Assembly: GCA_037043015.1 (NCBI GenBank)
Contig: CM073321.1
Span: forward strand, 38,336,420-38,400,419
DNA length: 64,000 bases
From: Bryum argenteum
Taxonomy: Eukaryota > Streptophyta > Bryopsida > Bryales > Bryaceae
Direction: 5' to 3'
How positions within the stretch are numbered: the stretch's first letter is position 1; every line of letters starts with the position of its first letter. The position numbers and the translations under genes were made by a program. A model generated the notes under the pieces. It searched no databases. It saw only the letters and a list, made by a program, of their open reading frames with translations, and was not told the DNA's origin. Of this stretch, positions 1 to 64,000 are shown one piece after another.

Positions 1-148
1 CGAGCTGATATGCGTCCAGGAGCTTCATAACGTTGGGGTGATTCAACCAGCGCATGATCCTAACCTCCAGTAAATCATCAATACAATTGCATCTGGGGCA
101 ACCATAATCTGCTTTTCTTTGGATCTTGACGGCGACTTTCCTGCCACA
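1..148 (-). CDS. Protein kinase, exon carrying subdomains II-III (partial)
   Basis: The minus strand reads through a kinase N-lobe. It starts with GRKVAVKIQ, which holds the ATP-anchoring Lys of the VAVK motif. It continues with a Cys-rich insert (DYGCPRCNC) and a helix-C/beta-4 segment (LLEVRIMRWLNHPNVMKLLD), where the Glu would pair with that Lys. The exon is preceded on its strand by a pyrimidine-rich TTATTTTTGCAG acceptor at 149-151 and runs off the window edge. The matching glycine-rich loop exon is on the same strand at 19985-20093, so the two are probably one gene split by the large insertion between them. Subfamily unknown; it resembles CAMK/SnRK-type Ser/Thr kinases. The identity as a kinase is secure. 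Confidence 0.85.
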
Positions 149-1153
149 CTGCAAAAATAATTCCAAGCAAACGAAATGAGGACGCATAGATGGTAGTACA
201 CATGACGCAAATGAAAATCTTGTCATGCGCTCATCAAGGCACTTGCCAGTCTCACATTTTCAAGATTTTAGAGAGTCAGAGTACCGAAGTGGAATTATGT
301 TGGATATGAACCGTATATAGAAAATTAATCGTGAATTGTGCACATACTCATGTAGGAAAATTCGGAAGGATTCGAACTTAAAAGACTGGGTAAATTTTAT
401 TATTGCATACAAAAATTAGTAATAGTCAAATTCTTTTATTTTTTTGAAATTCCCGTGAATGAGGCGAGTTTACATTTAGGGCTTAGGTCTCACATACTAT
501 TGTAGTAGAAACCAAAATAGGTGCGCTACCAAATTAGGTACCTCTACTTCATATAAATGACTTGTATTCAAGCAATTTACATGGGAGTCAGAGTTGAAGG
601 AAAGCTCATAAAAGGGGATATTAAGTATTTTGAGACAATTTGCAATCTCAATTTAAATTAGTGGTTAAAAATAGTAAATTTGGTGTCAAGTAAAATGAGA
701 CCGAATTGAAAATGAGACTCGAATGAACCCATCAAAAGAATGTAAGTTGAACCCTCGATACCAGAAATTCTATTAATATATTTGTTGATCATTAATATTC
801 ATTATTTTAAGACGGAAAGTATATTGAGACTACTTCACATCTCATTACTCGAGTCATAGATTGCAAGCTTTAAGGACCATAAAAGTATTATGCATGATGA
901 ATATCATTACTTCAAAGAAAAATATATACAAGAAGTAATCCGATGAAAGGACATATTTATATCTATAGAAAAATAAAATTATCACAACACTAATGGAAGG
1001 AAATAATCCCATGGAAATACATTGAAATGGATATACCATCTTACTATAAATAGATAAATCATGTTCAGAAGTAGTGTCATACTACTCTAATTTGCGTTGG
1101 CTACATTGCAATGAGAAAGGGTGTACCATTGAAACTAATATAATCTAATATAA
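149..1153. other. AT-rich non-coding DNA, likely kinase intron plus end of element A
   Basis: No convincing coding region, RNA gene or repeat family is visible. The segment lies between the kinase acceptor site at 149-151 and the 3' end of the transposase gene. One boundary of element A should be in here, but I could not recognise terminal inverted repeats or a target-site duplication by eye. Confidence 0.5.
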
Positions 1154-3988
1154 CTATATATTAACATGAAAACTACTCATCAAACTCGATAATTGAGTCC
1201 TTAATAATTGAAATTGTAGCTCCGGTATGCACATCTTGGGATTAACGGTTTCAAGACGAAATGTTGGCTTCCAAGCTCCCATGATTGATGTTGTAGCTAC
1301 CCAAGTTGGATCATAATCCATATCTTTACACCAAGAGTTACCTCTTCTTATATCCCACCCTTCGTAAGTGTCAGGATTGACATGTTTAGAAGATACTGGC
1401 TTCCAATACTCAATGTGGATTTCTTGAGGATGCTCTACACTAGCATTTGGATTACTCAAAGCACGAGCTATCCAAAATTTCTTGAGATCTCCATCAGCCG
1501 GACGTAGCACAAGTAGGTATCCCTCATAAACATCCCGTCCAACTCTGAATGATGCTTGTGGACGATCTCGTATTTGTCCAACGAACGGAGGATCAACAGC
1601 AAATTCCTCGCGCAATTCTCTGTTATCTTCAAATCGATCCTCTTCACTTGGAGAGTACCTAGAAGTAGGCCAAAATCCATCCCTAAACGTTGATGGAGCA
1701 GGGACGGGTAAATCTAAAGCCTCACGAACTGCTTTCCAATAGTAAATGAATTATTCATGATGTCTACGATAGTCGCCTGTTGGATCAGCATCCGCCAAAG
1801 ACTCCCACAAGCTCACAAAACCACTAATTCCCTTTCGAATGTCTTCTATATTCTTCATTTCGTTTGGAACTAGTAACGTAGGATCTCCAAGAGGAACCTG
1901 AGGTTGACCATTTGGCAAAACTTTCCACAACCTAACCCCTGCACTATCTTGAGGAAGCCACTCGCTATCCGTACACAGAATTTTGTACTGCATCAAAGGC
2001 CAGCCGGAAGCATCTCTAAAAAACCTAAATTGTTGGGCACTAGTATGCCCAGATAACGCCTCGTCGCCATCACAGAGGTAACCTTTGATGAACGTCTTGA
2101 AATCCGGAACTTCCTCAATTAAGTGAGGAATTACCGGCTTATCCTCTGTGTCCATGAAAGATCTCATGAGAAGGGGAACAGTAGGGTAGCTGTTGGTCTT
2201 GAGCTTACAACTCCATCGCCCAAAAAGAGCATCAATATCTTCATGAGTGTGACCCACAATAAGGAAGTTCAAGTAAATCTCTCTGAAAACACCCTTGTAC
2301 ACGAGCACTGAAAAGAATGCAAAAACAAACCGATTCTTATTATCCCCGCAAGCATTATCTAGCTGCATGTGTAGCACCGGAGGAAGAGCCTTTTCCGGGA
2401 TTGGAGCCTCTAGAAGAAGACCAAGCGAATCCAAGCACATGTCCGCCCCATCCAAAACAGCCTCAGAGAGAGGGCTACTTCTACCACCACCAAACAACTG
2501 CCTGGAAGAGCACTTCGGAGGAGATTCCAAATCTCTTAACAGTTGAGCAAATGAACCGATAGTATGATTAGAATCCGTGGGATATATATTGAGGCCGTAA
2601 TGTGCGTAACGTACATCTCCGTGTCCATGAGCAATCATGCCTGTGATGGAAACCGGCAATTTCATGAAGGAATCGGTTGATTTACTCTTGTGTGAGAATT
2701 GCGGAGAGGCTGTCTTGGAATGATCCATTTTGTCATGAATAATGCACAAAGACGATTCGGGCCGTGCCTCAGACTCTGAACGGTTGCTATAATAGAGCAA
2801 CCTATGCGCCATTAGAGAAGTATTATGCCGTTTGAATTTGGCATCATGAAGAGCCCATGCGCGACTGCCTCGAGTACTGGATGCTCGAAGTTGTTTGATT
2901 TTGTCACATTCACCACAACGAGCAAATGTGTCACCCTTTTGCTTGGAATAGTACTCTTGGAATGATTCTTGCCGGATCCTACTTAGAGCAGAATTTGATA
3001 TAGGAGGAAGACCGTGGACGACATTGATGGCATTCACCTCTGGTAAATTGTCCCTCCAGCGGAAGGAAGAGGGCAAGCATTTGGACACTACCTTCTCGCC
3101 CGTATCAATAGTCTTTGTTCGATGCGGCATAAGATCGGCAGCATTTTTCACAATGGCTTGAAGGGATGCTGTGGCTTGCAATGTCTGGATACGAGGTTTC
3201 TTTGAACCACAGTTTCCATGGTCCTCTGCTTGCTGTCCGTCTTGATAGGCATACCTCCACCGGAAAAATGTGGCACGTGACACGCCCATAATCAGGTACC
3301 ACGCCACGCAACACACCTCAATACCCTCCAACATAATCATGTCATTTCCGTCCGCCGCTTCGTGGACTTGAACATGTACACTAAGGAGACAATGTTCTCT
3401 GAAGTAAACATCACCGCGAACATAGAACTGGAACCTCAGATCTTTAATTTTGCCTCGAGGATAGAGCTGCACACAGTTCTTTGGACAACAATAAGTTGTT
3501 GAAACAAAGTTGATGGACTCCGGTGTAAGAAAGTACTCCTTCTTAGGTGGTGAATCCCGAAGACGCCTTTGACGTTTGCTCACGTACTGGCGAAGACCAA
3601 CTCGTGGTGGCCGACCAAAAACCTTGCAAGCCGCATTGAAGATGGCGCGTTGGTCGTGGTCGTAGAGGCTTGCTCCGTTGAGAAGGACATGCGTGATTGG
3701 CCATGCACGCAAAGAGTAGATCCAACTGAAAGGAACCTCTGCTTCTACTAACGACTCTGCTATCTGCACGCAGACAAAGTCGGATCCAAGAGGCCGACCA
3801 CCAGTCTCTGGGACGACGCTTGAGTCAACCGAATGACAGACAGCTTTTGCAACGTCGACACCGGCGTCATTCAGAAGAGTGACTCGTTTCGACACCCATG
3901 ATGAACGGTTAAAACCCTCGCACTGTGCAACTCCTTCAGGTAGAACTAGTGGACGGAAATCGACACCGTTGACAACGAAAGTCTCCAT
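1154..3988 (-). pseudogene. DUF7869-type putative transposase, one in-frame stop
   Basis: The frame stays open from ATG at 3988 to 1154, broken only by a TAA at 1751-1753; the same frame continues for about 200 codons, so I treat it as one gene of about 944 codons. Near residue 357 is a Cys-x2-Cys motif (ARCGECDKIK). Around residue 541 there is HMQLDNACGDNKN, and near 579 GHTHEDIDALF. The LDN...NKN...GHTHxDxD pattern is the hallmark of DUF7869 proteins, common in mosses and oomycetes and thought to have an RNase H-like transposase fold. A helix-turn-helix-like stretch (ATFFRWRYA) lies near residue 240. The C-terminal part is rich in Trp and Tyr. Twelve element A palindromes lie immediately upstream (4086-4613). 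It is probably the mobility gene of element A. The stop could also be tolerated or spliced out. Confidence 0.75.
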
Positions 3989-4085
3989 CCTACAAAAAGA
4001 AGAAGATTAAAAAGATAACTTAGTGCTTGTTTAATAGCATAGGAGAAGATCAAATATGAGAACCGAGGCAAAGGTTCCGCCACAC

Positions 4086-4613
4086 TTATCCCCGGCCTGT
4101 AGATAACAGACTATAGTTGGATATTATCCACGAACCGGGGATAAAAATGAACCCTAAATGTCAATGTAAATTATCCCCGACCCGGGGATAATATTTTTTT
4201 CTTGGGCCGATGCATGGTTATCCCCGGCCCGAGAATAACTATCTAATCGCCAAAAAAATATTATCCCCGGGCCGGGGATAATATTTTGTGGGAGGATGCA
4301 AGGTTATCCCCGACCCGGGGATAACCATGCAACTGCCTACCAAAAAATATTATCCCCGGCCCGGGGATAAATTTTTTTTGGCGGTAACATAGTTATCCCC
4401 GGGCCGGGGATAACCTTGCATCCTCCCACAAAAATATTATCCCCGGCCCGGGGATATGTTTTTGGTGGGCAGTTGCAAGGTTATCCCTGGCCCGGGGATA
4501 TTGGTCTTCTTGGGTGGATGCAAGGTTATCCCCGGGTCGTGGATAATCATCAGAGCATAGATTCCAGGAATAATCCCCACAGACAGTAGAAGTTATCCCC
4601 GGCCCGGGGATAA
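4086..4613. repeat. Array of 12 family-A palindromes upstream of the transposase
   Basis: Twelve 21-bp palindromes (arms TTATCCCCGG / CCGGGGATAA, centre G or C, a few with 1-4 changes) start at 4086, 4124, 4171, 4218, 4261, 4304, 4350, 4393, 4437, 4481, 4526 and 4593. The start-to-start distance is mostly 43-47 bp, about four helical turns. The array begins about 100 bp upstream of the transposase ATG, so it lies in its promoter or leader. The same palindrome recurs in the ParB-like gene 6 kb away, which links the two genes as parts of one element. Confidence 0.95.
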
Positions 4614-5339
4614 CTTGCATTCTATGAATAGTAAGTGCTGAAACACTGTCATTCATGCCTTGCACTCAATTTGCGAACATCGCTCACCTGCGAATTGCAG
4701 AATTCGAAAGGAAAAGAAGGGCTCGCAACTGAAAAAACCAAGCACAAAAATTAGTACCGAATACAGAAGTCGAAAAATACATGACGAGCAAGTCTTAATT
4801 TGAATCATTATCAAACTAATGCAACAATACTGAAACCTCTAAATGCGAAACTACATCAGACGCACTGAGCACCAACTGAAACTTCTTCTACACACACGCA
4901 ACCTTGAACCTACACACCGGAACGAAATATGAAATGGAGCGCACCTTGAGAGCAAGAACAAGAGAGAGAAGAAAATGAAAGGACACCTGTGAGACAGAGT
5001 ATGCAACCCGAGCCCGCCCTCAATGGCCACATCGTGAGAGTATCTCGACGCCCGAAATCGTGCAAAAAGCCGACAAATTTTGTCGCAATATGGATTTTGT
5101 CTCTATTAGGATTCTAAATACAATTCCACTTTTTAAAACAGAATTTTGAAAGTATTAGGCGGCAAAGGAATTTTGGCGGGAAACTGATTTTGGAGGGAAA
5201 CCCATTTCTAATTATCAATTTTTATTTTTTACAAACAATATTGTCTTATATTTTTCTCTATAAAATTGAACAATCTATACATAACTATGAGAAGTGGAAA
5301 AAAAAATACAAATTTGTATTAATGAATTTATTGAATAAA
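4614..5339. other. Intergenic DNA, no gene seen
   Basis: This is moderately AT-rich DNA between the palindrome array and a TA-rich block. No ORF with protein-like composition, no palindrome and no RNA gene was recognised. It may contain the promoter of the minus-strand transposase. Confidence 0.4.
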
Positions 5340-6620
5340 CTATAATAACTAGAAAAATAAGAGTAACATATATTATATTATAGTATATTATATTATAGTA
5401 TATTATATTATAGTATATAATAGTATGTTGTATTATATTATATTATATTATATTATATGATTTTATGTTATATAATTTTACATCTTCAAAACAATATATA
5501 TATATATTATTATCCTATAGTATATTTCTATATGATAGTCTTTTATTATTCTATATTCTATTATATTGTACTATATTTGATTATTCTAGATTATATTACA
5601 TTATAATATATTATAATATATTATACTATATTATACTATATTATAATATATTATACTATATTATACTAGTTTTTCGATAGAAAATATTACTATATAATAT
5701 TATGTGATACGATATTAAACTATATTAACTTGTATACCATTGTGTTAAGTTATGTTGTAATAGATTATATTGTCCTATGTGATTAAAATTTATGTGAAAT
5801 AAATATTTATTATTTTGTATTCTATTATACTATATTAAACTATATTGTACTATGGTATACTAAAAATACGATACTATACTTTATTAGACTATATCATACT
5901 ATTATTTACTTCAATTTCCTATAATTTCCAATATTTTCCTATGTTATATTTGTATTATATTGTATTATATTGTATCATAAAGTTTTTTTAATATTTTATA
6001 AAATATAGAAATTGTTATTTTATATTATATTATATTCTAGTATGATATATTTTCCTATATGAAAATGAATTACATTATTTATGTTATGTAATATTATATG
6101 ATAATTATATATTATTATGTTTTTAAACATATTTATACTATCGTTTTATATTCTTTTATAATAAAATATACTATGTTATACTATATTTAAGTACATTATA
6201 TTACGTTACACTATATTATGCAATATTAAATTGTATACCAATATGTTAAGGTATGTTATGTTAGATTATAATTATTACACTATATGATTATAATTATTGT
6301 ACTATATGATTATAATTTGTCAATTCATATTGGAAGATTTTAAAAGTTATTCCTTTTTTAATTTGCAATCATTTCTAACTTGATATTTAGTCCGATCCCC
6401 TTTAACTCCAAAATATAAAAAACGAAAGAAGTTTGGTATATTATATTATAGTATACTATAGTTTATTATCTTATATTAAAGGATATTAAGTAAGATTTAA
6501 TAAATACTATTATATTCTATTGTACTATATTGTATAATATTATACTGTATAATATTATATCTTAATATGTTAATTTATGTTATATTATATTATAATTCAT
6601 TATATGTACCTAAACCCTTT
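5340..6620. repeat. TA-rich low-complexity satellite-like block
   Basis: The block is dominated by irregular runs of TATTATATTATAG, TATAC and TTATAT units with very few G or C bases. It resembles decayed AT-rich minisatellite DNA common in plant intergenic regions. The ORF here has only Tyr/Leu/Ile low-complexity sequence and is not a gene. Confidence 0.85.
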
Positions 6621-6750
6621 TTTCATAATAGCAATGACAACTAGCTTGAGAGAATTAAAATTACGCCTTTGAAGGCTTGGATTGAATGACTCACACATTA
6701 GAAATGCTATTTAGATTTAGTTCAAAAAAATCTTATTATGATATCCAAGG

Positions 6751-6882
6751 AGAAGAAAGGTGATGACACTTCCAGCGCCTCCGACGATGACGATTCGAAC
6801 AATTCGGAGTATCGTGCTGCTTACCAGGCGGAGGGCAAGCAAGTCATGCAATCTCCGCATGCATAGCCCACAACATAGAAAC
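6751..6882 (+). pseudogene. Detached fragment of a ParB-MTase tail exon
   Basis: This GC-rich island in AT-rich DNA matches the element A gene tail at about 14918-15048 at roughly 80% by eye. The translated fragment reads KKGDDTSSASDDDDSNNSEY then YQAEGKQVMQSPHA. The intact copy has KEGDDPSSDSDGDDPNDSDY then YQAAGEEVMQSPLA. It carries a TAG in the reading frame and has no flanking exon. It shows that a second, diverged copy of element A existed and left a fragment within the spacer of this one. Confidence 0.85.
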
Positions 6883-8930
6883 AAAATAAACGGCTCTTTC
6901 AGTATTTAAGTTTATTATTTTCAATTGATAGGTATAACAGAATTATATTGAGAAAAAAAAAAAAAAAAAAAAAAAACCGTTCTTGGCTAGAACCGTCTGA
7001 GTTAGTCGTTACAATTGCATTCTTGAATCTTACAGAATCTATTATAGGAAGGTCCTATGTTTTATTACAAGATATTTTAATCTAATTCAAAACATCAGTA
7101 CACAATTATATACTTAAAAAAAGAATATTGTTGATTGATAAATCAAGCCCTATAGTCTTACAAATATATAACATAGTTACTGTTTAATCCAAAAATATTT
7201 GTTCAAATAGAGTTGTTGGATAATGAAAAAGTACTTATAATGGTATAATAGTATTGATAGGTTTTTTTTGAAGTAAATAGGTACATTAACGTATATGCTC
7301 ATACCATAGAAGAAAATGGATAACTATAAATGTAGGTTACTTCTCTTGAATAATCTATTATACTTTGTTAGTTTATTTTTCTTTTTATTAAGTACATGAA
7401 CTCTATGGTTTTATTGTTGAATAATATCAAACACAATAAATAAATGTTACTTTTCTTTGAAAGATCTATGATACCTTCAAATTTATTTTAATACTTGGTG
7501 TCAACATGGTATAGTAGATCTTTGGGGAATTTTCTTATTTCTTTGATTCCTTATGATTTATTCTCTACTAAAAGAGCAAATGGAGATTAGTATTAATGTG
7601 TATTTATCATACATAAATTGGATGAAATTTCATCTATTTGGTAATAAATTATTCCATACCTTATTTACAATATGTGTATTGCATCAATGTTTACCTACCA
7701 TAGATGAAATAAACCAAAGTTTCAGTTACATAATTACATGGCAATAGTATAACTTGTTCTAACTGTACAATCAATACTCACATAGCTAAGGTTTTAAAAT
7801 ACAACCTTAGATTTGAAATGAAATTAGATTAAGAAATTTCATTGACATAACTGTACAAACTTATTTGACATCGATTTTGTTACTTAACATGGCAATTTTA
7901 CGTAATTCCTATCAAAAATTACACTGATATTAAAACTTAGAATGTTTCAGAAGCTTCTTAACTTAGCATATAATACATAAAATTCTAATCTACCTAATCA
8001 TAGGATCATAATTGTCAATGTTTCTATCTTGAATACATAGACTTTTTGAAATTTGATCTTCAACTTAATTAGGAATATATATACAAACGCAAACATATGT
8101 AATTCAATACTAAACCTTCTGAAAAATCATTTTGGAAAACAACAAAGAATTTGCATTTTGTATAGTAGCATCTATTTTAAAGACAAAGGTCTTTCACGTA
8201 CTTAATTTAGAAAATACTTTATAGAACAGACCTAAAATAGTCTTGTATTCAGAACTTAACCCCTAAATTACCTTGTTGCAAGACGGTCTAAGTCACAAAA
8301 TTTCACTTCCCTTTAGATTAAGTTCAAAAAATCTCAATCTAAATATTATTTGAAAGATTCAACCATAAGATCTCAGATTTGACTTGACATTCCTCCACAG
8401 ATTAAATTTAAACCGTTCATTCTTCCCCATTTGTGAGATTATAATGGTTAAAGTTGGCTGAGTTTTTTCTCCTTCGAGAACCTCCAGAACTCGTTTCGGG
8501 TTTTAAGGAAAGTTAGGGGTTATACATGATCTTCCAAGGAAACAAAAGTTCATTTGAATAGAACACCTAGTCAAATTCTCTAAAAAAAAACAAAGAATGA
8601 CTACGCATTCTAAACTTGGATTAAGAACTGTACAAATACGTGGACAATTTTAACCGTAGCAAACTAAGACAAAAATTGGTGATTATTCTAATACAAATTA
8701 AAATTCACTTTCTCAATACAGTCAAGAATTTAAACTTAGAATACAATTTCAGAATACTTGAGTTTAGTTTTAGAATACTTGAGTTTAATTTTAGAATACA
8801 AATTAAGAAAACACTAATTCAAATTTAGAATGCAAGATTTAGAATTCAATTTAGAATATACAAATTGAGGATTTAAGCTTCACAAAGTTTTTTTTAAAAT
8901 TCAAAGCAAATAAATTGGTAGGCCATTATT
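6883..8930. other. AT-rich spacer with a poly-A run, no gene
   Basis: There is a run of 24 A at 6953-6976, then about 1.9 kb of AT-rich DNA without plausible coding sequence. From about 8630 to 8860 imperfect repeats of GAATACTTGAGTTTA-like units produce a spurious ORF. No palindromes of either family occur here. Confidence 0.6.
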
Positions 8931-8933
8931 ATG

Positions 8934-9481
8934 CATATAAGCATGGTCATTTGCATGGCCATGTACATGCGCATGGCCATCCGCATGACCATGCTCATGT
9001 GCAGTAATGATGGCAAAGGTCATGAAGACCCCTCCGCCGTCATTCCCCTCGCACTGTTCATTCTCACTCAGACACTCCTCTCTCCGCCGTTTGCGCCGCT
9101 CGCCGTCATTGCTTCCTCGCTCGCTCGCAACTTGCTCGCCGATTCCTCTGTTGCTCGCTGTTGTTGTTCCAGCTTCTCCGCTTTTCCCTTTTCCTGTTTT
9201 TCATTGTGCGCATCTGCTGGGAGCCGCATCTGCGAGGGTTCTGCGCTGTTTTGTAGCTGTTTGTTGCTGAGCTGCTTTTGCGTTTTGGTTGCGGAGCTGC
9301 TCGAGGGTTTCGATTGTCAGTTACTGTGGCGTTCTGTTTGTGTTCTGCTCCGGAGCTGCGAGGGTTTTTCTTTCTTCTGGTCTTGTTTGCATTCTGCTGC
9401 GGAGCTGCTCGAGGATTCTGCTGCGCCAGGACGTGAACCGTGCATGAATTTGCACTGCGTGGGGTCGCCAGAGCAGAACAG
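8934..9481 (+). promoter_or_regulatory. Candidate promoter and CT-rich leader exon of the element A ParB-MTase gene
   Basis: The segment begins with a CATGGCCATG-type simple repeat (8934-9003). It is followed by a CT- and GC-rich stretch with many CTCCGCCG and CTGCTGC motifs, typical of plant transcribed leaders, and ends at AACAG|GTGAGCTAAG, a strong splice donor at 9482. Downstream an acceptor (GATTGCAG, ending 11309) lies 8 bp before the ATG at 11318. I infer a non-coding first exon spliced to the coding exon. Element B has the same layout (24500-25127). The predicted peptides here have no protein-like features. Confidence 0.55.
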
Positions 9482-9970
9482 GTGAGCTAAGACCTGAGTT
9501 TTTGGGTTTATGCTCTCAATTTGATGCTTTTAGTTAGCATCTTTCGGTTTAAATTCTGAATTCCATCTTCGCTTCAGTCTTGTAGCTCCTTGCAGCAGGT
9601 TCAGTAGGATTGCATTTAGGTTCAGTAGGGTTGAGCTGAACTCATCACCCTGATGCTTGCAATTGTGTTTTGGAATTGTGATTGGATTTGTGTTTGGCAT
9701 TGTGTTTTAGAATTGTGTTTTGAATTTGCACTTGGAATTGCAGTATATAACTATACTCAGCGTCGAATTGGGTTTTCATTTGCTGTAACACATCCAGCAT
9801 TCACTAAGCTTTTTTATCAGGTGAGCTCCCAATTCTATTTGTTTTGCCTGGATTGATTAACTCATTCCCATTCACTAAAACTGCTGTGGAATGCTGAAAT
9901 CTACGTCGTATGTAGATATTAGATTCGTCTCACAAGTTTCTCAGGATGCGGATGTTTGATATTTAATCTC

Positions 9971-10050
9971 CACTAATTATCACTAATTATCACTAATTAT
10001 CACTAATTATCACTAATTATCACTAATTATTACTAATTAGCATTAATTAT
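9971..10050. repeat. Tandem 10-bp repeat, eight copies
   Basis: The unit CACTAATTAT is repeated five times exactly at 9971-10020, then three more times with one or two changes to 10050. The last unit runs into the first palindrome of the array. Confidence 0.95.
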
Positions 10051-11259
10051 CCCCGGGCCGGGGATAATTAATGAAAAGGAACTAAATTGAGTAAAAATTG
10101 AAACAATTATCTCCGGGCCGGGGATAAAATAGTAATTTTCCATGTATTTTTTTAAAAGAACGAACTAATTATCCCCGGGCCGGGGATAATTAATGAAAAA
10201 AAAACTAATTTGAGTAAAAATTCAAACAATTACCCCCGGGCCGGGGATAAAATAGTAATTTCCATGTATTTTTTTAAAAGAAAAAACTAATTATCCCCGG
10301 GCCGGGGATAATTAATGAAAAAACTAATTTGAGTAAAAATTCAAACAATTATCCCCGGGCCGGGGATAAAATAGACATTTTCCATGTATTTGTTTTAAAA
10401 AAAGATCTAATTATCCCCGGGCCGGGGATATTTAATGAATAAAGGAACTAAATTAAGTAAAAACTGAAACAATTATCCCCGAGCCGGGGATAAAATAGTA
10501 ATTTTGCCATGTACTTTTTTTAAAAAAAGAACTAATTATTCCCGGGCCGGGGATAATTTCTTAAAAACGCAAACGATAGGGCAAAAAAACAACAAAGATA
10601 TCCCCGGCCCGGGGATAATATTGATAATTGAAATGTCTTACCAACATAAAATGGCAACAAAATAATACTGCCCTAGATAATACTGCCTAACATAAAATAA
10701 TAACGCCCCAGATAATTCTTGAGAAAAACTAGAATGCGTAAGAAACTGTAAAAATTATCCCCGGGCCGGGGATAATTTTGAAAATAGCCATGTATTTATA
10801 AATGAAGAACAACATATTATCCCCGCCCCGGGGATAACTGTTTAGTTCCGCAACACTTTCACAAAATACCACAATACATTATCCACGGGCCGGGGATAAT
10901 TTTTGCACAGAGCAGCTATAAGACCTCTGCATGCAGAACTTATCCCCGACCCAAAGATAACTCTGCACAGGTCAGCTATGTGACCTGTGCATGCAAAAGT
11001 TATCCCCGGCCCGGGGATAATTTCTGCACAGAACTGGTAGGTGTCTTATGCAATAAGAAGTTATGCCCGGTCCAGGGATAACATTGTATTCCAGCCATGC
11101 TATTAGGCCAAATTATACTATATTATCCCCGGGCCGGGGATAACTTCTCCCCATTCACAACTACAAAGTCTATAGTTGAACAAATGACAACAGCAGATCA
11201 TCCTCGGGCCGGGGATAATACCATAACTTAAAACAAAATTATTTCCCGCCCCGGGGATA
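10047..11259. repeat. Array of 19 family-A palindromes at 61-62 bp spacing
   Basis: Palindromes (arms TTATCCCCGG / CCGGGGATAA) start at 10047, 10107, 10169, 10230, 10291, 10349, 10411, 10473, 10536, 10598, 10755, 10817, 10879, 10940, 11000, 11061, 11123, 11198 and 11239. Most steps are 58-63 bp, close to six helical turns. In the first half the spacers alternate between two types, giving a tandem repeat of about 122 bp. In the second half the spacers are mostly unrelated, yet the spacing is kept. Degenerate copies show changes in either arm. This resembles an iteron or parS-type binding array rather than CRISPR. Confidence 0.95.
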
Positions 11260-11317
11260 AAGGATTTACTATGGCAGTAGTATTCATGAGTTGTTAATTG
11301 TGATTGCAGAGAGGACG

Positions 11318-12718
11318 ATGGCACTCAGCGACACAAATTCCCTCGACATGTCCTTGGACAAGTTCCAGCACTCCTTCGGGTTCAACCCATTCCTGCGCGA
11401 TAACGACGACGAAAGCCTTAATCTCTGGTTCTTCAAGGATGTGGTGGTCAGCTGGACTCTCAAGATCGTGAAGAACCATGTCCTCGTCATGACCAAGATG
11501 GTCTACACGGACCCTTACATTCCCTTACACCAGAATGTAAGGGTAACAGCATTCGAGGCACATAGGCAGAAGTACATGTTGCTCAGGTGCGTCCTTCTAC
11601 AGCAGGACGAGGATAGGGAACCTTACCACTTTGGAATTGTGGTAGAGGTGGGAGTAGACTGCGGAGCACAGTTCGACCCGCAAGGCTTTCTTGAGGAACT
11701 GCACAAGACTCGGCATGGCTTTCTCAAGTTCTGGGAGGACAACATCAAGAGCTGGGAGAACATTAACCAGGAAGATATGGTTCGGAAGCTGACGACCATG
11801 CTATCAAGACTGTCCCAGTCGAATGAAGGATCAAGCAGTAAAGCGGCCAAGAAGAAGAAGGCACCCGCCGCGTCTGCAATTGTCGTGCATCCTGAAGCTT
11901 CAGCTCCGCAATCTAGTGGTGCTCTACCTGCTCCTCCGCGAGTGCGTGCGAAGAGGCTGATGAATGATGCGATCGTGGCGGGCAGTGCCGCCCCCAAGAA
12001 GAAGAGACAGCATACCGCTCCCCCAGCAGCCGCAAGTCAAGGATCTGCATTAACTTCCGTAGTCGAAGTGCCCGCCCGACAGAAGAAGGATTCATCCAAA
12101 CCTTCTGCTGAAGTGGCAGACTACGTGAGGTTCGCCTCTGAGCAGACAGTCTTCAACGCCAGCTTCAAGGACTCTTTCTTGTTCAAGAAAGAACAGAAGC
12201 TGGTGCCCATTTCCCAGCTTGAGAGGGGAAAGGACGCGTGGGTTGTGCGAAGTCTCGAAAGGGACATCGTAACCAACACAAAGCAATACCTCGCAAGGAT
12301 GGGAGATATCACCCGAAGGCAGACGATCATCATCACTCCCATTGACGCCAATGGAAATTTGCTTCCTAGGCGGCCAACAACATGGGAAGAGATCAAGGAT
12401 GGGAAATTTGCCATCATTGACGGCCAACACTCCGTGGAAGCCTCGAGGGAGCTTCAGAACGAGCCAATGACAGGGGAAAGGAAGAAGGAACTTCTTTCGT
12501 GGTATGCATACATTCTATACGAGACCGACCCAAAGCGCCTCACTTCGATCTCGGCATTCTACAACACCACGAACCCACTTAAGCATGCCCAGCCAACCTA
12601 GGGAAACCAGATAAAACCTGGGAGGTCTATTTGGATCGACTGTGGGCGTCCGTCCGCAAACGTGAACGAGAACGAAACGCGGAACAACGACTCCGTCTAC
12701 AATCCCACCAATTTCAAG
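11318..12718 (+). CDS. Exon 1: ParB/DGQHR-like domain
   Basis: The start is the ATG at 11318 (MALSDTNSLDMSLDKF), just after a splice acceptor; the frame is open further upstream only through non-ATG codons. Residues 1-165 form a globular region, about 165-280 an Ala/Lys/Pro-rich linker with basic clusters (AAKKKKAP, PKKKRQ, likely nuclear localisation). Residues about 295-400 are ParB-like: VPISQLERG, then RRQTIIITPID, then GKFAIIDGQHSVEASREL, then SISAFYNTTNP. The IIDGQH core followed by F-x-x-N fits the ParB/DGQHR (DndB-like) superfamily, with Ser in place of the final Arg. TAG at 12599 interrupts the last 40 codons, which then read GNQIKPGRSIW and reach a phase-0 donor at 12719. Confidence 0.75.
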
Positions 12719-13022
12719 GTAAGACTCTGGACACTTACTATAGATTATCCCCGGGCCGGGGATAATTCACCGTCTGTTTCAGTGATAGCCCACTGCCTTA
12801 GATTACAACTATCATGTAGATTACGTCTGTCAATTTCTTGGGAAATTGTTTTTTTGTCATGGTTTATGTAAATCTTCTCTTGTACTTCTTGCCACTGGCA
12901 AGATGTCTGATACAGTTATCCCCGACCTGGGGATAACTAGGCTCTAGTGCCCAGACATGCTTCGTGTAGGCTTCTAGTACTTCAGTCTTTGCATCTAACA
13001 ATTCATTCCAATGGACTCTCAG
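12719..13022 (+). other. Intron with two family-A palindromes
   Basis: The phase-0 intron begins GTAAGA and ends CTCTCAG. It holds palindromes at 12745-12765 and 12916-12936. The element B gene has an intron at the corresponding place and phase (29171-29356), also with two palindromes but of family B. Confidence 0.85.
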
Positions 13023-14370
13023 AAATTCACGGATCTTCTCAACATCCAGTTTCGGAACATCGATCCCAACAAGGTCGGAAAGACGATTCTGACTACATCG
13101 GACCTCAAGCACGAGATCCAGATCATCACCTTTCCCGACAGCATGTACGATAGGTTCGCGGAGTTCCTAGATCTCCATTCGCTTGGGAATTTCATCAACC
13201 CCGATACAGGCGCACCTTATCGTATGAACCCAACATACATTACGGGCGATAAGCATCATGTGAGCCGAGAGTTCTTCAGGAAGTTCGGGAATCTTTCTGA
13301 TGATGACATCGACAGGGTTATCACATTCCTCATCCATGTTGAAACCGCGGACGGAGCGATGAAGTATCCAAGGTTGTCCTTCCACAAAACCAAATACTTT
13401 CATCGCTTGAGCCACGGTTGTGGAGATTGGATTATCCGCCATAAGTGCAAGGCTGTAGTATACCAGGAGTTCAGGGCGGTTAGACCAACTCTTCCATTTT
13501 TCCTTCCCAACGACGGAGCAGTATGCCCTGAGAAATGGAAGATATGGAAGTCAAGGAAGGGCTTCTCGACGGCGTCGTGGAACATGCTGCTCAGCCACGT
13601 CGAGGCAAAATTCTACTCGACTTGACTGCAGAATCAGGGGAAGTGCAAGACGGCCGGGGAGATGAAGTCCATGTTCCCCAATACCGAGGACTTCTTCAAG
13701 TGCTTCCTCCAAGAGAAGACCAAGCATCGGGAGTCCACCAAGACATTCGATCTTCGGACCTACGACTCGAAGGCCATGACTCTCAGTGGCCAATGGTCCA
13801 CCGAGGCACCGGCAGGATCAGTTTCGTTGGGGCTCTTTGACTTGCGAGACACTGTCTTCTCCCTGTGCAAGGACTCCAATGCCGCGAAGGAGTTCTTCAA
13901 AGCTTTGGTAGCAAAGTTCGCTGCGATATCAAGTCCAGCTTACACAGACCCTACTGTATGGGTCTGGATCGTGAACGGCGGCAATGCGAACAAGCTTCAT
14001 AAGCTGAAGGCGATGATTCAGCTCAGCCACCCCACCTACACAATGAGCACGTCCAAGTACGTGGTGGCGAAAGCTGAGAGGATCTTCAACGCGCCAGCGA
14101 TTGAGAGATCTGCTAACGACGTGTACATAATCTTCTTGTTTAAGAAGACACCTGAACGGCAAGCCTTCATCGGGACCAACCCCACGGAATTCAAAGCCCC
14201 ACTTGTACCATATTACAGCGATAGTGGGCACTACAACGAGGCCAAGTGGTGTGCCAAGTTCTCGGAGCTGCGGATGGAATTTTACATTGGTCTCATCCGC
14301 CGGTACTGCAAGAAGGGTGACTCAACACTCAGGGATCTTCTCCGGCTCCAAATTCATGGTCGCCTCCCTG
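13023..14370 (+). CDS. Exon 2: helical region and degenerate amino-methyltransferase-like domain
   Basis: The exon begins KFTDLLNIQF after the acceptor at 13022 and is in one frame with a single TGA at 13623-13625. The second half follows the motif order IV to X to I of beta-class N6/N4 DNA methyltransferases. SVSLGLFDLRD stands where DPPY is expected, VWVWIVNGGN and DVYIIFLFKKTP follow, and LIRRYCKKGDSTL leads into motif I. The next residues, GIFSGSKFMVASL, are found only in another frame, so a 1-base indel lies near 14330. The element B exon aligns throughout (for example NFINPDTG with ELIDPDSK). The lost DPPY suggests an inactive or binding-only domain. An unrelated fold remains possible. 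Confidence 0.6.
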
Positions 14371-14621
14371 GTAAGCTCGACATCTACCGTCCTCTCTTGC
14401 AATGACTTTCTACCATTATCCCCGCCCCGGGGATAAATCAGCTGCCGTATTTTGCTAACTTTCACTGTATTTCATTCTTGATATTCGGCCCTGTATACAA
14501 AAAAGATTTCTTATTCAGATGTATTCGTGCATGACGGTTTCAAGTTCTATCAGTTATCCCCGGGCCGGGGATAACTTTAGCCGGCCCATCGTGACTGATC
14601 GTTTCTTCTCTTCCCTTGCAG
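14371..14621 (+). other. Second intron with two family-A palindromes
   Basis: The donor GTAAGC follows the MTase motif I coding sequence and the acceptor is CCCTTGCAG. Palindromes occur at 14416-14436 and 14554-14574. The corresponding element B intron (30755-30978) also carries exactly two palindromes, of the other family. Confidence 0.85.
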
Positions 14622-16687
14622 ATCCTGAAACATTCCTTCTACGGCTTGGTTGACAAGCACTACTACGGGGGCTACCTCCTCTCTGCGGATAAAAGGGCCA
14701 GGGTTGACTATAGGGACTTCATGCACAATGACTGTCCCTACGACACCAAGAAGAACTCATCGTCAGATGAAATGGCGGACCTCAGCCTCGTAACAAGGGC
14801 TTCATTCGAGGGAAGCCAACCTTCTTCTTCTGCAGCCGAGCCGCAGTCCGACCTGGGAGCTGAAAGTACGAGATCGCCTCAAACTCAGGCCCCACATACT
14901 TCTTCAGACTCTTCGAAGAAGAAGGAAGGTGATGACCCTTCTAGCGACTCCGACGGTGACGACCCGAATGACTCGGACTATCGTTCGGGTTATCAGGCGG
15001 CGGGCGAGGAGGTCATGCAATCTCCGCTTGCATCGCCCACAACACCATCAACTGAGGCATCACCAGCAGTACCGTCAACGGATGCATCACCAGCAGCACC
15101 ATCGGCGGAGGCAATGGAGTCATCTCCTCCTAGCTCCACTCCGATGGGTGACGAGCAGCAGGGCAGGGGCCTGATGCCGAGACCCGACGCCCTGGTAAGG
15201 AGCCTATGCCAGTGATCCCGTCGAGGCTCGTTACGTCGACGACCATGCCTGTTCAATCATCTGCGGATGTTGTCGTCGGATCATCGTGCAACCCCAAGTC
15301 GCGTAGGCCATTGAAACGCCGGCTCGATCTCGCAGCTGAGACCACGGCACCGAGTCAACCATTGGATAGGGCGTCTTGCGCCATGCCCTCTTCTAGTGTG
15401 GGGCCTGCGGTGGACACAACCCCTCAGAGTAAAGTTCCTAACAAACGGGGGAGGCCACTCTATCCACTTGTGGCGCCCACCCACGTATTCATAGATCTCA
15501 GTGACGAGGAAGGCACTGATCCGGCGGATGAGTACTATGTCGTCGATGTCCCAGCTCCTGAAGGCGAAGCCATTGAGCTCCCGACGTCGACACCTTCGAG
15601 CTCCCGTCGTCGTAACCGGCCCGTTGATGATTCAGACCAGGCAGCTCTTGATGATGGCACGCCTGTGAAGAAGGAGAAACCTGTCGTGGTGTGCAACTCC
15701 TCTACTGACCCAATGGCGAATGCAGCAGGAGTTGCGCCTCCTCCAGGTGTGAAGGTTGAAGAACACTTCCTGGCAAATAATCGGAGGCTAGCCGAAGAGG
15801 CCAGACTGAACAAGGAGAAGGCCCAAAAGGAGGCAGAGGACGCAAGGAAGCTCGCCTCGCATAACGTCGTCATGGAATGGCTGAGAAGTGGCAAGCCAAT
15901 GCCAGCCCACGTTGCTGCAATAATTGCAGGCGAGCATCCGGATCTTCCTTCCACCTCGGGCGCCCCGAGTTCCGAGCCTGATGCAGATTATCCCCGGGCC
16001 GGAGATAATACTGCCACCACCACCGCGTCTGTACCTAGCAGCGAGGTGGAGCCTTTGCCGCTGTCCTCGTCCAGAGTCCTCGCAGAGTCCTCACCATCGT
16101 CCAGAGTGCTAGCAAACTCTTGCTGATCGGACGTCGGCGCTGAGATGGGCTCAGGAATGGTGTCCTCCACTTCGACTCTTGGCTCCGCATTATCCCCGGC
16201 CCGGAGATAACTTACCAGCTGGTCGTACTAAGAAAGTTCTAGACCAGAATCGGGTCGATGAGCAGACTCAACCACTGGAGCAGCGGGTGCCACACTCGAT
16301 GAATCAGGACCCAAGGCAGGATCTTCGGCGGGAGGGGACACCTCAACAGAAGAGTCTGCATTATCCCCGGGCTTTGCCGCTGTCCTCGGGCACAGCCACA
16401 GCCACACCTCAGTTTGCGAGCACTCTGGCGAGGACTCTGGACGATGCCGATGACCAGCAGTTGGTGGACTACTCGTCTAGCCCGACCAACGCGATTCAAC
16501 CGCAAGAGCCACATGACAACGTAAGTACTTTCACCCTCCCCCCCCCCACGACTGCAATAACTCGTCGTCGTCACAACCGTCATGATTTTGTTTGTCTTGG
16601 CCTTAACCTAAACCGATTTGCTTGCCTGAACTTCGCTTATTCGTCTATTTTCTCCTGCAGGAGATCGACGACCCTTACTCGTTATGA
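14622..16687 (+). CDS. Disordered tail of the element A ParB-MTase protein
   Basis: The tail starts ILKHSFYGLVDKHYYGGYLL and becomes an acidic, Ser/Pro-rich region with short repeats (TPSTEASPAVPSTDASPAAPS). After a frame change near 15200 there is a basic stretch, a charged coiled coil (about 15770-15870, EEARLNKEKAQKEAEDARKL) and a segment in which palindromes at 15988 and 16190 are translated as DYPRAGDN and HYPRPGDN. A half palindrome is at 16361. Another frame change lies between 16126 and 16179. The last intron (16521-16660, GTAAGT to CTGCAG) joins in frame to EIDDPYSL and TGA at 16685. Frame changes are probably decay; composition suggests an unstructured tail. Confidence 0.6.
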
Positions 16688-16875
16688 TTTTTCTGGAGTT
16701 GTCAACGTTTGCTGTGGCGCGTCATGTATTATAGATTTTCGATAGTATTAGTTCCCAGCGTAGTGTTTTGGTCAAAGTTGACAAACACATCCCTTGTACA
16801 TGATTGATGTAAATAAATTTATTTTTGATAACAATATTTTTGCCTTCAAGTTGGAGTGTCATTTGATTTTCCTCA

Positions 16876-17031
16876 ATGTCTTTCTCAGTTCACCTCTGTG
16901 GGATTCATTCTGCGCCCACGGGCCGTGAGATTGCATCAGAATCCGATCGATCTGGCCCCAATGCCACGGATGCAATGCATGCCGTCATTGTAGATTTGCT
17001 CAGATCGCAGTGTCTCTGCTTTCAATCAGGT
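16876..17031 (+). other. Possible 5' coding segment of the HAD gene
   Basis: The reading frame from ATG at 16876 (MSFSVHLCGIHS) runs to a GTATCC donor-like site at 17032. The nearest downstream acceptor would give an intron of only 33 bp, too short for a plant. Its relation to the HAD gene is therefore uncertain; it may be leader sequence. Confidence 0.3.
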
Positions 17032-17063
17032 ATCCTCAACATTATTGTTTCCTTTGATGCCAG

Positions 17064-17891
17064 GTAGAATTGATTTCCGAATTTGGGTGTGTCCCGCGGC
17101 CGAGGTCTGCACTCGGGCAGACGGCGCCGCCTCGATGGTTGAATGTCGTCCTCGACATCAACGGGATCCTTTGTCATTGTGTGCATCTGCCATCGCTCAC
17201 GAGAAATTCTCCCATGTGCTCTCCTGGGGACCGGCTCTACGTGCCGGACATCCCAGCGAAGGTGCCTCCAAAGGCGGTCTTATGCTGCCCGGGAGTGAGG
17301 AACTTCTTGGAGACCATGTCCGCCCATGTTGCGAGGGTTGTGATATGGAGTTCGATGAAGAAGTCCACTGTTGAGGCCGTCATCGACTACCTCTTCAGTG
17401 GACTTCCTAAGCCTTTTGAGATCCTCGGACAAGAGTCTTGTGGATTGGTTGAGGTTAGCAGAGGTGTTTATTTGTCGTACCCAACCAATGCTCAAAAGAA
17501 GATATTTTTGAAAACATTGTCCTCTGCGGTGTTCCCGCTTAGTAACGGTGCTGTTGTGTTTGGGTTGGATAACACTCTCCTCATTGACGACAGTCTTGAG
17601 AAGAGTATTTGCAACCACACCGGAAACGCCATTTTCCTCCAGCCTTGGATAAAATCTAGCCGGGAGGACAATACTCTATCTGCCGTGCTTACTCCATGGC
17701 TACTCGCTCTTCTCGCCACTTGCAGGCCTGGGAATCTTCGGTCCTATGTAGACAATCATAGGATTGGTATTCCGCCTCTCAATAAGTATAGCAATTTAGG
17801 GAGGTTTATTTTAGATGGTATGGCGCAGTCGCATAGGAACTTAGGGCGTACTTACGAAACTCCTTCATTTCCTAAGTCATTGTCTAGATGA
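17064..17891 (+). CDS. FCP1/TIM50-like HAD-superfamily phosphatase domain protein (element A)
   Basis: The frame opens right after a TGCCAG acceptor at 17063 (a stop lies 6 bp upstream in the same frame) and ends with TGA at 17889. Near residue 30 is NVVLDINGILCHC, the FCP1/NIF motif I with the D-L-N-G variant seen in plant members. Next come CCPGVRNFLETM, then RVVIWSSMKKST (motif II) and FGLDNTLLIDDSLEKS (motif III/IV with the Asp pair). About 275 residues, the size of a small CTD-type phosphatase domain. The second motif I Asp is replaced by Asn, so catalysis is doubtful. Element B has a homologue in the same position after its ParB-MTase gene. The frame is unbroken. The function in the element is unknown. 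Confidence 0.75.
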   Translation, partial: VELISEFGCVPRPRSALGQTAPPRWLNVVLDINGILCHCVHLPSLTRNSPMCSPGDRLYVPDIPAKVPPKAVLCCPGVRNFLETMSAHVARVVIWSSMKKSTVEAVIDYLFSGLPKPFEILGQESCGLVEVSRGVYLSYPTNAQKKIFLKTLSSAVFPLSNGAVVFGLDNTLLIDDSLEKSICNHTGNAIFLQPWIKSSREDNTLSAVLTPWLLALLATCRPGNLRSYVDNHRIGIPPLNKYSNLGRFILDGMAQSHRNLGRTYETPSFPKSLSR

Positions 17892-18375
17892 CGGTTAGGG
17901 CGCTATGTATTCCTTTTTCAGGATCCCGTAGATAAATATGTAAATGGGTTGCTAGTGTATGAATAAGGTTGGTTCAAATAAAGAAGCCGATTATTTTATC
18001 ATCCTTTATGTACCACATCGCAATGTGATCAATTTCTATTACGTCATTTGTGGATGCTTGTTCACTTAGGATTTATGTCGATGATTGTTTCTATTGTATG
18101 ACTCTTTTTTTGTTGTCAGTTAGGACGTCATTTATGCCCGGCCCGGGGATAATCTTTGGAGGTATCAGCTTGTATGCATTCAGTCTTCTGTTCTTTTTAT
18201 GTTGAATTTGATTTCACTGGTTGTTTTCTTCTTATGTTCTTGTATGCTTTTTGCTTGTGAACATGACGTCAGTTCTCCCCGGCTTGAGTTATCCCCGCTT
18301 CGTGGATAACACTTCCATGTTTCTTGCGTCCATCTTTCCTGACCGACTCCTTGCATTTCTGGGTTTGTTCTACAG
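17892..18375 (+). other. Intergenic or intron DNA with two palindromes
   Basis: It contains degenerate family-A palindromes at 18132-18152 and 18289-18309, plus a half site just before the second. It ends in an acceptor (TTCTACAG) at 18375. It is either the 5' intron of the next gene or the 3' flank of the HAD gene. Confidence 0.6.
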
Positions 18376-19218
18376 GTCAAGGCGCCTTCCACCCTCGTCG
18401 AGTCCGGTGAAGAGGATGATGTCTCCAACAAGACCTCCGTCCCGGAATGTTCTGTTTCACTCTCAGCAAGTGTTGCCGCCTCTCTCGCGTCGAGGCATTT
18501 TGATATGTTCACGGCTACGGACGCAGCATCCGCAACGATGGATTTTACAAGAGATAGTGTTGATGACAATGTTGTTGACAGCCCGCCGAGTCGTGGTCCA
18601 GTTAGGACTCCGGTTTGCTCTCCGTCTCCCCTGAAGCGGCTTCGTACATCACCATCACGGAGGCGCTCTATGTCGCCCGATGCTCTAAATTCGAAAACAC
18701 CTCAGAGGCAGCTCTACTCCGGTGTCGGTGCTATGGACGTTCCTTTGCGAGATTCAATTGTTCCTCCTTCCACCATCAATGTGGGTGGGGCGTCCAATAC
18801 ATCACAACCCGCGATCCAAGTCAACAATTACAACAGTAGCAGGGCAACAAGATCCCTCGGTGGTGCCCTGCGACAACTTCGTTCGAAGAGGGATTTCTTG
18901 CCTCTTGCAAAGCCACTAGCATCGCGACCCCCACCATCAAGGCGAGCTTCTTACACACCCCGGCCGTATCCTGCGCATGGGGAATCGGCAGCTCCTTCAT
19001 CCTCTCGTCCTTCGCGTTCTCTTGACTCCCTTCGTAGGCGTGATGGGGAATGTTTTGACACCTGGTTTGCCCGTCGGAGTGAGACTTTGGGTACTAATTG
19101 CTTGCCAAACTCTCGTCGCAATGATCTTATTCGCGCGCTTATGAAGCAGCACGAGGCCGAAGCCAAGTTGTTGGAGAATTCAACCAAGCAAAATGGCTCT
19201 AAATCTAAAGAGACCTAG
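18376..19218 (+). CDS. Arg/Ser/Pro-rich protein of unknown function (element A)
   Basis: An open frame of 280 codons follows the acceptor at 18375 and ends with TAG at 19216. The upstream exon with the start codon was not identified; the first internal ATG is at 18505. The sequence is rich in SR/SP dipeptides (KRLRTSPSRRRSMSPD, RPSRSLDSLRRRDGE) with an Asn-rich patch (IQVNNYNSSRATRSL) and a C-terminal amphipathic helix (IRALMKQHEAEAKLLE). I recognise no family. Basic, disordered composition fits a nucleic-acid-binding or chromatin accessory protein. I did not find a clear counterpart in element B. Confidence 0.5.
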   Translation, partial: VKAPSTLVESGEEDDVSNKTSVPECSVSLSASVAASLASRHFDMFTATDAASATMDFTRDSVDDNVVDSPPSRGPVRTPVCSPSPLKRLRTSPSRRRSMSPDALNSKTPQRQLYSGVGAMDVPLRDSIVPPSTINVGGASNTSQPAIQVNNYNSSRATRSLGGALRQLRSKRDFLPLAKPLASRPPPSRRASYTPRPYPAHGESAAPSSSRPSRSLDSLRRRDGECFDTWFARRSETLGTNCLPNSRRNDLIRALMKQHEAEAKLLENSTKQNGSKSKET

Positions 19219-19984
19219 CCTTAATGTTCCTCCTTTCTATTCTTCCTCCTCCGGTCTGATATCCTTCAGTAGCGAGATATATTCAACATATATTGTTTCG
19301 CAGTTTGGTGGAACCTAGTACATCTAAGATATCACGGCTTAGCTAGTTGTGCTTACTTGAGGATTATCCCCTTCCGTGACTATGCATTTATAGCTCTTCT
19401 GTGATTAGTATATTCCGCGTATATTCCTCGTATATTCTACAAACATTCTTCTAATTACTCTTTCTTTAGTATTATTAAAGGCATAACATTTAATGCCTCT
19501 ACATTCATTCTCTTATTTCATTCTTTCACGATATATACCAATGTCAAAATATAGTGTACACTTGTACAATTGTACGTATTCTTCATACTTCAATAAAGCC
19601 TTTACCATGTCTTACAACTATGAGCTCACTTCAATCAATTGTGACTTCTCATGGGAATTAATGTGAACATGGTTCCTTTGAGATTCTTTACTATGTTCTG
19701 TTCAATGTCTATTTTTAGAAATATTAAATTGCCAAATCGATCTCTACTTCCTTCTATTTATAGTAAGATCTCATTTTCAAATCTATTGCTTTGTGATTGA
19801 ACCCTTCAACTCTTTCTTTTTGATTAGCATGTTAATTTAAATTTGATATCTTTGAAATACTTCAACAACTTTTTCCTTATCCCCCTTGCGTGTGTGTTCT
19901 TCAACATCTCAATATGTCCATTTTATCTCAAAATAACGAATATCCCCGTATAAAGTTATATTTCTCTTAATATTTTGTCGGTAC
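19219..19984. other. Non-coding DNA containing the right end of element A
   Basis: AT-rich, with one half palindrome at 19374-19383 (TTATCCCCTT). No gene is visible. The element A right boundary should lie between here and the kinase exon. Confidence 0.45.
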
Positions 19985-20093
19985 CTTTAAAAACCACACC
20001 ACGAGAGCCCTTGCCTAGTCTACGGCCTAGTGCATATCTGTCGGGGCCTTCACATCGTGGAGGTGGACTTGAACACCCACATCTTTCAGCCAT
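19985..20093 (-). CDS. Protein kinase, first coding exon with the glycine-rich loop
   Basis: From the ATG at 20093 the minus strand encodes MAERCGCSSPPPRCEGPDRY followed by ALGRRLGKGSRGVVFKG, a subdomain I glycine loop (GxGxxGxV). A donor-like AAAG|GTACCG lies at 19984. Typical kinase sequence (GTDK) continues a few codons past that donor before a stop at 19956. Joining directly to the exon at 1-148 is out of phase by one base, so a small unseen exon or a different donor must exist. The strand, order and consecutive kinase subdomains make one gene likely. Confidence 0.75.
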
Positions 20094-22483
20094 ACTTACA
20101 GCATCAAGATAGAGTAGTGTCTCTGAAGCAGTTGTGACGGATTGTACAAGTGAGCAATTGATAGGAGATTTCAAGAGCTTGAGAGCATAATTAGATTCTG
20201 GAGAAGCAATGAGAGATTAAGAATTTGTTCAAAAATTAAAGCTTGGTGTGAGGTTAAATCCCGGTTTTCCGGTTCTAACTCACAAGTTGGGCCGTGGGGG
20301 GAGGTGCAAGCAAACAACCTTCCAAGCAATGGACTTTTACTAGTTCTAATTCCCACCAAGTTCTTTGTTGGGGTGAATGCAAAATTCAATACCATGCAAC
20401 ATGCTCACATTCCAATTCCATGCATTGAATCCCACAATTCATGTAATAAACTTAAACAAGATCAACATACACAATCCTATGATATTGCATACTCAAATCA
20501 AAGTTTTGACAAGTTTACAAGGGCTTCCTAGGGAAAAATTCAGCAGCGCTTCCGTGTCCCGCTGAAAACCCTAAATTCCTAACGAAACATGCAAATTAAA
20601 CAACCATAGTGGCCGGGACAATTTGGGCAGCGCTTCCGCGCTTAGTCCTTGCCCCGTGCCAACAAGAGACTCCAATCAGCAGTCATACTGACATTCAACT
20701 ATTCACACACTTTCAACCAATTCATGCACCATAGAATTTTACGGCAATTAACCTTGCCTTTCTTTCACACAACAAACACGCTTCAGCAATTCAATCCTAA
20801 CAAGCTGACTCACGAAATTGACAAGGATGAGGGAAAGAACTCCCTAGCGGTGGTACGGAGTCTAGATCGATTAGCCCTTCCGTGATCCCACGCTGCCGCA
20901 TCACTCCTCCTCCTTCCAACGGCTCTAGCTCCTAGCTCGTTGCTCCAAATCGAACGTGTGAGGTGTCGATGGAGAGAGGACAACCTGATCTAGGTCGTCC
21001 TCAAGGCTCAGCTCCTGAATCGCTGTAGATCGTGCGCTATTGCCCATAAAATTTCAGCTGCTCCTATTTGGCGGCTACCAATCTCCTCTCCCTTCGTCCC
21101 TTCCAACTACACGCATTCCTACACACACTCACAAACGGCCTCTCCCCAAAAACACACCCAAATACTTAAATCTCCAAAAACTTGCCAAAACTACCTAAGG
21201 TTTTTTCCAAAAAACACACACACACACTTCTTTTTTCCCCAAAAACTCTAGATCTCCTCCTAGCACGCACACAATCCACTCCTCACACATGCCCTCCAAA
21301 AAAACTGGAACCCTAATTCCTCTCTCTCTTCCTAGTTGGATACTTGGATGTGGTAGAGTTTCATTCAGTTTTACCGGATGAAACTTTGTTCATCCAGCAT
21401 TTCATCCGCAGCATTTAACTAATTACTTTGATTATACTTATTCATTAGGATGATTCTAGGTAATTATGAATAATGATAAATTCATAAAACATAATAAAAA
21501 ACATGTCATACTACTTTGACTCAAATTTAATATTGTTAATTTAGTATAAACTAAACACTACCGGGCCATTTAAACAAGACCCCTCCAATTATCATAGAAT
21601 TTCCGGAAACCGAAGGAATTAGCCTAAATGTCCCTATTGGGGATTTTGAACATAAAAATATTAGACTAATGCTTGTAGATAAAGTTTCGTACAAGTGTGA
21701 ACCGTTTCGACGGTTCACACTTGGCAAATTGGATCTTTCACAACTCATATACTTCTTAAGAATTAACAATAAGAGCAACTGTGGAGTGACTATTATACGA
21801 ATTCTTGATTTGCGTTGTATTCAATAAGTAAAATTCTTGGTAATCATTGCTAAGAAGGGGTTTATATACTGTTGCACACGTTTGAAAATCTATACAAATT
21901 AATCCATTGGAAATCAAAAATGAATTGACAACTAGTTTTCATGTTTTCTATTTTCAAATCCTTGTGGAATTATTTTCAAGCTCACATAGTCATTTTTAAG
22001 TATCAATTTATCCTACTTTCATGCTTAATGATGCTCCAATGTGAAGCACATCAATTGTTTCTCCGTAGTAGGAAACTTTTATGTAATACTATGAAGATAT
22101 CACACATCTATCTTTTTTAACACGAACAGTACGTAAGAGGTTCTTGCAAAATATGTAACTATGTAAAAAAGAAGGAGAAAGAGCCCACAAAAGTCAAAAA
22201 CTCTCCAATGGTTATGAACCGATACACTTCTTGAAGTGTCAAGTAGTAATTTCATATCATATCTATTGGATGCAAAGGGTTGGCTGACTATTTAGATGAA
22301 AATCATCCGAGAAACACAAAATTGAAGAAATGGAATGAGAAATAATTGATTACTTAGTTGGCTACAATTTTTTTTTTTTTTTTTTTTTCCCTATAAAACC
22401 TAATTTGAAGTACACAAATATTTCAGCTACGTGTGATTTAGTGGGCTTGTGATAACCTTACAATTAATCTCAATTAAGACACC
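20094..22483. other. Upstream region of the kinase gene, no further gene seen
   Basis: It holds the presumed leader and promoter of the kinase (minus strand). A CT/CA-rich stretch occurs at about 20880-21340, including ACACACAC runs. The rest is AT-rich. No coding region with recognisable protein features was found. A run of 24 T occurs near 22365-22390. Confidence 0.45.
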
Positions 22484-23459
22484 CTTAACCCCTAAACGTC
22501 CTTGGGGTATTTTTAGCCAAAAACTCATTTTCTAAAAAAGTCATATAGATAAAAATATAGATAAGCTATTCAGATCTCAACCGTACAAACTTGTAATAGA
22601 CTTGTAGTAGATCATGTGGACCGAAACTTGACTCATGAGACCTCATAGATTGCGAGATCATAACATATTAGTGCGCAAAACAGGCTACAAAATACCATCA
22701 TTTCCACTTTGAAGTGAAAATACTACCAACATGAAATTTGCAATCAGAAAATCAGCAACTAGAAAGTTGTTCATCTTCATCTGAAAGACACTCCAAAAAA
22801 ATTCATCAAAAAAAAATCTTGGCTCAAATAGTAGCCTTCTAGTCGTGAAAACTGCCAAAAATTTTACAACGGAAAATTAGTCCAAAACTAGACCCCTCGC
22901 ACTCAAATCCATGCCTTATCTTCAATACATCATGGATTGGGTCAAGGTTTCTACCACTAAAAATAGACTATAATTGGAATCCATTCCAAAAAATAAAGTC
23001 AAAATCAAACAGTGGATGAAGGAGATCTAGCTCTTCAAAAATCATCCATTTTTTCACTTTTTTCATCATAGAAACATCATTGCAAAGCCAATACCAAAGT
23101 TATCTAGATCAAAAAACTTCCAACTACAAAGTTGTTGGGATGCATCCAAATGTAGAACCTATGAAAAAGAATTCATGAAAAAGTATTTTAGATTTCACAT
23201 AATTGGCTTGCAATGGTAAAACATGCCAAATGTTTGAAAACCCAAAAACAAAAGTTGCCTTCACTAAAATCCATGCCATTTATTCATACTTTATTTTATG
23301 AGTTTGCAATTTTTAACACATAAACTAGACTTGATTTGTGACCTAACCCAAGTGCTTTTGTCAAAAACAGAGTTTGGATGAAGAAGTAATGGCTCTTCAA
23401 AGTTTCTGCTCTTCATCCAAAATGTCGTTTTTCGACACTAGGGACGTTTAGGGGTTCAG
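22484..23459. mobile_element. Candidate non-autonomous DNA transposon with 18-bp terminal inverted repeats
   Basis: The left end 22484-22501 (CTTAACCCCTAAACGTCC) is the inverted complement of the right end 23442-23459 with one mismatch. The 976-bp interval has no ORF and is AT-rich with loosely repeated motifs (for example ACAAAGTTGTT). The termini are not telomere units although CCCCTAAA resembles one. No clear target-site duplication was seen. Confidence 0.55.
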
Positions 23460-24130
23460 AATCAGTTCCAAATTTGTACCACTGTCTACTCTCAAATTAA
23501 TTCTAGATTTTGTAGTATTTATTGATCTCTTTATTAGTTGTACGTTGTAAATGACTTTTAGGCCATTCATGGTAAAATTAATCTTGACTTAAGAATAGAT
23601 TGAAAAATATAAGTAAAAATGAAGTATAGCTATCATGATTGGCAAAAAGTTTTAAAAGTTTGAATTAGAATTGAAGTCACAAATTTGACCATTTCATTTA
23701 AAGACATGAAGGGCTAATTTGTTTCTCAACGAACAACCCTAACAAGCCTCGATAGTTGAAGTACAAGGCTTGCAAGCCTCGATAGTTGAATCGGTAGGAA
23801 CTATAAGGCATAGCTCTGCGAATAGAAAAATCATTCATGTACTGTGTACGATCATGTTTTGAAGTTTATTGATTCTGCTTTTTGGTGATTTGGTATTAAC
23901 TTCACATTTTGAACATTATTTTGCTTTGTTTCTTTCTCTTCTGGTCACACATACTTTCTTATGTCTGTTTAGTAAGTTTTAAGAACTCGGAATAGGAATA
24001 TACATAATTATTTGAGGACATTAATTTTCGTTTTGACCATCCGTCATTCTTTCTTAACTCTGTAACTATTAAATCTAAAAACTTGAAATTGAGGCTCATT
24101 ATTATTTTGTAGCTCAATTTCGTAGCTCAT
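23460..24130. other. AT-rich intergenic DNA, no gene
   Basis: It contains a short direct repeat (AAGCCTCGATAGTTGAA near 23744 and 23775). Nothing else was recognised. Confidence 0.5.
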
Positions 24131-24479
24131 TTTTTGGGCGGCCGCTTAGAAAAACCCGGAGGGACAAACCATCAGACGAACTGCGTAATATAAATGTCAT
24201 TGTGTAATAAGACAGTAGCTCTGCAATATCACATAAACTCCATAATATCACATAAATTCCGTAATAGCACATATACTCTGTAATATCACACAGATTCTAT
24301 AATATCACACCGATTTATAGATGGCAGAAAACAAATACATTTGGTAAGAAATGGTGATGAGTGGTAATAAGTGGGAAATCAAGTCGGTGTAATGATGGAA
24401 AAATCAGATCTTGTGTGAAGGAATGACCGGTCACAATGCAACATGATGAAGCTCAAGGACATGACCAATTAATTAATGT

Positions 24480-25127
24480 CTTGCGGGCAGGAGCCCGCCG
24501 TCAAAGGCCTTTTTTTTTTTGCCGGGCAAGCAAATGACTTCAGCCAACTCCGCCGACTGCTCACGTCATTCTCTGCATTCGTTTCTTCCTCCCTCTCTCT
24601 CCGCTGCCGCCGTCCTCGTGCACGGAGCTCCCTGTCCGCCATCTTCGAGCTCGCTTTTTGAGACCGTTATTCTTCTTTTCTGTATAGTCTGCTTCTGCAT
24701 GGTGTGGGGTTTGTGCTTTTTGTTGTTTGAGGTTAGTTGTAGTTGCAGCTGTCGTGGGAGTCGAGTTGGAAAGCGCTGCGGACCAGCTAAGAAGCAAGCA
24801 CGGCCGCGGACCCGAGAAGCAAGCACGGCCGCGGTTAACAAAGTTTCACAGCGCCGCGGACTGGAGAGAAAGCGCGGCGGACCTCACGTCGACAGCACGG
24901 CGGACCTCACGTCAACAGCGCGGCGGACCTCACGTCGACAGCGCGGCGGACGTGAGCAGGAAGCGCGGCGGACTCGACAACGAAGGCCCCGGACCTTCGA
25001 AGTATGCGCGGCAATCGAGGTTTCGGGGTTTGCTTTTCGGCAGCAGGTCTTTTGGTGTGAGTGCGTTTCTGCGGACCGACCGAGTGTGCTGCCGCTTCTC
25101 ATCGTGTCCACCGAGCTCCAATTCCAG
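24480..25127 (+). promoter_or_regulatory. Candidate promoter and leader exon of the element B ParB-MTase gene
   Basis: This CT- and GC-rich segment follows AT-rich DNA and has the composition of the element A leader (8934-9481). Between about 24870 and 24960 a 24-27 bp unit containing GCGGCGGACCTCACGTC is repeated three to four times. A donor, TTCCAG|GTACATG, is at 25128. The long overlapping ORFs are repeat artefacts. The transcription start cannot be placed by eye. Confidence 0.5.
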
Positions 25128-26473
25128 GTACATGTTCTCAGCGCACTTGGTTGAGAGGTGTTTTTTGTGTCTGAGTGTGTGTTTGATTACTTAGTTTGAT
25201 TATTCTTCAATTGTTCCGATTTGCCTCTGCTGCAATGTTTCGAATTGCCTCTGCTGCATTGTTTTGATTAGCCTCTGGAGCTGCGTTTTTTCGATTAGTT
25301 CGATTATTTTTCAATTGTTCGATAAGCCTCTGCTACATTGTCTGCTGCATGAATCCAGTAGGTTAAGTTTCGGGACCGGCAATAGACGTAAGTAGAAGTC
25401 ATCGTTTTAGGTCTTTGTTACATTCATTTGGGGATTCAGTTAATCTATGTGTTTGGAAGCATTCAATCTTTGCATGTAATTATGAGTTAGTAGACTTCCG
25501 TGAAGAATTTTCTATCATCGAGACTCATTGAGACTTGTTCCACTTTCTCATGAGGCAGTGTAGTGTAGGAATGGGATTGGAATTGCGGATGATCTGAGGG
25601 TGTGTACACTGATAAGCTTGGCAATGAATTCCGTGTCAGTGGTTTAGTTGCTGCTCATGCTCATTCTTTTAAATCATCGATCAAATGTACCGTATGGCCA
25701 CCGTATGTGGAACCGAAGAACGCAATAAATTAAAATTGATAGATATAAAGATGACCACCGCAGTTCTGAACAAGCGTTGAGAAAACCTAAGTAATCGAAC
25801 CATAGATGACAGATGTGTAACCGAGACATTTGTGAGATTTCTGGGCGGCCGCTCAAAAGCCACCAATAGAAGAACAAAACAAAAGAGCCGAATCACTTTA
25901 TAAGAAACCAAGGTATGGTTTCGAAGCGACCGCTCAGATTCGAGGGCACGATGATGACATCTAGAAAATGGTAGAACGCAAATGAAAACAGAATTGAGAG
26001 GTCGTGAATTGAGGTTAGTTAACGTCAATATTGCAGCGGATTTATGAGCGACCGCTTAGAAATGTTTGTATGCTCAAAGCAGCAAAAACGAGTAGGCAGC
26101 GATGTCAACGCTGGTAAGATAGAAGAGGTCGGACTCTATTAGGTCATCAATGTACTCCTGTCTTCTAATCCAATATCCCTCTTAATAGAGGAATGCAGCA
26201 TCGAGAGCTCGCGACGAGGGGTCCCAAGTCGTCTATGTCCATTTCGATTTCTGAGCGACTGCTCAGATATATTAACGAGATCTAAGCAGTTGAATCCAGT
26301 AGCCTGCGCTGATAGCGCCGATTGCTTAGAATTAGTCTGACTCAGGTACGTCTGCTGAGTAGTGCCGATCAACCAGATTTGTCGATGCTAAGAGGTAGAT
26401 ATGAATCTGCAGGGTCGCTTAGAAAAATTACCTTGTAGATCACAATCTAAGTTACGTCCCAATCGGTACGCAG
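25128..26473 (+). other. Leader intron of element B with five palindromes
   Basis: The inferred intron ends at GGTACGCAG directly before the ATG at 26474. Family-B palindromes lie at 25838, 25919, 26041, 26248 and 26404. This is the same arrangement as the element A leader intron (9482-11309), but with fewer and less regular copies. Confidence 0.55.
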
Positions 26474-27091
26474 ATGGAGTTCAATGAATCACTCCCACCA
26501 CTCGTGGGATATCTCGAACGAGATGATTCAGCGATGGAAATGTGGTATGAGATAATAGATCAAAAGATTCCTTTGCGGCTCAAATCCAAGAACGCAAGCT
26601 GGTCGCTTCGTATTCGTAGTGAGGAAGATGGGTAGACCTGACCTTCACTCTCGTGCTAGGCTTTCGATCACAGAAAAAGACATCGTGTAAACCTCTAGAC
26701 ATGATCAAGGTCATCGATATTCACGTCAAGGGAGACCATGTCTTCTTGGACGTTGTGAACACCGAAGCAGACTATGTCTGGGGGTGCATCGTAATGCGCC
26801 CAGAGGACTGCACTGTGTTTGACGCAACCTCGATGACGTCGACCGGGAAGGATCTCGAGTGGCCTTTCTCTCTTGTCACTGAATCCTTCGTTGAATCCAA
26901 GCTCAAATTATTTCGAGGCAACAACCTCGACATGTGCCTTGACCTTGCAGATTTTGTGAGGAACGGATACTGGGTTCGTGCAAGAGGATTGCTCGAGACT
27001 CACGACAGAATCCAGAAGAGAAAGGCAGATCTATTCATGGCGACAGATCAAGCTGAAAGAAGCACGGATCAGAGTTCCAAATCGCAGAAAG

Positions 27092-27815
27092 GTTCAATTC
27101 CTATTTACAATCGAATTGGCATTGTTGCATGTTTGAATTTTCTTGGGTGGTCGCTCAGAAACGATAGGCGAGCAACAGCCGACGCAATCAATGTCAATAG
27201 ATTAGTTGTATATCCTCATTCAAATATGTATTTGGGCGGCCGTCTAGATTCTAATGCAATTTTTTGTCGACTTTATTGTTTGTGCACGTAAGGCGCGTAA
27301 GGAGTCCGACGTATCTGGGACGACAATGCGAGGCACGGCGCCTGCATCGATGAAACCTAATGGTGAGGGAACGATTTCCACTTATATAGGGCTGTATCAA
27401 TATAATACCGTATTAAGTGTTTTTTGGGCTGCTGTCGAGAAACTAATACTACCTGCAGGTCCCGATCCTGACCATCATCATTCGACCTCGCCAGCCAGTG
27501 CGCCGGGTGCAAGGCAAGGTAAAGGTGCGTGTCTCGCAGTGATTGCAACTGAGTTCCAAACTACTCTGTAGTCTGCGCGGTCGTTCAAAAATTGATGTAC
27601 ACTCATTGTAACTTCATGTTGTGTACAGGGAAAGCGACGAAGCCATCTGCCCAGAACATCGGTCCACGGCATCCAAAGCGACGACAACGATCGCAGAGAA
27701 AGGTACTTCAGTTCCCTTCATCTTGTTCGTCACCAGTAGATTAAGATATCGCCGTGCTATTGTAATGAGGACTTCCTGGGCGGCCGCTGAGAAACTATTG
27801 CATTGTATTGTGTAG
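27092..27815 (+). other. Five short introns, one palindrome in each
   Basis: Candidate GT-AG introns are 27092-27178, 27205-27292, 27363-27458, 27519-27628 and 27703-27815 (87-113 bp). They are separated by exons of 26, 70, 60 and 74 bp encoding a polar linker. Each contains exactly one family-B palindrome (27140, 27229, 27421, 27570, 27773). Element A has no introns in the equivalent linker. The first two intron calls are less certain than the last three, which have good AAG/AG|GT donors and CAG or TAG acceptors. Confidence 0.6.
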
Positions 27816-29170
27816 CTTCTCGACCTCCAGCCAGGGACAAAGCACGATCAGCGACTGAACAGAGTCGTGATTCAGGCAAGGCAAAATTGAGTCGTTCCGA
27901 TGGAATGAGTGCGAAGGTGGCGTCGACGCAGGGATTGGAAAGCGAAGGCAGGCGTGCAAGCGGCAGATCCATACTCCCAGGCGGGCCCGCAATCGATCCT
28001 CCAACATCCGGGTTCGAGCGATCGATTGCGGTGCAGGAATACGTCAACACCGAAGCGGAGGAGGAAGAGGAGGACAAAATGGAGCTTTTTTGCCGTGGTC
28101 CTCCGGGGCAGAGCGCTTCGCCAACCGCGAACACATCTTCCGAGTTGCGGAGGACCAGACCAAAAGAGCGCGCGATCAAGTCCAAGTTGGCCGCGCAGAA
28201 GAAGAAGAGAAAGGCAACCCAACAAGATGTTGGGCAGTCCAGTCCCGAGATGCATGAGTCGGAAGGGGGGAGGGGTGCTCCAAGTAGTCGTGAGACATCA
28301 CCAGAGCTTGAAGGGGCTACGAGCCCTAACAAGATTACTGCCTCGTGAGTTGGTGGTCTTCCGGTAGGGCTAACAGCAGTCGTCGATGAAGCCACGGCCT
28401 TCGAGATAGCTGTTAAGAAGGTAATCCTGAAGGCTTACCTTCGGGGGGTGACATGGAGCGAGTACCCGGAGACGTTGCCTTTTGATCCTGAGTCGATCCC
28501 AGAGAAGCTCGCTGTAAAGCCAAAGACCAGCAAGCAGACAAAGAAGGGGACCACAGAGCAGATGTACGAGGACCTCAAGGCTCATGTGGAGGCAAACCTG
28601 GCGTTCAAGAAGAATGCCGAGTATATGTACATCTTCGGACAGCAGAGGTACTTCCAGCTCGGCGTGGAGGACATGACGAGTTCGGATCCATCAACGGGTA
28701 CAATCTACAGGCCGTTGGAAGAAGCAGGCGTGGCGAAAGTCCTCAAGCATATGACGGATTATGGCTTCATCAAGCAGATCCTAACGATCATGCCGAACAC
28801 AAAGACGAGGCCAAAGGACTAGATGGAATGTGTGAGAGCGGGAAAGTTCTTGATCATCAGCGGCCAACATACCTGGGCTGCCGCGAAGAGGATCGTCGAC
28901 GGGAAGGTGCCGAACATCCCCAAGAATATTAAGGCACGCGTGTCATTATGGACGTGCCAGATTGTGTGTTCGGATGTACCCGCCCACTTGCACTCGCTGT
29001 CGTAGAAATGCAACGACGGCAACGACGAGCAGCCGTATCTTACTTCTGCACCAGCCAATGTGGCGCACCTCCGCGAGATATAGTCCTTTTACGGCCGCCC
29101 AAAGGCATGCCGGAAGAACGGTTGTCTCAAAGAAGGATCGGAGGAGGAGAAGATAGCAAAGCAGTACGAG
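27816..29170 (+). CDS. Element B ParB/DGQHR-like exon
   Basis: One reading frame with TGA at 28346 and TAG at 28820, 29003 and 29081. A basic, acidic linker (TEAEEEEEDK, SKLAAQKKKRKA) precedes the ParB-like domain. The latter contains FKKNAEYMYIFGQQRYFQL, then VAKVLKHMTDYGFIKQILTI, then GKFLIISGQHTWAAAKRI. These align with FKKEQKLVPISQL, the RRQTIIITPI region and GKFAIIDGQHSVEASREL of element A. After the third TAG the sequence SFYGRPKA aligns with IDCGRPSA of element A, where the stop falls on a Trp codon. The exon ends at GAG|GTAAG in phase 0, like its A counterpart. Confidence 0.75.
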
Positions 29171-29356
29171 GTAAGAACTCGAAAGCATGTTCTAGTCGTA
29201 CGCTGTTGTCTTTCTGGGCGGTCGCTCAGAAACTTCAGAAATTTCTTGCGCAGCCGCTCAGAAATGGAGTCCAGGAGCGCTTTGTGACTTCGCGAGACGG
29301 TGAAGTGGATGGGGGGCTAGTGTACATTCTGACCACGGCATTGTTGTTCTGCGCAG
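29171..29356 (+). other. Intron with two family-B palindromes
   Basis: The donor is GTAAGA and the acceptor TTCTGCGCAG, phase 0. Palindromes are at 29211-29232 and 29242-29264. It corresponds in position and phase to the element A intron 12719-13022. Confidence 0.85.
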
Positions 29357-30754
29357 CTCTTCAAGGAACAGGCAATCGAGACTCTGCAGTCGACTGCAGT
29401 CACGAAGAGCAAGAGTAGGGAGAAGGTGAATTTCAGCAGCATCAACAGCCTTGGCGAGATCAGGCTCATCATGTTGAACGAAGGGGTGTACACGAAGTGG
29501 GCACAGATCTTCAAGAAGTATAAAAATCTAGAGCTCATCGACCCCGATAGCAAGAGGATGCTGAAGCACATGGTGGATGAGAAGGATAGGCCATACAAGT
29601 TCCCCTACCTTGCGATCTCGTCCTCTTTCTTGAGACTGCTCGTTGGCTTCTACGATTCCGAGCAGGAACTTCTCGCGGATCACATCTGGGTTGCGGATCC
29701 AAAGGTGTACCTCGGAATAAAGAAGCCGCAGTACCCGAAGAAGTGGACGCGCGCCCAGAAAATGGCAACTTGGGTGACGAGGAAGAAGTACAAGGTGAAG
29801 ATCATCAGGATCATCATGGCCACCGTCATGAAGAACAAGAAGTCAAAGGTGTCGCAGGAGATCAAGAAGGGCGACTACCCCCCGAGCTACTGGAAGTTGG
29901 CGAAGAAGTGCCTGAGGATCAGCACGTTTCACGTCGACCATGCCATGAGCGTTGCGGGACTGACTTGGCTGAAATCGCAAGTGACGCAAGGGAAGACGAA
30001 TCTGCCAGTGTCCCCCGATGCAAAGGCTGTGCTCCAGAGGATGGTGGACAACCGCACGCGCCACAAAACGTGCATGTCCATTGCGGACCACACGTTCCGA
30101 GTGTACAGGCCGACAACGGCCGAACTGACGGGGCACTTCATATGGCAGAAGAAGAAGATGTTCATGTACAAGAAAGGGCCGGCGTTGTGTGAGTAGGCAG
30201 AGGTTGGAATAATTGACTTCCGAACCTTCCTTCCATTGGCTGACGACGCAACGCCAGTCCTAACCGCGGAGACGTATATGTATCTCCTAAGCCTAGTACT
30301 GGAAGGGAATACCAGCAGCGTCGTGACGTTCATGATCATTTATTCGCATCGTATGGAGAGTGTGGTGCTGGAGAGTGGAAAGAAGTACTTCCCCGGACAC
30401 TCGTTGTCGACCACGGTGGTCTACACACCCAGCAAAGGCGAGCCCGAGAACGTTCTGAAGGACGACATCCGCATCCTTTACATCTAGACTAAAAGCAGGA
30501 TCGTCAGTTCCTGCGAGGACGTAATGGATGTCGAGAATATTATGCATCCGCCGGAGTTTAATGAGGAGGGTGAATTGACACCCTCAGATGCTTCGGCAGA
30601 GACTGTCGAGACGTATCGCTTGGATCACCGCCATCACATCGCGAAGTGCGAATTGAGGACGGAGGTGTACATGAGGTTCATCGACAGGTACTGCAGACAG
30701 AGCGGGACGGTACTGCTTTTCTTCTGCCGCATGAAGGCGTTGTCAGCATGCGCT
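29357..30754 (+). CDS. Element B MTase-like exon
   Basis: A single frame begins LFKEQAIETLQS and ends LSACA before a GTAAGT donor, with TAG at 30194 and 30485. The N-terminal half (YTKWAQIFKKYKNLELIDPD, DRPYKFPYLAISSSFLRLL) aligns with element A exon 2. The MTase-like half has EVGIIDFRTFLPLADD at the motif IV place, DDIRILYI, then MRFIDRYCRQSGTVLLFFC and ALSACA, which fit the motif X to motif I order (helix, gd-VlDxFxG, AC). The catalytic DPPY is not recognisable. The element A copy keeps the same segments. I consider a beta-class DNA methyltransferase relative likely, activity unlikely. Confidence 0.65.
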
Positions 30755-30978
30755 GTAAGTACCGATTCCCATCGTTTTTATGCAGGTCATGCGTTCCGCT
30801 ACTTTATATCATCAATGTTTCTGGGCGGTCGCTCAGAAACGCTCTGGCATCTCCGACCTCCAAGTGATCAGATCGATTCCCGGGTGTAGTCATTTTTCAT
30901 GTGGTGCCTCTCGTTCTTTCTACGCGGCCGCTGAGAAACAAGTTGCTGAATGCGAATGCTTGCTTGTTTGTGATGCAG
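30755..30978 (+). other. Second intron with two family-B palindromes
   Basis: GTAAGT donor, GATGCAG acceptor, phase 0. Palindromes are at 30818-30839 and 30917-30938. It matches the element A intron 14371-14621. Confidence 0.8.
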
Positions 30979-33173
30979 ATGCTTTGCAGGAGTAGCGTCT
31001 CGTGCATAGGTGGGTCTCAAAAGTTCATGCAGTACCACCAAACAGTGTCTACGAAGGCGTGCAGTTACTGGCCGGATGTTGTCATCCCCCATGGCTTTAA
31101 TTTCTCCTGGCAGGAGATAATGAACTCAAAGGCTCTGACTCGAGAGCCGACCGACCATGACCGGTATATGAAAAGCTCCTGGGTCATGCATGACTTCTAC
31201 AAAGGGGAGCTGTTGGAGGACAGCGACGACGAGGCGTCTCCCGGCGGATATGTGGTCGTCGACGCGGGGTCAATCGTCGAGGAGCCCGTAAACAGTGCTG
31301 TGGAATGTGCCGAATCGGACGAGGACTTCACAGTACCAGAGCGAGGAGCTTCGTCTTCCCGTTCTAGGAAGCGCATAAAGTCAGCCATCTCGGTCACGAC
31401 TTCGTGCGACGACGACTTCCACATCCAGGGTGTCGGCGACAGATGGAACGGAGTTCTCTCTCCAAGATCATGCCGGGAGTCAGACGCTCGTCCGTCCGCA
31501 CGGAGCGAAGGGATTTCGGAAATGGATCGTGGCAATGACGGTGACGACGATGACGATCTTCAAAGTTATGGAGGTGGACGCCGGTCAGTCCCAGGCACCT
31601 CTGGAGGACATCTCACCTGCGACCGATGCGGTAATGGACGAGGTCGCCGACATCTCGACCGCTCCGGATGGCCACTGTGCCGGGACGTTTCTGAATGGCC
31701 GCTCAGAAAGGTCCATCTCCCAAGTAGCTTCGACACGTCGGTCCGGTGGATCGGCACCTCCTGCTTCTCTGGGTCCGGTTCATCCGGTAGTCCACGGCTC
31801 TAGCACACCATCTTGTTCGTCTGCTTCGAGGGCACCCACCGCAAGAGCGTTCCAGCAGGCGGAATCACCCACTTCAATGGCACCCCCTTCGCAGTCGGTC
31901 GAGCTCCAGGGAGCCCCTGAGACTCTTCCTCCATTGGATGGACTTTCCCCAGAATTCAGAGAATTCATCGAGCCGCTGACTCGACGACTCAAAACTGCCG
32001 AAGCCATGGCCGTGCACAGCGCACAGGAAGCAGAGAGGGCGAAGAAGATGTACATGTTGGGGAGCGGTACCTCAACGTCGTCTCACGTGATCAATCTCGA
32101 TGACAAAGACGACGAGGAGCTGGAGTCCAGATGCAATATGATGGTGAAGTTCAATAAGGAGAACGACAGAAAAGTGCGGGAGCATCTGACTAATGTTCTC
32201 CGCGACAGGCCTGCGCCGAAGGATGTGCAGACTGGTGGGGATGGCAAGGATGAGAAGCCCACCGTGAAGCCGACAATTGACTTGATTGCGGCACAAGTTA
32301 AGTCACTTCGCAAGGGTGACATGATGAAGCTCAAGGACATGGCCACTAGCATGAACATGATGAAGAAGAATCAGCAAGAGCTGCAGTCGATGATGCAGTC
32401 GATGATGCAGTCGCTTGTTGACATGCAGATGCTTCGTGGGCAGGCTCCATACGCCTACTACCCAGGCCCTTATCCCCAGTACGCTTATCATCCGGGGGCG
32501 TATCCGGGTGCCTTAGGCATGCAGCCCCCGCACCTGACGTACTCAAGCCAGTCAGGCATGCACCCTCCGCCTCCGGTGTTTCCGGGGCAGTCGAGCATGC
32601 ACTCTCCACCCTTGCCGTTCCAGAATTTGACGGCCATGCACCCTCCGGCCCTGGTGCTCCCAGATGCGACGTCATGTACCCTCCGCACCATCCCTATCAG
32701 CAACCTGCGGCCATGCACCCTCCGGCTTCGGTGCTCCCAGAGGCGTCGGCCGTGTACCCTCCGCAACCTCCCTATCAGCTATCCGTGGCCATGTACCCCG
32801 CCCCCGGATACCCGATTGCGGGTATGCCTCCACCGCCCCCTGTGCACCAGATTCCGCGGGAACACAGGCGATAGTCGGCCCCATCCCAAACGTCGCCGCA
32901 CCTGAGGAACTGCAGATCACTGCTCCCTCAGATATCCCGACGTCCGACCAATCGATGGCCCATCCCACCTGCAGCACCCCTATACCTTCTCCGCCGGTTC
33001 TGCCCGCCGACTCGAGCACACCCGTGGCTCCAGAATCTAAGCGGCCGCCCAGCACCGAGCCAGTGACTGCATCCGTCCCGACAGCAGAGCCGGATGTTCA
33101 TACGGTTGAGCAAGTCGTGGCGGATCCCGGTGCCGACACAGTCGCCCTCGAGTCTACAGCCCCGCCGCAGTGA
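30979..33173 (+). CDS. Tail of the element B ParB-MTase protein with Pro/Met-rich repeats
   Basis: The first part (MLCRSSVSCIGGSQKFMQYH, later WVMHDFYKGELLEDSDDEAS) resembles the start of the element A tail. A frame change occurs around 31430-31800. The second frame has a predicted coiled coil (about 31960-32060 and 32130-32420, EEAERAKKM-like and MMQSMMQS motifs). Next come proline-rich repeats built on HPP, YPP, FPGQ and PYQ units (about 32440-32830), spread over three frames because of indels. A palindrome at 31688-31709 lies in coding sequence. The end is uncertain. Confidence 0.5.
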
Positions 33174-33633
33174 GTCTTCCGCCATACTTGAACCCGGATG
33201 ATCTCCAGCTCAGCCAATATGATCTACTGCTCGATGATGAGAAGGTGACCATTCCCCGTCCTGATGAGGGAAAGCCTTTCCGTTTAGAAGTCGTATTGCG
33301 AATCGTTTGACCATGGTTTTCTGATGTGGGGGCTCTTCTTGTGTCACTTGCAGGCGAACACTACAACAGAGCCCGTGGAATTAGTCATAGTCAACAGGAA
33401 TAATTTGATGGGTTCCCAACCACATTAGTGTGGCACCCTGTCCCGAGAAAATGGGAGTCCAACCGAAGGATGGACACGCCCCTCTTTACCTTGGGCTTGT
33501 CGGATCCATTTTGTAAATTTTTGATCGAGGTATATAAAATAATTTCAAAATCTGCCTTCGTATGGTCTGTCGTCGTCCTCGCTTTCTGCAACTCAGTTTC
33601 CAATTTCACTTTGGTGGGGTTTTCTTCCTTCAG

Positions 33634-33819
33634 GGCGTGGATGTGAATAAGGAGATAGCGTCCTGTAATGCACAACGGCTAGGCACCGAGGTCCGCCAGG
33701 TAGCACCGGCAACTACGTTAGAATTTCCGTCGAAAGGTATACCGGGAGTCTCACTTGTAAACAATTTGCCGGTCGAGGACCCGCCTGCGCTTGCCCCTTC
33801 TGCGTATCAGTGCCCGAAG
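33634..33819 (+). CDS. Candidate exon between the MTase tail and HAD of element B
   Basis: A clean 62-codon open segment lies between a TTCCTTCAG acceptor and a CGAAG|GTGAGG donor, phase 0 at both ends (GVDVNKEIASCNAQRLGTEV at its start). No family is recognised. It may be a 3' exon of the ParB-MTase gene or a 5' exon of the HAD gene. Four palindromes lie around it (33034, 33933, 33972, 34063). Confidence 0.45.
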
Positions 33820-34440
33820 GTGAGGCCTCTATTCGAGCATTGAATTCCATTTTTCAATTACGGTGTCTAGTCTTCTATATGATGGAGTGTAGTCACTCCG
33901 CATGCATGCCCCTCCACCCTCTACCCATGTCATTTCTGGTCGGCCGATGAGATCAGTCCAAGGGCTGTAGGCATCTAAGCGATCGTCCAGATGCTAGCGA
34001 TGCCTCCCCGCCCGGGCATCGGCTCTCTGGCCATCTATGCGGATGACCACTGCGCACGGACCATTCTGAGCGGCCGCGCAGAAACGTCCATCTCCCTCAA
34101 TGGCTTCCGTACGTCGTCCCAATGCATCCGTCGATGCTCGATAGATTAGGTTGGTCGATCAGGAATATGATGATCGCATTTCGACTTAACCCTCTTGATA
34201 TTCTGGAGCCCTCACGTTTCAAGACTCACACTCCTGGAATATTGACCTCCACATATATTTCACGAAGGTCATTGTGCCTTCTTATTTCCGGACCGCCGTG
34301 TCCGATTCATAAGTCACACCTGCTGGCTTTGTCCGACATGTTTGATTCGTCAATACAATCATTCATTGTGTTTTGCATTCGAGCCTGCTGTTCTTCTGTT
34401 CACACGAGGAGAGTATTGGCAGGTCTTGTACCCGCGTTGA

Positions 34441-35394
34441 CCAGTACTCGGGGCCCAGGCCATAAAGTACTGCGTCATTCTGGAGCTGGACGGTGTCCTG
34501 GGCTGGATCGAACATGGCAAAGGCTGCATCCGGCAACCGCCTAAGGACTGCGTGCAGCCATCCGGCTGCAACGCTCGCAGTTACAGTCCCTAGACTCGGA
34601 CAATCTTCCAGGACTACGTCCTAAGCTGTCGACCGGGCGTGCGAGAATTTCTTAAGTTCGTCACTAGCGTGTCTCATGTCACTGTCTGGACTAGGTTACC
34701 AAAGTCTGTCACGACGGAAATGGTTCAGTTCATGTTCCGGGGACTGCCCCAACCGAGGGAGATCTTGTCTATAGAGGACTGCAATGTGATCATTGAGTCG
34801 TGGCCGCAGTCAGTGCGACCCTGTCCGGTTGTCGACTGCCACCTCCTGTCCCATCCTTGCCCCGGTCACCCCGTTAGCACCCAACCGAACTTAACCGCAG
34901 ATCGAACTTTCGTCCGTCGCGCCTACCACCCGGAAGGTAAGCTCCACCTGAAGGTGCTCCACAAGACAGTGTGGGGGCAGCCCAGTTTCTCCACCCGTTT
35001 CATAACTCTCAACGCGTCCAACATACTGCTCGTGGATTCGAACCCCGAGTCTGCCATTTTGAACTCCCGTCACAGCGCAATATTTCCAACCGTCTACGAT
35101 GGCAATCACACCGACACAGTGCTCCGGATGTCGGTGGCACCATTGATCAAACACATCGTGAAGATGAATCTCAGTGTTCCGAAGTATGTGAAGGCGGTTG
35201 ATTTCGTGGGGCAACGGCCTCACCGTTCGCCTCGAGCCATTGGCCTTGAATCCAGGGTCAAGATTTGTGCCACATACATGGACCCGTCTCTTTTTACTCT
35301 CGACCCGTTATACGTTCCGTCGAACCACTATCAGACAGGGGACGACTATTTTACTCGCCGTAGGGTTGCAAGTAAGTTGATGCCACGTATCTAA
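34441..35394 (+). pseudogene. FCP1/TIM50-like HAD domain gene of element B
   Basis: One frame, TAG at 34591, ends with TAA at 35392. Motifs in order: KYCVILELDGVLGW (motif I region, first Asp changed to Glu), LSCRPGVREFLKFV, HVTVWTRLPKSVTTEMV (motif II), and ASNILLVDSNPESAI (motif III/IV). Each aligns with the element A HAD (NVVLDINGILC, LCCPGVRNFL, RVVIWSSMKKST, LLIDDSLEKS). The shared position after the ParB-MTase gene supports a conserved element module. With motif I altered and an internal stop, it is probably inactive. Confidence 0.7.
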
Positions 35395-35672
35395 TGCAGC
35401 CTGTAGCACGTGGTGGTCGTTATATTCGCTATCAAAAGTTCCGGGGTTCGCCCGTGCGGGACGCGTCAGAGGGAGCCGAGTCGTGTGAGTATGACGGGTC
35501 CGCTTTAGATGCACATGGAGACGTGACGTCGAAACGATCGGATGGTCCTCGCTGACGGTGAGTTGCCTAACCGTCCCACACCTCCCCCCCCCTCTCCACC
35601 TTTGGTGACCATAACTGCGGCATTGTTCTCTCTTCTGTGAATCTGACTTTTGTCTTGACCTCGTTTCTCCAG

Positions 35673-35831
35673 GGGGTATTGGTGCGGTCGACTGCCATGG
35701 TTTCGGACGGCCGTGCAGAAGTTTGTGGGACGGGATCTTACATGTGCAAGGGAGTCGACACAAACACTCTGGCGTGGCGGCTGCTCAATATAGCCTGGAA
35801 CTTTGTGTGGCGGCGCTCCACCCAGAAGTAA
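35673..35831 (+). CDS. Candidate terminal exon of an element B gene, unknown
   Basis: After a pyrimidine-rich acceptor (CGTTTCTCCAG) the frame encodes 52 residues (GVLVRSTAMVSDGRAEVCGT at the start, LAWRLLNIAWNFVWRR near the end) and stops with TAA. A degenerate family-B palindrome (35700-35721) is part of the coding sequence. No homologue was recognised. Confidence 0.35.
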   Translation, partial: GVLVRSTAMVSDGRAEVCGTGSYMCKGVDTNTLAWRLLNIAWNFVWRRSTQK

Positions 35832-36193
35832 TCAATCGGGCACGCACGAGGTCGACCGGGCTTCTCTAGTTGCGGCCTTTGTCGTCTTCGGCGGCGACAT
35901 TACTCTGCACTGTACTCGTCAGCAATACTCACTTAGAGAAAGCGATTGGTCACTCAGACTTTTCCCAAGTCTTTGGGCAGTTTACTTCTATTCATGTTGA
36001 TCAATAATGAACAGCTATGTTTGTCTAGTCCCAAACACATTACACTGAAGTTGGACTTGATGATTTCTAATAAATTTGGTCTCCCATCCCGCACACAAGG
36101 AGTGGATTTCTTCGCATATTGGTCTCATTTCTGCTCGTCTTTGCTTGTATATCGCTTCCGTGCCGCCCAATACCCGAGTCTCGACAGTCAAAT

Positions 36194-37310
36194 GTTTTGA
36201 GCGGCCGCTCAAATCATGAGTCGCGTGCTCTTGCGTCAACCCTGAACTAAGACGCCGGCATGAGTCATAGTTTATGAGCAACTTGGTTCTCCACCGTCGT
36301 TCAGGACTTCCGTGACTTGGTCCGGGACGACCCTAAACTACCACGGCCTTGTAAATTCAACCTTGCTGACAATCATGATTCTTGACGGTCGTTTAGATCC
36401 TTGGGTGCCACGGTCCGTGACGTCCCTATACTTTAGTTGATCCAAAGCAATCATCGTAACGCTAAACTTAAAGACCATTTCGGGCACTTAATGGTTTTGA
36501 GGATCTTTTTAAGGTATTGAGAGAGTTTGAAGTAGAGAGTAGACTTGGGATTGTGCTTCTTCCTGCTCTTGCATTGTACTTACACCCAAAGAATTGCTGA
36601 CTTCTCTATCGCGGATTTCCTCGGTCTTGAGCTCTTGGATTACACAATCAGTAGCATTGAAACATTATTCAATTCTACTGATATTGTAATCCAAAAGCTT
36701 GGCACTTAGGGAATCCCTATAGAGAACACTGCAATTTTGTTGGGTGTAGGTACTGAGCGAGAGCTGGAAGAAGCACAATCCCAAGTCTACTCTCGACTTC
36801 ATAGTCTCTTGTTACCTTAGACAATCAAATGTTTTGAGCGGCCGTTCAGATCGTGGGTCGCGTACTCCTGCGTCAAGCCTGAACTAAGACGCCGTCGTGA
36901 GTCATAGTTTTATGAGCAACATGGTTCTCCACCGTCGATCAGGAGTTCCGTGACTTGGTCCGGGACGACCCTAAACTACCACGGCCTTGTAGATTCAACC
37001 TTGCTGACTTTCATGATTCTTGACGGTCGTACAGAAGCTGGGGTGTTGCGGTCCGGGACGACCCTAAACTAGCACGCCCTGGTAGATTCATCCATGCTGA
37101 CTTACATGGTTCTCGACGGTCGTTCAGAAGCTTGGGTGCCACGGTCTGTGACGACCCTAAACTAGCACCCCCCTTACATTCATCTCTGCTGACTTACATG
37201 GTTCTCGGCGGTCATTCAAGAGCTCGGGTGTTGCGGTCCGGGACGACCCTTAACTACCACGCCCTCGTACATTCAACCTTGATACATGGTTCTCGGCGGT
37301 CGTTCAGAAG
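36194..37310. repeat. Tandem repeats with family-B palindromes
   Basis: A segment at about 36194-36400 is repeated at about 36831-37037; both include GAGTCATAGTTT, ACTTGGTCCGGGACGACCCT and two palindromes. From 37016 on, a unit of about 90-93 bp repeats, each with a palindrome (37016, 37109, 37201, 37289) and a GACGACCCTAAACTA motif. The fold-back element 36524-36807 separates the two large copies. No coding potential. Confidence 0.85.
36524..36807. mobile_element. Fold-back (MITE-like) element with arms of about 75 bp
   Basis: The left arm, about 36524-36600, contains AGAGTAGACTTGGGATTGTG and CTTACACCC. The right arm, about 36728-36807, reads as its inverted complement (CACAATCCCAAGTCTACTCT) with scattered mismatches. 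The roughly 130-bp centre is AT-rich. This is a probable insertion between two copies of the element B tandem repeat. Confidence 0.75.
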
Positions 37311-38159
37311 CTGGGGTGTTGCGGTTACTCCGTCTCGTTTGTAGAGTTTGAAGCCGTCCTAGTTCCATGATGGATACAAGATGGCAAAGGAACGGACCGG
37401 TGGTGGTAACAACGTTCTTTATCTCCCTCAATTCTTCCGGGGAGGGGAATGGGTATCTCGTCAATCAAGCAGTGCTACACCAAGGTGATGCACCTCAAGG
37501 AAAGCCAACGTGACAAGATTAAGCTCGAAGCCATATCTTTTCACGTACGAAGCTAATCGGTCGCTGGCAAGGGAGGTAGAGACGTTTCACGACTTGAATG
37601 AAACTAAGGGAAAAAAAAGACATGTCTGACGTCGCGTTGTTGGTGTATCGGTACCTACTATTCAATCGCGGGATTTTCATGGTTCACGTTCCGATCCGTC
37701 GTTCAGATCCGGGGTCTGGAACGACCTTAAACTAGCAGTACTGTGACCCTCGCTTCAACTTGGCACAGTTTTGGGCGGCCGTTGAGATTTGTGATGATGT
37801 TGTGACTACTGGAGAAAGAGCATTCAAGAGACGATGTGTGATTAACGGTTTCCTCACGAGAATGTTTTGCAAGTACACTCGCATACTTCTGATGCTACTG
37901 CGAATATCGGAGCGCAATTGGAGGGTGGATGTCTTTCGCTGGCTTTTCCCCCTGATTCATCTCTTAAGATGAATGAAACTCAGGGAAAAAAACAAGGCAA
38001 CCGATGTGGAGAGCGCAAAGCCATTCAATGAAACTAATGGGAAAAAAGGAGACTATGGAGTGTTCGCTCATTGAGTAGCTCTCTAGATGAAGGACAAAAT
38101 CTGCATAATATGAAAGCGCAGCGGTATGGAGCGAGGAGAGAATAAAAGTAGAGAGCTGG

Positions 38160-39430
38160 GGCTATGGAACAAACACAATGCTCTTGAGTCATCTCTTTCG
38201 GTGCATGAATCACTCAATTATATACATCCCAAGAGATAAGTCCAGAACCTATTTCGTTTGTACCATGGCCCCCACTCTCTACTTTTATTTCCCCTTCGTT
38301 TCATTCTTTTCCACGCATTGGATTTCTGCCGCAACACTTACGGCAAGAAGAGCAGGGGAGCGAAGTTCGTCAAGGATTTTGGACTGACGAGGCCGAAATG
38401 GATGAAGACGGATGCAGATGTTGGGGAACCCACCAATGAAACGAAGGGGAAATAAAAATGACGCAGGATGGAGAACGAGCGAAAATGCGAAAGGGTTGAA
38501 CAGTATTAGTTCATGTAAACAGGATTTGCTTGCAGGCACGAAACTACAATGGGGTTCCGATCAATATGTCGATTCTCTTTGCACCGAAGAAGATTTTATT
38601 TTCCCTTCGTTTCAACCCTCTCCGCAGGTCATGTGTGGGGAGTAGAGTGTACGAATCAAAGGGGAAATAAAAATTAACAGTGGAAAGTAGTACTATCAAG
38701 TGGATTATTTTTGCATTCCACGAATTCGATTTCCGCCCCAACACTTACGGCAAGAAGCAGGGGAGCGAAGTTCGTCGAGGAGTACGGAACGACGAGGTTG
38801 GGAACGATGAAGCGATACGCAGATGTGGAGGAACCCACAAATGAAACTAAGGAGAAAAAGAATAAGGGCTTCCACCGGACAAGGTTCATCCGTGGTATCA
38901 CTCTTGCATCGGTCCACTAGGCGGGAACACGGGTTGTGGGATCGGAAACTTCATAACGTGAAAGCGCAGCGGTATGAAGCGAAGGGGGGATATAAGTAGA
39001 GAGCTGAGGCCATGGAACAAACACAATGCTCTTGAGTCATCTCTTTCGGTGCATGAATCAATGAATTTTATACATCCCAAGAGATAACTCCAGAACATAT
39101 TTCGTCTGTACCATGGCGTCGACTCTCTACTTTTATTTCTCCTTCGTTTCATTCCTCTCCGCATGTCATGTGTGGGGAGTAGATTGTATGAATTGAAGGG
39201 GAGATAAAAATAGAAAGTTGAAAGGGGCACTGTCAAGTGCATTATTTTCGCAATCCACGCATCGAATTTCTGCCCCAACACTTACGGAAAGAAGAGCAAG
39301 GGGGCGAAGTTCGTCGAGGAGTACGGACTAACGAGGCCGGGAACGATGAAGCGATACACAGATGTGGGGGAACCCACCAATGAAACTAAGGGGAAAAAGG
39401 AGATTTATCTGTTGTATCACTCTTGCGTTT
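38160..39430. repeat. Large imperfect direct repeats, no gene
   Basis: Segments beginning TGGAACAAACACAATGCTCT occur at about 38165 and 39013. Segments with CTTACGGCAAGAAG and GCGAAGTTCGTC occur near 38338, 38745 and 39287. The repeats recur at offsets of about 410, 540 and 850 bp. ORFs on both strands differ only by repeat decay and have no domain. Possibly a decayed non-autonomous element array. Confidence 0.7.
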
Positions 39431-39819
39431 GTCCAGCAAACTGAAACACGGGTTGTGGAATCAAAAGGCTCACGTATGAGTTTCGGATAATAAAGATTCA
39501 TTGCGAGCCGAGGAGGTTGCATTGTATTTGCATTTAGATCCTCTGACTTTGCAGTCGCTCAAGCGAAAAGCGTCCTTCTTTAGATCCCCTCCATCTATCA
39601 CTCGGTAGGTAAGAATGGTTTAGGGTAGATTAGTCACAAGGAGGTTCCTACATTCAACACCTGTGTTGTATCTAATTGTTGAAGTGCACTCTTCGCAAGG
39701 GCGGACGATCTTTTGCAAGCAATGCACTTCGACATCCGTGATCATTCATAGATGTTTTATGAGAGAACGTCCTTGTAGGTAGGAGTACAAGATGTAGTTC
39801 GAGGAGGAAGCGAGGAAGA

Positions 39820-40330
39820 TGTAGTAGCACTTATATTAGGAAATAAAGCTTGAAAGTTCTAGTACCGTGTAATCATGTTTCAGGACTGCAGTTCGGAAAC
39901 GCTGGTGATGAAATGATCCTCAAGAATGTGTTGGAATTCACCTTGTTCTTGCGAAATTCTTCTCTGATACGTTGTCGGGATCATGAATTCTGATAGAGGG
40001 TGCTATTATAGGATAGAGGAGGGGAGGTGCAATACCACTTATATTAGGAAATAGAACTTGAAAGTTCGAGTACTGTGTAATCATGTTTCAGGACTGCAGT
40101 TCGGAAATGTTGTTGGTGAAGTGATCCTGAAAAATGTGTTGGAATTCAGCTTGTCTTTGCGATATTCTTAAATACATTGTTGGGTTCATGAATTCTGATG
40201 GAGGGTGTTATTATAGGATAGAGGAGGGCAGGTGAAGTACCACTTAGATTAGAAAATACAACTTGAAAGTTCAAGTACTGTGTGTTGTTTCAGGACTGCA
40301 GTTCAATACTCTGGTGATGATTCTCAATAA
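39820..40330. repeat. About 200-bp tandem repeat, two full copies and a partial
   Basis: The units share ATTAGGAAATA, CTTGAAAGTTC, TTTCAGGACTGCAGTTC and GGGTGTTATTATAGGATAGAGGA motifs, with phase starts near 39835, 40035 and 40240. There is no coding capacity. Confidence 0.85.
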
Positions 40331-40690
40331 TGTGTTGATATTTCGTGCATACTGCACAAACTTTCGATGCTTTGCACCAAATCTCAGTTGAATCTTGGTC
40401 TTTTTTGCCAAATTCCTTCTAAGTTTTCTGGTATTTGCTTGACAATTCTGCTAAAATGACTCCCTTTTTTCCATATTATACCCACAACGTCCCCATTTTA
40501 CGTATATCTCTTCATGTTTTCCTCATTTTCTCACCCCAAAAGTGTGCCAATTTACCGGAATATTGCCATTTTAACGGAATTGAGGTTAAGGGCTTTTATT
40601 TCCTCTACCTATTACTACTAACCACTACCCGGACCGAATTGAGGCAAAAGCAAAAAAGTAAGGTTTGACAGCGACCGAACTACGTTCTAG

Positions 40691-42300
40691 TGGAGGAGAA
40701 AGACCTCTTACCTCTCTCAGACCCATCACTTGCAGGCGGAGCTCCTATGGAGATTGACGATGACAAGGAGGACGAGTCCGCATTTGAGCCTGAACCCACT
40801 CCAATGCCAAAGTCAAAGAGGAAGGCCAGTGGTCGCGGCAACACCATTGCGGCATCTCCACCTCCAATGTCTCCACCCATTCCATCACAGCCTCCGGTAG
40901 TTGCAATTGCAAATGTTCAACGTGTCGAGCGTGCTCCCTTAGCTTTGACTCAAGCCTTGCACCCTGCAGTTTTGAATCCCCCGTCTCCGCATCGTTCGAA
41001 CATGGATGTCGACTCCCGCCATTCTCCCAATCCTTCTCTCACAGTCACACACTACAGCCGGGATATTTCAATCCCGAAAGGTTTAGTTGCGGGCTCGTCT
41101 TCGTCGTTTCAGTTGACACTACCTATGTTTCTTGAGCACGGCAACTTCCCTGGGTTGCTAAGCAAATCCCACAAGCAGAAGATCATGGAGCCGCAACTCC
41201 TTCCGGTTGTAGACCACATTAGCAAGGTAATATAATGCAAACTTAAATGTTTTATTTATTTGATTCTATTAACTCACGCGCAATTTTGAAAACTGACTTG
41301 TTTAATTTATTTTTCCCTTTCAGATCGGACTGGGGCGTACTTACTCTTGTGAGAAGATGAGAATGAAACCTAAGCACCCCGGGATAGATCTTTTGATTGC
41401 CGACGTCCCGGACAACTTGGTTGTCCGAAGTATATTTCCCAAGTCTGTTCCATTCTAGAACAAGCGAGAGACAGACTACTTTGACCATCTCTTTGCTTTT
41501 TCTGATTGTCATTTCATAGATGATGGACTTCTTCTAGTATTCCTTCCCAACGACCAGGAGGTTTAGAAAAAGCTCGCAAGTAGAAGCAAGATCTATGGTT
41601 TCACCCTGGTTCGCGTTTGGTGGGGTATAAATCCCATTCCAATGACTTCTTCCATCCCGACCGTCAAAGAGGTACTCTAGTTCGTTGATGTTTTTGAGTT
41701 TTTAGATTAAACTATGGAATTCATACTAAATTTTTGTTTGGAATGTTTTACAAACACGTAGCTTCTACATCAAGGTTTACGCCCAGAAGGGGTCCAATTT
41801 CCGCACTCGTCGTTTACAGTTTCTGGACCTCGACATCCTTCTCGAAGCACACGATGAGTTGACAAAATTCACGACACTAGATACGCAGCTTATGCGACCT
41901 AGCGGGCTTCCTTGGCGTAGTTCCCGTGAGAAAGACCCGTCTTTTATTCAGTGTTTCGTTGAGTGTCTATCAAATGAGCGTGATATCATTTGCGACTGGA
42001 GCCCTAGTACAGGTTCTCTAGCTGTATCGTTCGTCGATCTATACTAGTTTTAAAACAAATCTTTGCTAATTTTAGTTGGCCAAACTGCATGTGCTTCTGT
42101 CATTGCATGTCCACGCTCGAATCGACATCTCATTGCGTTGGAGCCGGACGAAGAAATCTTTTAGGCTGTTCTGAAGCCTTACTCCGAAGCGGTACCGGAA
42201 CCAGAGGAACGTGAGGATTCTACTACTGACTCTGATTCGGAAGAAGATGCGGCGCCAACGAAGAAGAAGTCTCGACGCATATACTACGGTACGCCTCAAA
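40691..42300 (+). pseudogene. Third DNA amino-methyltransferase-like gene (no palindromes)
   Basis: Exons: 40691-41226 (disordered, with MEIDDDKEDE and Pro-rich stretches), 41324-41671 and 41762-42012, then from 42077. The second exon has GIDLLIADVPDNLVV where DLIxxDPPY is expected, then GLLLVFLPND and YGFTLVRVWWGINPIP. The third has PWRSSREKDPSFIQCFVECL and RDIICDWSPSTG, continuing VIACPRSNRHLIALEPDEEI. This is the IV-to-I order of beta-class MTases, with a cleaner motif I than in elements A and B. TAG stops at 41456, 41564 and 42162 and a frame mismatch at 41762 mark decay. The 5' exon is missing (the segment starts after an acceptor, TTCTAG). No ParB part is seen. Confidence 0.6.
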
Positions 42301-43339
42301 CAGCGTTTCATTATCCATTGAATTAAGTGTATTTTTTGTAATTCTTGTACTGACATTTTTTTCTTGTTTAGAATAATAGGATTCAAAGATCGATTGCAGC
42401 GAAACCAAAATGTCTACCTCAATCCTCCTACTTCGTTTGCGTTGCCTTCATATGCCGAGCATAAAGCACAAGAGTTCATTCGTGCACCATCTCCAATCCT
42501 TTCAGATGGTCGGCGTCATCGTTACCGCTCTACAGTACTTAGATTTCTCGATATCGAGGCTGATCAGTGCGACGAGAGTCTCGATGCCGGTTCACCTTGA
42601 ATTGTAATTGAGATATAGTATTGTTTTTCTTTTTTCAGCTATGGCGCGCTAGCGCCTCTTGACCATGATGTATTCTACCATAATATATTTTTTCATATTT
42701 TCTATTCATTTTTCTATCATCTACATGACAACTGCTCAACAATTTTCAATTCAAATTCAATAGAACAATATTTAAATTTTTGTACGTATATTTGTTTTAT
42801 CTTTGGCACGATGAGACCCCTTTGAATCATAATTGAATTATATAAACTTGGCCACTTAAATAATTGTAGCGAGGTAACTTTAATTAAATGATGACATCAG
42901 CCCTAATTACACCCCAAACACGAAGACAAAAAAAAACTTTGTTAATTTGATAAAAGTAAAGTGAACTTAAACCTTAATTAATCCTCATTATTTAAATCAT
43001 CCTTTCGATTAAATAATGACGTCAACCCCAATTTCACATATTATGTAAAATAAATTATTCGCCAGTAGGAGCTTATTCCACGGAAATGGGTTATTTTTCT
43101 GGCTAAAAGTAAACATTTTTGGACCAGAATCAGTGGTAATAGGATCCTTATGTTCTTAAAAATTTTTGAAAAGCGAGCGGAGAAATTCACGAAAAAGTAC
43201 CAAAAAGTACGCACACCGCTCTACGCTCTACGCTCATGGTGCAACTTTCCCCTCGCCTCCGCCTTGGTCGCCATGGTGCCCTATATGGTGGCTATGGTCT
43301 CCATCAAGTGTGCCGTGGTTGCCTTGTTGGTTGTTGCCT
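42301..43339. other. AT-rich flank of the third MTase gene, no gene
   Basis: It may hold a last exon around 42370-42600, where a short plus-strand frame is open (GFKDRLQRNQNVYLNPPTSF); this is uncertain. From 42650 on only AT-rich DNA was seen. Confidence 0.4.
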
Positions 43340-45628
43340 TTATTGCTCCCGCTTTGGTTGCCGTAGTTGCCCCGTGACGTCAGTCGAGCAACATTTTGCC
43401 CTCTCTGTGAGAGCGCAATTTGTCCCCGAATTAGTCAACGCTTGGATTGTCAGTCTACGGGCCTCCTGTCGGGACGAGTTTGTTCTCGTGGTTGTTGCTA
43501 GTGTCGTCTTGGCGGAGGTTCGTTGTTGTACAGTGCTCTGACGGCTGCGGCAATTTCCTTGTGCAACAGCCATTGGTTCCGAATCATATTGGCATTTTTA
43601 TAGACATCATGCATCGTTTTGCCCAACATCTTGTTAAAATCGAGACATTGAGCATCAATAGCAGTCGGAACCATGAAGCGTTGTGCAAGATCCGGGTGCT
43701 TAGTGAACTTCATCGTGAGCGTCCTGGAACTCTCCGTCAGCCTCACTGTCATCGTCAGATTCCACATCCCAGGTATTATCATCCAACATTTGCATTAGAG
43801 CTTGTCGGTGTTCCGCAAAAGAAACTTTAGTTGTTACCGTGGTTGATGGCTGTGCGCTTGGTAGCATTTCGGCTAATGGCGGACGAGTTGGTGGCAAGTC
43901 TCCGCCTTCTATTGACCTCGGCGATGGTTGGGGCGTTTGTTCGGAATCTGTTAGGTGTTCTGGGATGTGCACTTGCTCCTCTGGTTGATTGATGGTCATG
44001 ACACACTCTGATACTCCTGTTGGTCGTCTATGGTGCCTTGTGCTGATCCGTCCACGGCTACCACCTCAGGTACATGCCGAACTTCTGTGACGTGCATTGG
44101 TGGCTGCTCGCAAATGGTGACCGTGGTGTCCGTGGTGAGGCCAGTGTCCTCATGGCAGGACTCGCGCCAATGTGGGTCGTAATCTGTGTTCAACTAGAGA
44201 GTTGTGAGAGCTTGTACGATGGAAGCTACCGCGAAGTCACATGCAAGCTCGTCCGTCTGCAGTGGTTGCTTTTGGATAGTGTTGAACAAGAGGTTACCAA
44301 AGCAAGCTGTGGCGTCATGTATCCAAGCCTGTTTGTTGGCCTTGAAGTTCTCCGCCTTGGTGACAACCGCTCGGCGTCGCATCTCCAGGCTCTCTACGTC
44401 TAGATTGGTCGGGTTGGTCTCGATCAAGTGCCGGCATTACTGACGGAGTTCGTCCTTTTGGCTTTCCAGTGATGTAATCTGCTCCTTTGCATTGTCCCTC
44501 TCCTTGCTAACCCCGTTGAGCTGCGCAGTTGTGGCCTACATGTCGATCTTACATGCTGCGAGCTCACATTTAAAGGGTTGGGCCGCGCGGTTAGCCTTGT
44601 CCATGTGTTGGTTTGCACGGACTAACTCTTCTTCCTTCTTGCGCAAGAATGTTTGCAAATCCTGCGTGGTTTTCTCATACCGCACCTTTTCCTCGCGGAG
44701 TTGACGCTGTTGATGCTCCGTGGATTGCAGTTGATGTACCACCTTCTCCACGCATGCTATCATGGCCGTTGAATGGTCGCCTAGTTGTTCCGCCAATGAC
44801 TGTTCGGTATCCCAGAGGCAGCCTCGTACTTCATCCTTAGGCGCTTGTTGGAACTTGGTGTTGCGGCGTCCCTGACCGGTTTCATCAGTGACGGGGTTTA
44901 ACAACGTTGGATGTCCACGAAGTTGGCAAGAGGTGGCAGCTTGTTATTTTCCTTCTGATACTTCATGTACCGCAAGATGTATGTAGAAAGGAACGGGAGT
45001 AGAAAGGAACGGACCAATGGGATTGGAGTAGTTGGACCAGCTCTGATAGTTTTGGAGCTCTACGCGCAGGTTGTCCTCGAGGAACATACCCCAATTTATC
45101 TTTGCTCCTGCATCCGATGTAGCAACTCCAGCTGCGGAGTGTTATTCTGTTACAGTTGTATCGATAGTATATTTGGTTGAGGATACCGCGGATTTAGACG
45201 AACCAAGGTTCCTTCTGCTAAGCTCCGACTGCGAAGACATCGTAGCCGTGCTTGCTGTCCGGCTGCATCTCTTGTAGCTTGTGCACGATGTCGGGTTTTG
45301 GAAACCCATAGGTTTCCGTCCACCGCGTGATACCGGTGCCGTCCCATCCATAGTGGTGAGACAAATAGGTCGCAGAGAATTGGACTTGCACTTCGTCCAC
45401 GGTGCCTGTGGGGAACCCTCCTCCACAGTTCCGAGGCGCCATGGTATCTACAAACTGCCTGCAGTGGTCAACGTTGAGTCTCTAGGTCTTCATGTCCTCC
45501 CAAAAGCGATGCACTCCGGTGTTCTGCGTCCAAACTCCATCAACCATGGTGCGCCAATTGAGTACCTGTTTTGGCATGTAGAACGGCAGCTCCAGTTTCT
45601 TCTAAGGTGTGAGACTTGGGGAAGACAT
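43340..45628 (-). pseudogene. Decayed retroelement-associated ORF downstream of pol
   Basis: From ATG at 45628 the minus strand reads MSSPSLTP, TAG, KKLELPFYMPKQVLNWRTM and continues in frame through a second TAG (45482). It then reads RQFVDTMAPRNCGGGF, and YLSHHYGWDGTGITRW follows. Later fragments in other frames include a coiled coil (44536-44904: LREEKVRYEKTTQDLQTFLR) and an acidic C-terminal stretch (DNTWDVESDDDSEADGEF). A TATA-like box and CT-rich leader precede it. It may be a third ORF of the gypsy element or the gag of another retroelement. Function unassigned. Confidence 0.4.
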
Positions 45629-45788
45629 GGTTTCCGTGGAATGAGACGAAGCGCAGAGTGCACGGCGCGAAGGAAGAACCAAAGAGAGGGTCAAAGAGTA
45701 GAGAGGGGGGAGTGAGTGAGAGCGGGAAGTGAGGCAACGTGGTAGCAAGTGATGGCGCAAGTGAGGGCATTGAGGCCTTGGTGGTACC

Positions 45789-45796
45789 TTTAAATA
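45789..45796 (-). promoter_or_regulatory. TATA-like box upstream of the ORF at 45628
   Basis: On the minus strand TATTTAAA is followed about 30 bp on by a CT-rich transcribed-leader-like stretch and ATG at 45628. It may be the promoter of an LTR or of a gene captured behind pol. Confidence 0.4.
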
Positions 45797-45809
45797 CGCC
45801 TTGATTTCT

Positions 45810-48800
45810 ACGGCCCTGGAGTTAAAAGTCGGCGGAGTGGTGCTTATGACTGACAAAGGCGACTTGCTGGAGTTTATTTCGGCGGCTGTTATAGGTATTT
45901 GAGTGCCTATTATTGCTAGCGTTTGTTCAAAGTCGATGGGGTTCTCCTCATCAGTTATGATGACCGAATTTCTGTGGTGATGATAGTTGTACCCCTTGTT
46001 TTGGTCGGTGTTGTAAGCTACTTGGATGTGACTTAGATATACCAGTCGAAGGCTGGTTTCCTTGGCATCCGTAGAGTCTGTGATGTCTAGCGAGGCTGGC
46101 TGTTCCTGCGCCTCTGCCGACAGAAGGTTTTGCAGCTGTCCTAAGCTTACGGTTGCATGTTGGTTGGAAGTATTTGTATGATACTGCTTGAGTTTTGCCG
46201 TGTTGACTATGGTCGCCTGTGCATCGTAGTTATCGTTGCTTACCAGGATAAACGTGTTGTTCGGCAAAGCTAGTTGCACCCTGTATGGTCTATGCCAAAT
46301 CAATCCCAACTTGGATTCCCGGATTTTTGGATCTCTTGGAGACCACAGCACTTGATCACCTTTTTGGAATATTTGAGGGGGTTTAGAGCCTTAGAAATAT
46401 TTTGCTCTGAGTTGTTGTCTTTGTAAGATGTTCATTTTTGAGTCTCCTTGGAATTCCTCGAGCTTGTGAAGATCTTCCACGCAAGGTGCTAAAACGCAAT
46501 GAAGTTGGTAGTCCCTTGGTTGCATGGATTTAAATGGGGGAACAATGTATTCCATTGGTAACAGGGGTTGGGTCCCATAAACTGACTCAAAAGGGCTGAA
46601 ATGGGTGGCTGCTTTAGTGGCCACCTTGTAGGCCTACAATGCTGCGGGCAAGCAGTCATCCCAGTCCACCTGGTTAGCAATTACAAACTTGTGCGGCATT
46701 GTAAGGATGGTTTTGTTTGTGGATTCCGCCTCGCTGTTTCCAAGGGGGTAATATACCGTGCTTGTTCTATGCTTGATGAGGTGGTTATCAATGAGATTCC
46801 CGATGGCTGCATTGACAAAATGCGTGCCTTGATCTGAGGCTATTTCCAAGGGGGAATCAAAATGAGTAATAATGTTCTCGTAGAGGAATGTGGCTGTTAC
46901 CATGGCGGTATTGTTGCGTAATGGCTTTGCCTCTACCCACTTGGTGGTGTAATTCGTCGCAAGAAGGATGTATTTGTATCCTTGTTTGGTTGTTGGTTTG
47001 ATTGGACCCACCAAATCTAATTCCCACCGTTGAAATGGTTCCAATGGAGCTATGGGTTTGAGTCGTACCTTTCCTTGATGTTGGAAATTGGTGGTGGCAA
47101 CTTGGCAAGCGTGGCAATTTTTGATATATACAAATACATCCTTGTGTACCGTTGGCCACCAATATTTGGCAGCAAGTATATTTTTAACAGTAGTATCGCG
47201 TCCCTGGTGTCGGCCTGCGGGGCCAACGTGGAGGTTAAAGATAATCTGTTGTTGCTCCTCTGTGGGTACATAGAGTCTGATCTCGAAATCAGACCCTTTG
47301 CGATACGGTTTGCCGTCAACCACGATGTATCGCAACGTGGTTCGCACAAAACTCGTTTTCTGTGTGCCTGCTAGTCCTTTTGGAATAATGCCCTGAACTA
47401 AGTATGCCATGGTATCTTGTCTCCAATCGTTTTGGGTTTCCGCGGTGGCAAGGCTGGCAGTCAGCAAGGCAGCTTGGATATATGGTTCGTTAAAGGAATC
47501 GTCTATGCCTTCCTTGGTGGTATTCGTGTCTCTGGATAAGTAATCTGCCACTGTGTGCCGCTTTCCTGGTACAAAGACTACCTCGAAGTCATATTCCATG
47601 AGAATCAAGATCGACCGAGCTACACGTGTGGTGATCAATGGTTGGTATACTAAGTAAGATAAACTATGGTGGTCAACCACGAAACGAAACTTGTTTCCTA
47701 GCAAGTAATGCCGCAATTTCTTGACTACGTTGACCATAGCTAGTGCTTCCCTTTCCATGGTTGAATAGTTGCGTTGCGCCTCGTTCAACAATATGCTAGC
47801 GTAAGCCACCGGTTGATCGTGCTTGCCGTTGACGTTCTATGCGAACATGACTCCCACGGCAATCTTGGAGGCATCCGTGTGGACATATAATGGCTTGGTC
47901 TAGTTTGGGCGAGTAATATTGGAGCTTCCAAATAAGCCTGTTTGATTTTATCCAAGTCGGTTTGCGCGGCCGGTGTCCAATCCCGTGGGTAGGAGTACCT
48001 CGCGTAATTTAGAGCTGTTATTAAGGCAGTGAGATGTGCTAGCTTCTCGATGTACATCCTATTGAATTGCGAAATGCCAAGCAGCCTTTTGATGCGTGGA
48101 TGGGGTCATGTCAAGGATATCTTGGATCTTGGATGGATCTGGGAGCTTCCCATACTTGCAAACAAAATATCCGAAGATGACCATGGCAAAAAATAAGAAC
48201 ATGCATTTCTCCGCATTCAAACTTACTATGTTTTCTTGGCAGGCTTGGAAGATCTGTTGTAATTGGCCAACATGGTCCTGCATACGGCCATATACTATTC
48301 CATCATCGAAATAGATAAGGAAGAACTTCTTCAAGTATGGGCGAAAAACAATTTCATGACGCATTGAAATGTCATGGGTGCATTTTTAGCTCCAAATGGC
48401 ATTCTTTCGAATTGATAGAGCCCCCACTCTGTAGAAGAAACGGTTGTGTTCTTGTCTTGCTCCGCCATGGCGATTTGGTAGTAACCTGAAATGCAATCTA
48501 GGAAAGAGTACATTATGTGTCCAGCTACTTCATCAATGATTTCCTACATGTAAGGTAAAGGATAGTGATCATTTTTTGTTGCCGCATTTAATTTGCGAAA
48601 GTCTACACAGATTCGTAATGAGGCGTTCTTTTTGGGAATGATCACCATCGAGGACACCTATAGTGCCGAGTCTAGCAGGAATATGAATTTGGCACAAAGT
48701 AGTTTGTCCAACTCAGTTTTGACTCTGTACCGGGTGGGCGTTTGGTATCAAGTCAATGGTATGTTCCGCTATATTCCTCACTATCCCTTTTAAATCTTCA

Positions 48801-49407
48801 TGCGTCTACGCAAAGATATCTGGTTCTTTGCCCAGTCATGAATTGCATTTATGTCTCGTGACCAAGGTCGTTCTAGAATCATAGGAAAATTACTACTATC
48901 CGCCATGTTTGTAACAATAAAAGTTGCTGGGGTAGAAATACTGTGGATAGTGATGGCTACGGTGGCTAATATCCCTAACGAAGTTACCAGAGCATCATTT
49001 GCCATTCTTAGGACAAACTGAGTTGTCGTTGGCGGTGGAAGTCCTAATTGCTGCCGCAGGTGATTGCTGATCATGTTGACTACGGAGCCTCCGACGACCA
49101 ATACATTGGCCAATTGATGTTGTTTTAAGCTTACATGTATGACGGCGGCATCCGTGTCGATTGTGGTTGCGCTGAGATCCACGGTTGCCATAGTTGTGTT
49201 TGTTGTCTTGTTAATGTTTTGTATGTATGATTGCAATTCTGGACTGATTTTCAACAAATAAGCTAAGGTGATTCGTACGACAGTTTTGTCCAAGATATGT
49301 TGCATGTCTGGGACCACAGGTGTGTCAAAGTCAGCTTGAATCTTTGTCCTGAGATTAAATAATCTCTCCCAATGTTGCTCTGCGAAAGGTTTGCGGTGTT
49401 CCACCAC
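45810..49407 (-). pseudogene. Ty3/gypsy retrotransposon pol (protease, RT, RNase H, integrase)
   Basis: The order on the minus strand is as expected. Protease-like (48790-49407) has VLVVGGSVVNMISN, the catalytic Asp of the DGGS-type motif being Val. RT (48059-48790) has DFRKLNAATKNDHYPLPYM and the active YFDDGIVYG. RNase H has VDHHSLSYLVYQ and FVPGKRHTVADYLSRD. The integrase has an H-H-C-C zinc motif (CHACQ), DLVGPI, SDQGTHFVN and a Glu region. The C-terminal ALxAYK and LPNNTFILV segments follow. TAG stops at 46634, 47837, 47900, 48544 and 48658 and TAA at 46391 fall on conserved Trp or Gln sites. Frameshifts are also present. It is inactive. Confidence 0.9.
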
Positions 49408-49612
49408 GTGGTTATCTATAGTAGCTTTGCATCTTGTGGTTACCGCGACAGTGCTTATAATAGCTACATTGGTTCTGTGGACTTCTGTGAGCGTAACTCC
49501 CCCTCGTCGATTGGTTGGATTTACTTCAGAGCTGCCCGTGGTTGCCTTGGTGTCTGGGGACTGAGGTACGGGTGTTGGCCCAGCGTTGTTTCAAAACCGA
49601 GCATTGGCCCCG

Positions 49613-50497
49613 TCAATGATGAGGTGATCCACATTCCCAGCAACCGTCGCTCCTGCCAGGTTGGAAAGAATCCACGTTGATTGCATCCAGAAACATGGTT
49701 GCGGCCGTGGCCCGCGTGGGTCGGGTGTCTTCGTGCCTTGCTGATCCGTTGGAAAACCAACAACGCCGAGCGTGTGATTTTTCACAGATTGTGCAAGGTG
49801 CGGGTGCAGAACGGGTGGTCGCTCGAGATGTTGGGAGTGGTAACAATGGTGTCTGAGTCTTATGAATGACGCTGAACTCCCTGCTGTTATCGTTGGCGGC
49901 GGCTAGTATGTCCCGTAGTGTTTTGACACCACAGATGATGATACCTTGCTGTATCCATGGCAACAATCTCTTTTTGTACCATTCGCATTGGTAATCCTCA
50001 TCGGGCCGTTGGCTGAGTTTGTCTGCTAATTGTTTAAATCGGTTGTAAAATTTGTCAACATGTTCGTTTCTTTCTTGCTGGATGTTTTCTAAAGCTCGTA
50101 GTATTTCTGAGTTTGTCTTCAGTTTCTCAGATTTCTGTAAAAAACTCATCTCCATTTCTTCCCATGTCGGCAACAGGTGCTCGGCCTCAAAATCAATGTA
50201 CCAATTTATGTGATTGCCTCGGAGCGTAGTTCCGAATATGTTCTGCAAGTCTTCAATGCTTGTGACTCCTTTGGTTCGTGCTATAACTTTAAATCTACAA
50301 ACATGCCAATCCAGGTCGCCAGAGTCATCAAAGACTAGGTAAGGTATTTTCGGTAGCTTAATGAGCCTGTCGCGTTCCATAGATGCCATGGAAGCGACCA
50401 CCGTGGGATCGATGGGCGATAGTGCTGATGGTCCTATGATTAATATGGGTGGGTTTGGGATGTTCGTCGATGTTCCTATCCCCAGTAGATAGTGCAA
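49613..50497 (-). pseudogene. Ty3/gypsy gag-like region
   Basis: The open frame encodes a typical retrotransposon gag. A capsid-like segment (HVCRFKVIARTKGVTSIEDL, INWYIDFEAEHLLPTWEEME) is followed by helical sequence (LENIQQERNEHVDKFYNRFK) and a zinc-knuckle remnant ending CWECGSPHH. It lies upstream of the protease on the same strand. The 3' end overlaps a frame change into pol. Confidence 0.8.
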
Positions 50498-50499
50498 AT

Positions 50500-51640
50500 T
50501 TTAACAATTTGATCTTGGCATTGGCAAGGTTGTGATATGGGGTTTGTTGAGGTAATCGGCCGGACGAAACGGACGTACGAGTTGTCCTGGATAAACAGGC
50601 GTGCCCACCCACCTTGATTGTAGGGGGTGTGTTATTTTTCATGTGTAACAAACTTTGCAGTAAAAAGCCATGTAGGAGGTGACGTATAAGTCCATCGTGG
50701 CGTCGGGGCGAATGAAATTGTGCCAAGGCGGGTGAACTTTTGTTAAGGCGGGTGAACTTTTGAGGGGGCGGGTAAACTTTTGAGGGGGCAAGTGAACTTT
50801 TGAAAGAGCGGGTGACATTAGTGGCGGGGCGGATGAGGGGGGAGGGGGAGGGGGAAGTGGGGTACGGGGGTAAGGGGAGTAAGGGGGAGGGGTAAGGGGG
50901 AAGTAGGGGAGGGGAAAGGGGGAGTAAGGAAGGGGGTAAGGGGGTGTAGGAGGGATAGGGGAGGGAGTAAGGAGGGGTAAGGGGAGTTGCTGCATTTTTA
51001 AAATTTTTTAAAATTTTTTAAAATTTAAAAAAAAAAGTTATTTGAAGAAGAATAAAATATACATAATACCACCCACCTGTATATTCTTTAGTCTTCATAT
51101 AAATTTTGATCGTAAAATCAAATATATGGTTAAACCAATAGGATGATAAATTTATTTGTAGTTTAGTATTGGGAAGAAGAATCAAATAAACATAATACCA
51201 CCCACCAGTATATTTTTTAGTCTTAATATAAATAGTAAGCGTAAATTCAAATATAGGGTTAAACCATTAGGATGATGAACTTATTTGTAATATAGCATTG
51301 AGAAGAAGAATCAAATAAACATAATACAAGGTGGGATTGGAGAGAAATAGGACACATTTTAAGAAGATCATTCATTTGGGATGTGGTAGCTCGAATTTGA
51401 AATAGAGGGGGGAATTGGTGTGTGGTGGGGCAAATTTGAATAAGAGGGGGAAGTACAAAAACTTGAATTCTCTCTTTCCTTGGATCCCCCCTTCTTCCAA
51501 ACACCGGGTATTTTTAAGGTAATGAAGTCCAAACATTCCTCACTAAAGCCGGGATTTGGACTTTCCCGGATATAGTAGGAGAATGTTTGACTTTTCTATG
51601 ATTGGATTGACTATGCCTTCCCTTCCCTTCTCTTCTCCCC
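50500..51640. repeat. Minisatellite and AT-rich DNA upstream of gag
   Basis: At about 50725-50815 a unit containing GCGGGTGAACTTTTG repeats four or five times. GGGGAAG/GGGTAAG low-complexity sequence extends to about 50990. From 51040 to 51330 a unit of roughly 130 bp with AAACATAATACCACCCACC is repeated. No gene was seen. Confidence 0.75.
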
Positions 51641-52680
51641 CCACTTCTCTCTTTCTTTTCTTGTCCTCCCCTCTCCACCCCCCCCTCACCTTCACCCCCC
51701 CCCCTTCACCCTGACCCCCCCCCCTCATCCTCACCCCCCCTCACCTCGCCTCCCCCTCACCTCACCTCCCCTCACCCTCACCCCCTCACCCCCCCTCACC
51801 CCCTCCCCCCACCCCCTCACCCTTCCTCACCCTCACCTCCCCTCACCCTCCTCACCCTCACTACCCTTACTCTCCCCTCACTCCTCCTTACCCCCTCCAC
51901 CCCGCCCCCGGCACCCACCGCTAACCCCGTGGTAACCGCCCCTACCCCCGTGGTACCCGCCCCAACCCCTCCGGTAGACGCCCTTATCCCCCGTAAGCCG
52001 CCCCTCCCCCTCCCCCCTCCTCCGTAGCCGCCTCCCCCGTAACCCGCTCCTCCCCCCGTAACCCGCCCCTCCCCGTAATCCGCCCCTCCCCGTAATCCGC
52101 CCCTCCCCCCTCACCTACCCCACCTAGTTTTGTGAAAAAGTTTGCGAAGGTTTCTTTCATCTCTTTCACCAATCTTATATTATGCAAAAAAGCATCATTT
52201 ATAGAATAACCAAATCTAAACATTTCCTCACTAAAGCCGGGATTTGGAGTATCCCGGATATGGTAGGGGAATGTTTGGATTTGCTATGATTGGATAGACC
52301 ATTCCTCCCCTCCTCTTCCCCTTCTTCCCCTTCTCTTCTCTTCCTTCCCCTTCTCTCCCCACTCCTCCCTTTTTTTTCTTCTCCTCCCCTCTCCACCCCC
52401 TCCCACCCGCCCCCTCATCCTCATTCCCCCCTCATCCTCACCCTTTCCTCAGCCCCCCCTCAGCCCACCCTCACCCCCTCTCATCCCACCTTCACCCCCC
52501 CTCACCCTCACCACCTCTTCTCCCGCCCCCCCCATACTCCGCCCCCCTGTACCCGCCCCCCCTTACCCGCCCCGGACCCCTCTCACCCGCCCTCGCCCCC
52601 CCTCACCCGCCCCTATCTCCTTTCACTCGCCCCTATCCCCTTTCACCCGCCCTATCCTCAGTCCTACGTAGCGCGTACGT
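51640..52680. repeat. C-rich low-complexity region with a duplicated 75-bp block
   Basis: Dense CCCCTCACC- and CCCCTCCC-type runs (51640-52130 and 52300-52660) flank a block at 52221-52294 that copies 51533-51605 (shared CTCACTAAAGCCGGGATTTGG). The Pro-rich or Gly-rich ORFs are artefacts. It probably represents expansion of a simple repeat inside the retroelement. Confidence 0.85.
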
Positions 52681-52784
52681 GGCGGCCAAGTGGCTTGGTT
52701 TTTACCTAAACCCTTGCCACGTCCTCGTTTTTTTACCTAAACTAAAAGTCAACAGAGGTTTGACCATATCGAGCGAGCAAGAGC

Positions 52785-52987
52785 TCAATCGGACGGACAA
52801 GGCGGACGGACGGGCAGGCGGCGTGCCCGCCCGATATGACAACTTGGGCATTGGTGGCGTCGTTCTTTGCCGCCAAATCTGTCATTTGTTGTTTCATCCA
52901 CTAGAGTAGTTCTTTCGTGGTATCTAGGTCGTCTAGGAGTGTGGCCTCGGGTTCCATGTTCTTCTTTGTCAGTTTCCGTGGAGCCAT
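52785..52987 (-). pseudogene. N-terminal gag fragment of a gypsy-like element
   Basis: From ATG at 52987 the minus strand reads MAPRKLTKKNMEPEATLLDD, then TTKELL, TAG (52901), WMKQQMTDLAAKNDATNAQV. Upstream on the same strand a TTTTTGAGACCATGTTGGGG stretch resembles an LTR end plus primer-binding site. It may be the true start of the gypsy element whose gag continues at 50497, separated by the low-complexity expansion. Confidence 0.5.
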
Positions 52988-53279
52988 GGTGTCTTGTTTC
53001 GAGGTTGTTTATTTTTTTCCGGAATGACTCAACATTCCATCCCCAACATGGTCTCAAAAATGTTAGCTTGGATTACGGGGGATGGAGTGCTTTAGGAGTT
53101 CATCCCAAGCAACAGAGTAGTTTCTTAGGGCAATAGGGAAGGAACGAGACTGCAGGCAGCTCATGCCAGGGATGTCGCAGCGTCCGGACGTCTGGACGTC
53201 CATCGGACGTCCGGCAAGGGTCCAGGGACCGTCCGTGACTTAGAGATTCTGGTCTTTTTACTAAGGGTAAATGAGCATC

Positions 53280-53530
53280 GAGGTGCGTTCATTGGTCAAA
53301 CCACCCCGTCGACCGGTCCTCCAGCTCACCGTCCGCCCGACTCACCGGTCGGCTGGCCGGCCGTCGGGGAGGGCGACCGGCGGTCTGCGTGGTCGACTGG
53401 CCGTTGGCCCACCGGTCCGGCCTTCGGTCCAGCCGTCGGTCCCAGGTGACCAGCCTTCAGTCCGGCCATCGGCCCGGGCGACCGGCCGTCGGCCGCTTCG
53501 ACCGCCTGTGGGCGGATGGTCCCCTTCAGC
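53280..53530. repeat. GC-rich CGGTCGGC/CCGGTCGG-type repeat near the hAT gene
   Basis: Irregular repeats of CCGGTC, GGCCGTCGG and GGCGACCGG occur here. Just upstream (53175-53240) are inverted GTCCGGACG and CGTCCATCGGACGTCCGG motifs of the kind found in hAT subterminal regions. Similar repeats recur at 59770-60030 and 60960-61140. Confidence 0.7.
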
Positions 53531-53798
53531 ATCCAACGGTTTAGGAGTATTTCAGTTTCAAATTGCAACGGTCATATTCAGAGTTGGATGGTATTTAAGA
53601 GAAGAGACATTGAATCTCATTTCACTTCCGAATTTCGAACTTTTTCCAAGGGCTTTGAGCTGCATAATTCATTTTATGTGTACATTGCTTGGTAGGTATT
53701 GAATTCGGAAGTGAGGATTTCCGTAAGGAACTATTGCCATTTTTTTCACGTCCCGGTCCCACCACAGTTTATGACTTTGAGGCGTCCTATTTATAAAA

Positions 53799-55791
53799 AT
53801 GGGCCCTGCTCCACATGAGCCTTGGTTTAGAGACATCGAGAAAGAAGGCAAAGCGTCCGGGTCCTTCATACAGTGCTCACTGTGTCATGTAATAGTTTCT
53901 AAGAAGAAGAGTCGGAATCTCAGTCATTATGGGTACGAGAAGATTCCTGGACATAGGGATTCGAGTTCTGCCTTTTGCCTAAAGCTGCCTAGGGAAATTA
54001 GGCAGTTATTTTTAAGATGTGGCGGGGGGTTCCCTCCATATAACGGAGAATTGGATGGATTATTGGTGAATGTTCTCTCACTCCATCCACGGACGTTCCA
54101 GGTGCCTCAAAACATGACATTCCAGAAACCACTAGGAGTAACTCTTGTGCCCGAAATGATGCGTTCAAAGCTGCCGTGATGAAGACTGCTGGATTTCAAA
54201 AATCCTATGCTCCACCATCTTACCATGACATTCGGACAAGGTTGTTAGGAGAAGTAAAGACGGAGTTACAAAAGAAACTAGATAGTAGACTCTCGGAGAG
54301 CCTTCGGAAGTTTGGAGGAACTTTGACCATGGATGGATGGTCATCTGTGACCAGTCGCCCTTTGGTGAATGCGATGCTCGTGACTCAAGCTGGAGAGCTT
54401 TTTCTTGGAGCTCTGGATACTACTGGCATAGAAAAAACAGCGGTGTACATGTCAACTCTCATGTTGAAGTACATAGAAGAAGTTGGACCAGAGAACATTG
54501 TTCAAGTATGCACAGACAATGCTTCTGAAATGCTCAATGCCTCAAGAATAGTCCTTGAGAAATATCCGCACATTTTCATGCAAGGGTGTGCGACACATGC
54601 AATGGACTTGTTGTTGGAGGATTGGGAAAAGGCTGGATGGATGGCGAATACTTTGGTCATGGCGAAGAGAATGGTCAAGTTTATCAAGAGGCGACAAATG
54701 CCCCTAGTTGTGTTTCGTAAACATGAGGCGAAATTCAGCCTACTGATGCCTGGGAAAATTAGATTTGCTAGTCAATTCATAATGATAGATCGCTTGTTGG
54801 AGGTCAAGGAATCATTGGAGCAAGTTGTTGTCGACCCTATGTTCACAGCCTATGCCTCGAAGAAGACGGTATCTGCTAGAGATAAGCTTATATTCTCCCG
54901 TAAGGTCAAGAAGGTGGTGTTGAGCGATGACTTTTGGGAGCAATGCAAAAGATTACAGGATATGGTGGCCCCCGTAGTCTATGCTCTGAGAGAATTCGAC
55001 GGCAAGGCTCCTAGTACGGACAAGGCTTGGCATATCATGCGTGATCTTGAGAGACATGTCCATACTTTGCATGCACCGCCAATCTCATTGGAACCACTTG
55101 AGGTGGCCACCGCAAAAGAGGAGTTTTACCATCGGAAACGGCTCATGGCAACTGATTACATGGCGCGGCTGCACTTTTAAATCCTTATTTACTACATGAC
55201 CAAGAGTTAGCTAACGATCCCGATCTTACAATAGCTTGCAAGCGTGTTTCACAAAAACTACGCAAACGTGGTGAGTGAATTTCTTGCGTTTCGAGTAAGG
55301 GGTCCACCATTCCATGACATGCTGGAGCCTAATACTCAAAACTAGCTCCACATGCATGGTGGGAGTTTGAAGGTGTTTTTGCTAAGCTCCTCTCTCCAAT
55401 TGCAAAACGAATACTAGCACAGACCGTGTCCTCGTCGGCTTGCGAACGCAACTGGAGTAGCTACTCTTCTGTTCACGACAAGAATTGGAATTTAAAAAAT
55501 GCCAATGTTCCTCGTACTGCCACGGGGTTACAGCACATGCTTGGCACTTCCAAGTCGCATAAAAGAAAATCTGTAACGGTTCCAATTGTTCCGCCTAAAA
55601 AACCAAAGATCCCTGCTAATCTCCCCGAATTTGATACTTGGCATAAGTATGGGAATATACAATGTCCAGAGAATAAACCCAAGATCAAAAAAGAGGTTCC
55701 ATGCGATTATGAATATGATCCTACGGGGTCTAGTAGAGCTGAAGTGAAGGGAGATAGCGAGTATGAGCAATCCTCTGGTCCTGATGAGTAG
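53799..55791 (+). pseudogene. hAT-family transposase, frameshifted
   Basis: A BED-type zinc finger (IQCSLCHVIV, with His later) is in the first frame from ATG at 53799. The second frame (54176-55180) has the DUF659 signature: LTMDGWSSVTSRPLVNAM, VQVCTDNASEML, GCATHAMDLLLEDW. After another shift near 55170 (ALLNPYLLHD in the alternative frame), the C-terminal dimerisation domain follows: ILAQTVSSSACERNWSSYS (55400-55470). The tail is acidic and ends at TAG 55789. At least two frameshifts make it non-functional. Confidence 0.9.
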
Positions 55792-56115
55792 TTGAATTTG
55801 GCATCTTTATGTAGTATAGGTTCATAGAACTTATACTTATTATAGAAATTGTAGCTATAGTTTATTGTAGTACTTTATTGTTATACTTTGAATGCATTTG
55901 GAGATTCTATTGTCTACATGACTACATTTATTGTGTTGAAAAATATTACATATATTTTTACATACTTGTTGTACGATGGTCTTCACTCTCAAGCATAGAG
56001 AAAAAATGCACATTAAATCAGAAAGATTACAACCCTTTACTTCAAAAATAAGGCCCCATGGATCAATGGTGGCATTTTCATCATATTTAAAACAACATCC
56101 ATACAACCTAGAAAA

Positions 56116-56118
<3 letters not shown>

Positions 56119-56159
<41 letters not shown>
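56119..56159. repeat. (AT)n microsatellite
   Basis: About 20 uninterrupted AT units. Confidence 0.98.
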
Positions 56160-56163
<4 letters not shown>

Positions 56164-56200
56164 TATACGTGCAACTTAAGGTCCAACATCCGTTCTAACT

Positions 56201-57394
56201 TCAAACTGAAGATCCATCCGATTGACCAATCTGAGTTATACTACGAATACGCGGTCTTTGACTTGGACGGGCAATTCGACCGCCCTCTTCATACTCTCGA
56301 TCCGCGGCTGCAATTTCGCCTCTCATTTCCACCTGCCAACTATCCTCCCCATCTTCGCCCGATTGCCTCTTCCGCTTTTTGCTAGGATCCACTTGTTTGT
56401 TACGTAAGATTTCCATGGCCTTCTCGATCTTTGCAACGACATCCTGTACAACACCTTCGAACTCATCCAATAATAGAAGTTGTGTGTCTTTTGGGTTTAA
56501 AAGACATTCTCTCCAAACCGAAATGGCTTCATCGATACGCACATCAAACTTCTTCACTGCATCCCAATAAGAGACCTCCACATCTTCAAAAGAATTTTCC
56601 GGTATCGAAGTCCGGTATATTGTGGCCTCCTCCAATTTCGCAAGGACCACAGCTCTTCCATTTGGAGTATGATCGTACTTTTTGTACTCCTCACCAAAGC
56701 TGGTTGAATTGGTTATTTCGTGCCATGAACCATCTTCTCCCTTTTCTACTCTCTTTGGAGGAAATCGAAAGAAACGGTTGTGTTCGACGCTCCAATGTCC
56801 TCCAAAATTACGACAAAACAACTCTCGTTGCTCATCACCTTCAATATTCCTCGACCTTATCTCTATTTTGTAATCTTGTGTCATCTTAAATAACTCATCA
56901 TGCTCCCCACCATATTGAATGGCTAGTTGGTGTTTTGATTCGGACGTACTCCAGTTCAGTGCATTTCCCCAATCAGAGTAGTTTAGAAATTTCTTTGGGT
57001 ATTGATCCAGTGGAAGATTCCATCGGTTGAACTCGTGCCCTAGTGACATAAGATCTCGTATGCCCATCATCTCGTAGAATCTCGTGCTAAATGGAGAGCG
57101 ACATACCGGACATACCGATTTTGTCATCGCATATCGGCATATGCAAGTAACATGGAATTTATGGCCACATTGGCCCAACGTGTATGCGCCCTCTGGACCA
57201 AAATTATGTAGGCACACCGCACATTTGTCTTTAAGTATTGCGGGAGGAGGGTCGCATATGTTGATTACAATGCGAGCTGACTCTTGTAGGTGCGATGAGA
57301 ATCTACTATACGGCGCCCATCCTTCCTCTATCTCCATAGTCCAATCAACATCATTGTTTTGCCCCATCTTAGAGTAGTTTGTACGCTCCATCAT
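56201..57394 (-). CDS. RING-H2 finger protein of unknown role
   Basis: Unbroken 397-codon frame from ATG at 57394. Residues 58-98 form a complete RING-H2: C58, C61, C76, H78, H81, C84, C95, C98 (CAVCLHNF through CPVCRSPF), so it is a predicted E3 ubiquitin ligase. A central region of about 200 residues has Trp/Tyr-rich unknown sequence. A basic cluster near the C-terminus (PSKKRKRQSGED) is a likely nuclear signal. The ATG overlaps the stop of the upstream ORF by four bases (ATGA), unusual for a plant nuclear gene. The four-ORF cluster may be a degenerate single gene, a mobile-element gene set, or a transcript translated by re-initiation. Confidence 0.75.
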   Translation of the reverse strand: MMERTNYSKMGQNNDVDWTMEIEEGWAPYSRFSSHLQESARIVINICDPPPAILKDKCAVCLHNFGPEGAYTLGQCGHKFHVTCICRYAMTKSVCPVCRSPFSTRFYEMMGIRDLMSLGHEFNRWNLPLDQYPKKFLNYSDWGNALNWSTSESKHQLAIQYGGEHDELFKMTQDYKIEIRSRNIEGDEQRELFCRNFGGHWSVEHNRFFRFPPKRVEKGEDGSWHEITNSTSFGEEYKKYDHTPNGRAVVLAKLEEATIYRTSIPENSFEDVEVSYWDAVKKFDVRIDEAISVWRECLLNPKDTQLLLLDEFEGVVQDVVAKIEKAMEILRNKQVDPSKKRKRQSGEDGEDSWQVEMRGEIAAADREYEEGGRIARPSQRPRIRSITQIGQSDGSSV

Positions 57395-58479
57395 CTCTTA
57401 AATATCCCCCAAAAAGTGACCTCTACAGGGTCATATCGTTTTTGCAATCTGTTCGTAAAGAACTTCTCCAATGAAGCATCTACAACTTCACGTGATTCTT
57501 TTGATGTAGATGCAATCGATTTCAGATCTTCTTTTGTCCTCGAAACCAAGCTCCACCTATCTTGAAGTCGATGAACCCATCCCAACCATGGTAGTATGCG
57601 TAGGTGGATTGTTGCCTCTGTAGAATCTACCGTTTTGAAGGTTTTCCGTAATGCCTCCAATTCAGCGACTGCCTCATCTCTCTCTTTAATTGTAGCCTCC
57701 AACTTCATTGAGCATGCTTTTGTTTCCTCCTCCAATTTCGCAACTGTAACATCTCTCTCCTTCTTCACTGCCACGAACTTCATCGCCCATGCTCGTTGTC
57801 GCTCAACCTGTGCATCATCTCTCTGCTTTTGTGATTTTTCCAACTTCATTTTCCACGGAATTTCATCATCGTCATCATCGTCTATTTTGATAATGGTCTT
57901 TCCCTTATCTTCTTTACCATCCTCTCCACCAACCTCTTTAAGAGGAGATAAATCCCTGATATAGGCTTGTCCATTATCTTCTTCAGCATCTTCTTTACCA
58001 CCCGCATCAATTTGTGAAATAAAAAGACTATCAGAAGTCCCGATAATGGTCTTCCCCTTATCTTTATTACCATCCTTTTCACCATCCTCTTTACCATCTT
58101 CTTTACCACCCGCATCACATTCTGGAACAACATGACTACATGAAGCACCCTGAGTGTCATTCTGTGATGGAACAAACTTGTCATTATCTTCTAAGTCTTC
58201 TAATGCATCCCTTTGGCGCATTGCTTCTTGGTATTTTGCCACATACTCGCTAGCAGGACCTTGGCCAAACAACCGCAATTTCCTGTAAAACTCGTCAAGG
58301 AGACGTTGTGTAATTTGGTTTTGTTTCTGCAGTTTCACAAGGATTAGCTCAGTTTTCACTCGGTCCTTCAGTAGAGGATTATACCGATCTACGATTGCCT
58401 CATAATTTATGGCAGCCTGGAGAACGTTGGGCATGATATCTGCAAAAGTGTGACCCATCTCCACAAATCGAGGAGCCAT
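57391..58479 (-). CDS. Acidic coiled-coil protein, middle ORF of the cluster
   Basis: The unbroken 362-codon frame starts MAPRFVEMGHTFADIMPNVL. The middle has imperfect acidic repeats (DAGGKEDGKEDGEKDGNKDK, KEDAEEDNGQAY, GGEDGKEDKGKT). A coiled coil follows (about 200-270; KLEKSQKQRDDAQVERQRAW, RDVTVAKLEEETKACSMKLE). It begins 13 bp after the stop of the preceding ORF and overlaps the next start. No family is recognised; possibly a structural or gag-like protein. Confidence 0.6.
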   Translation of the reverse strand: MAPRFVEMGHTFADIMPNVLQAAINYEAIVDRYNPLLKDRVKTELILVKLQKQNQITQRLLDEFYRKLRLFGQGPASEYVAKYQEAMRQRDALEDLEDNDKFVPSQNDTQGASCSHVVPECDAGGKEDGKEDGEKDGNKDKGKTIIGTSDSLFISQIDAGGKEDAEEDNGQAYIRDLSPLKEVGGEDGKEDKGKTIIKIDDDDDDEIPWKMKLEKSQKQRDDAQVERQRAWAMKFVAVKKERDVTVAKLEEETKACSMKLEATIKERDEAVAELEALRKTFKTVDSTEATIHLRILPWLGWVHRLQDRWSLVSRTKEDLKSIASTSKESREVVDASLEKFFTNRLQKRYDPVEVTFWGIFKR

Positions 58480-58491
58480 AGCTGCAAGTAT

Positions 58492-59337
58492 TTATGACCC
58501 CGCCTTCAAGTTGATCCCTACAGCAGCTATCTGTTTAGCCGAAGTAACTCCCCAATCATTCTCTGGCAAACCTTGCTCTTTATCTACCTCATTGCACCAA
58601 TCTGCCAATCCTTGTGCGGTTTTCAGCCACTCATCCAATTTGTTATTGCTTAGTACCCTTCGCAGATACTCCTCGAAATTTCCCACCATACCTGAATCGG
58701 GATCCATGTCATCCATGGCATCCGTTGGTGATCTCGTTTCCCGTGGTTCACTTGGCCCTGCCTCCTCTGATGTTGGTACCAAGGTTACATGAGGTTCTTC
58801 AACTACGTTTGCACCTTCGAGCCTATCAGTCATAGTTGGTTCTACGATTGGGGCATCCGTGGCAACCATATTCCTTCCATCGTCCTCCTGTGTCGTGGTT
58901 GTTGGAGGAGAATCCTTCACCGCCGTCTCATGAGTTTTCCTCCTCAAGTGCTGCAATAAGGCCTTTGTAGAGTTTGATTCTGGATCAAACATATCTGGGA
59001 TATCCTTCTGATATCTCCCGATTCGAAGAGGATATGCACTACTCGCCATGAATGTGCTCCAGTTCACCTTGCGCTTCAATATGAGCTCAGCATACACCAT
59101 GCTCAAAAGCGTATAGGAAAAATAACCGTTGCTCTTGGGACGAGTTCCAAACAATGCCACCCAAACTTCTTCAGCACAATGAAAGAAGTGATCATCCTTG
59201 CATGTTTGTGAGTTGCAAGTAAATTTATTGGTATTAACTTTGTGACATTCTCGAGGCCAAAGTTTCCCAATGTGATACATCTTCACATATTTCTTGCACG
59301 TCGCCAATCTCCAGTATTCCTCCGTTTCATTGGCCAA
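58492..59337 (-). CDS. Cys-containing protein of unknown function, second ORF of the cluster
   Basis: The frame runs from about 59337 (no ATG at the start, LANETEEYWRLATCKKYVK) to TAA at 58492. The N-terminal 110 residues look globular with several Cys (CNSQTCKDDHFFHCAEEVW, then LKRKVNWSTFMASSAYPLRI); the rest is a polar linker (PPTTTTQEDDGRN). A frame change connects it to KRARHELHYEILDNEAIKAK just upstream. It may be the second part of a gene starting at 59543. Not recognised. Confidence 0.5.
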   Translation of the reverse strand: MANETEEYWRLATCKKYVKMYHIGKLWPRECHKVNTNKFTCNSQTCKDDHFFHCAEEVWVALFGTRPKSNGYFSYTLLSMVYAELILKRKVNWSTFMASSAYPLRIGRYQKDIPDMFDPESNSTKALLQHLRRKTHETAVKDSPPTTTTQEDDGRNMVATDAPIVEPTMTDRLEGANVVEEPHVTLVPTSEEAGPSEPRETRSPTDAMDDMDPDSGMVGNFEEYLRRVLSNNKLDEWLKTAQGLADWCNEVDKEQGLPENDWGVTSAKQIAAVGINLKAGS

Positions 59338-59402
59338 CCGCTCTTAGCTTTGATGGCCTCATTATCCAAGATCTCGTAGTGCAACTCATGTCTCGCTCTT
59401 TT

Positions 59403-59543
59403 TTATTTCACTCTCTTTGATGGTGTCTCCTGTAAAACCAACTCAGTCCCCACCAATCCTGCGTTTGTGTTTTCTGTCGCAAGTGACCTCAAGGTCTGTT
59501 CAGAATCAGCCTCCATATTTGTGTTATCGGTATCTGTCGCCAT
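59403..59543 (-). CDS. Short first ORF of the RING cluster
   Basis: ATG at 59543 gives 46 residues (MATDTDNTNMEADSEQTLRS, ending PSKRVK) and TAA. After the stop the same frame continues KRARHELHYEILDN, so it is probably the broken N-terminus of the next ORF. Upstream DNA has a CT-poor promoter-like region before the GC-rich repeat. Confidence 0.45.
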   Translation of the reverse strand: MATDTDNTNMEADSEQTLRSLATENTNAGLVGTELVLQETPSKRVK

Positions 59544-59769
59544 GAAGAATAGGGAGTATTTAAAATACCCAGAAGATAACCCAAGTATGCAAAAATTCGA
59601 TGCAGCAGCCGCAAGTATCACGCTGACTTCCCCCCGCCACCACAAATGGAGCACACGAGAAGCTAATGCCCGCGGTTGCAGCCCAGTTGAGGTGGATGAA
59701 TACGAGAAGAAGTGAGGGGAAATGAGGCTCCAAGGGCCTTTTATCCCCTTGTTTTCCCAACCCTAGAGA

Positions 59770-60030
59770 CCGGCCGCATGGATCGGTCGCTCGGCCAATC
59801 ACAGCCGCGACCGATGCTGGCCGGCCGGTCCGGCCGACGGATCCTGGCCGGTCGATCCGGTCAACCGATCGGGGCCAGCCGATCGTGGCCGGTCATTCGC
59901 GCCGACCGATCGCGGCCGACCGCTGATGGCCGACCGATCTGGCCGGCCGATCCTGGCCGGCTGATCCTGGCCGCTCGATGTCGGCCGACCGATGCCGGTC
60001 GACCAAGGCGGCCGACCGATCTGGGCGGCC
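59770..60030. repeat. GC-rich CGGCCGACCGATC repeat
   Basis: Dense irregular copies of GGCCGACCGATC, GGCCGGTC and CCGATCGCGGCC run to a GGGCGGCCGCTG junction followed by a T-tract. The GCGGCCGC here lacks the arms of family-B palindromes. Confidence 0.85.
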
Positions 60031-61440
60031 GCTGCGGGTTTTTTTTTTTAAATTTGTTTAAAAATTTTTTTAAAATTATTTTTTAATAAAATAAATTACA
60101 GAAATCTTACAAAATTGCATAGGATCCTTTTTTATTCCTCAAAGATTTCTGTTATTCGATTCTCAGTGATTATTACACAATGAAAAAATGAATCCTATGT
60201 TGATTTCTGAAATGCTATATATTCTTTTTTCACGGATACATCTTAACTTTAAACTTTAAGTTCATAACCATTTTGAGTGGACTCTTTAAAGTGTAAATCT
60301 TCACAAATTCATAGATGTTTCATACATAAGGCATTCATTTGGTTCGAATCAATATCTTTCTTGTCTATTTTCCTATTGTAAATTCTCACTTTTGACCTCT
60401 TCATCTAAGCTGCCCAAAATAGGAAACCTCCACTTTGGTGGCCATGGATCTTTAGGGGTTAAGAAGGAATATTTAAACAAAAATAAATTAATGTGTACAA
60501 CCAAAAACATGGTCTCTAGCTAATAATAAGAATTGGCCCCATGGCCTTTGCTTTCCTTATAGACAAGGGCATCAACTCCCAATGGCTTCACAAATGGGAA
60601 AATTGGCCCCACTATATTGATTGTTAAATGTCTACTCCAATTCAAGCCAATTGGGCACAACAACTCAATAAGTGAGTATATTGGCTTGGAGATTTGCTCG
60701 CCTTCACTCCCCTTGAAGAGAGTCCCTTATTATGGATTTATTTAAAGCCGAGAGTATCTTTGTCATAAAACATTCTCGTTTGGGACAAAGAGATATTCCC
60801 GACATTCTCTTGTCAGAACATTCCCTGTCCATATTTAGACGCCACGTAGACCATACATGCTAAATATAGTAATTTTGAAAATGCAAATATGCAACGCAGG
60901 GAAGTGATCGAAGTTGTGCAAACGGAGAGTGTTGGGGAGAGGCAAGAGGGGGAAGGGGGTACGCGAAACAACCGATCGACCGGTCGCTTAGGGGACCTGG
61001 TCGTTCGCCAGGCCGGTCGCCGGTCGCTTGGCCGGTCGTCCGACGCCTGGGCGGTCGGCAGACCGGTCGCCGGTTGCTTCGACCGATGACGGCCGACCGA
61101 TGGCGACCGACCGATGGCGGCTGACCGATATGGGCGGCCGCTCTGGGGTTTTTTTTTATATTTTATTTTTTTAAACATTTTTTTTAAAACAAATATATTA
61201 CTGAAATCTGACAAAATTGCATAGGATCCTTTTTTTATTCCTCAAAGATTTCTGTTACTCGATTTTCAGTAATTAGTACACAATGAAAAAAAGAATCCTA
61301 TGTTGATTTCTGAAATGCTATATATTCTTTTTTCACGGATACATCTAGACTTTAAATTTTAAGTTCGTAGCCATTTCGAGTGGACTCCATAAAAGTATAA
61401 AATTTCACGAATTCAAAGATGTTTCATACAAATACTACTT
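60027..61440. repeat. Pair of about 310-bp direct repeats, 1.1 kb apart
   Basis: 60027-60340 and 61127-61440 share GGGCGGCCGCT, a T-rich tract, ACAAAATTGCATAGGATCC, TTTTTCACGGATACATCT and further sequence at high identity. Between them are AT-rich DNA (60341-60960, no gene) and a second CCGACCGATGGCGACCG repeat (60960-61140). They may be a tandem duplication of an element end or an unusual pair of terminal repeats. Confidence 0.8.
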
Positions 61441-62855
61441 GAGTACTCGTACGTTATGATCTATGAGGTTGTATAAATTAGACTTTGAGCCACATGACCT
61501 ACAACAGTAACTCTATTACAATATTGGTTAAAAATAGGCTATGAGATTGAAGACTCTGGAATCTTAAATCGTATGTTGAATGTTGAATATTGTACCTATA
61601 TATTCTTTGCAATAAATGTGTGATTTATTCCATGTCAATAACATCTTCAATCAAAAATGATAAATACAAAATAGATTATTTTGCACATAATAACTATGCG
61701 ATGTAGAGAAGTGCAATTGTTATCCATGTAAAATATAATTGAGAACTACACCATACATACAAGAATCCATTATTTTACTTCCACACACAATTGTGTTTGC
61801 AAAGCTTTGCAACACAAAAACTAGGATTAAAATGAAATCTATCCCAAATCCTCAAGACCCTAAACCCTAAACCCTAAACCCTAGAGGCCTAGATAGTAAT
61901 TCATACATCTTAAACCAAGAACTTGAATCCTATCCACAAGTGATTTTATCCATTAGATACTGTAAATGAAGAAGTGATGGCTCTTCAAAATATTCTATTC
62001 CCAAATCAATCAACCATAGTATACGAATGATCAATTTTATTTAACATCTAATCTTAGTACTAATGTACTATACGTGTACAATATCAAATATGATTAAAAA
62101 TTTAGAAGTTGATGCCATTATTGCCATATGTTAAAAACTTATAGGGTGGGATATTTTCATAAATTTATTTGTCTCCAGGCTATTTATTTCTCTTATTTTA
62201 TGATCGCAAAATAGTAACAATAGAAATAAGTTTCTATTACCTTTGTAAGAGAAAAAGAAGTAATCATTCAAGTACATACAATAAGAATAATGCTACAATT
62301 AATTTTTTAAAAAGAATATGTGCAAATTAGTTACAATTATATGTACTAGATTATAAATATACTCCTAGGTTAGTTGAAGGGTGTCAGACAAAAAATAGCC
62401 AATAATAGAATTAATTGTTTAAGCACAATGTTGTTTTATAATAAGTACTACTAAATTAGATACACAACGATGGAGTAATTTCCAAATGCACATCAAATAA
62501 TATAGACCATAAAATGTGGAAAAGTTAAGGCCCAAATAGGAAGTCTAAGTATTGACAAACACAGTAAAACCCAAAGTTATGAAAACTAAATGCTCACACA
62601 TGCTCACCTACATTTCATATATACTTAGGGCCGATTTACACCTAGGGGCCGGGCCAAGTTTTCTTGGGGCCAATTGCTTGAAATTTCAGCCCGTTTTTGG
62701 GTTGGGGCCGGCCTCAAGTCCTCATTATAATATGATTAGAATGGGGGCCGATTTTCCCATATGTAATGGCCTTCGGGCCAAGAAGCCGGGCCAATTCAAT
62801 AAAGTCCAAAAAAATTCAGCACTTCTCTCTCTTTTTTCATTGGCATTTTTTCAAA
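61441..62855. other. AT-rich intergenic DNA with a short telomere-like tract
   Basis: CCCTAAA occurs three times in a row plus CCCTAG at 61858-61884, an interstitial plant telomere motif. The rest is AT-rich with no gene. From 62630 to 62790 GGGGCC/GGCCGG-rich patches (GGGGCCGGGCCAAG) may be the terminal or subterminal part of the Harbinger element that follows. Confidence 0.6.
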
Positions 62856-63962
62856 ATGGATGAACGAAGGCATAAGGTTTTAGTGGCTCTTGTGTTCTTC
62901 ATGGCCGTGCGACATGTTATGGCGGTTATTACAATATTGCAAAAACTTGCTTTGAACCAACATTATGGTGCGATGGCGATGGTTTTTGCTATGATGGTTG
63001 TGGAAGATAGTGCTTCTAGGAGGACACGGAGCATTTGGATGTATGACCGAAGCAATGTTTTTGCAGACAAATTATTATTTGGAAGCTATTCGGTTCGGTT
63101 ATTCAAGCAACATACAAGGTTACTTCCAGAAACTTTTGATTACTTGTGTGGCATTTTATCTCCTTCTTTGAGACGTGAAGATTCAAAATTCAGAGTAGCA
63201 ATTCCTCTTAGAAACCGGGTTGCTCTTTCATTGAATAGACTTAGTAGTGGGAATTCATTACGTGGTTGTGCTGAAATATATGGCATTCATGAAAGCACCG
63301 CATCTATCATTGTTAGAGACTTTTGTGCAGCAATGGAGAAGCATTTGAAACCATTAGTAATTGAGAAATTATCTAGAAATTCTTTGTCTAGAATTGCAGC
63401 CGAATTTGAGGATCTTAGGGGATTGCCTTATGTTATGGGAGCAGTTGATGGAAGCCACATACCTATCATTGCCCCCCCTATAGATCCTACTTCGTATTAT
63501 TGCAGAAAAGGTTTTTATTCGGCTCTACTTCAAGGCATAGTTGATAGCAAATGCAAGTTCTGGGATTACGATTTTTGGATGGGTCAAGGCCGCCATGATT
63601 GGACTTTGTTCCAAAATTCAGATATTGGGAAAAGAGTGATGAAGGGTGAGTTATTACCTTATAAATTAATTGGTGATGCGGCTTATCCAATGAGGCCGTG
63701 GTTTTATTCTCCTTTCAAAGGTGAAAAGGAAGGATTACCTAGAGCAAAGGCGCATTGGAACTTTATTCAATCATCAACAAGAATGGCGGCAGAGAGGGCG
63801 TTTGGAATATTAAAAGGGAGGTGGAGGATTTTATTGAAGAGGATTGACATGCCTCTTCGAAATGTACCGAATGTGATTACAAGTCGCATTTGTCTTCATA
63901 ATCATGTATCATACACCAAGACAAGTTCGATGATGAATGGGCCAAGGAAGGAGAGAGGATAA
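62856..63962 (+). CDS. PIF/Harbinger transposase (DDE, Tnp4 type)
   Basis: The ATG at 62856 (MDERRHKVLVALVFFMAVRH) starts an unbroken frame of 368 residues. The DDE signature is complete: GAVDGSHIPI (first Asp), LIGDAAYPMRPW (second Asp) and AERAFGILKGRWRILLK (Glu). An upstream helix-turn-helix-like region (LRGCAEIYGIHESTASIIVR) fits the family. The length is normal for plant Harbinger transposases. The SANT/Myb partner ORF is not in the window and may lie beyond the edge. It appears intact and potentially recently active. Confidence 0.93.
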   Translation: MDERRHKVLVALVFFMAVRHVMAVITILQKLALNQHYGAMAMVFAMMVVEDSASRRTRSIWMYDRSNVFADKLLFGSYSVRLFKQHTRLLPETFDYLCGILSPSLRREDSKFRVAIPLRNRVALSLNRLSSGNSLRGCAEIYGIHESTASIIVRDFCAAMEKHLKPLVIEKLSRNSLSRIAAEFEDLRGLPYVMGAVDGSHIPIIAPPIDPTSYYCRKGFYSALLQGIVDSKCKFWDYDFWMGQGRHDWTLFQNSDIGKRVMKGELLPYKLIGDAAYPMRPWFYSPFKGEKEGLPRAKAHWNFIQSSTRMAAERAFGILKGRWRILLKRIDMPLRNVPNVITSRICLHNHVSYTKTSSMMNGPRKERG

Positions 63963-64000
63963 TGCAAACGGAAAGTAGAAATCAGCTAGGAGATTTGGGG

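Follow-up and report, generated by a model that had tools for sequence, protein, structure and literature searches.

To our knowledge, the VANC proteins are the only class of plant transposon proteins that lift silencing in a sequence-specific manner. ParB-parS partition combines proteins of the ParB/Srx fold with clustered palindromic sites next to the gene, and TnpA of the maize Spm/En transposon has many sites inside its own element, which are subterminal and carry a short non-palindromic motif. The N4CMT of bdelloid rotifers is said to be an active enzyme laying 4mC. According to PMC5735166, VANC proteins of the Arabidopsis VANDAL (Mutator-like) transposons are family-specific, with targets that differ between related elements; their target motifs are tandemly repeated within introns and in regions preceding the transposon genes, the transposase is more conserved than VANC, the specificity protein, the VANC21 motif is a 9-mer, and the VANC domains are DUF1985/DUF287. 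PMC5512222 describes Bce_0392 of Bacillus cereus as a fusion of a ParB/Srx domain with an adenine methylase.

We analysed a 64,000-nucleotide stretch of Bryum argenteum DNA (contig CM073321.1, positions 38,336,420 to 38,400,419), here called the window. An earlier note on it proposed that two related elements, A and B, each encode a protein joining a ParB-like to a methyltransferase (MTase)-like domain and each carry their own palindrome. It knew of no described system of this kind, and none appeared among the papers listed in our literature searches, one of which showed 10 of 351.

Two elements and their palindromes in the window

Element A is a 19.3-kb DNA transposon at 612..19947 (plus strand), as judged by its many copies with sharply shared termini and by its terminal inverted repeats. 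The note had delimited it at 1.1-19.4 kb; a discrete element is indeed present, and its bounds were corrected by the ends common to dozens of genome copies. With 40 candidates scored for each end, 36 of 39 other places started at positions 304-313 of the left-end query, and 35 of 39 stopped at 1145-1154 of the right-end query, 23 of these exactly at 1148. The terminal inverted repeats of the window copy are imperfect (AAGGGGATATTAAGTATTTT / ACGGGGATATTCGTTATTTT, 16/20 identical) and would set the right end at 19949; the flanking ATAA is a possible 4-bp target duplication. Two adjoining open frames at 1154..4006 (minus strand) encode a DUF7869 protein, a candidate transposase (PF25273 at E 2e-43 for the 1751-4006 frame, nothing in Pfam for the 1154-1750 part), and a NIF/FCP1-like phosphatase ORF lies at 17058..17891 (plus strand; PF03031, E 1.7e-12).

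The ParB-like gene of element A lies on the plus strand. Its exon 1 (11318..12719, donor GTAAGA at 12720) includes the motif GKFAIIDGQH at 12401-12430, where the note had seen it, and is followed by intron 1 (12720..13022, palindromes at 12745 and 12916), exon 2 (13023..14370) and intron 2 (14371..14621, palindromes at 14416 and 14554). The end of exon 2 and the borders of intron 2 (GTAAGC ... TTGCAG) were set by eye; the open frame of exon 2 continues to 14402, with a frame slip near the end. This copy is decayed, with an in-frame TAG at 12599-12601 (exon 1) and a TGA at 13623-13625 (exon 2). At two other loci, L021 and L023, exons 1 and 2 of an A-type gene stand in one open frame.

On the two strands of the window together, the word TTATCCCCGG was counted 48 times where chance predicts 0.16. 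Full palindrome A sites with up to 4 mismatches numbered 39, between 4086 and 18309; all were inside element A, and none occurred elsewhere in the window. Of these, 12 form array 1 (4086..4613, spacing mostly 43-47), immediately upstream of the DUF7869 gene, 19 form array 2 (10047..11260, most intervals 60-63 bp), immediately upstream of the ParB-like gene, and eight stand singly. The 62-bp spacing upstream of genes corresponds to about six helical turns. In 30 A copies, 45 kb of upstream DNA contained 365 sites, whereas 40.6 kb of exon 1 contained no site. The arms were conserved among copies and the spacer base was variable; the intron comparison covered 29 of the 30 copies (L041 was left out), in windows picked for a site with up to 4 mismatches, which slightly favours the arms. 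Patterns in the intron read-through peptides of A follow from palindrome A (shuffle control 3/50,000, which does not fully apply to the second word, YRRVDD, SSGRR, SSNRR, defined post hoc).

Element B (plus strand) extends from 24131, which is not a mapped terminus, to at least about 38584. The element of the earlier note is thus present, its right bound of 37.8 kb being too short; the right-hand region is repeated near other B-type genes. The palindrome given for B was also real, the arm less so: exact TTTCTGAGCGG occurred only twice, and the site is better written TTTCTGRGCGGYCGCTCAGAAA. Compared with TTTCTGAGCGGCCGCTCAGAAA, 15 sites with up to 5 mismatches were found in the window, 15/15 at 24131-36852, so that all listed A and B sites fall in the element of the cognate protein, as the note had claimed. 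The B gene comprises an N-terminal exon (26623..27291; its likeness to the N domain of A is by eye alone, and Pfam gave no match), a ParB-like exon with SGQHT (28349..29170), intron 1 (29171..29356, palindromes at 29211 and 29243), an MTase-like exon 2 interrupted by stops (29357..30754; by eye, DFR for DPPY) and an approximate intron 2 (30755..30989, palindromes at 30818 and 30917), all on the plus strand, as is a NIF/FCP1-like phosphatase ORF at 34594..35394 (PF03031, E 9.8e-8). The GKFLIISGQH reported for B is present, not in an intact frame: it sits after the stop codon TAG at 28820-28822, one of several stops, and so the ParB-like gene copies of both elements in the window are decayed.

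Predicted folds and lost catalytic residues

By structure prediction, the protein consists of a PH-like domain, a low-confidence linker and a ParB/sulfiredoxin-fold domain, all in exon 1, and of a helical part and a beta-class amino-methyltransferase fold in exon 2. The model of the ParB half is weak (mean pLDDT 59.6); a second-look structural aligner showed the ParB/Srx fold on which the earlier proposal depended, and Foldseek alone gave no significant match for this half (best E 0.19, unrelated). HMM searches, another of the proposed checks, recognised neither half: no significant ParB match was obtained in 11 members with the Pfam, NCBIfam and PHROGs libraries, the sole ParB-type match being phrog_1033 (ParB-like) at E 0.048 in one of the 11, and Pfam gave nothing significant for the MTase half. 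Among PDB sequences, profile searches detected nothing related to the MTase half; with the ParB half they gave two ORC6 sequences at E 0.004, matched in the region of the linker, and an uncharacterised protein at E 1.1. One scan of a viral collection with member P0008 returned no relative. The predicted MTase half matched the N4CMT structures 8s9m, 8s9n and 8s9o; the protein thus shares with the bdelloid rotifer enzyme a predicted beta-class amino-MTase fold in a eukaryote, but it is encoded by a transposon and its catalytic motif is absent.

Beta-class amino-methyltransferases carry the catalytic motifs [DNS]PP[YFW] and FxGxG. The first was present in 0/16 relatives, with D/N-x-R in its place (by eye, D-F/L-R in B, L062 and B3), and the second glycine of motif I was replaced by K (G-x-K for G-x-G) in all 14 rows reaching it, which agrees with the degenerate MTase-like domain of the note. 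In the ParB half the active-site arginine, which we take to align as in DGQHR/GERR, is missing: nine of 11 A3 rows read GQHS, P0005 reads TGQNI and P0002 ends before the motif, and by eye B reads SGQHT and B2, L062 and B3 read NGQHT. The claimed DGQHR-like domain is therefore retained as a predicted fold and not in its arginine. Both predicted enzyme folds are without catalytic residues, and the protein may be a double pseudo-enzyme. It resembles the bacterial and phage ParB-methylase fusions in having ParB/Srx and amino-methylase folds in one protein, and differs from them in the PH-like N domain, the introns, the loss of both catalytic sites and the palindromes across a plant transposon. With ParB-parS it shares the ParB/Srx fold and clustered palindromes adjoining the gene, but it resides in a multicopy transposon, not a replicon, and its GERR-type motif is replaced by GQHS/T, so that CTP-clamp chemistry is not indicated.

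Pairing of gene families and palindromes in the genome

The genome-wide search suggested by the note revealed at least four families with ParB-MTase genes and their own palindromes: A (102 protein matches merged into 82 places), B, B2 and B3 (32 places, assigned from weaker matches of the B-type search). Of 47 palindrome clusters, 35 had a gene of the matching family nearby and none had one of a different family; around the other 12, no gene assigned to any of the families lay within 15 kb. These counts used the first 50 of 693 A sites (all 50 on C1), the first 50 of 247 B3 sites and the complete B and B2 site lists, with B and B2 loci classed by exon DNA, and L062 and B-type matches lacking DNA left out. 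Both introns hold palindromes in A, B and B3, the same introns being occupied by different palindromes in different families. The words of B, B2 and L062 differ at one inner position only. Protein and palindrome tend to change together across the four families, with an exception: L072 and L073 carry A-type genes only 44% identical yet use a decayed A word, hence the word can stay while the protein diverges.

A candidate self-specific regulator and its alternatives

The protein is probably a self-specific DNA-binding regulator, most likely anti-silencing or activating, a pseudo-enzyme changing together with the palindromes of its own family. Encoded by large, related DNA transposons of plants and presumably nuclear, it would bind as a dimer the palindromes carried only by its own family. 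Since the sites are arranged as phased arrays in front of genes and also occur within the gene's own introns, binding would mark the entire element as self; once bound, the element would stay transcribed, most likely because silencing is counteracted in the manner of VANC. A lineage changing the protein tends to change the word, so each family would act on itself alone. This suggests a lock-and-key arrangement by which a transposon recognises members of its own family alone and probably activates them. The binding of a protein to its own sites, as the note read it, is favoured by pairing and placement; its suggestion of methyl marking is not, given the missing catalytic motifs.

A transposition accessory factor, using the palindromes as docking sites for synapsis or for preparing the element to move, would be akin to TnpA, an unrelated protein, also with many sites (here putative) in its own transposon, and GGGGATA, which belongs to the half-site CCGGGGATAA, is present in the A termini. 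TnpA sites are, however, subterminal, short and non-palindromic, whereas arrays 1 and 2 start 3.5 and 9.4 kb inside the left terminus, each preceding a gene, and sites also occur in introns. Moreover, in a comparison of all 82 A places, four of the 22 with up to 70% protein identity have a listed end, and in these four the termini are 93-97% identical despite 46-67% identity of the ParB-like protein, so the ends do not track it; such a factor seems rather unlikely. DUF7869 is not favoured as the binder because element B has palindromes and no DUF7869 frame was seen among its window ORFs, some of which were Pfam-scanned (element B is perhaps incomplete, and the reading of B3 covered a part). 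That the palindromes are passive repeats or RNA hairpins, e.g., controlling intron splicing, and not binding sites of this protein, we consider very unlikely: tandem repeats do expand on their own, and conserved arms with a free spacer base would fit a hairpin too, but neither accounts for the helical spacing upstream, the filling of the same introns by different palindromes or the pairing with gene family.

An autorepressor or copy-number sensor, shutting expression as copies accumulate, would also have sites within its introns and ahead of both its own gene and that for DUF7869, and the ParB-superfamily protein DndB is proposed as a negative transcriptional regulator in PMC10853773. Repression and activation would look alike in sequence alone; repression, however, needs no sites in both introns of A, B and B3, and many copies persist (102 matches), which makes this reading unlikely. 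As for methylation of the element's own palindromes as a self label, the predicted amino-MTase fold is in its favour, and N4-methylcytosine is reported as a eukaryotic epigenetic mark in PMC8885841; with the catalytic residues gone from both folds, catalytic marking is disfavoured and we regard it as highly improbable.

Like VANC, the ParB-like protein is transposon-encoded, with family-specific motifs in tandem repeats, introns and upstream regions. Its cognate words are long palindromes, unlike the VANC21 9-mer; element A, unlike VANDAL, carries a DUF7869 protein; hypomethylation by VANC was shown in Arabidopsis, whereas anti-silencing is here a proposal from sequence. No Pfam match to DUF1985/DUF287 was found in 11 A3 and 16 A4 members. 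Convergence with VANC from unrelated bacterial-type domains is the best explanation. More tentatively, a double pseudo-enzyme of bacterial ancestry and its cognate palindromes may form a eukaryotic, transposon-borne counterpart of ParB-parS, a cassette that diverges fast or is exchanged on near-identical backbones, has evolved independently of VANC and divides the transposons of a single genome into separate self-recognition groups.

These elements bear on how the specificity of sequence-specific anti-silencing arises and changes, offering an identifiable fold unrelated to VANC, four or more pairs of protein and palindrome within a single genome, some copies with frames open through both halves, and clear predictions for a swap experiment. 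If the proposed role is true, transposon self-recognition evolved at least twice, and these transposons would be a source of sequence-specific DNA-binding proteins with long recognition sites.

Structure and surroundings of elements A and B

The source genome consisted of 258.8 Mb in 25 contigs, and the window lay on C1, its largest chromosome. Element A, a transposon of 19.3 kb, spanned positions 612-19947, with ends taken from terminal-query matches. Among the best 40 candidates, each terminal query had 39 other matching places: 36 started at query positions 304-313 (left) and 35 stopped at 1145-1154 (right). At both ends the window copy presented imperfect inverted repeats, with 16 of 20 bases identical, and it may carry an ATAA duplication. 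GGGGATA occurred within these repeats (612-640 and 19925-19949; right end CGGGGATA) and is part of the palindrome half-site CCGGGGATAA. In A, a DUF7869 protein encoded on the minus strand (PF25273, 2e-43) was followed by a spacer, then by the ParB-like gene and a phosphatase of NIF type; the region 5300-9000, between the two A palindrome arrays, was AT-rich (20-30% GC) and partly packed with TATTATA-type repeats. Element B extended at least from 24131 to 38584 and contained a ParB-like gene and a NIF phosphatase. The phosphatase ORFs, diverged and NIF/FCP1-like, were located at 17058-17891 in A and 34594-35394 in B; their products may act, for example, on RNA polymerase II. Complex nested direct and inverted repeats occupied the right side of B (36183-39400), and ORFs at 45602-50500, 53781-55791 and 62736-63962 resembled by eye a Ty3-type retrotransposon, a hAT transposase and a PIF/Harbinger transposase.

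DUF7869 was extremely abundant in the genome (at least 151 matches, with the best 150 of 1808 candidates scored) and absent from 14 control genomes; we found no open-licence paper naming it, and it is probably a large family of transposases that has scarcely been described. After merging, 56 of 82 A-gene places were on C1 (44.1 Mb). The NAC family is plant-specific; its domain (PF02365) had 28 matches in the genome, none of them on C1, and none in the 14 control genomes, and on this basis the source was treated as a plant. From these A-gene and NAC distributions, C1 looks gene-poor and transposon-rich; it is perhaps a sex chromosome.

Palindromic words and their gene families

The element palindromes claimed in the earlier note proved real: TTATCCCCGG occurred 48 times in the window (0.16 expected), and the full A palindrome had 693 exact sites in the genome, with none for the reversed control. 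Genome-wide, the B palindrome gave 20 forward and 20 reverse matches (33 places) versus 0 in the control. Protein searches of the genome returned at least 102 matches for A (98 of 916 candidates scored) and 88 for B, and the genome-wide search that the earlier note had proposed revealed two further gene families, B2 and B3, each with its own word; the B2 palindrome had 21 matches versus 0 in the control and the B3 core 247 versus 1. A pattern-free palindrome search of fetched flanks, together with reading of locus L074, defined the words as TTATCCCCGG-S-CCGGGGATAA for A, TTTCTGRGCGGYCGCTCAGAAA for B, TTTCTGGGCGGCCGCCCAGAAA for B2 and near TTTACGAACGGCCGTTCGTAAA for B3. All shared a CGG/CCG core, and those of A, the B group and B3 differed strongly from each other. 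The B-B2 difference was small because it is confined to one inner position, where the left/right bases were mostly G/T in B, G/C in B2 and, in four of six sites of a third type (locus L062), A/C. These three were told apart by exon DNA, and the word shifted along with it.

Sites less than 20 kb apart were merged into 47 clusters (for A and B3, from the first 50 sites of each family), and classified genes were sought within 15 kb. An own-family gene was near 5/7 A, 13/20 B, 11/13 B2 and 6/7 B3 clusters, and none of the 47 had a gene of another family, for A and B3 among the sites listed; twelve had no classified gene of any family. The 35 matched clusters compare with a mean of 10.2 and a maximum of 21 in 20,000 label shuffles, and bear out the association of palindromes with cognate genes anticipated earlier. 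For random places, a gene of a given family lay no more than 15 kb away in 0.2-1% of cases, under slightly different gene classes.

The A word was also spelled out in translated introns of 4/25 relative proteins from other sources: P0008, P0009 and P0013 read LSPGRG-stop or LSPVRG-stop, and P0003 reads YPRPGD. A possible further word in P0014, P0016 and P0018 was defined only after being noticed; any word match, this post hoc one included, appeared in 3 of 50,000 shuffled proteins. Residues 13-174 of P0001, the N-terminal domain of this relative of A exon 1, resemble the PH domains of TFIIH Tfb1, Rtt106 and FACT, which would tie the protein to transcription or chromatin.

Placement of sites and divergence of the cassette

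In 30 A copies with 1.5-kb flanks, allowing up to four mismatches, 365 sites lay upstream of the match (45 kb), none inside the matched exon 1 plus 100 bases (40.6 kb) and 49 after it. Upstream spacing peaked at 62 bp, about six DNA turns (264 of 328 within 58-66 bp; 29 copies). The first site after the match was 136-156 bases past the query-match end in 29/30 copies, i.e., about 25 bases into intron 1 of the window copy; in the exception, L041, the match stops 45 residues earlier and the first site was at 273. A second such site was present in 19/30. Mean identity at the first intron site (29 copies) was 0.94 in the arms and 0.54 at the central base, with 0.72 over the 25 bases before and 0.50 over the 60 after. 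The intron following the ParB exon had sites in every family read: two each in A, B and B3 and, counted by eye, about six in B2 (locus L057) and five in L062. Intron 2 had two each in A, B and B3.

A listed element end was on the expected side at 40 of the 82 A places. In four of these 40, identity to the window copy was only 46-67% for the ParB protein but 93-97% for the element ends; 18 further places at or below 70% ParB identity lacked a listed end. Protein identity between B and B3 genes was about 38%, but window positions 38309-38583 had matches of 92-94% identity close to six B3 genes (9.5-10.8 kb away in five, 22 kb in one) and of 78-95% in B-type copies; B3 copies matched stretches closer to the gene at only 79-90%. 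Either the cassette outpaces the backbone in evolution by far, or elements exchange it. Stops in the four low-identity A genes show that decay contributes to their divergence; given the end identities, however, decay by itself would hardly seem enough to bring identity down to 46%.

Proposed role

The most likely reading is a dimeric, self-recognising regulator that keeps its own element expressed: the protein would recognise the element's palindromes, upstream of transposon genes and in introns, and its binding would maintain expression. VANC21, an anti-silencing protein of Arabidopsis VANDAL transposons, binds motifs located within introns and elsewhere in the non-coding sequence of VANDAL21; these lie in tandem repeats and differ between relatives, and VANC21 induces loss of methylation (PMC5735166; PMC10398659). 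The site layout here is the same and suggests anti-silencing; the protein may instead repress its element or have a role in transposition.

By titles and abstract starts, none of the open-licence papers listed (10 of 351 in one search) described such a ParB-like protein and palindrome system in plant transposons. The earlier claim of an undescribed system stands in that respect but not for the kind, since self-specific transposon regulators are already known; what is new is the protein, its likely ancestry and the long palindromes.
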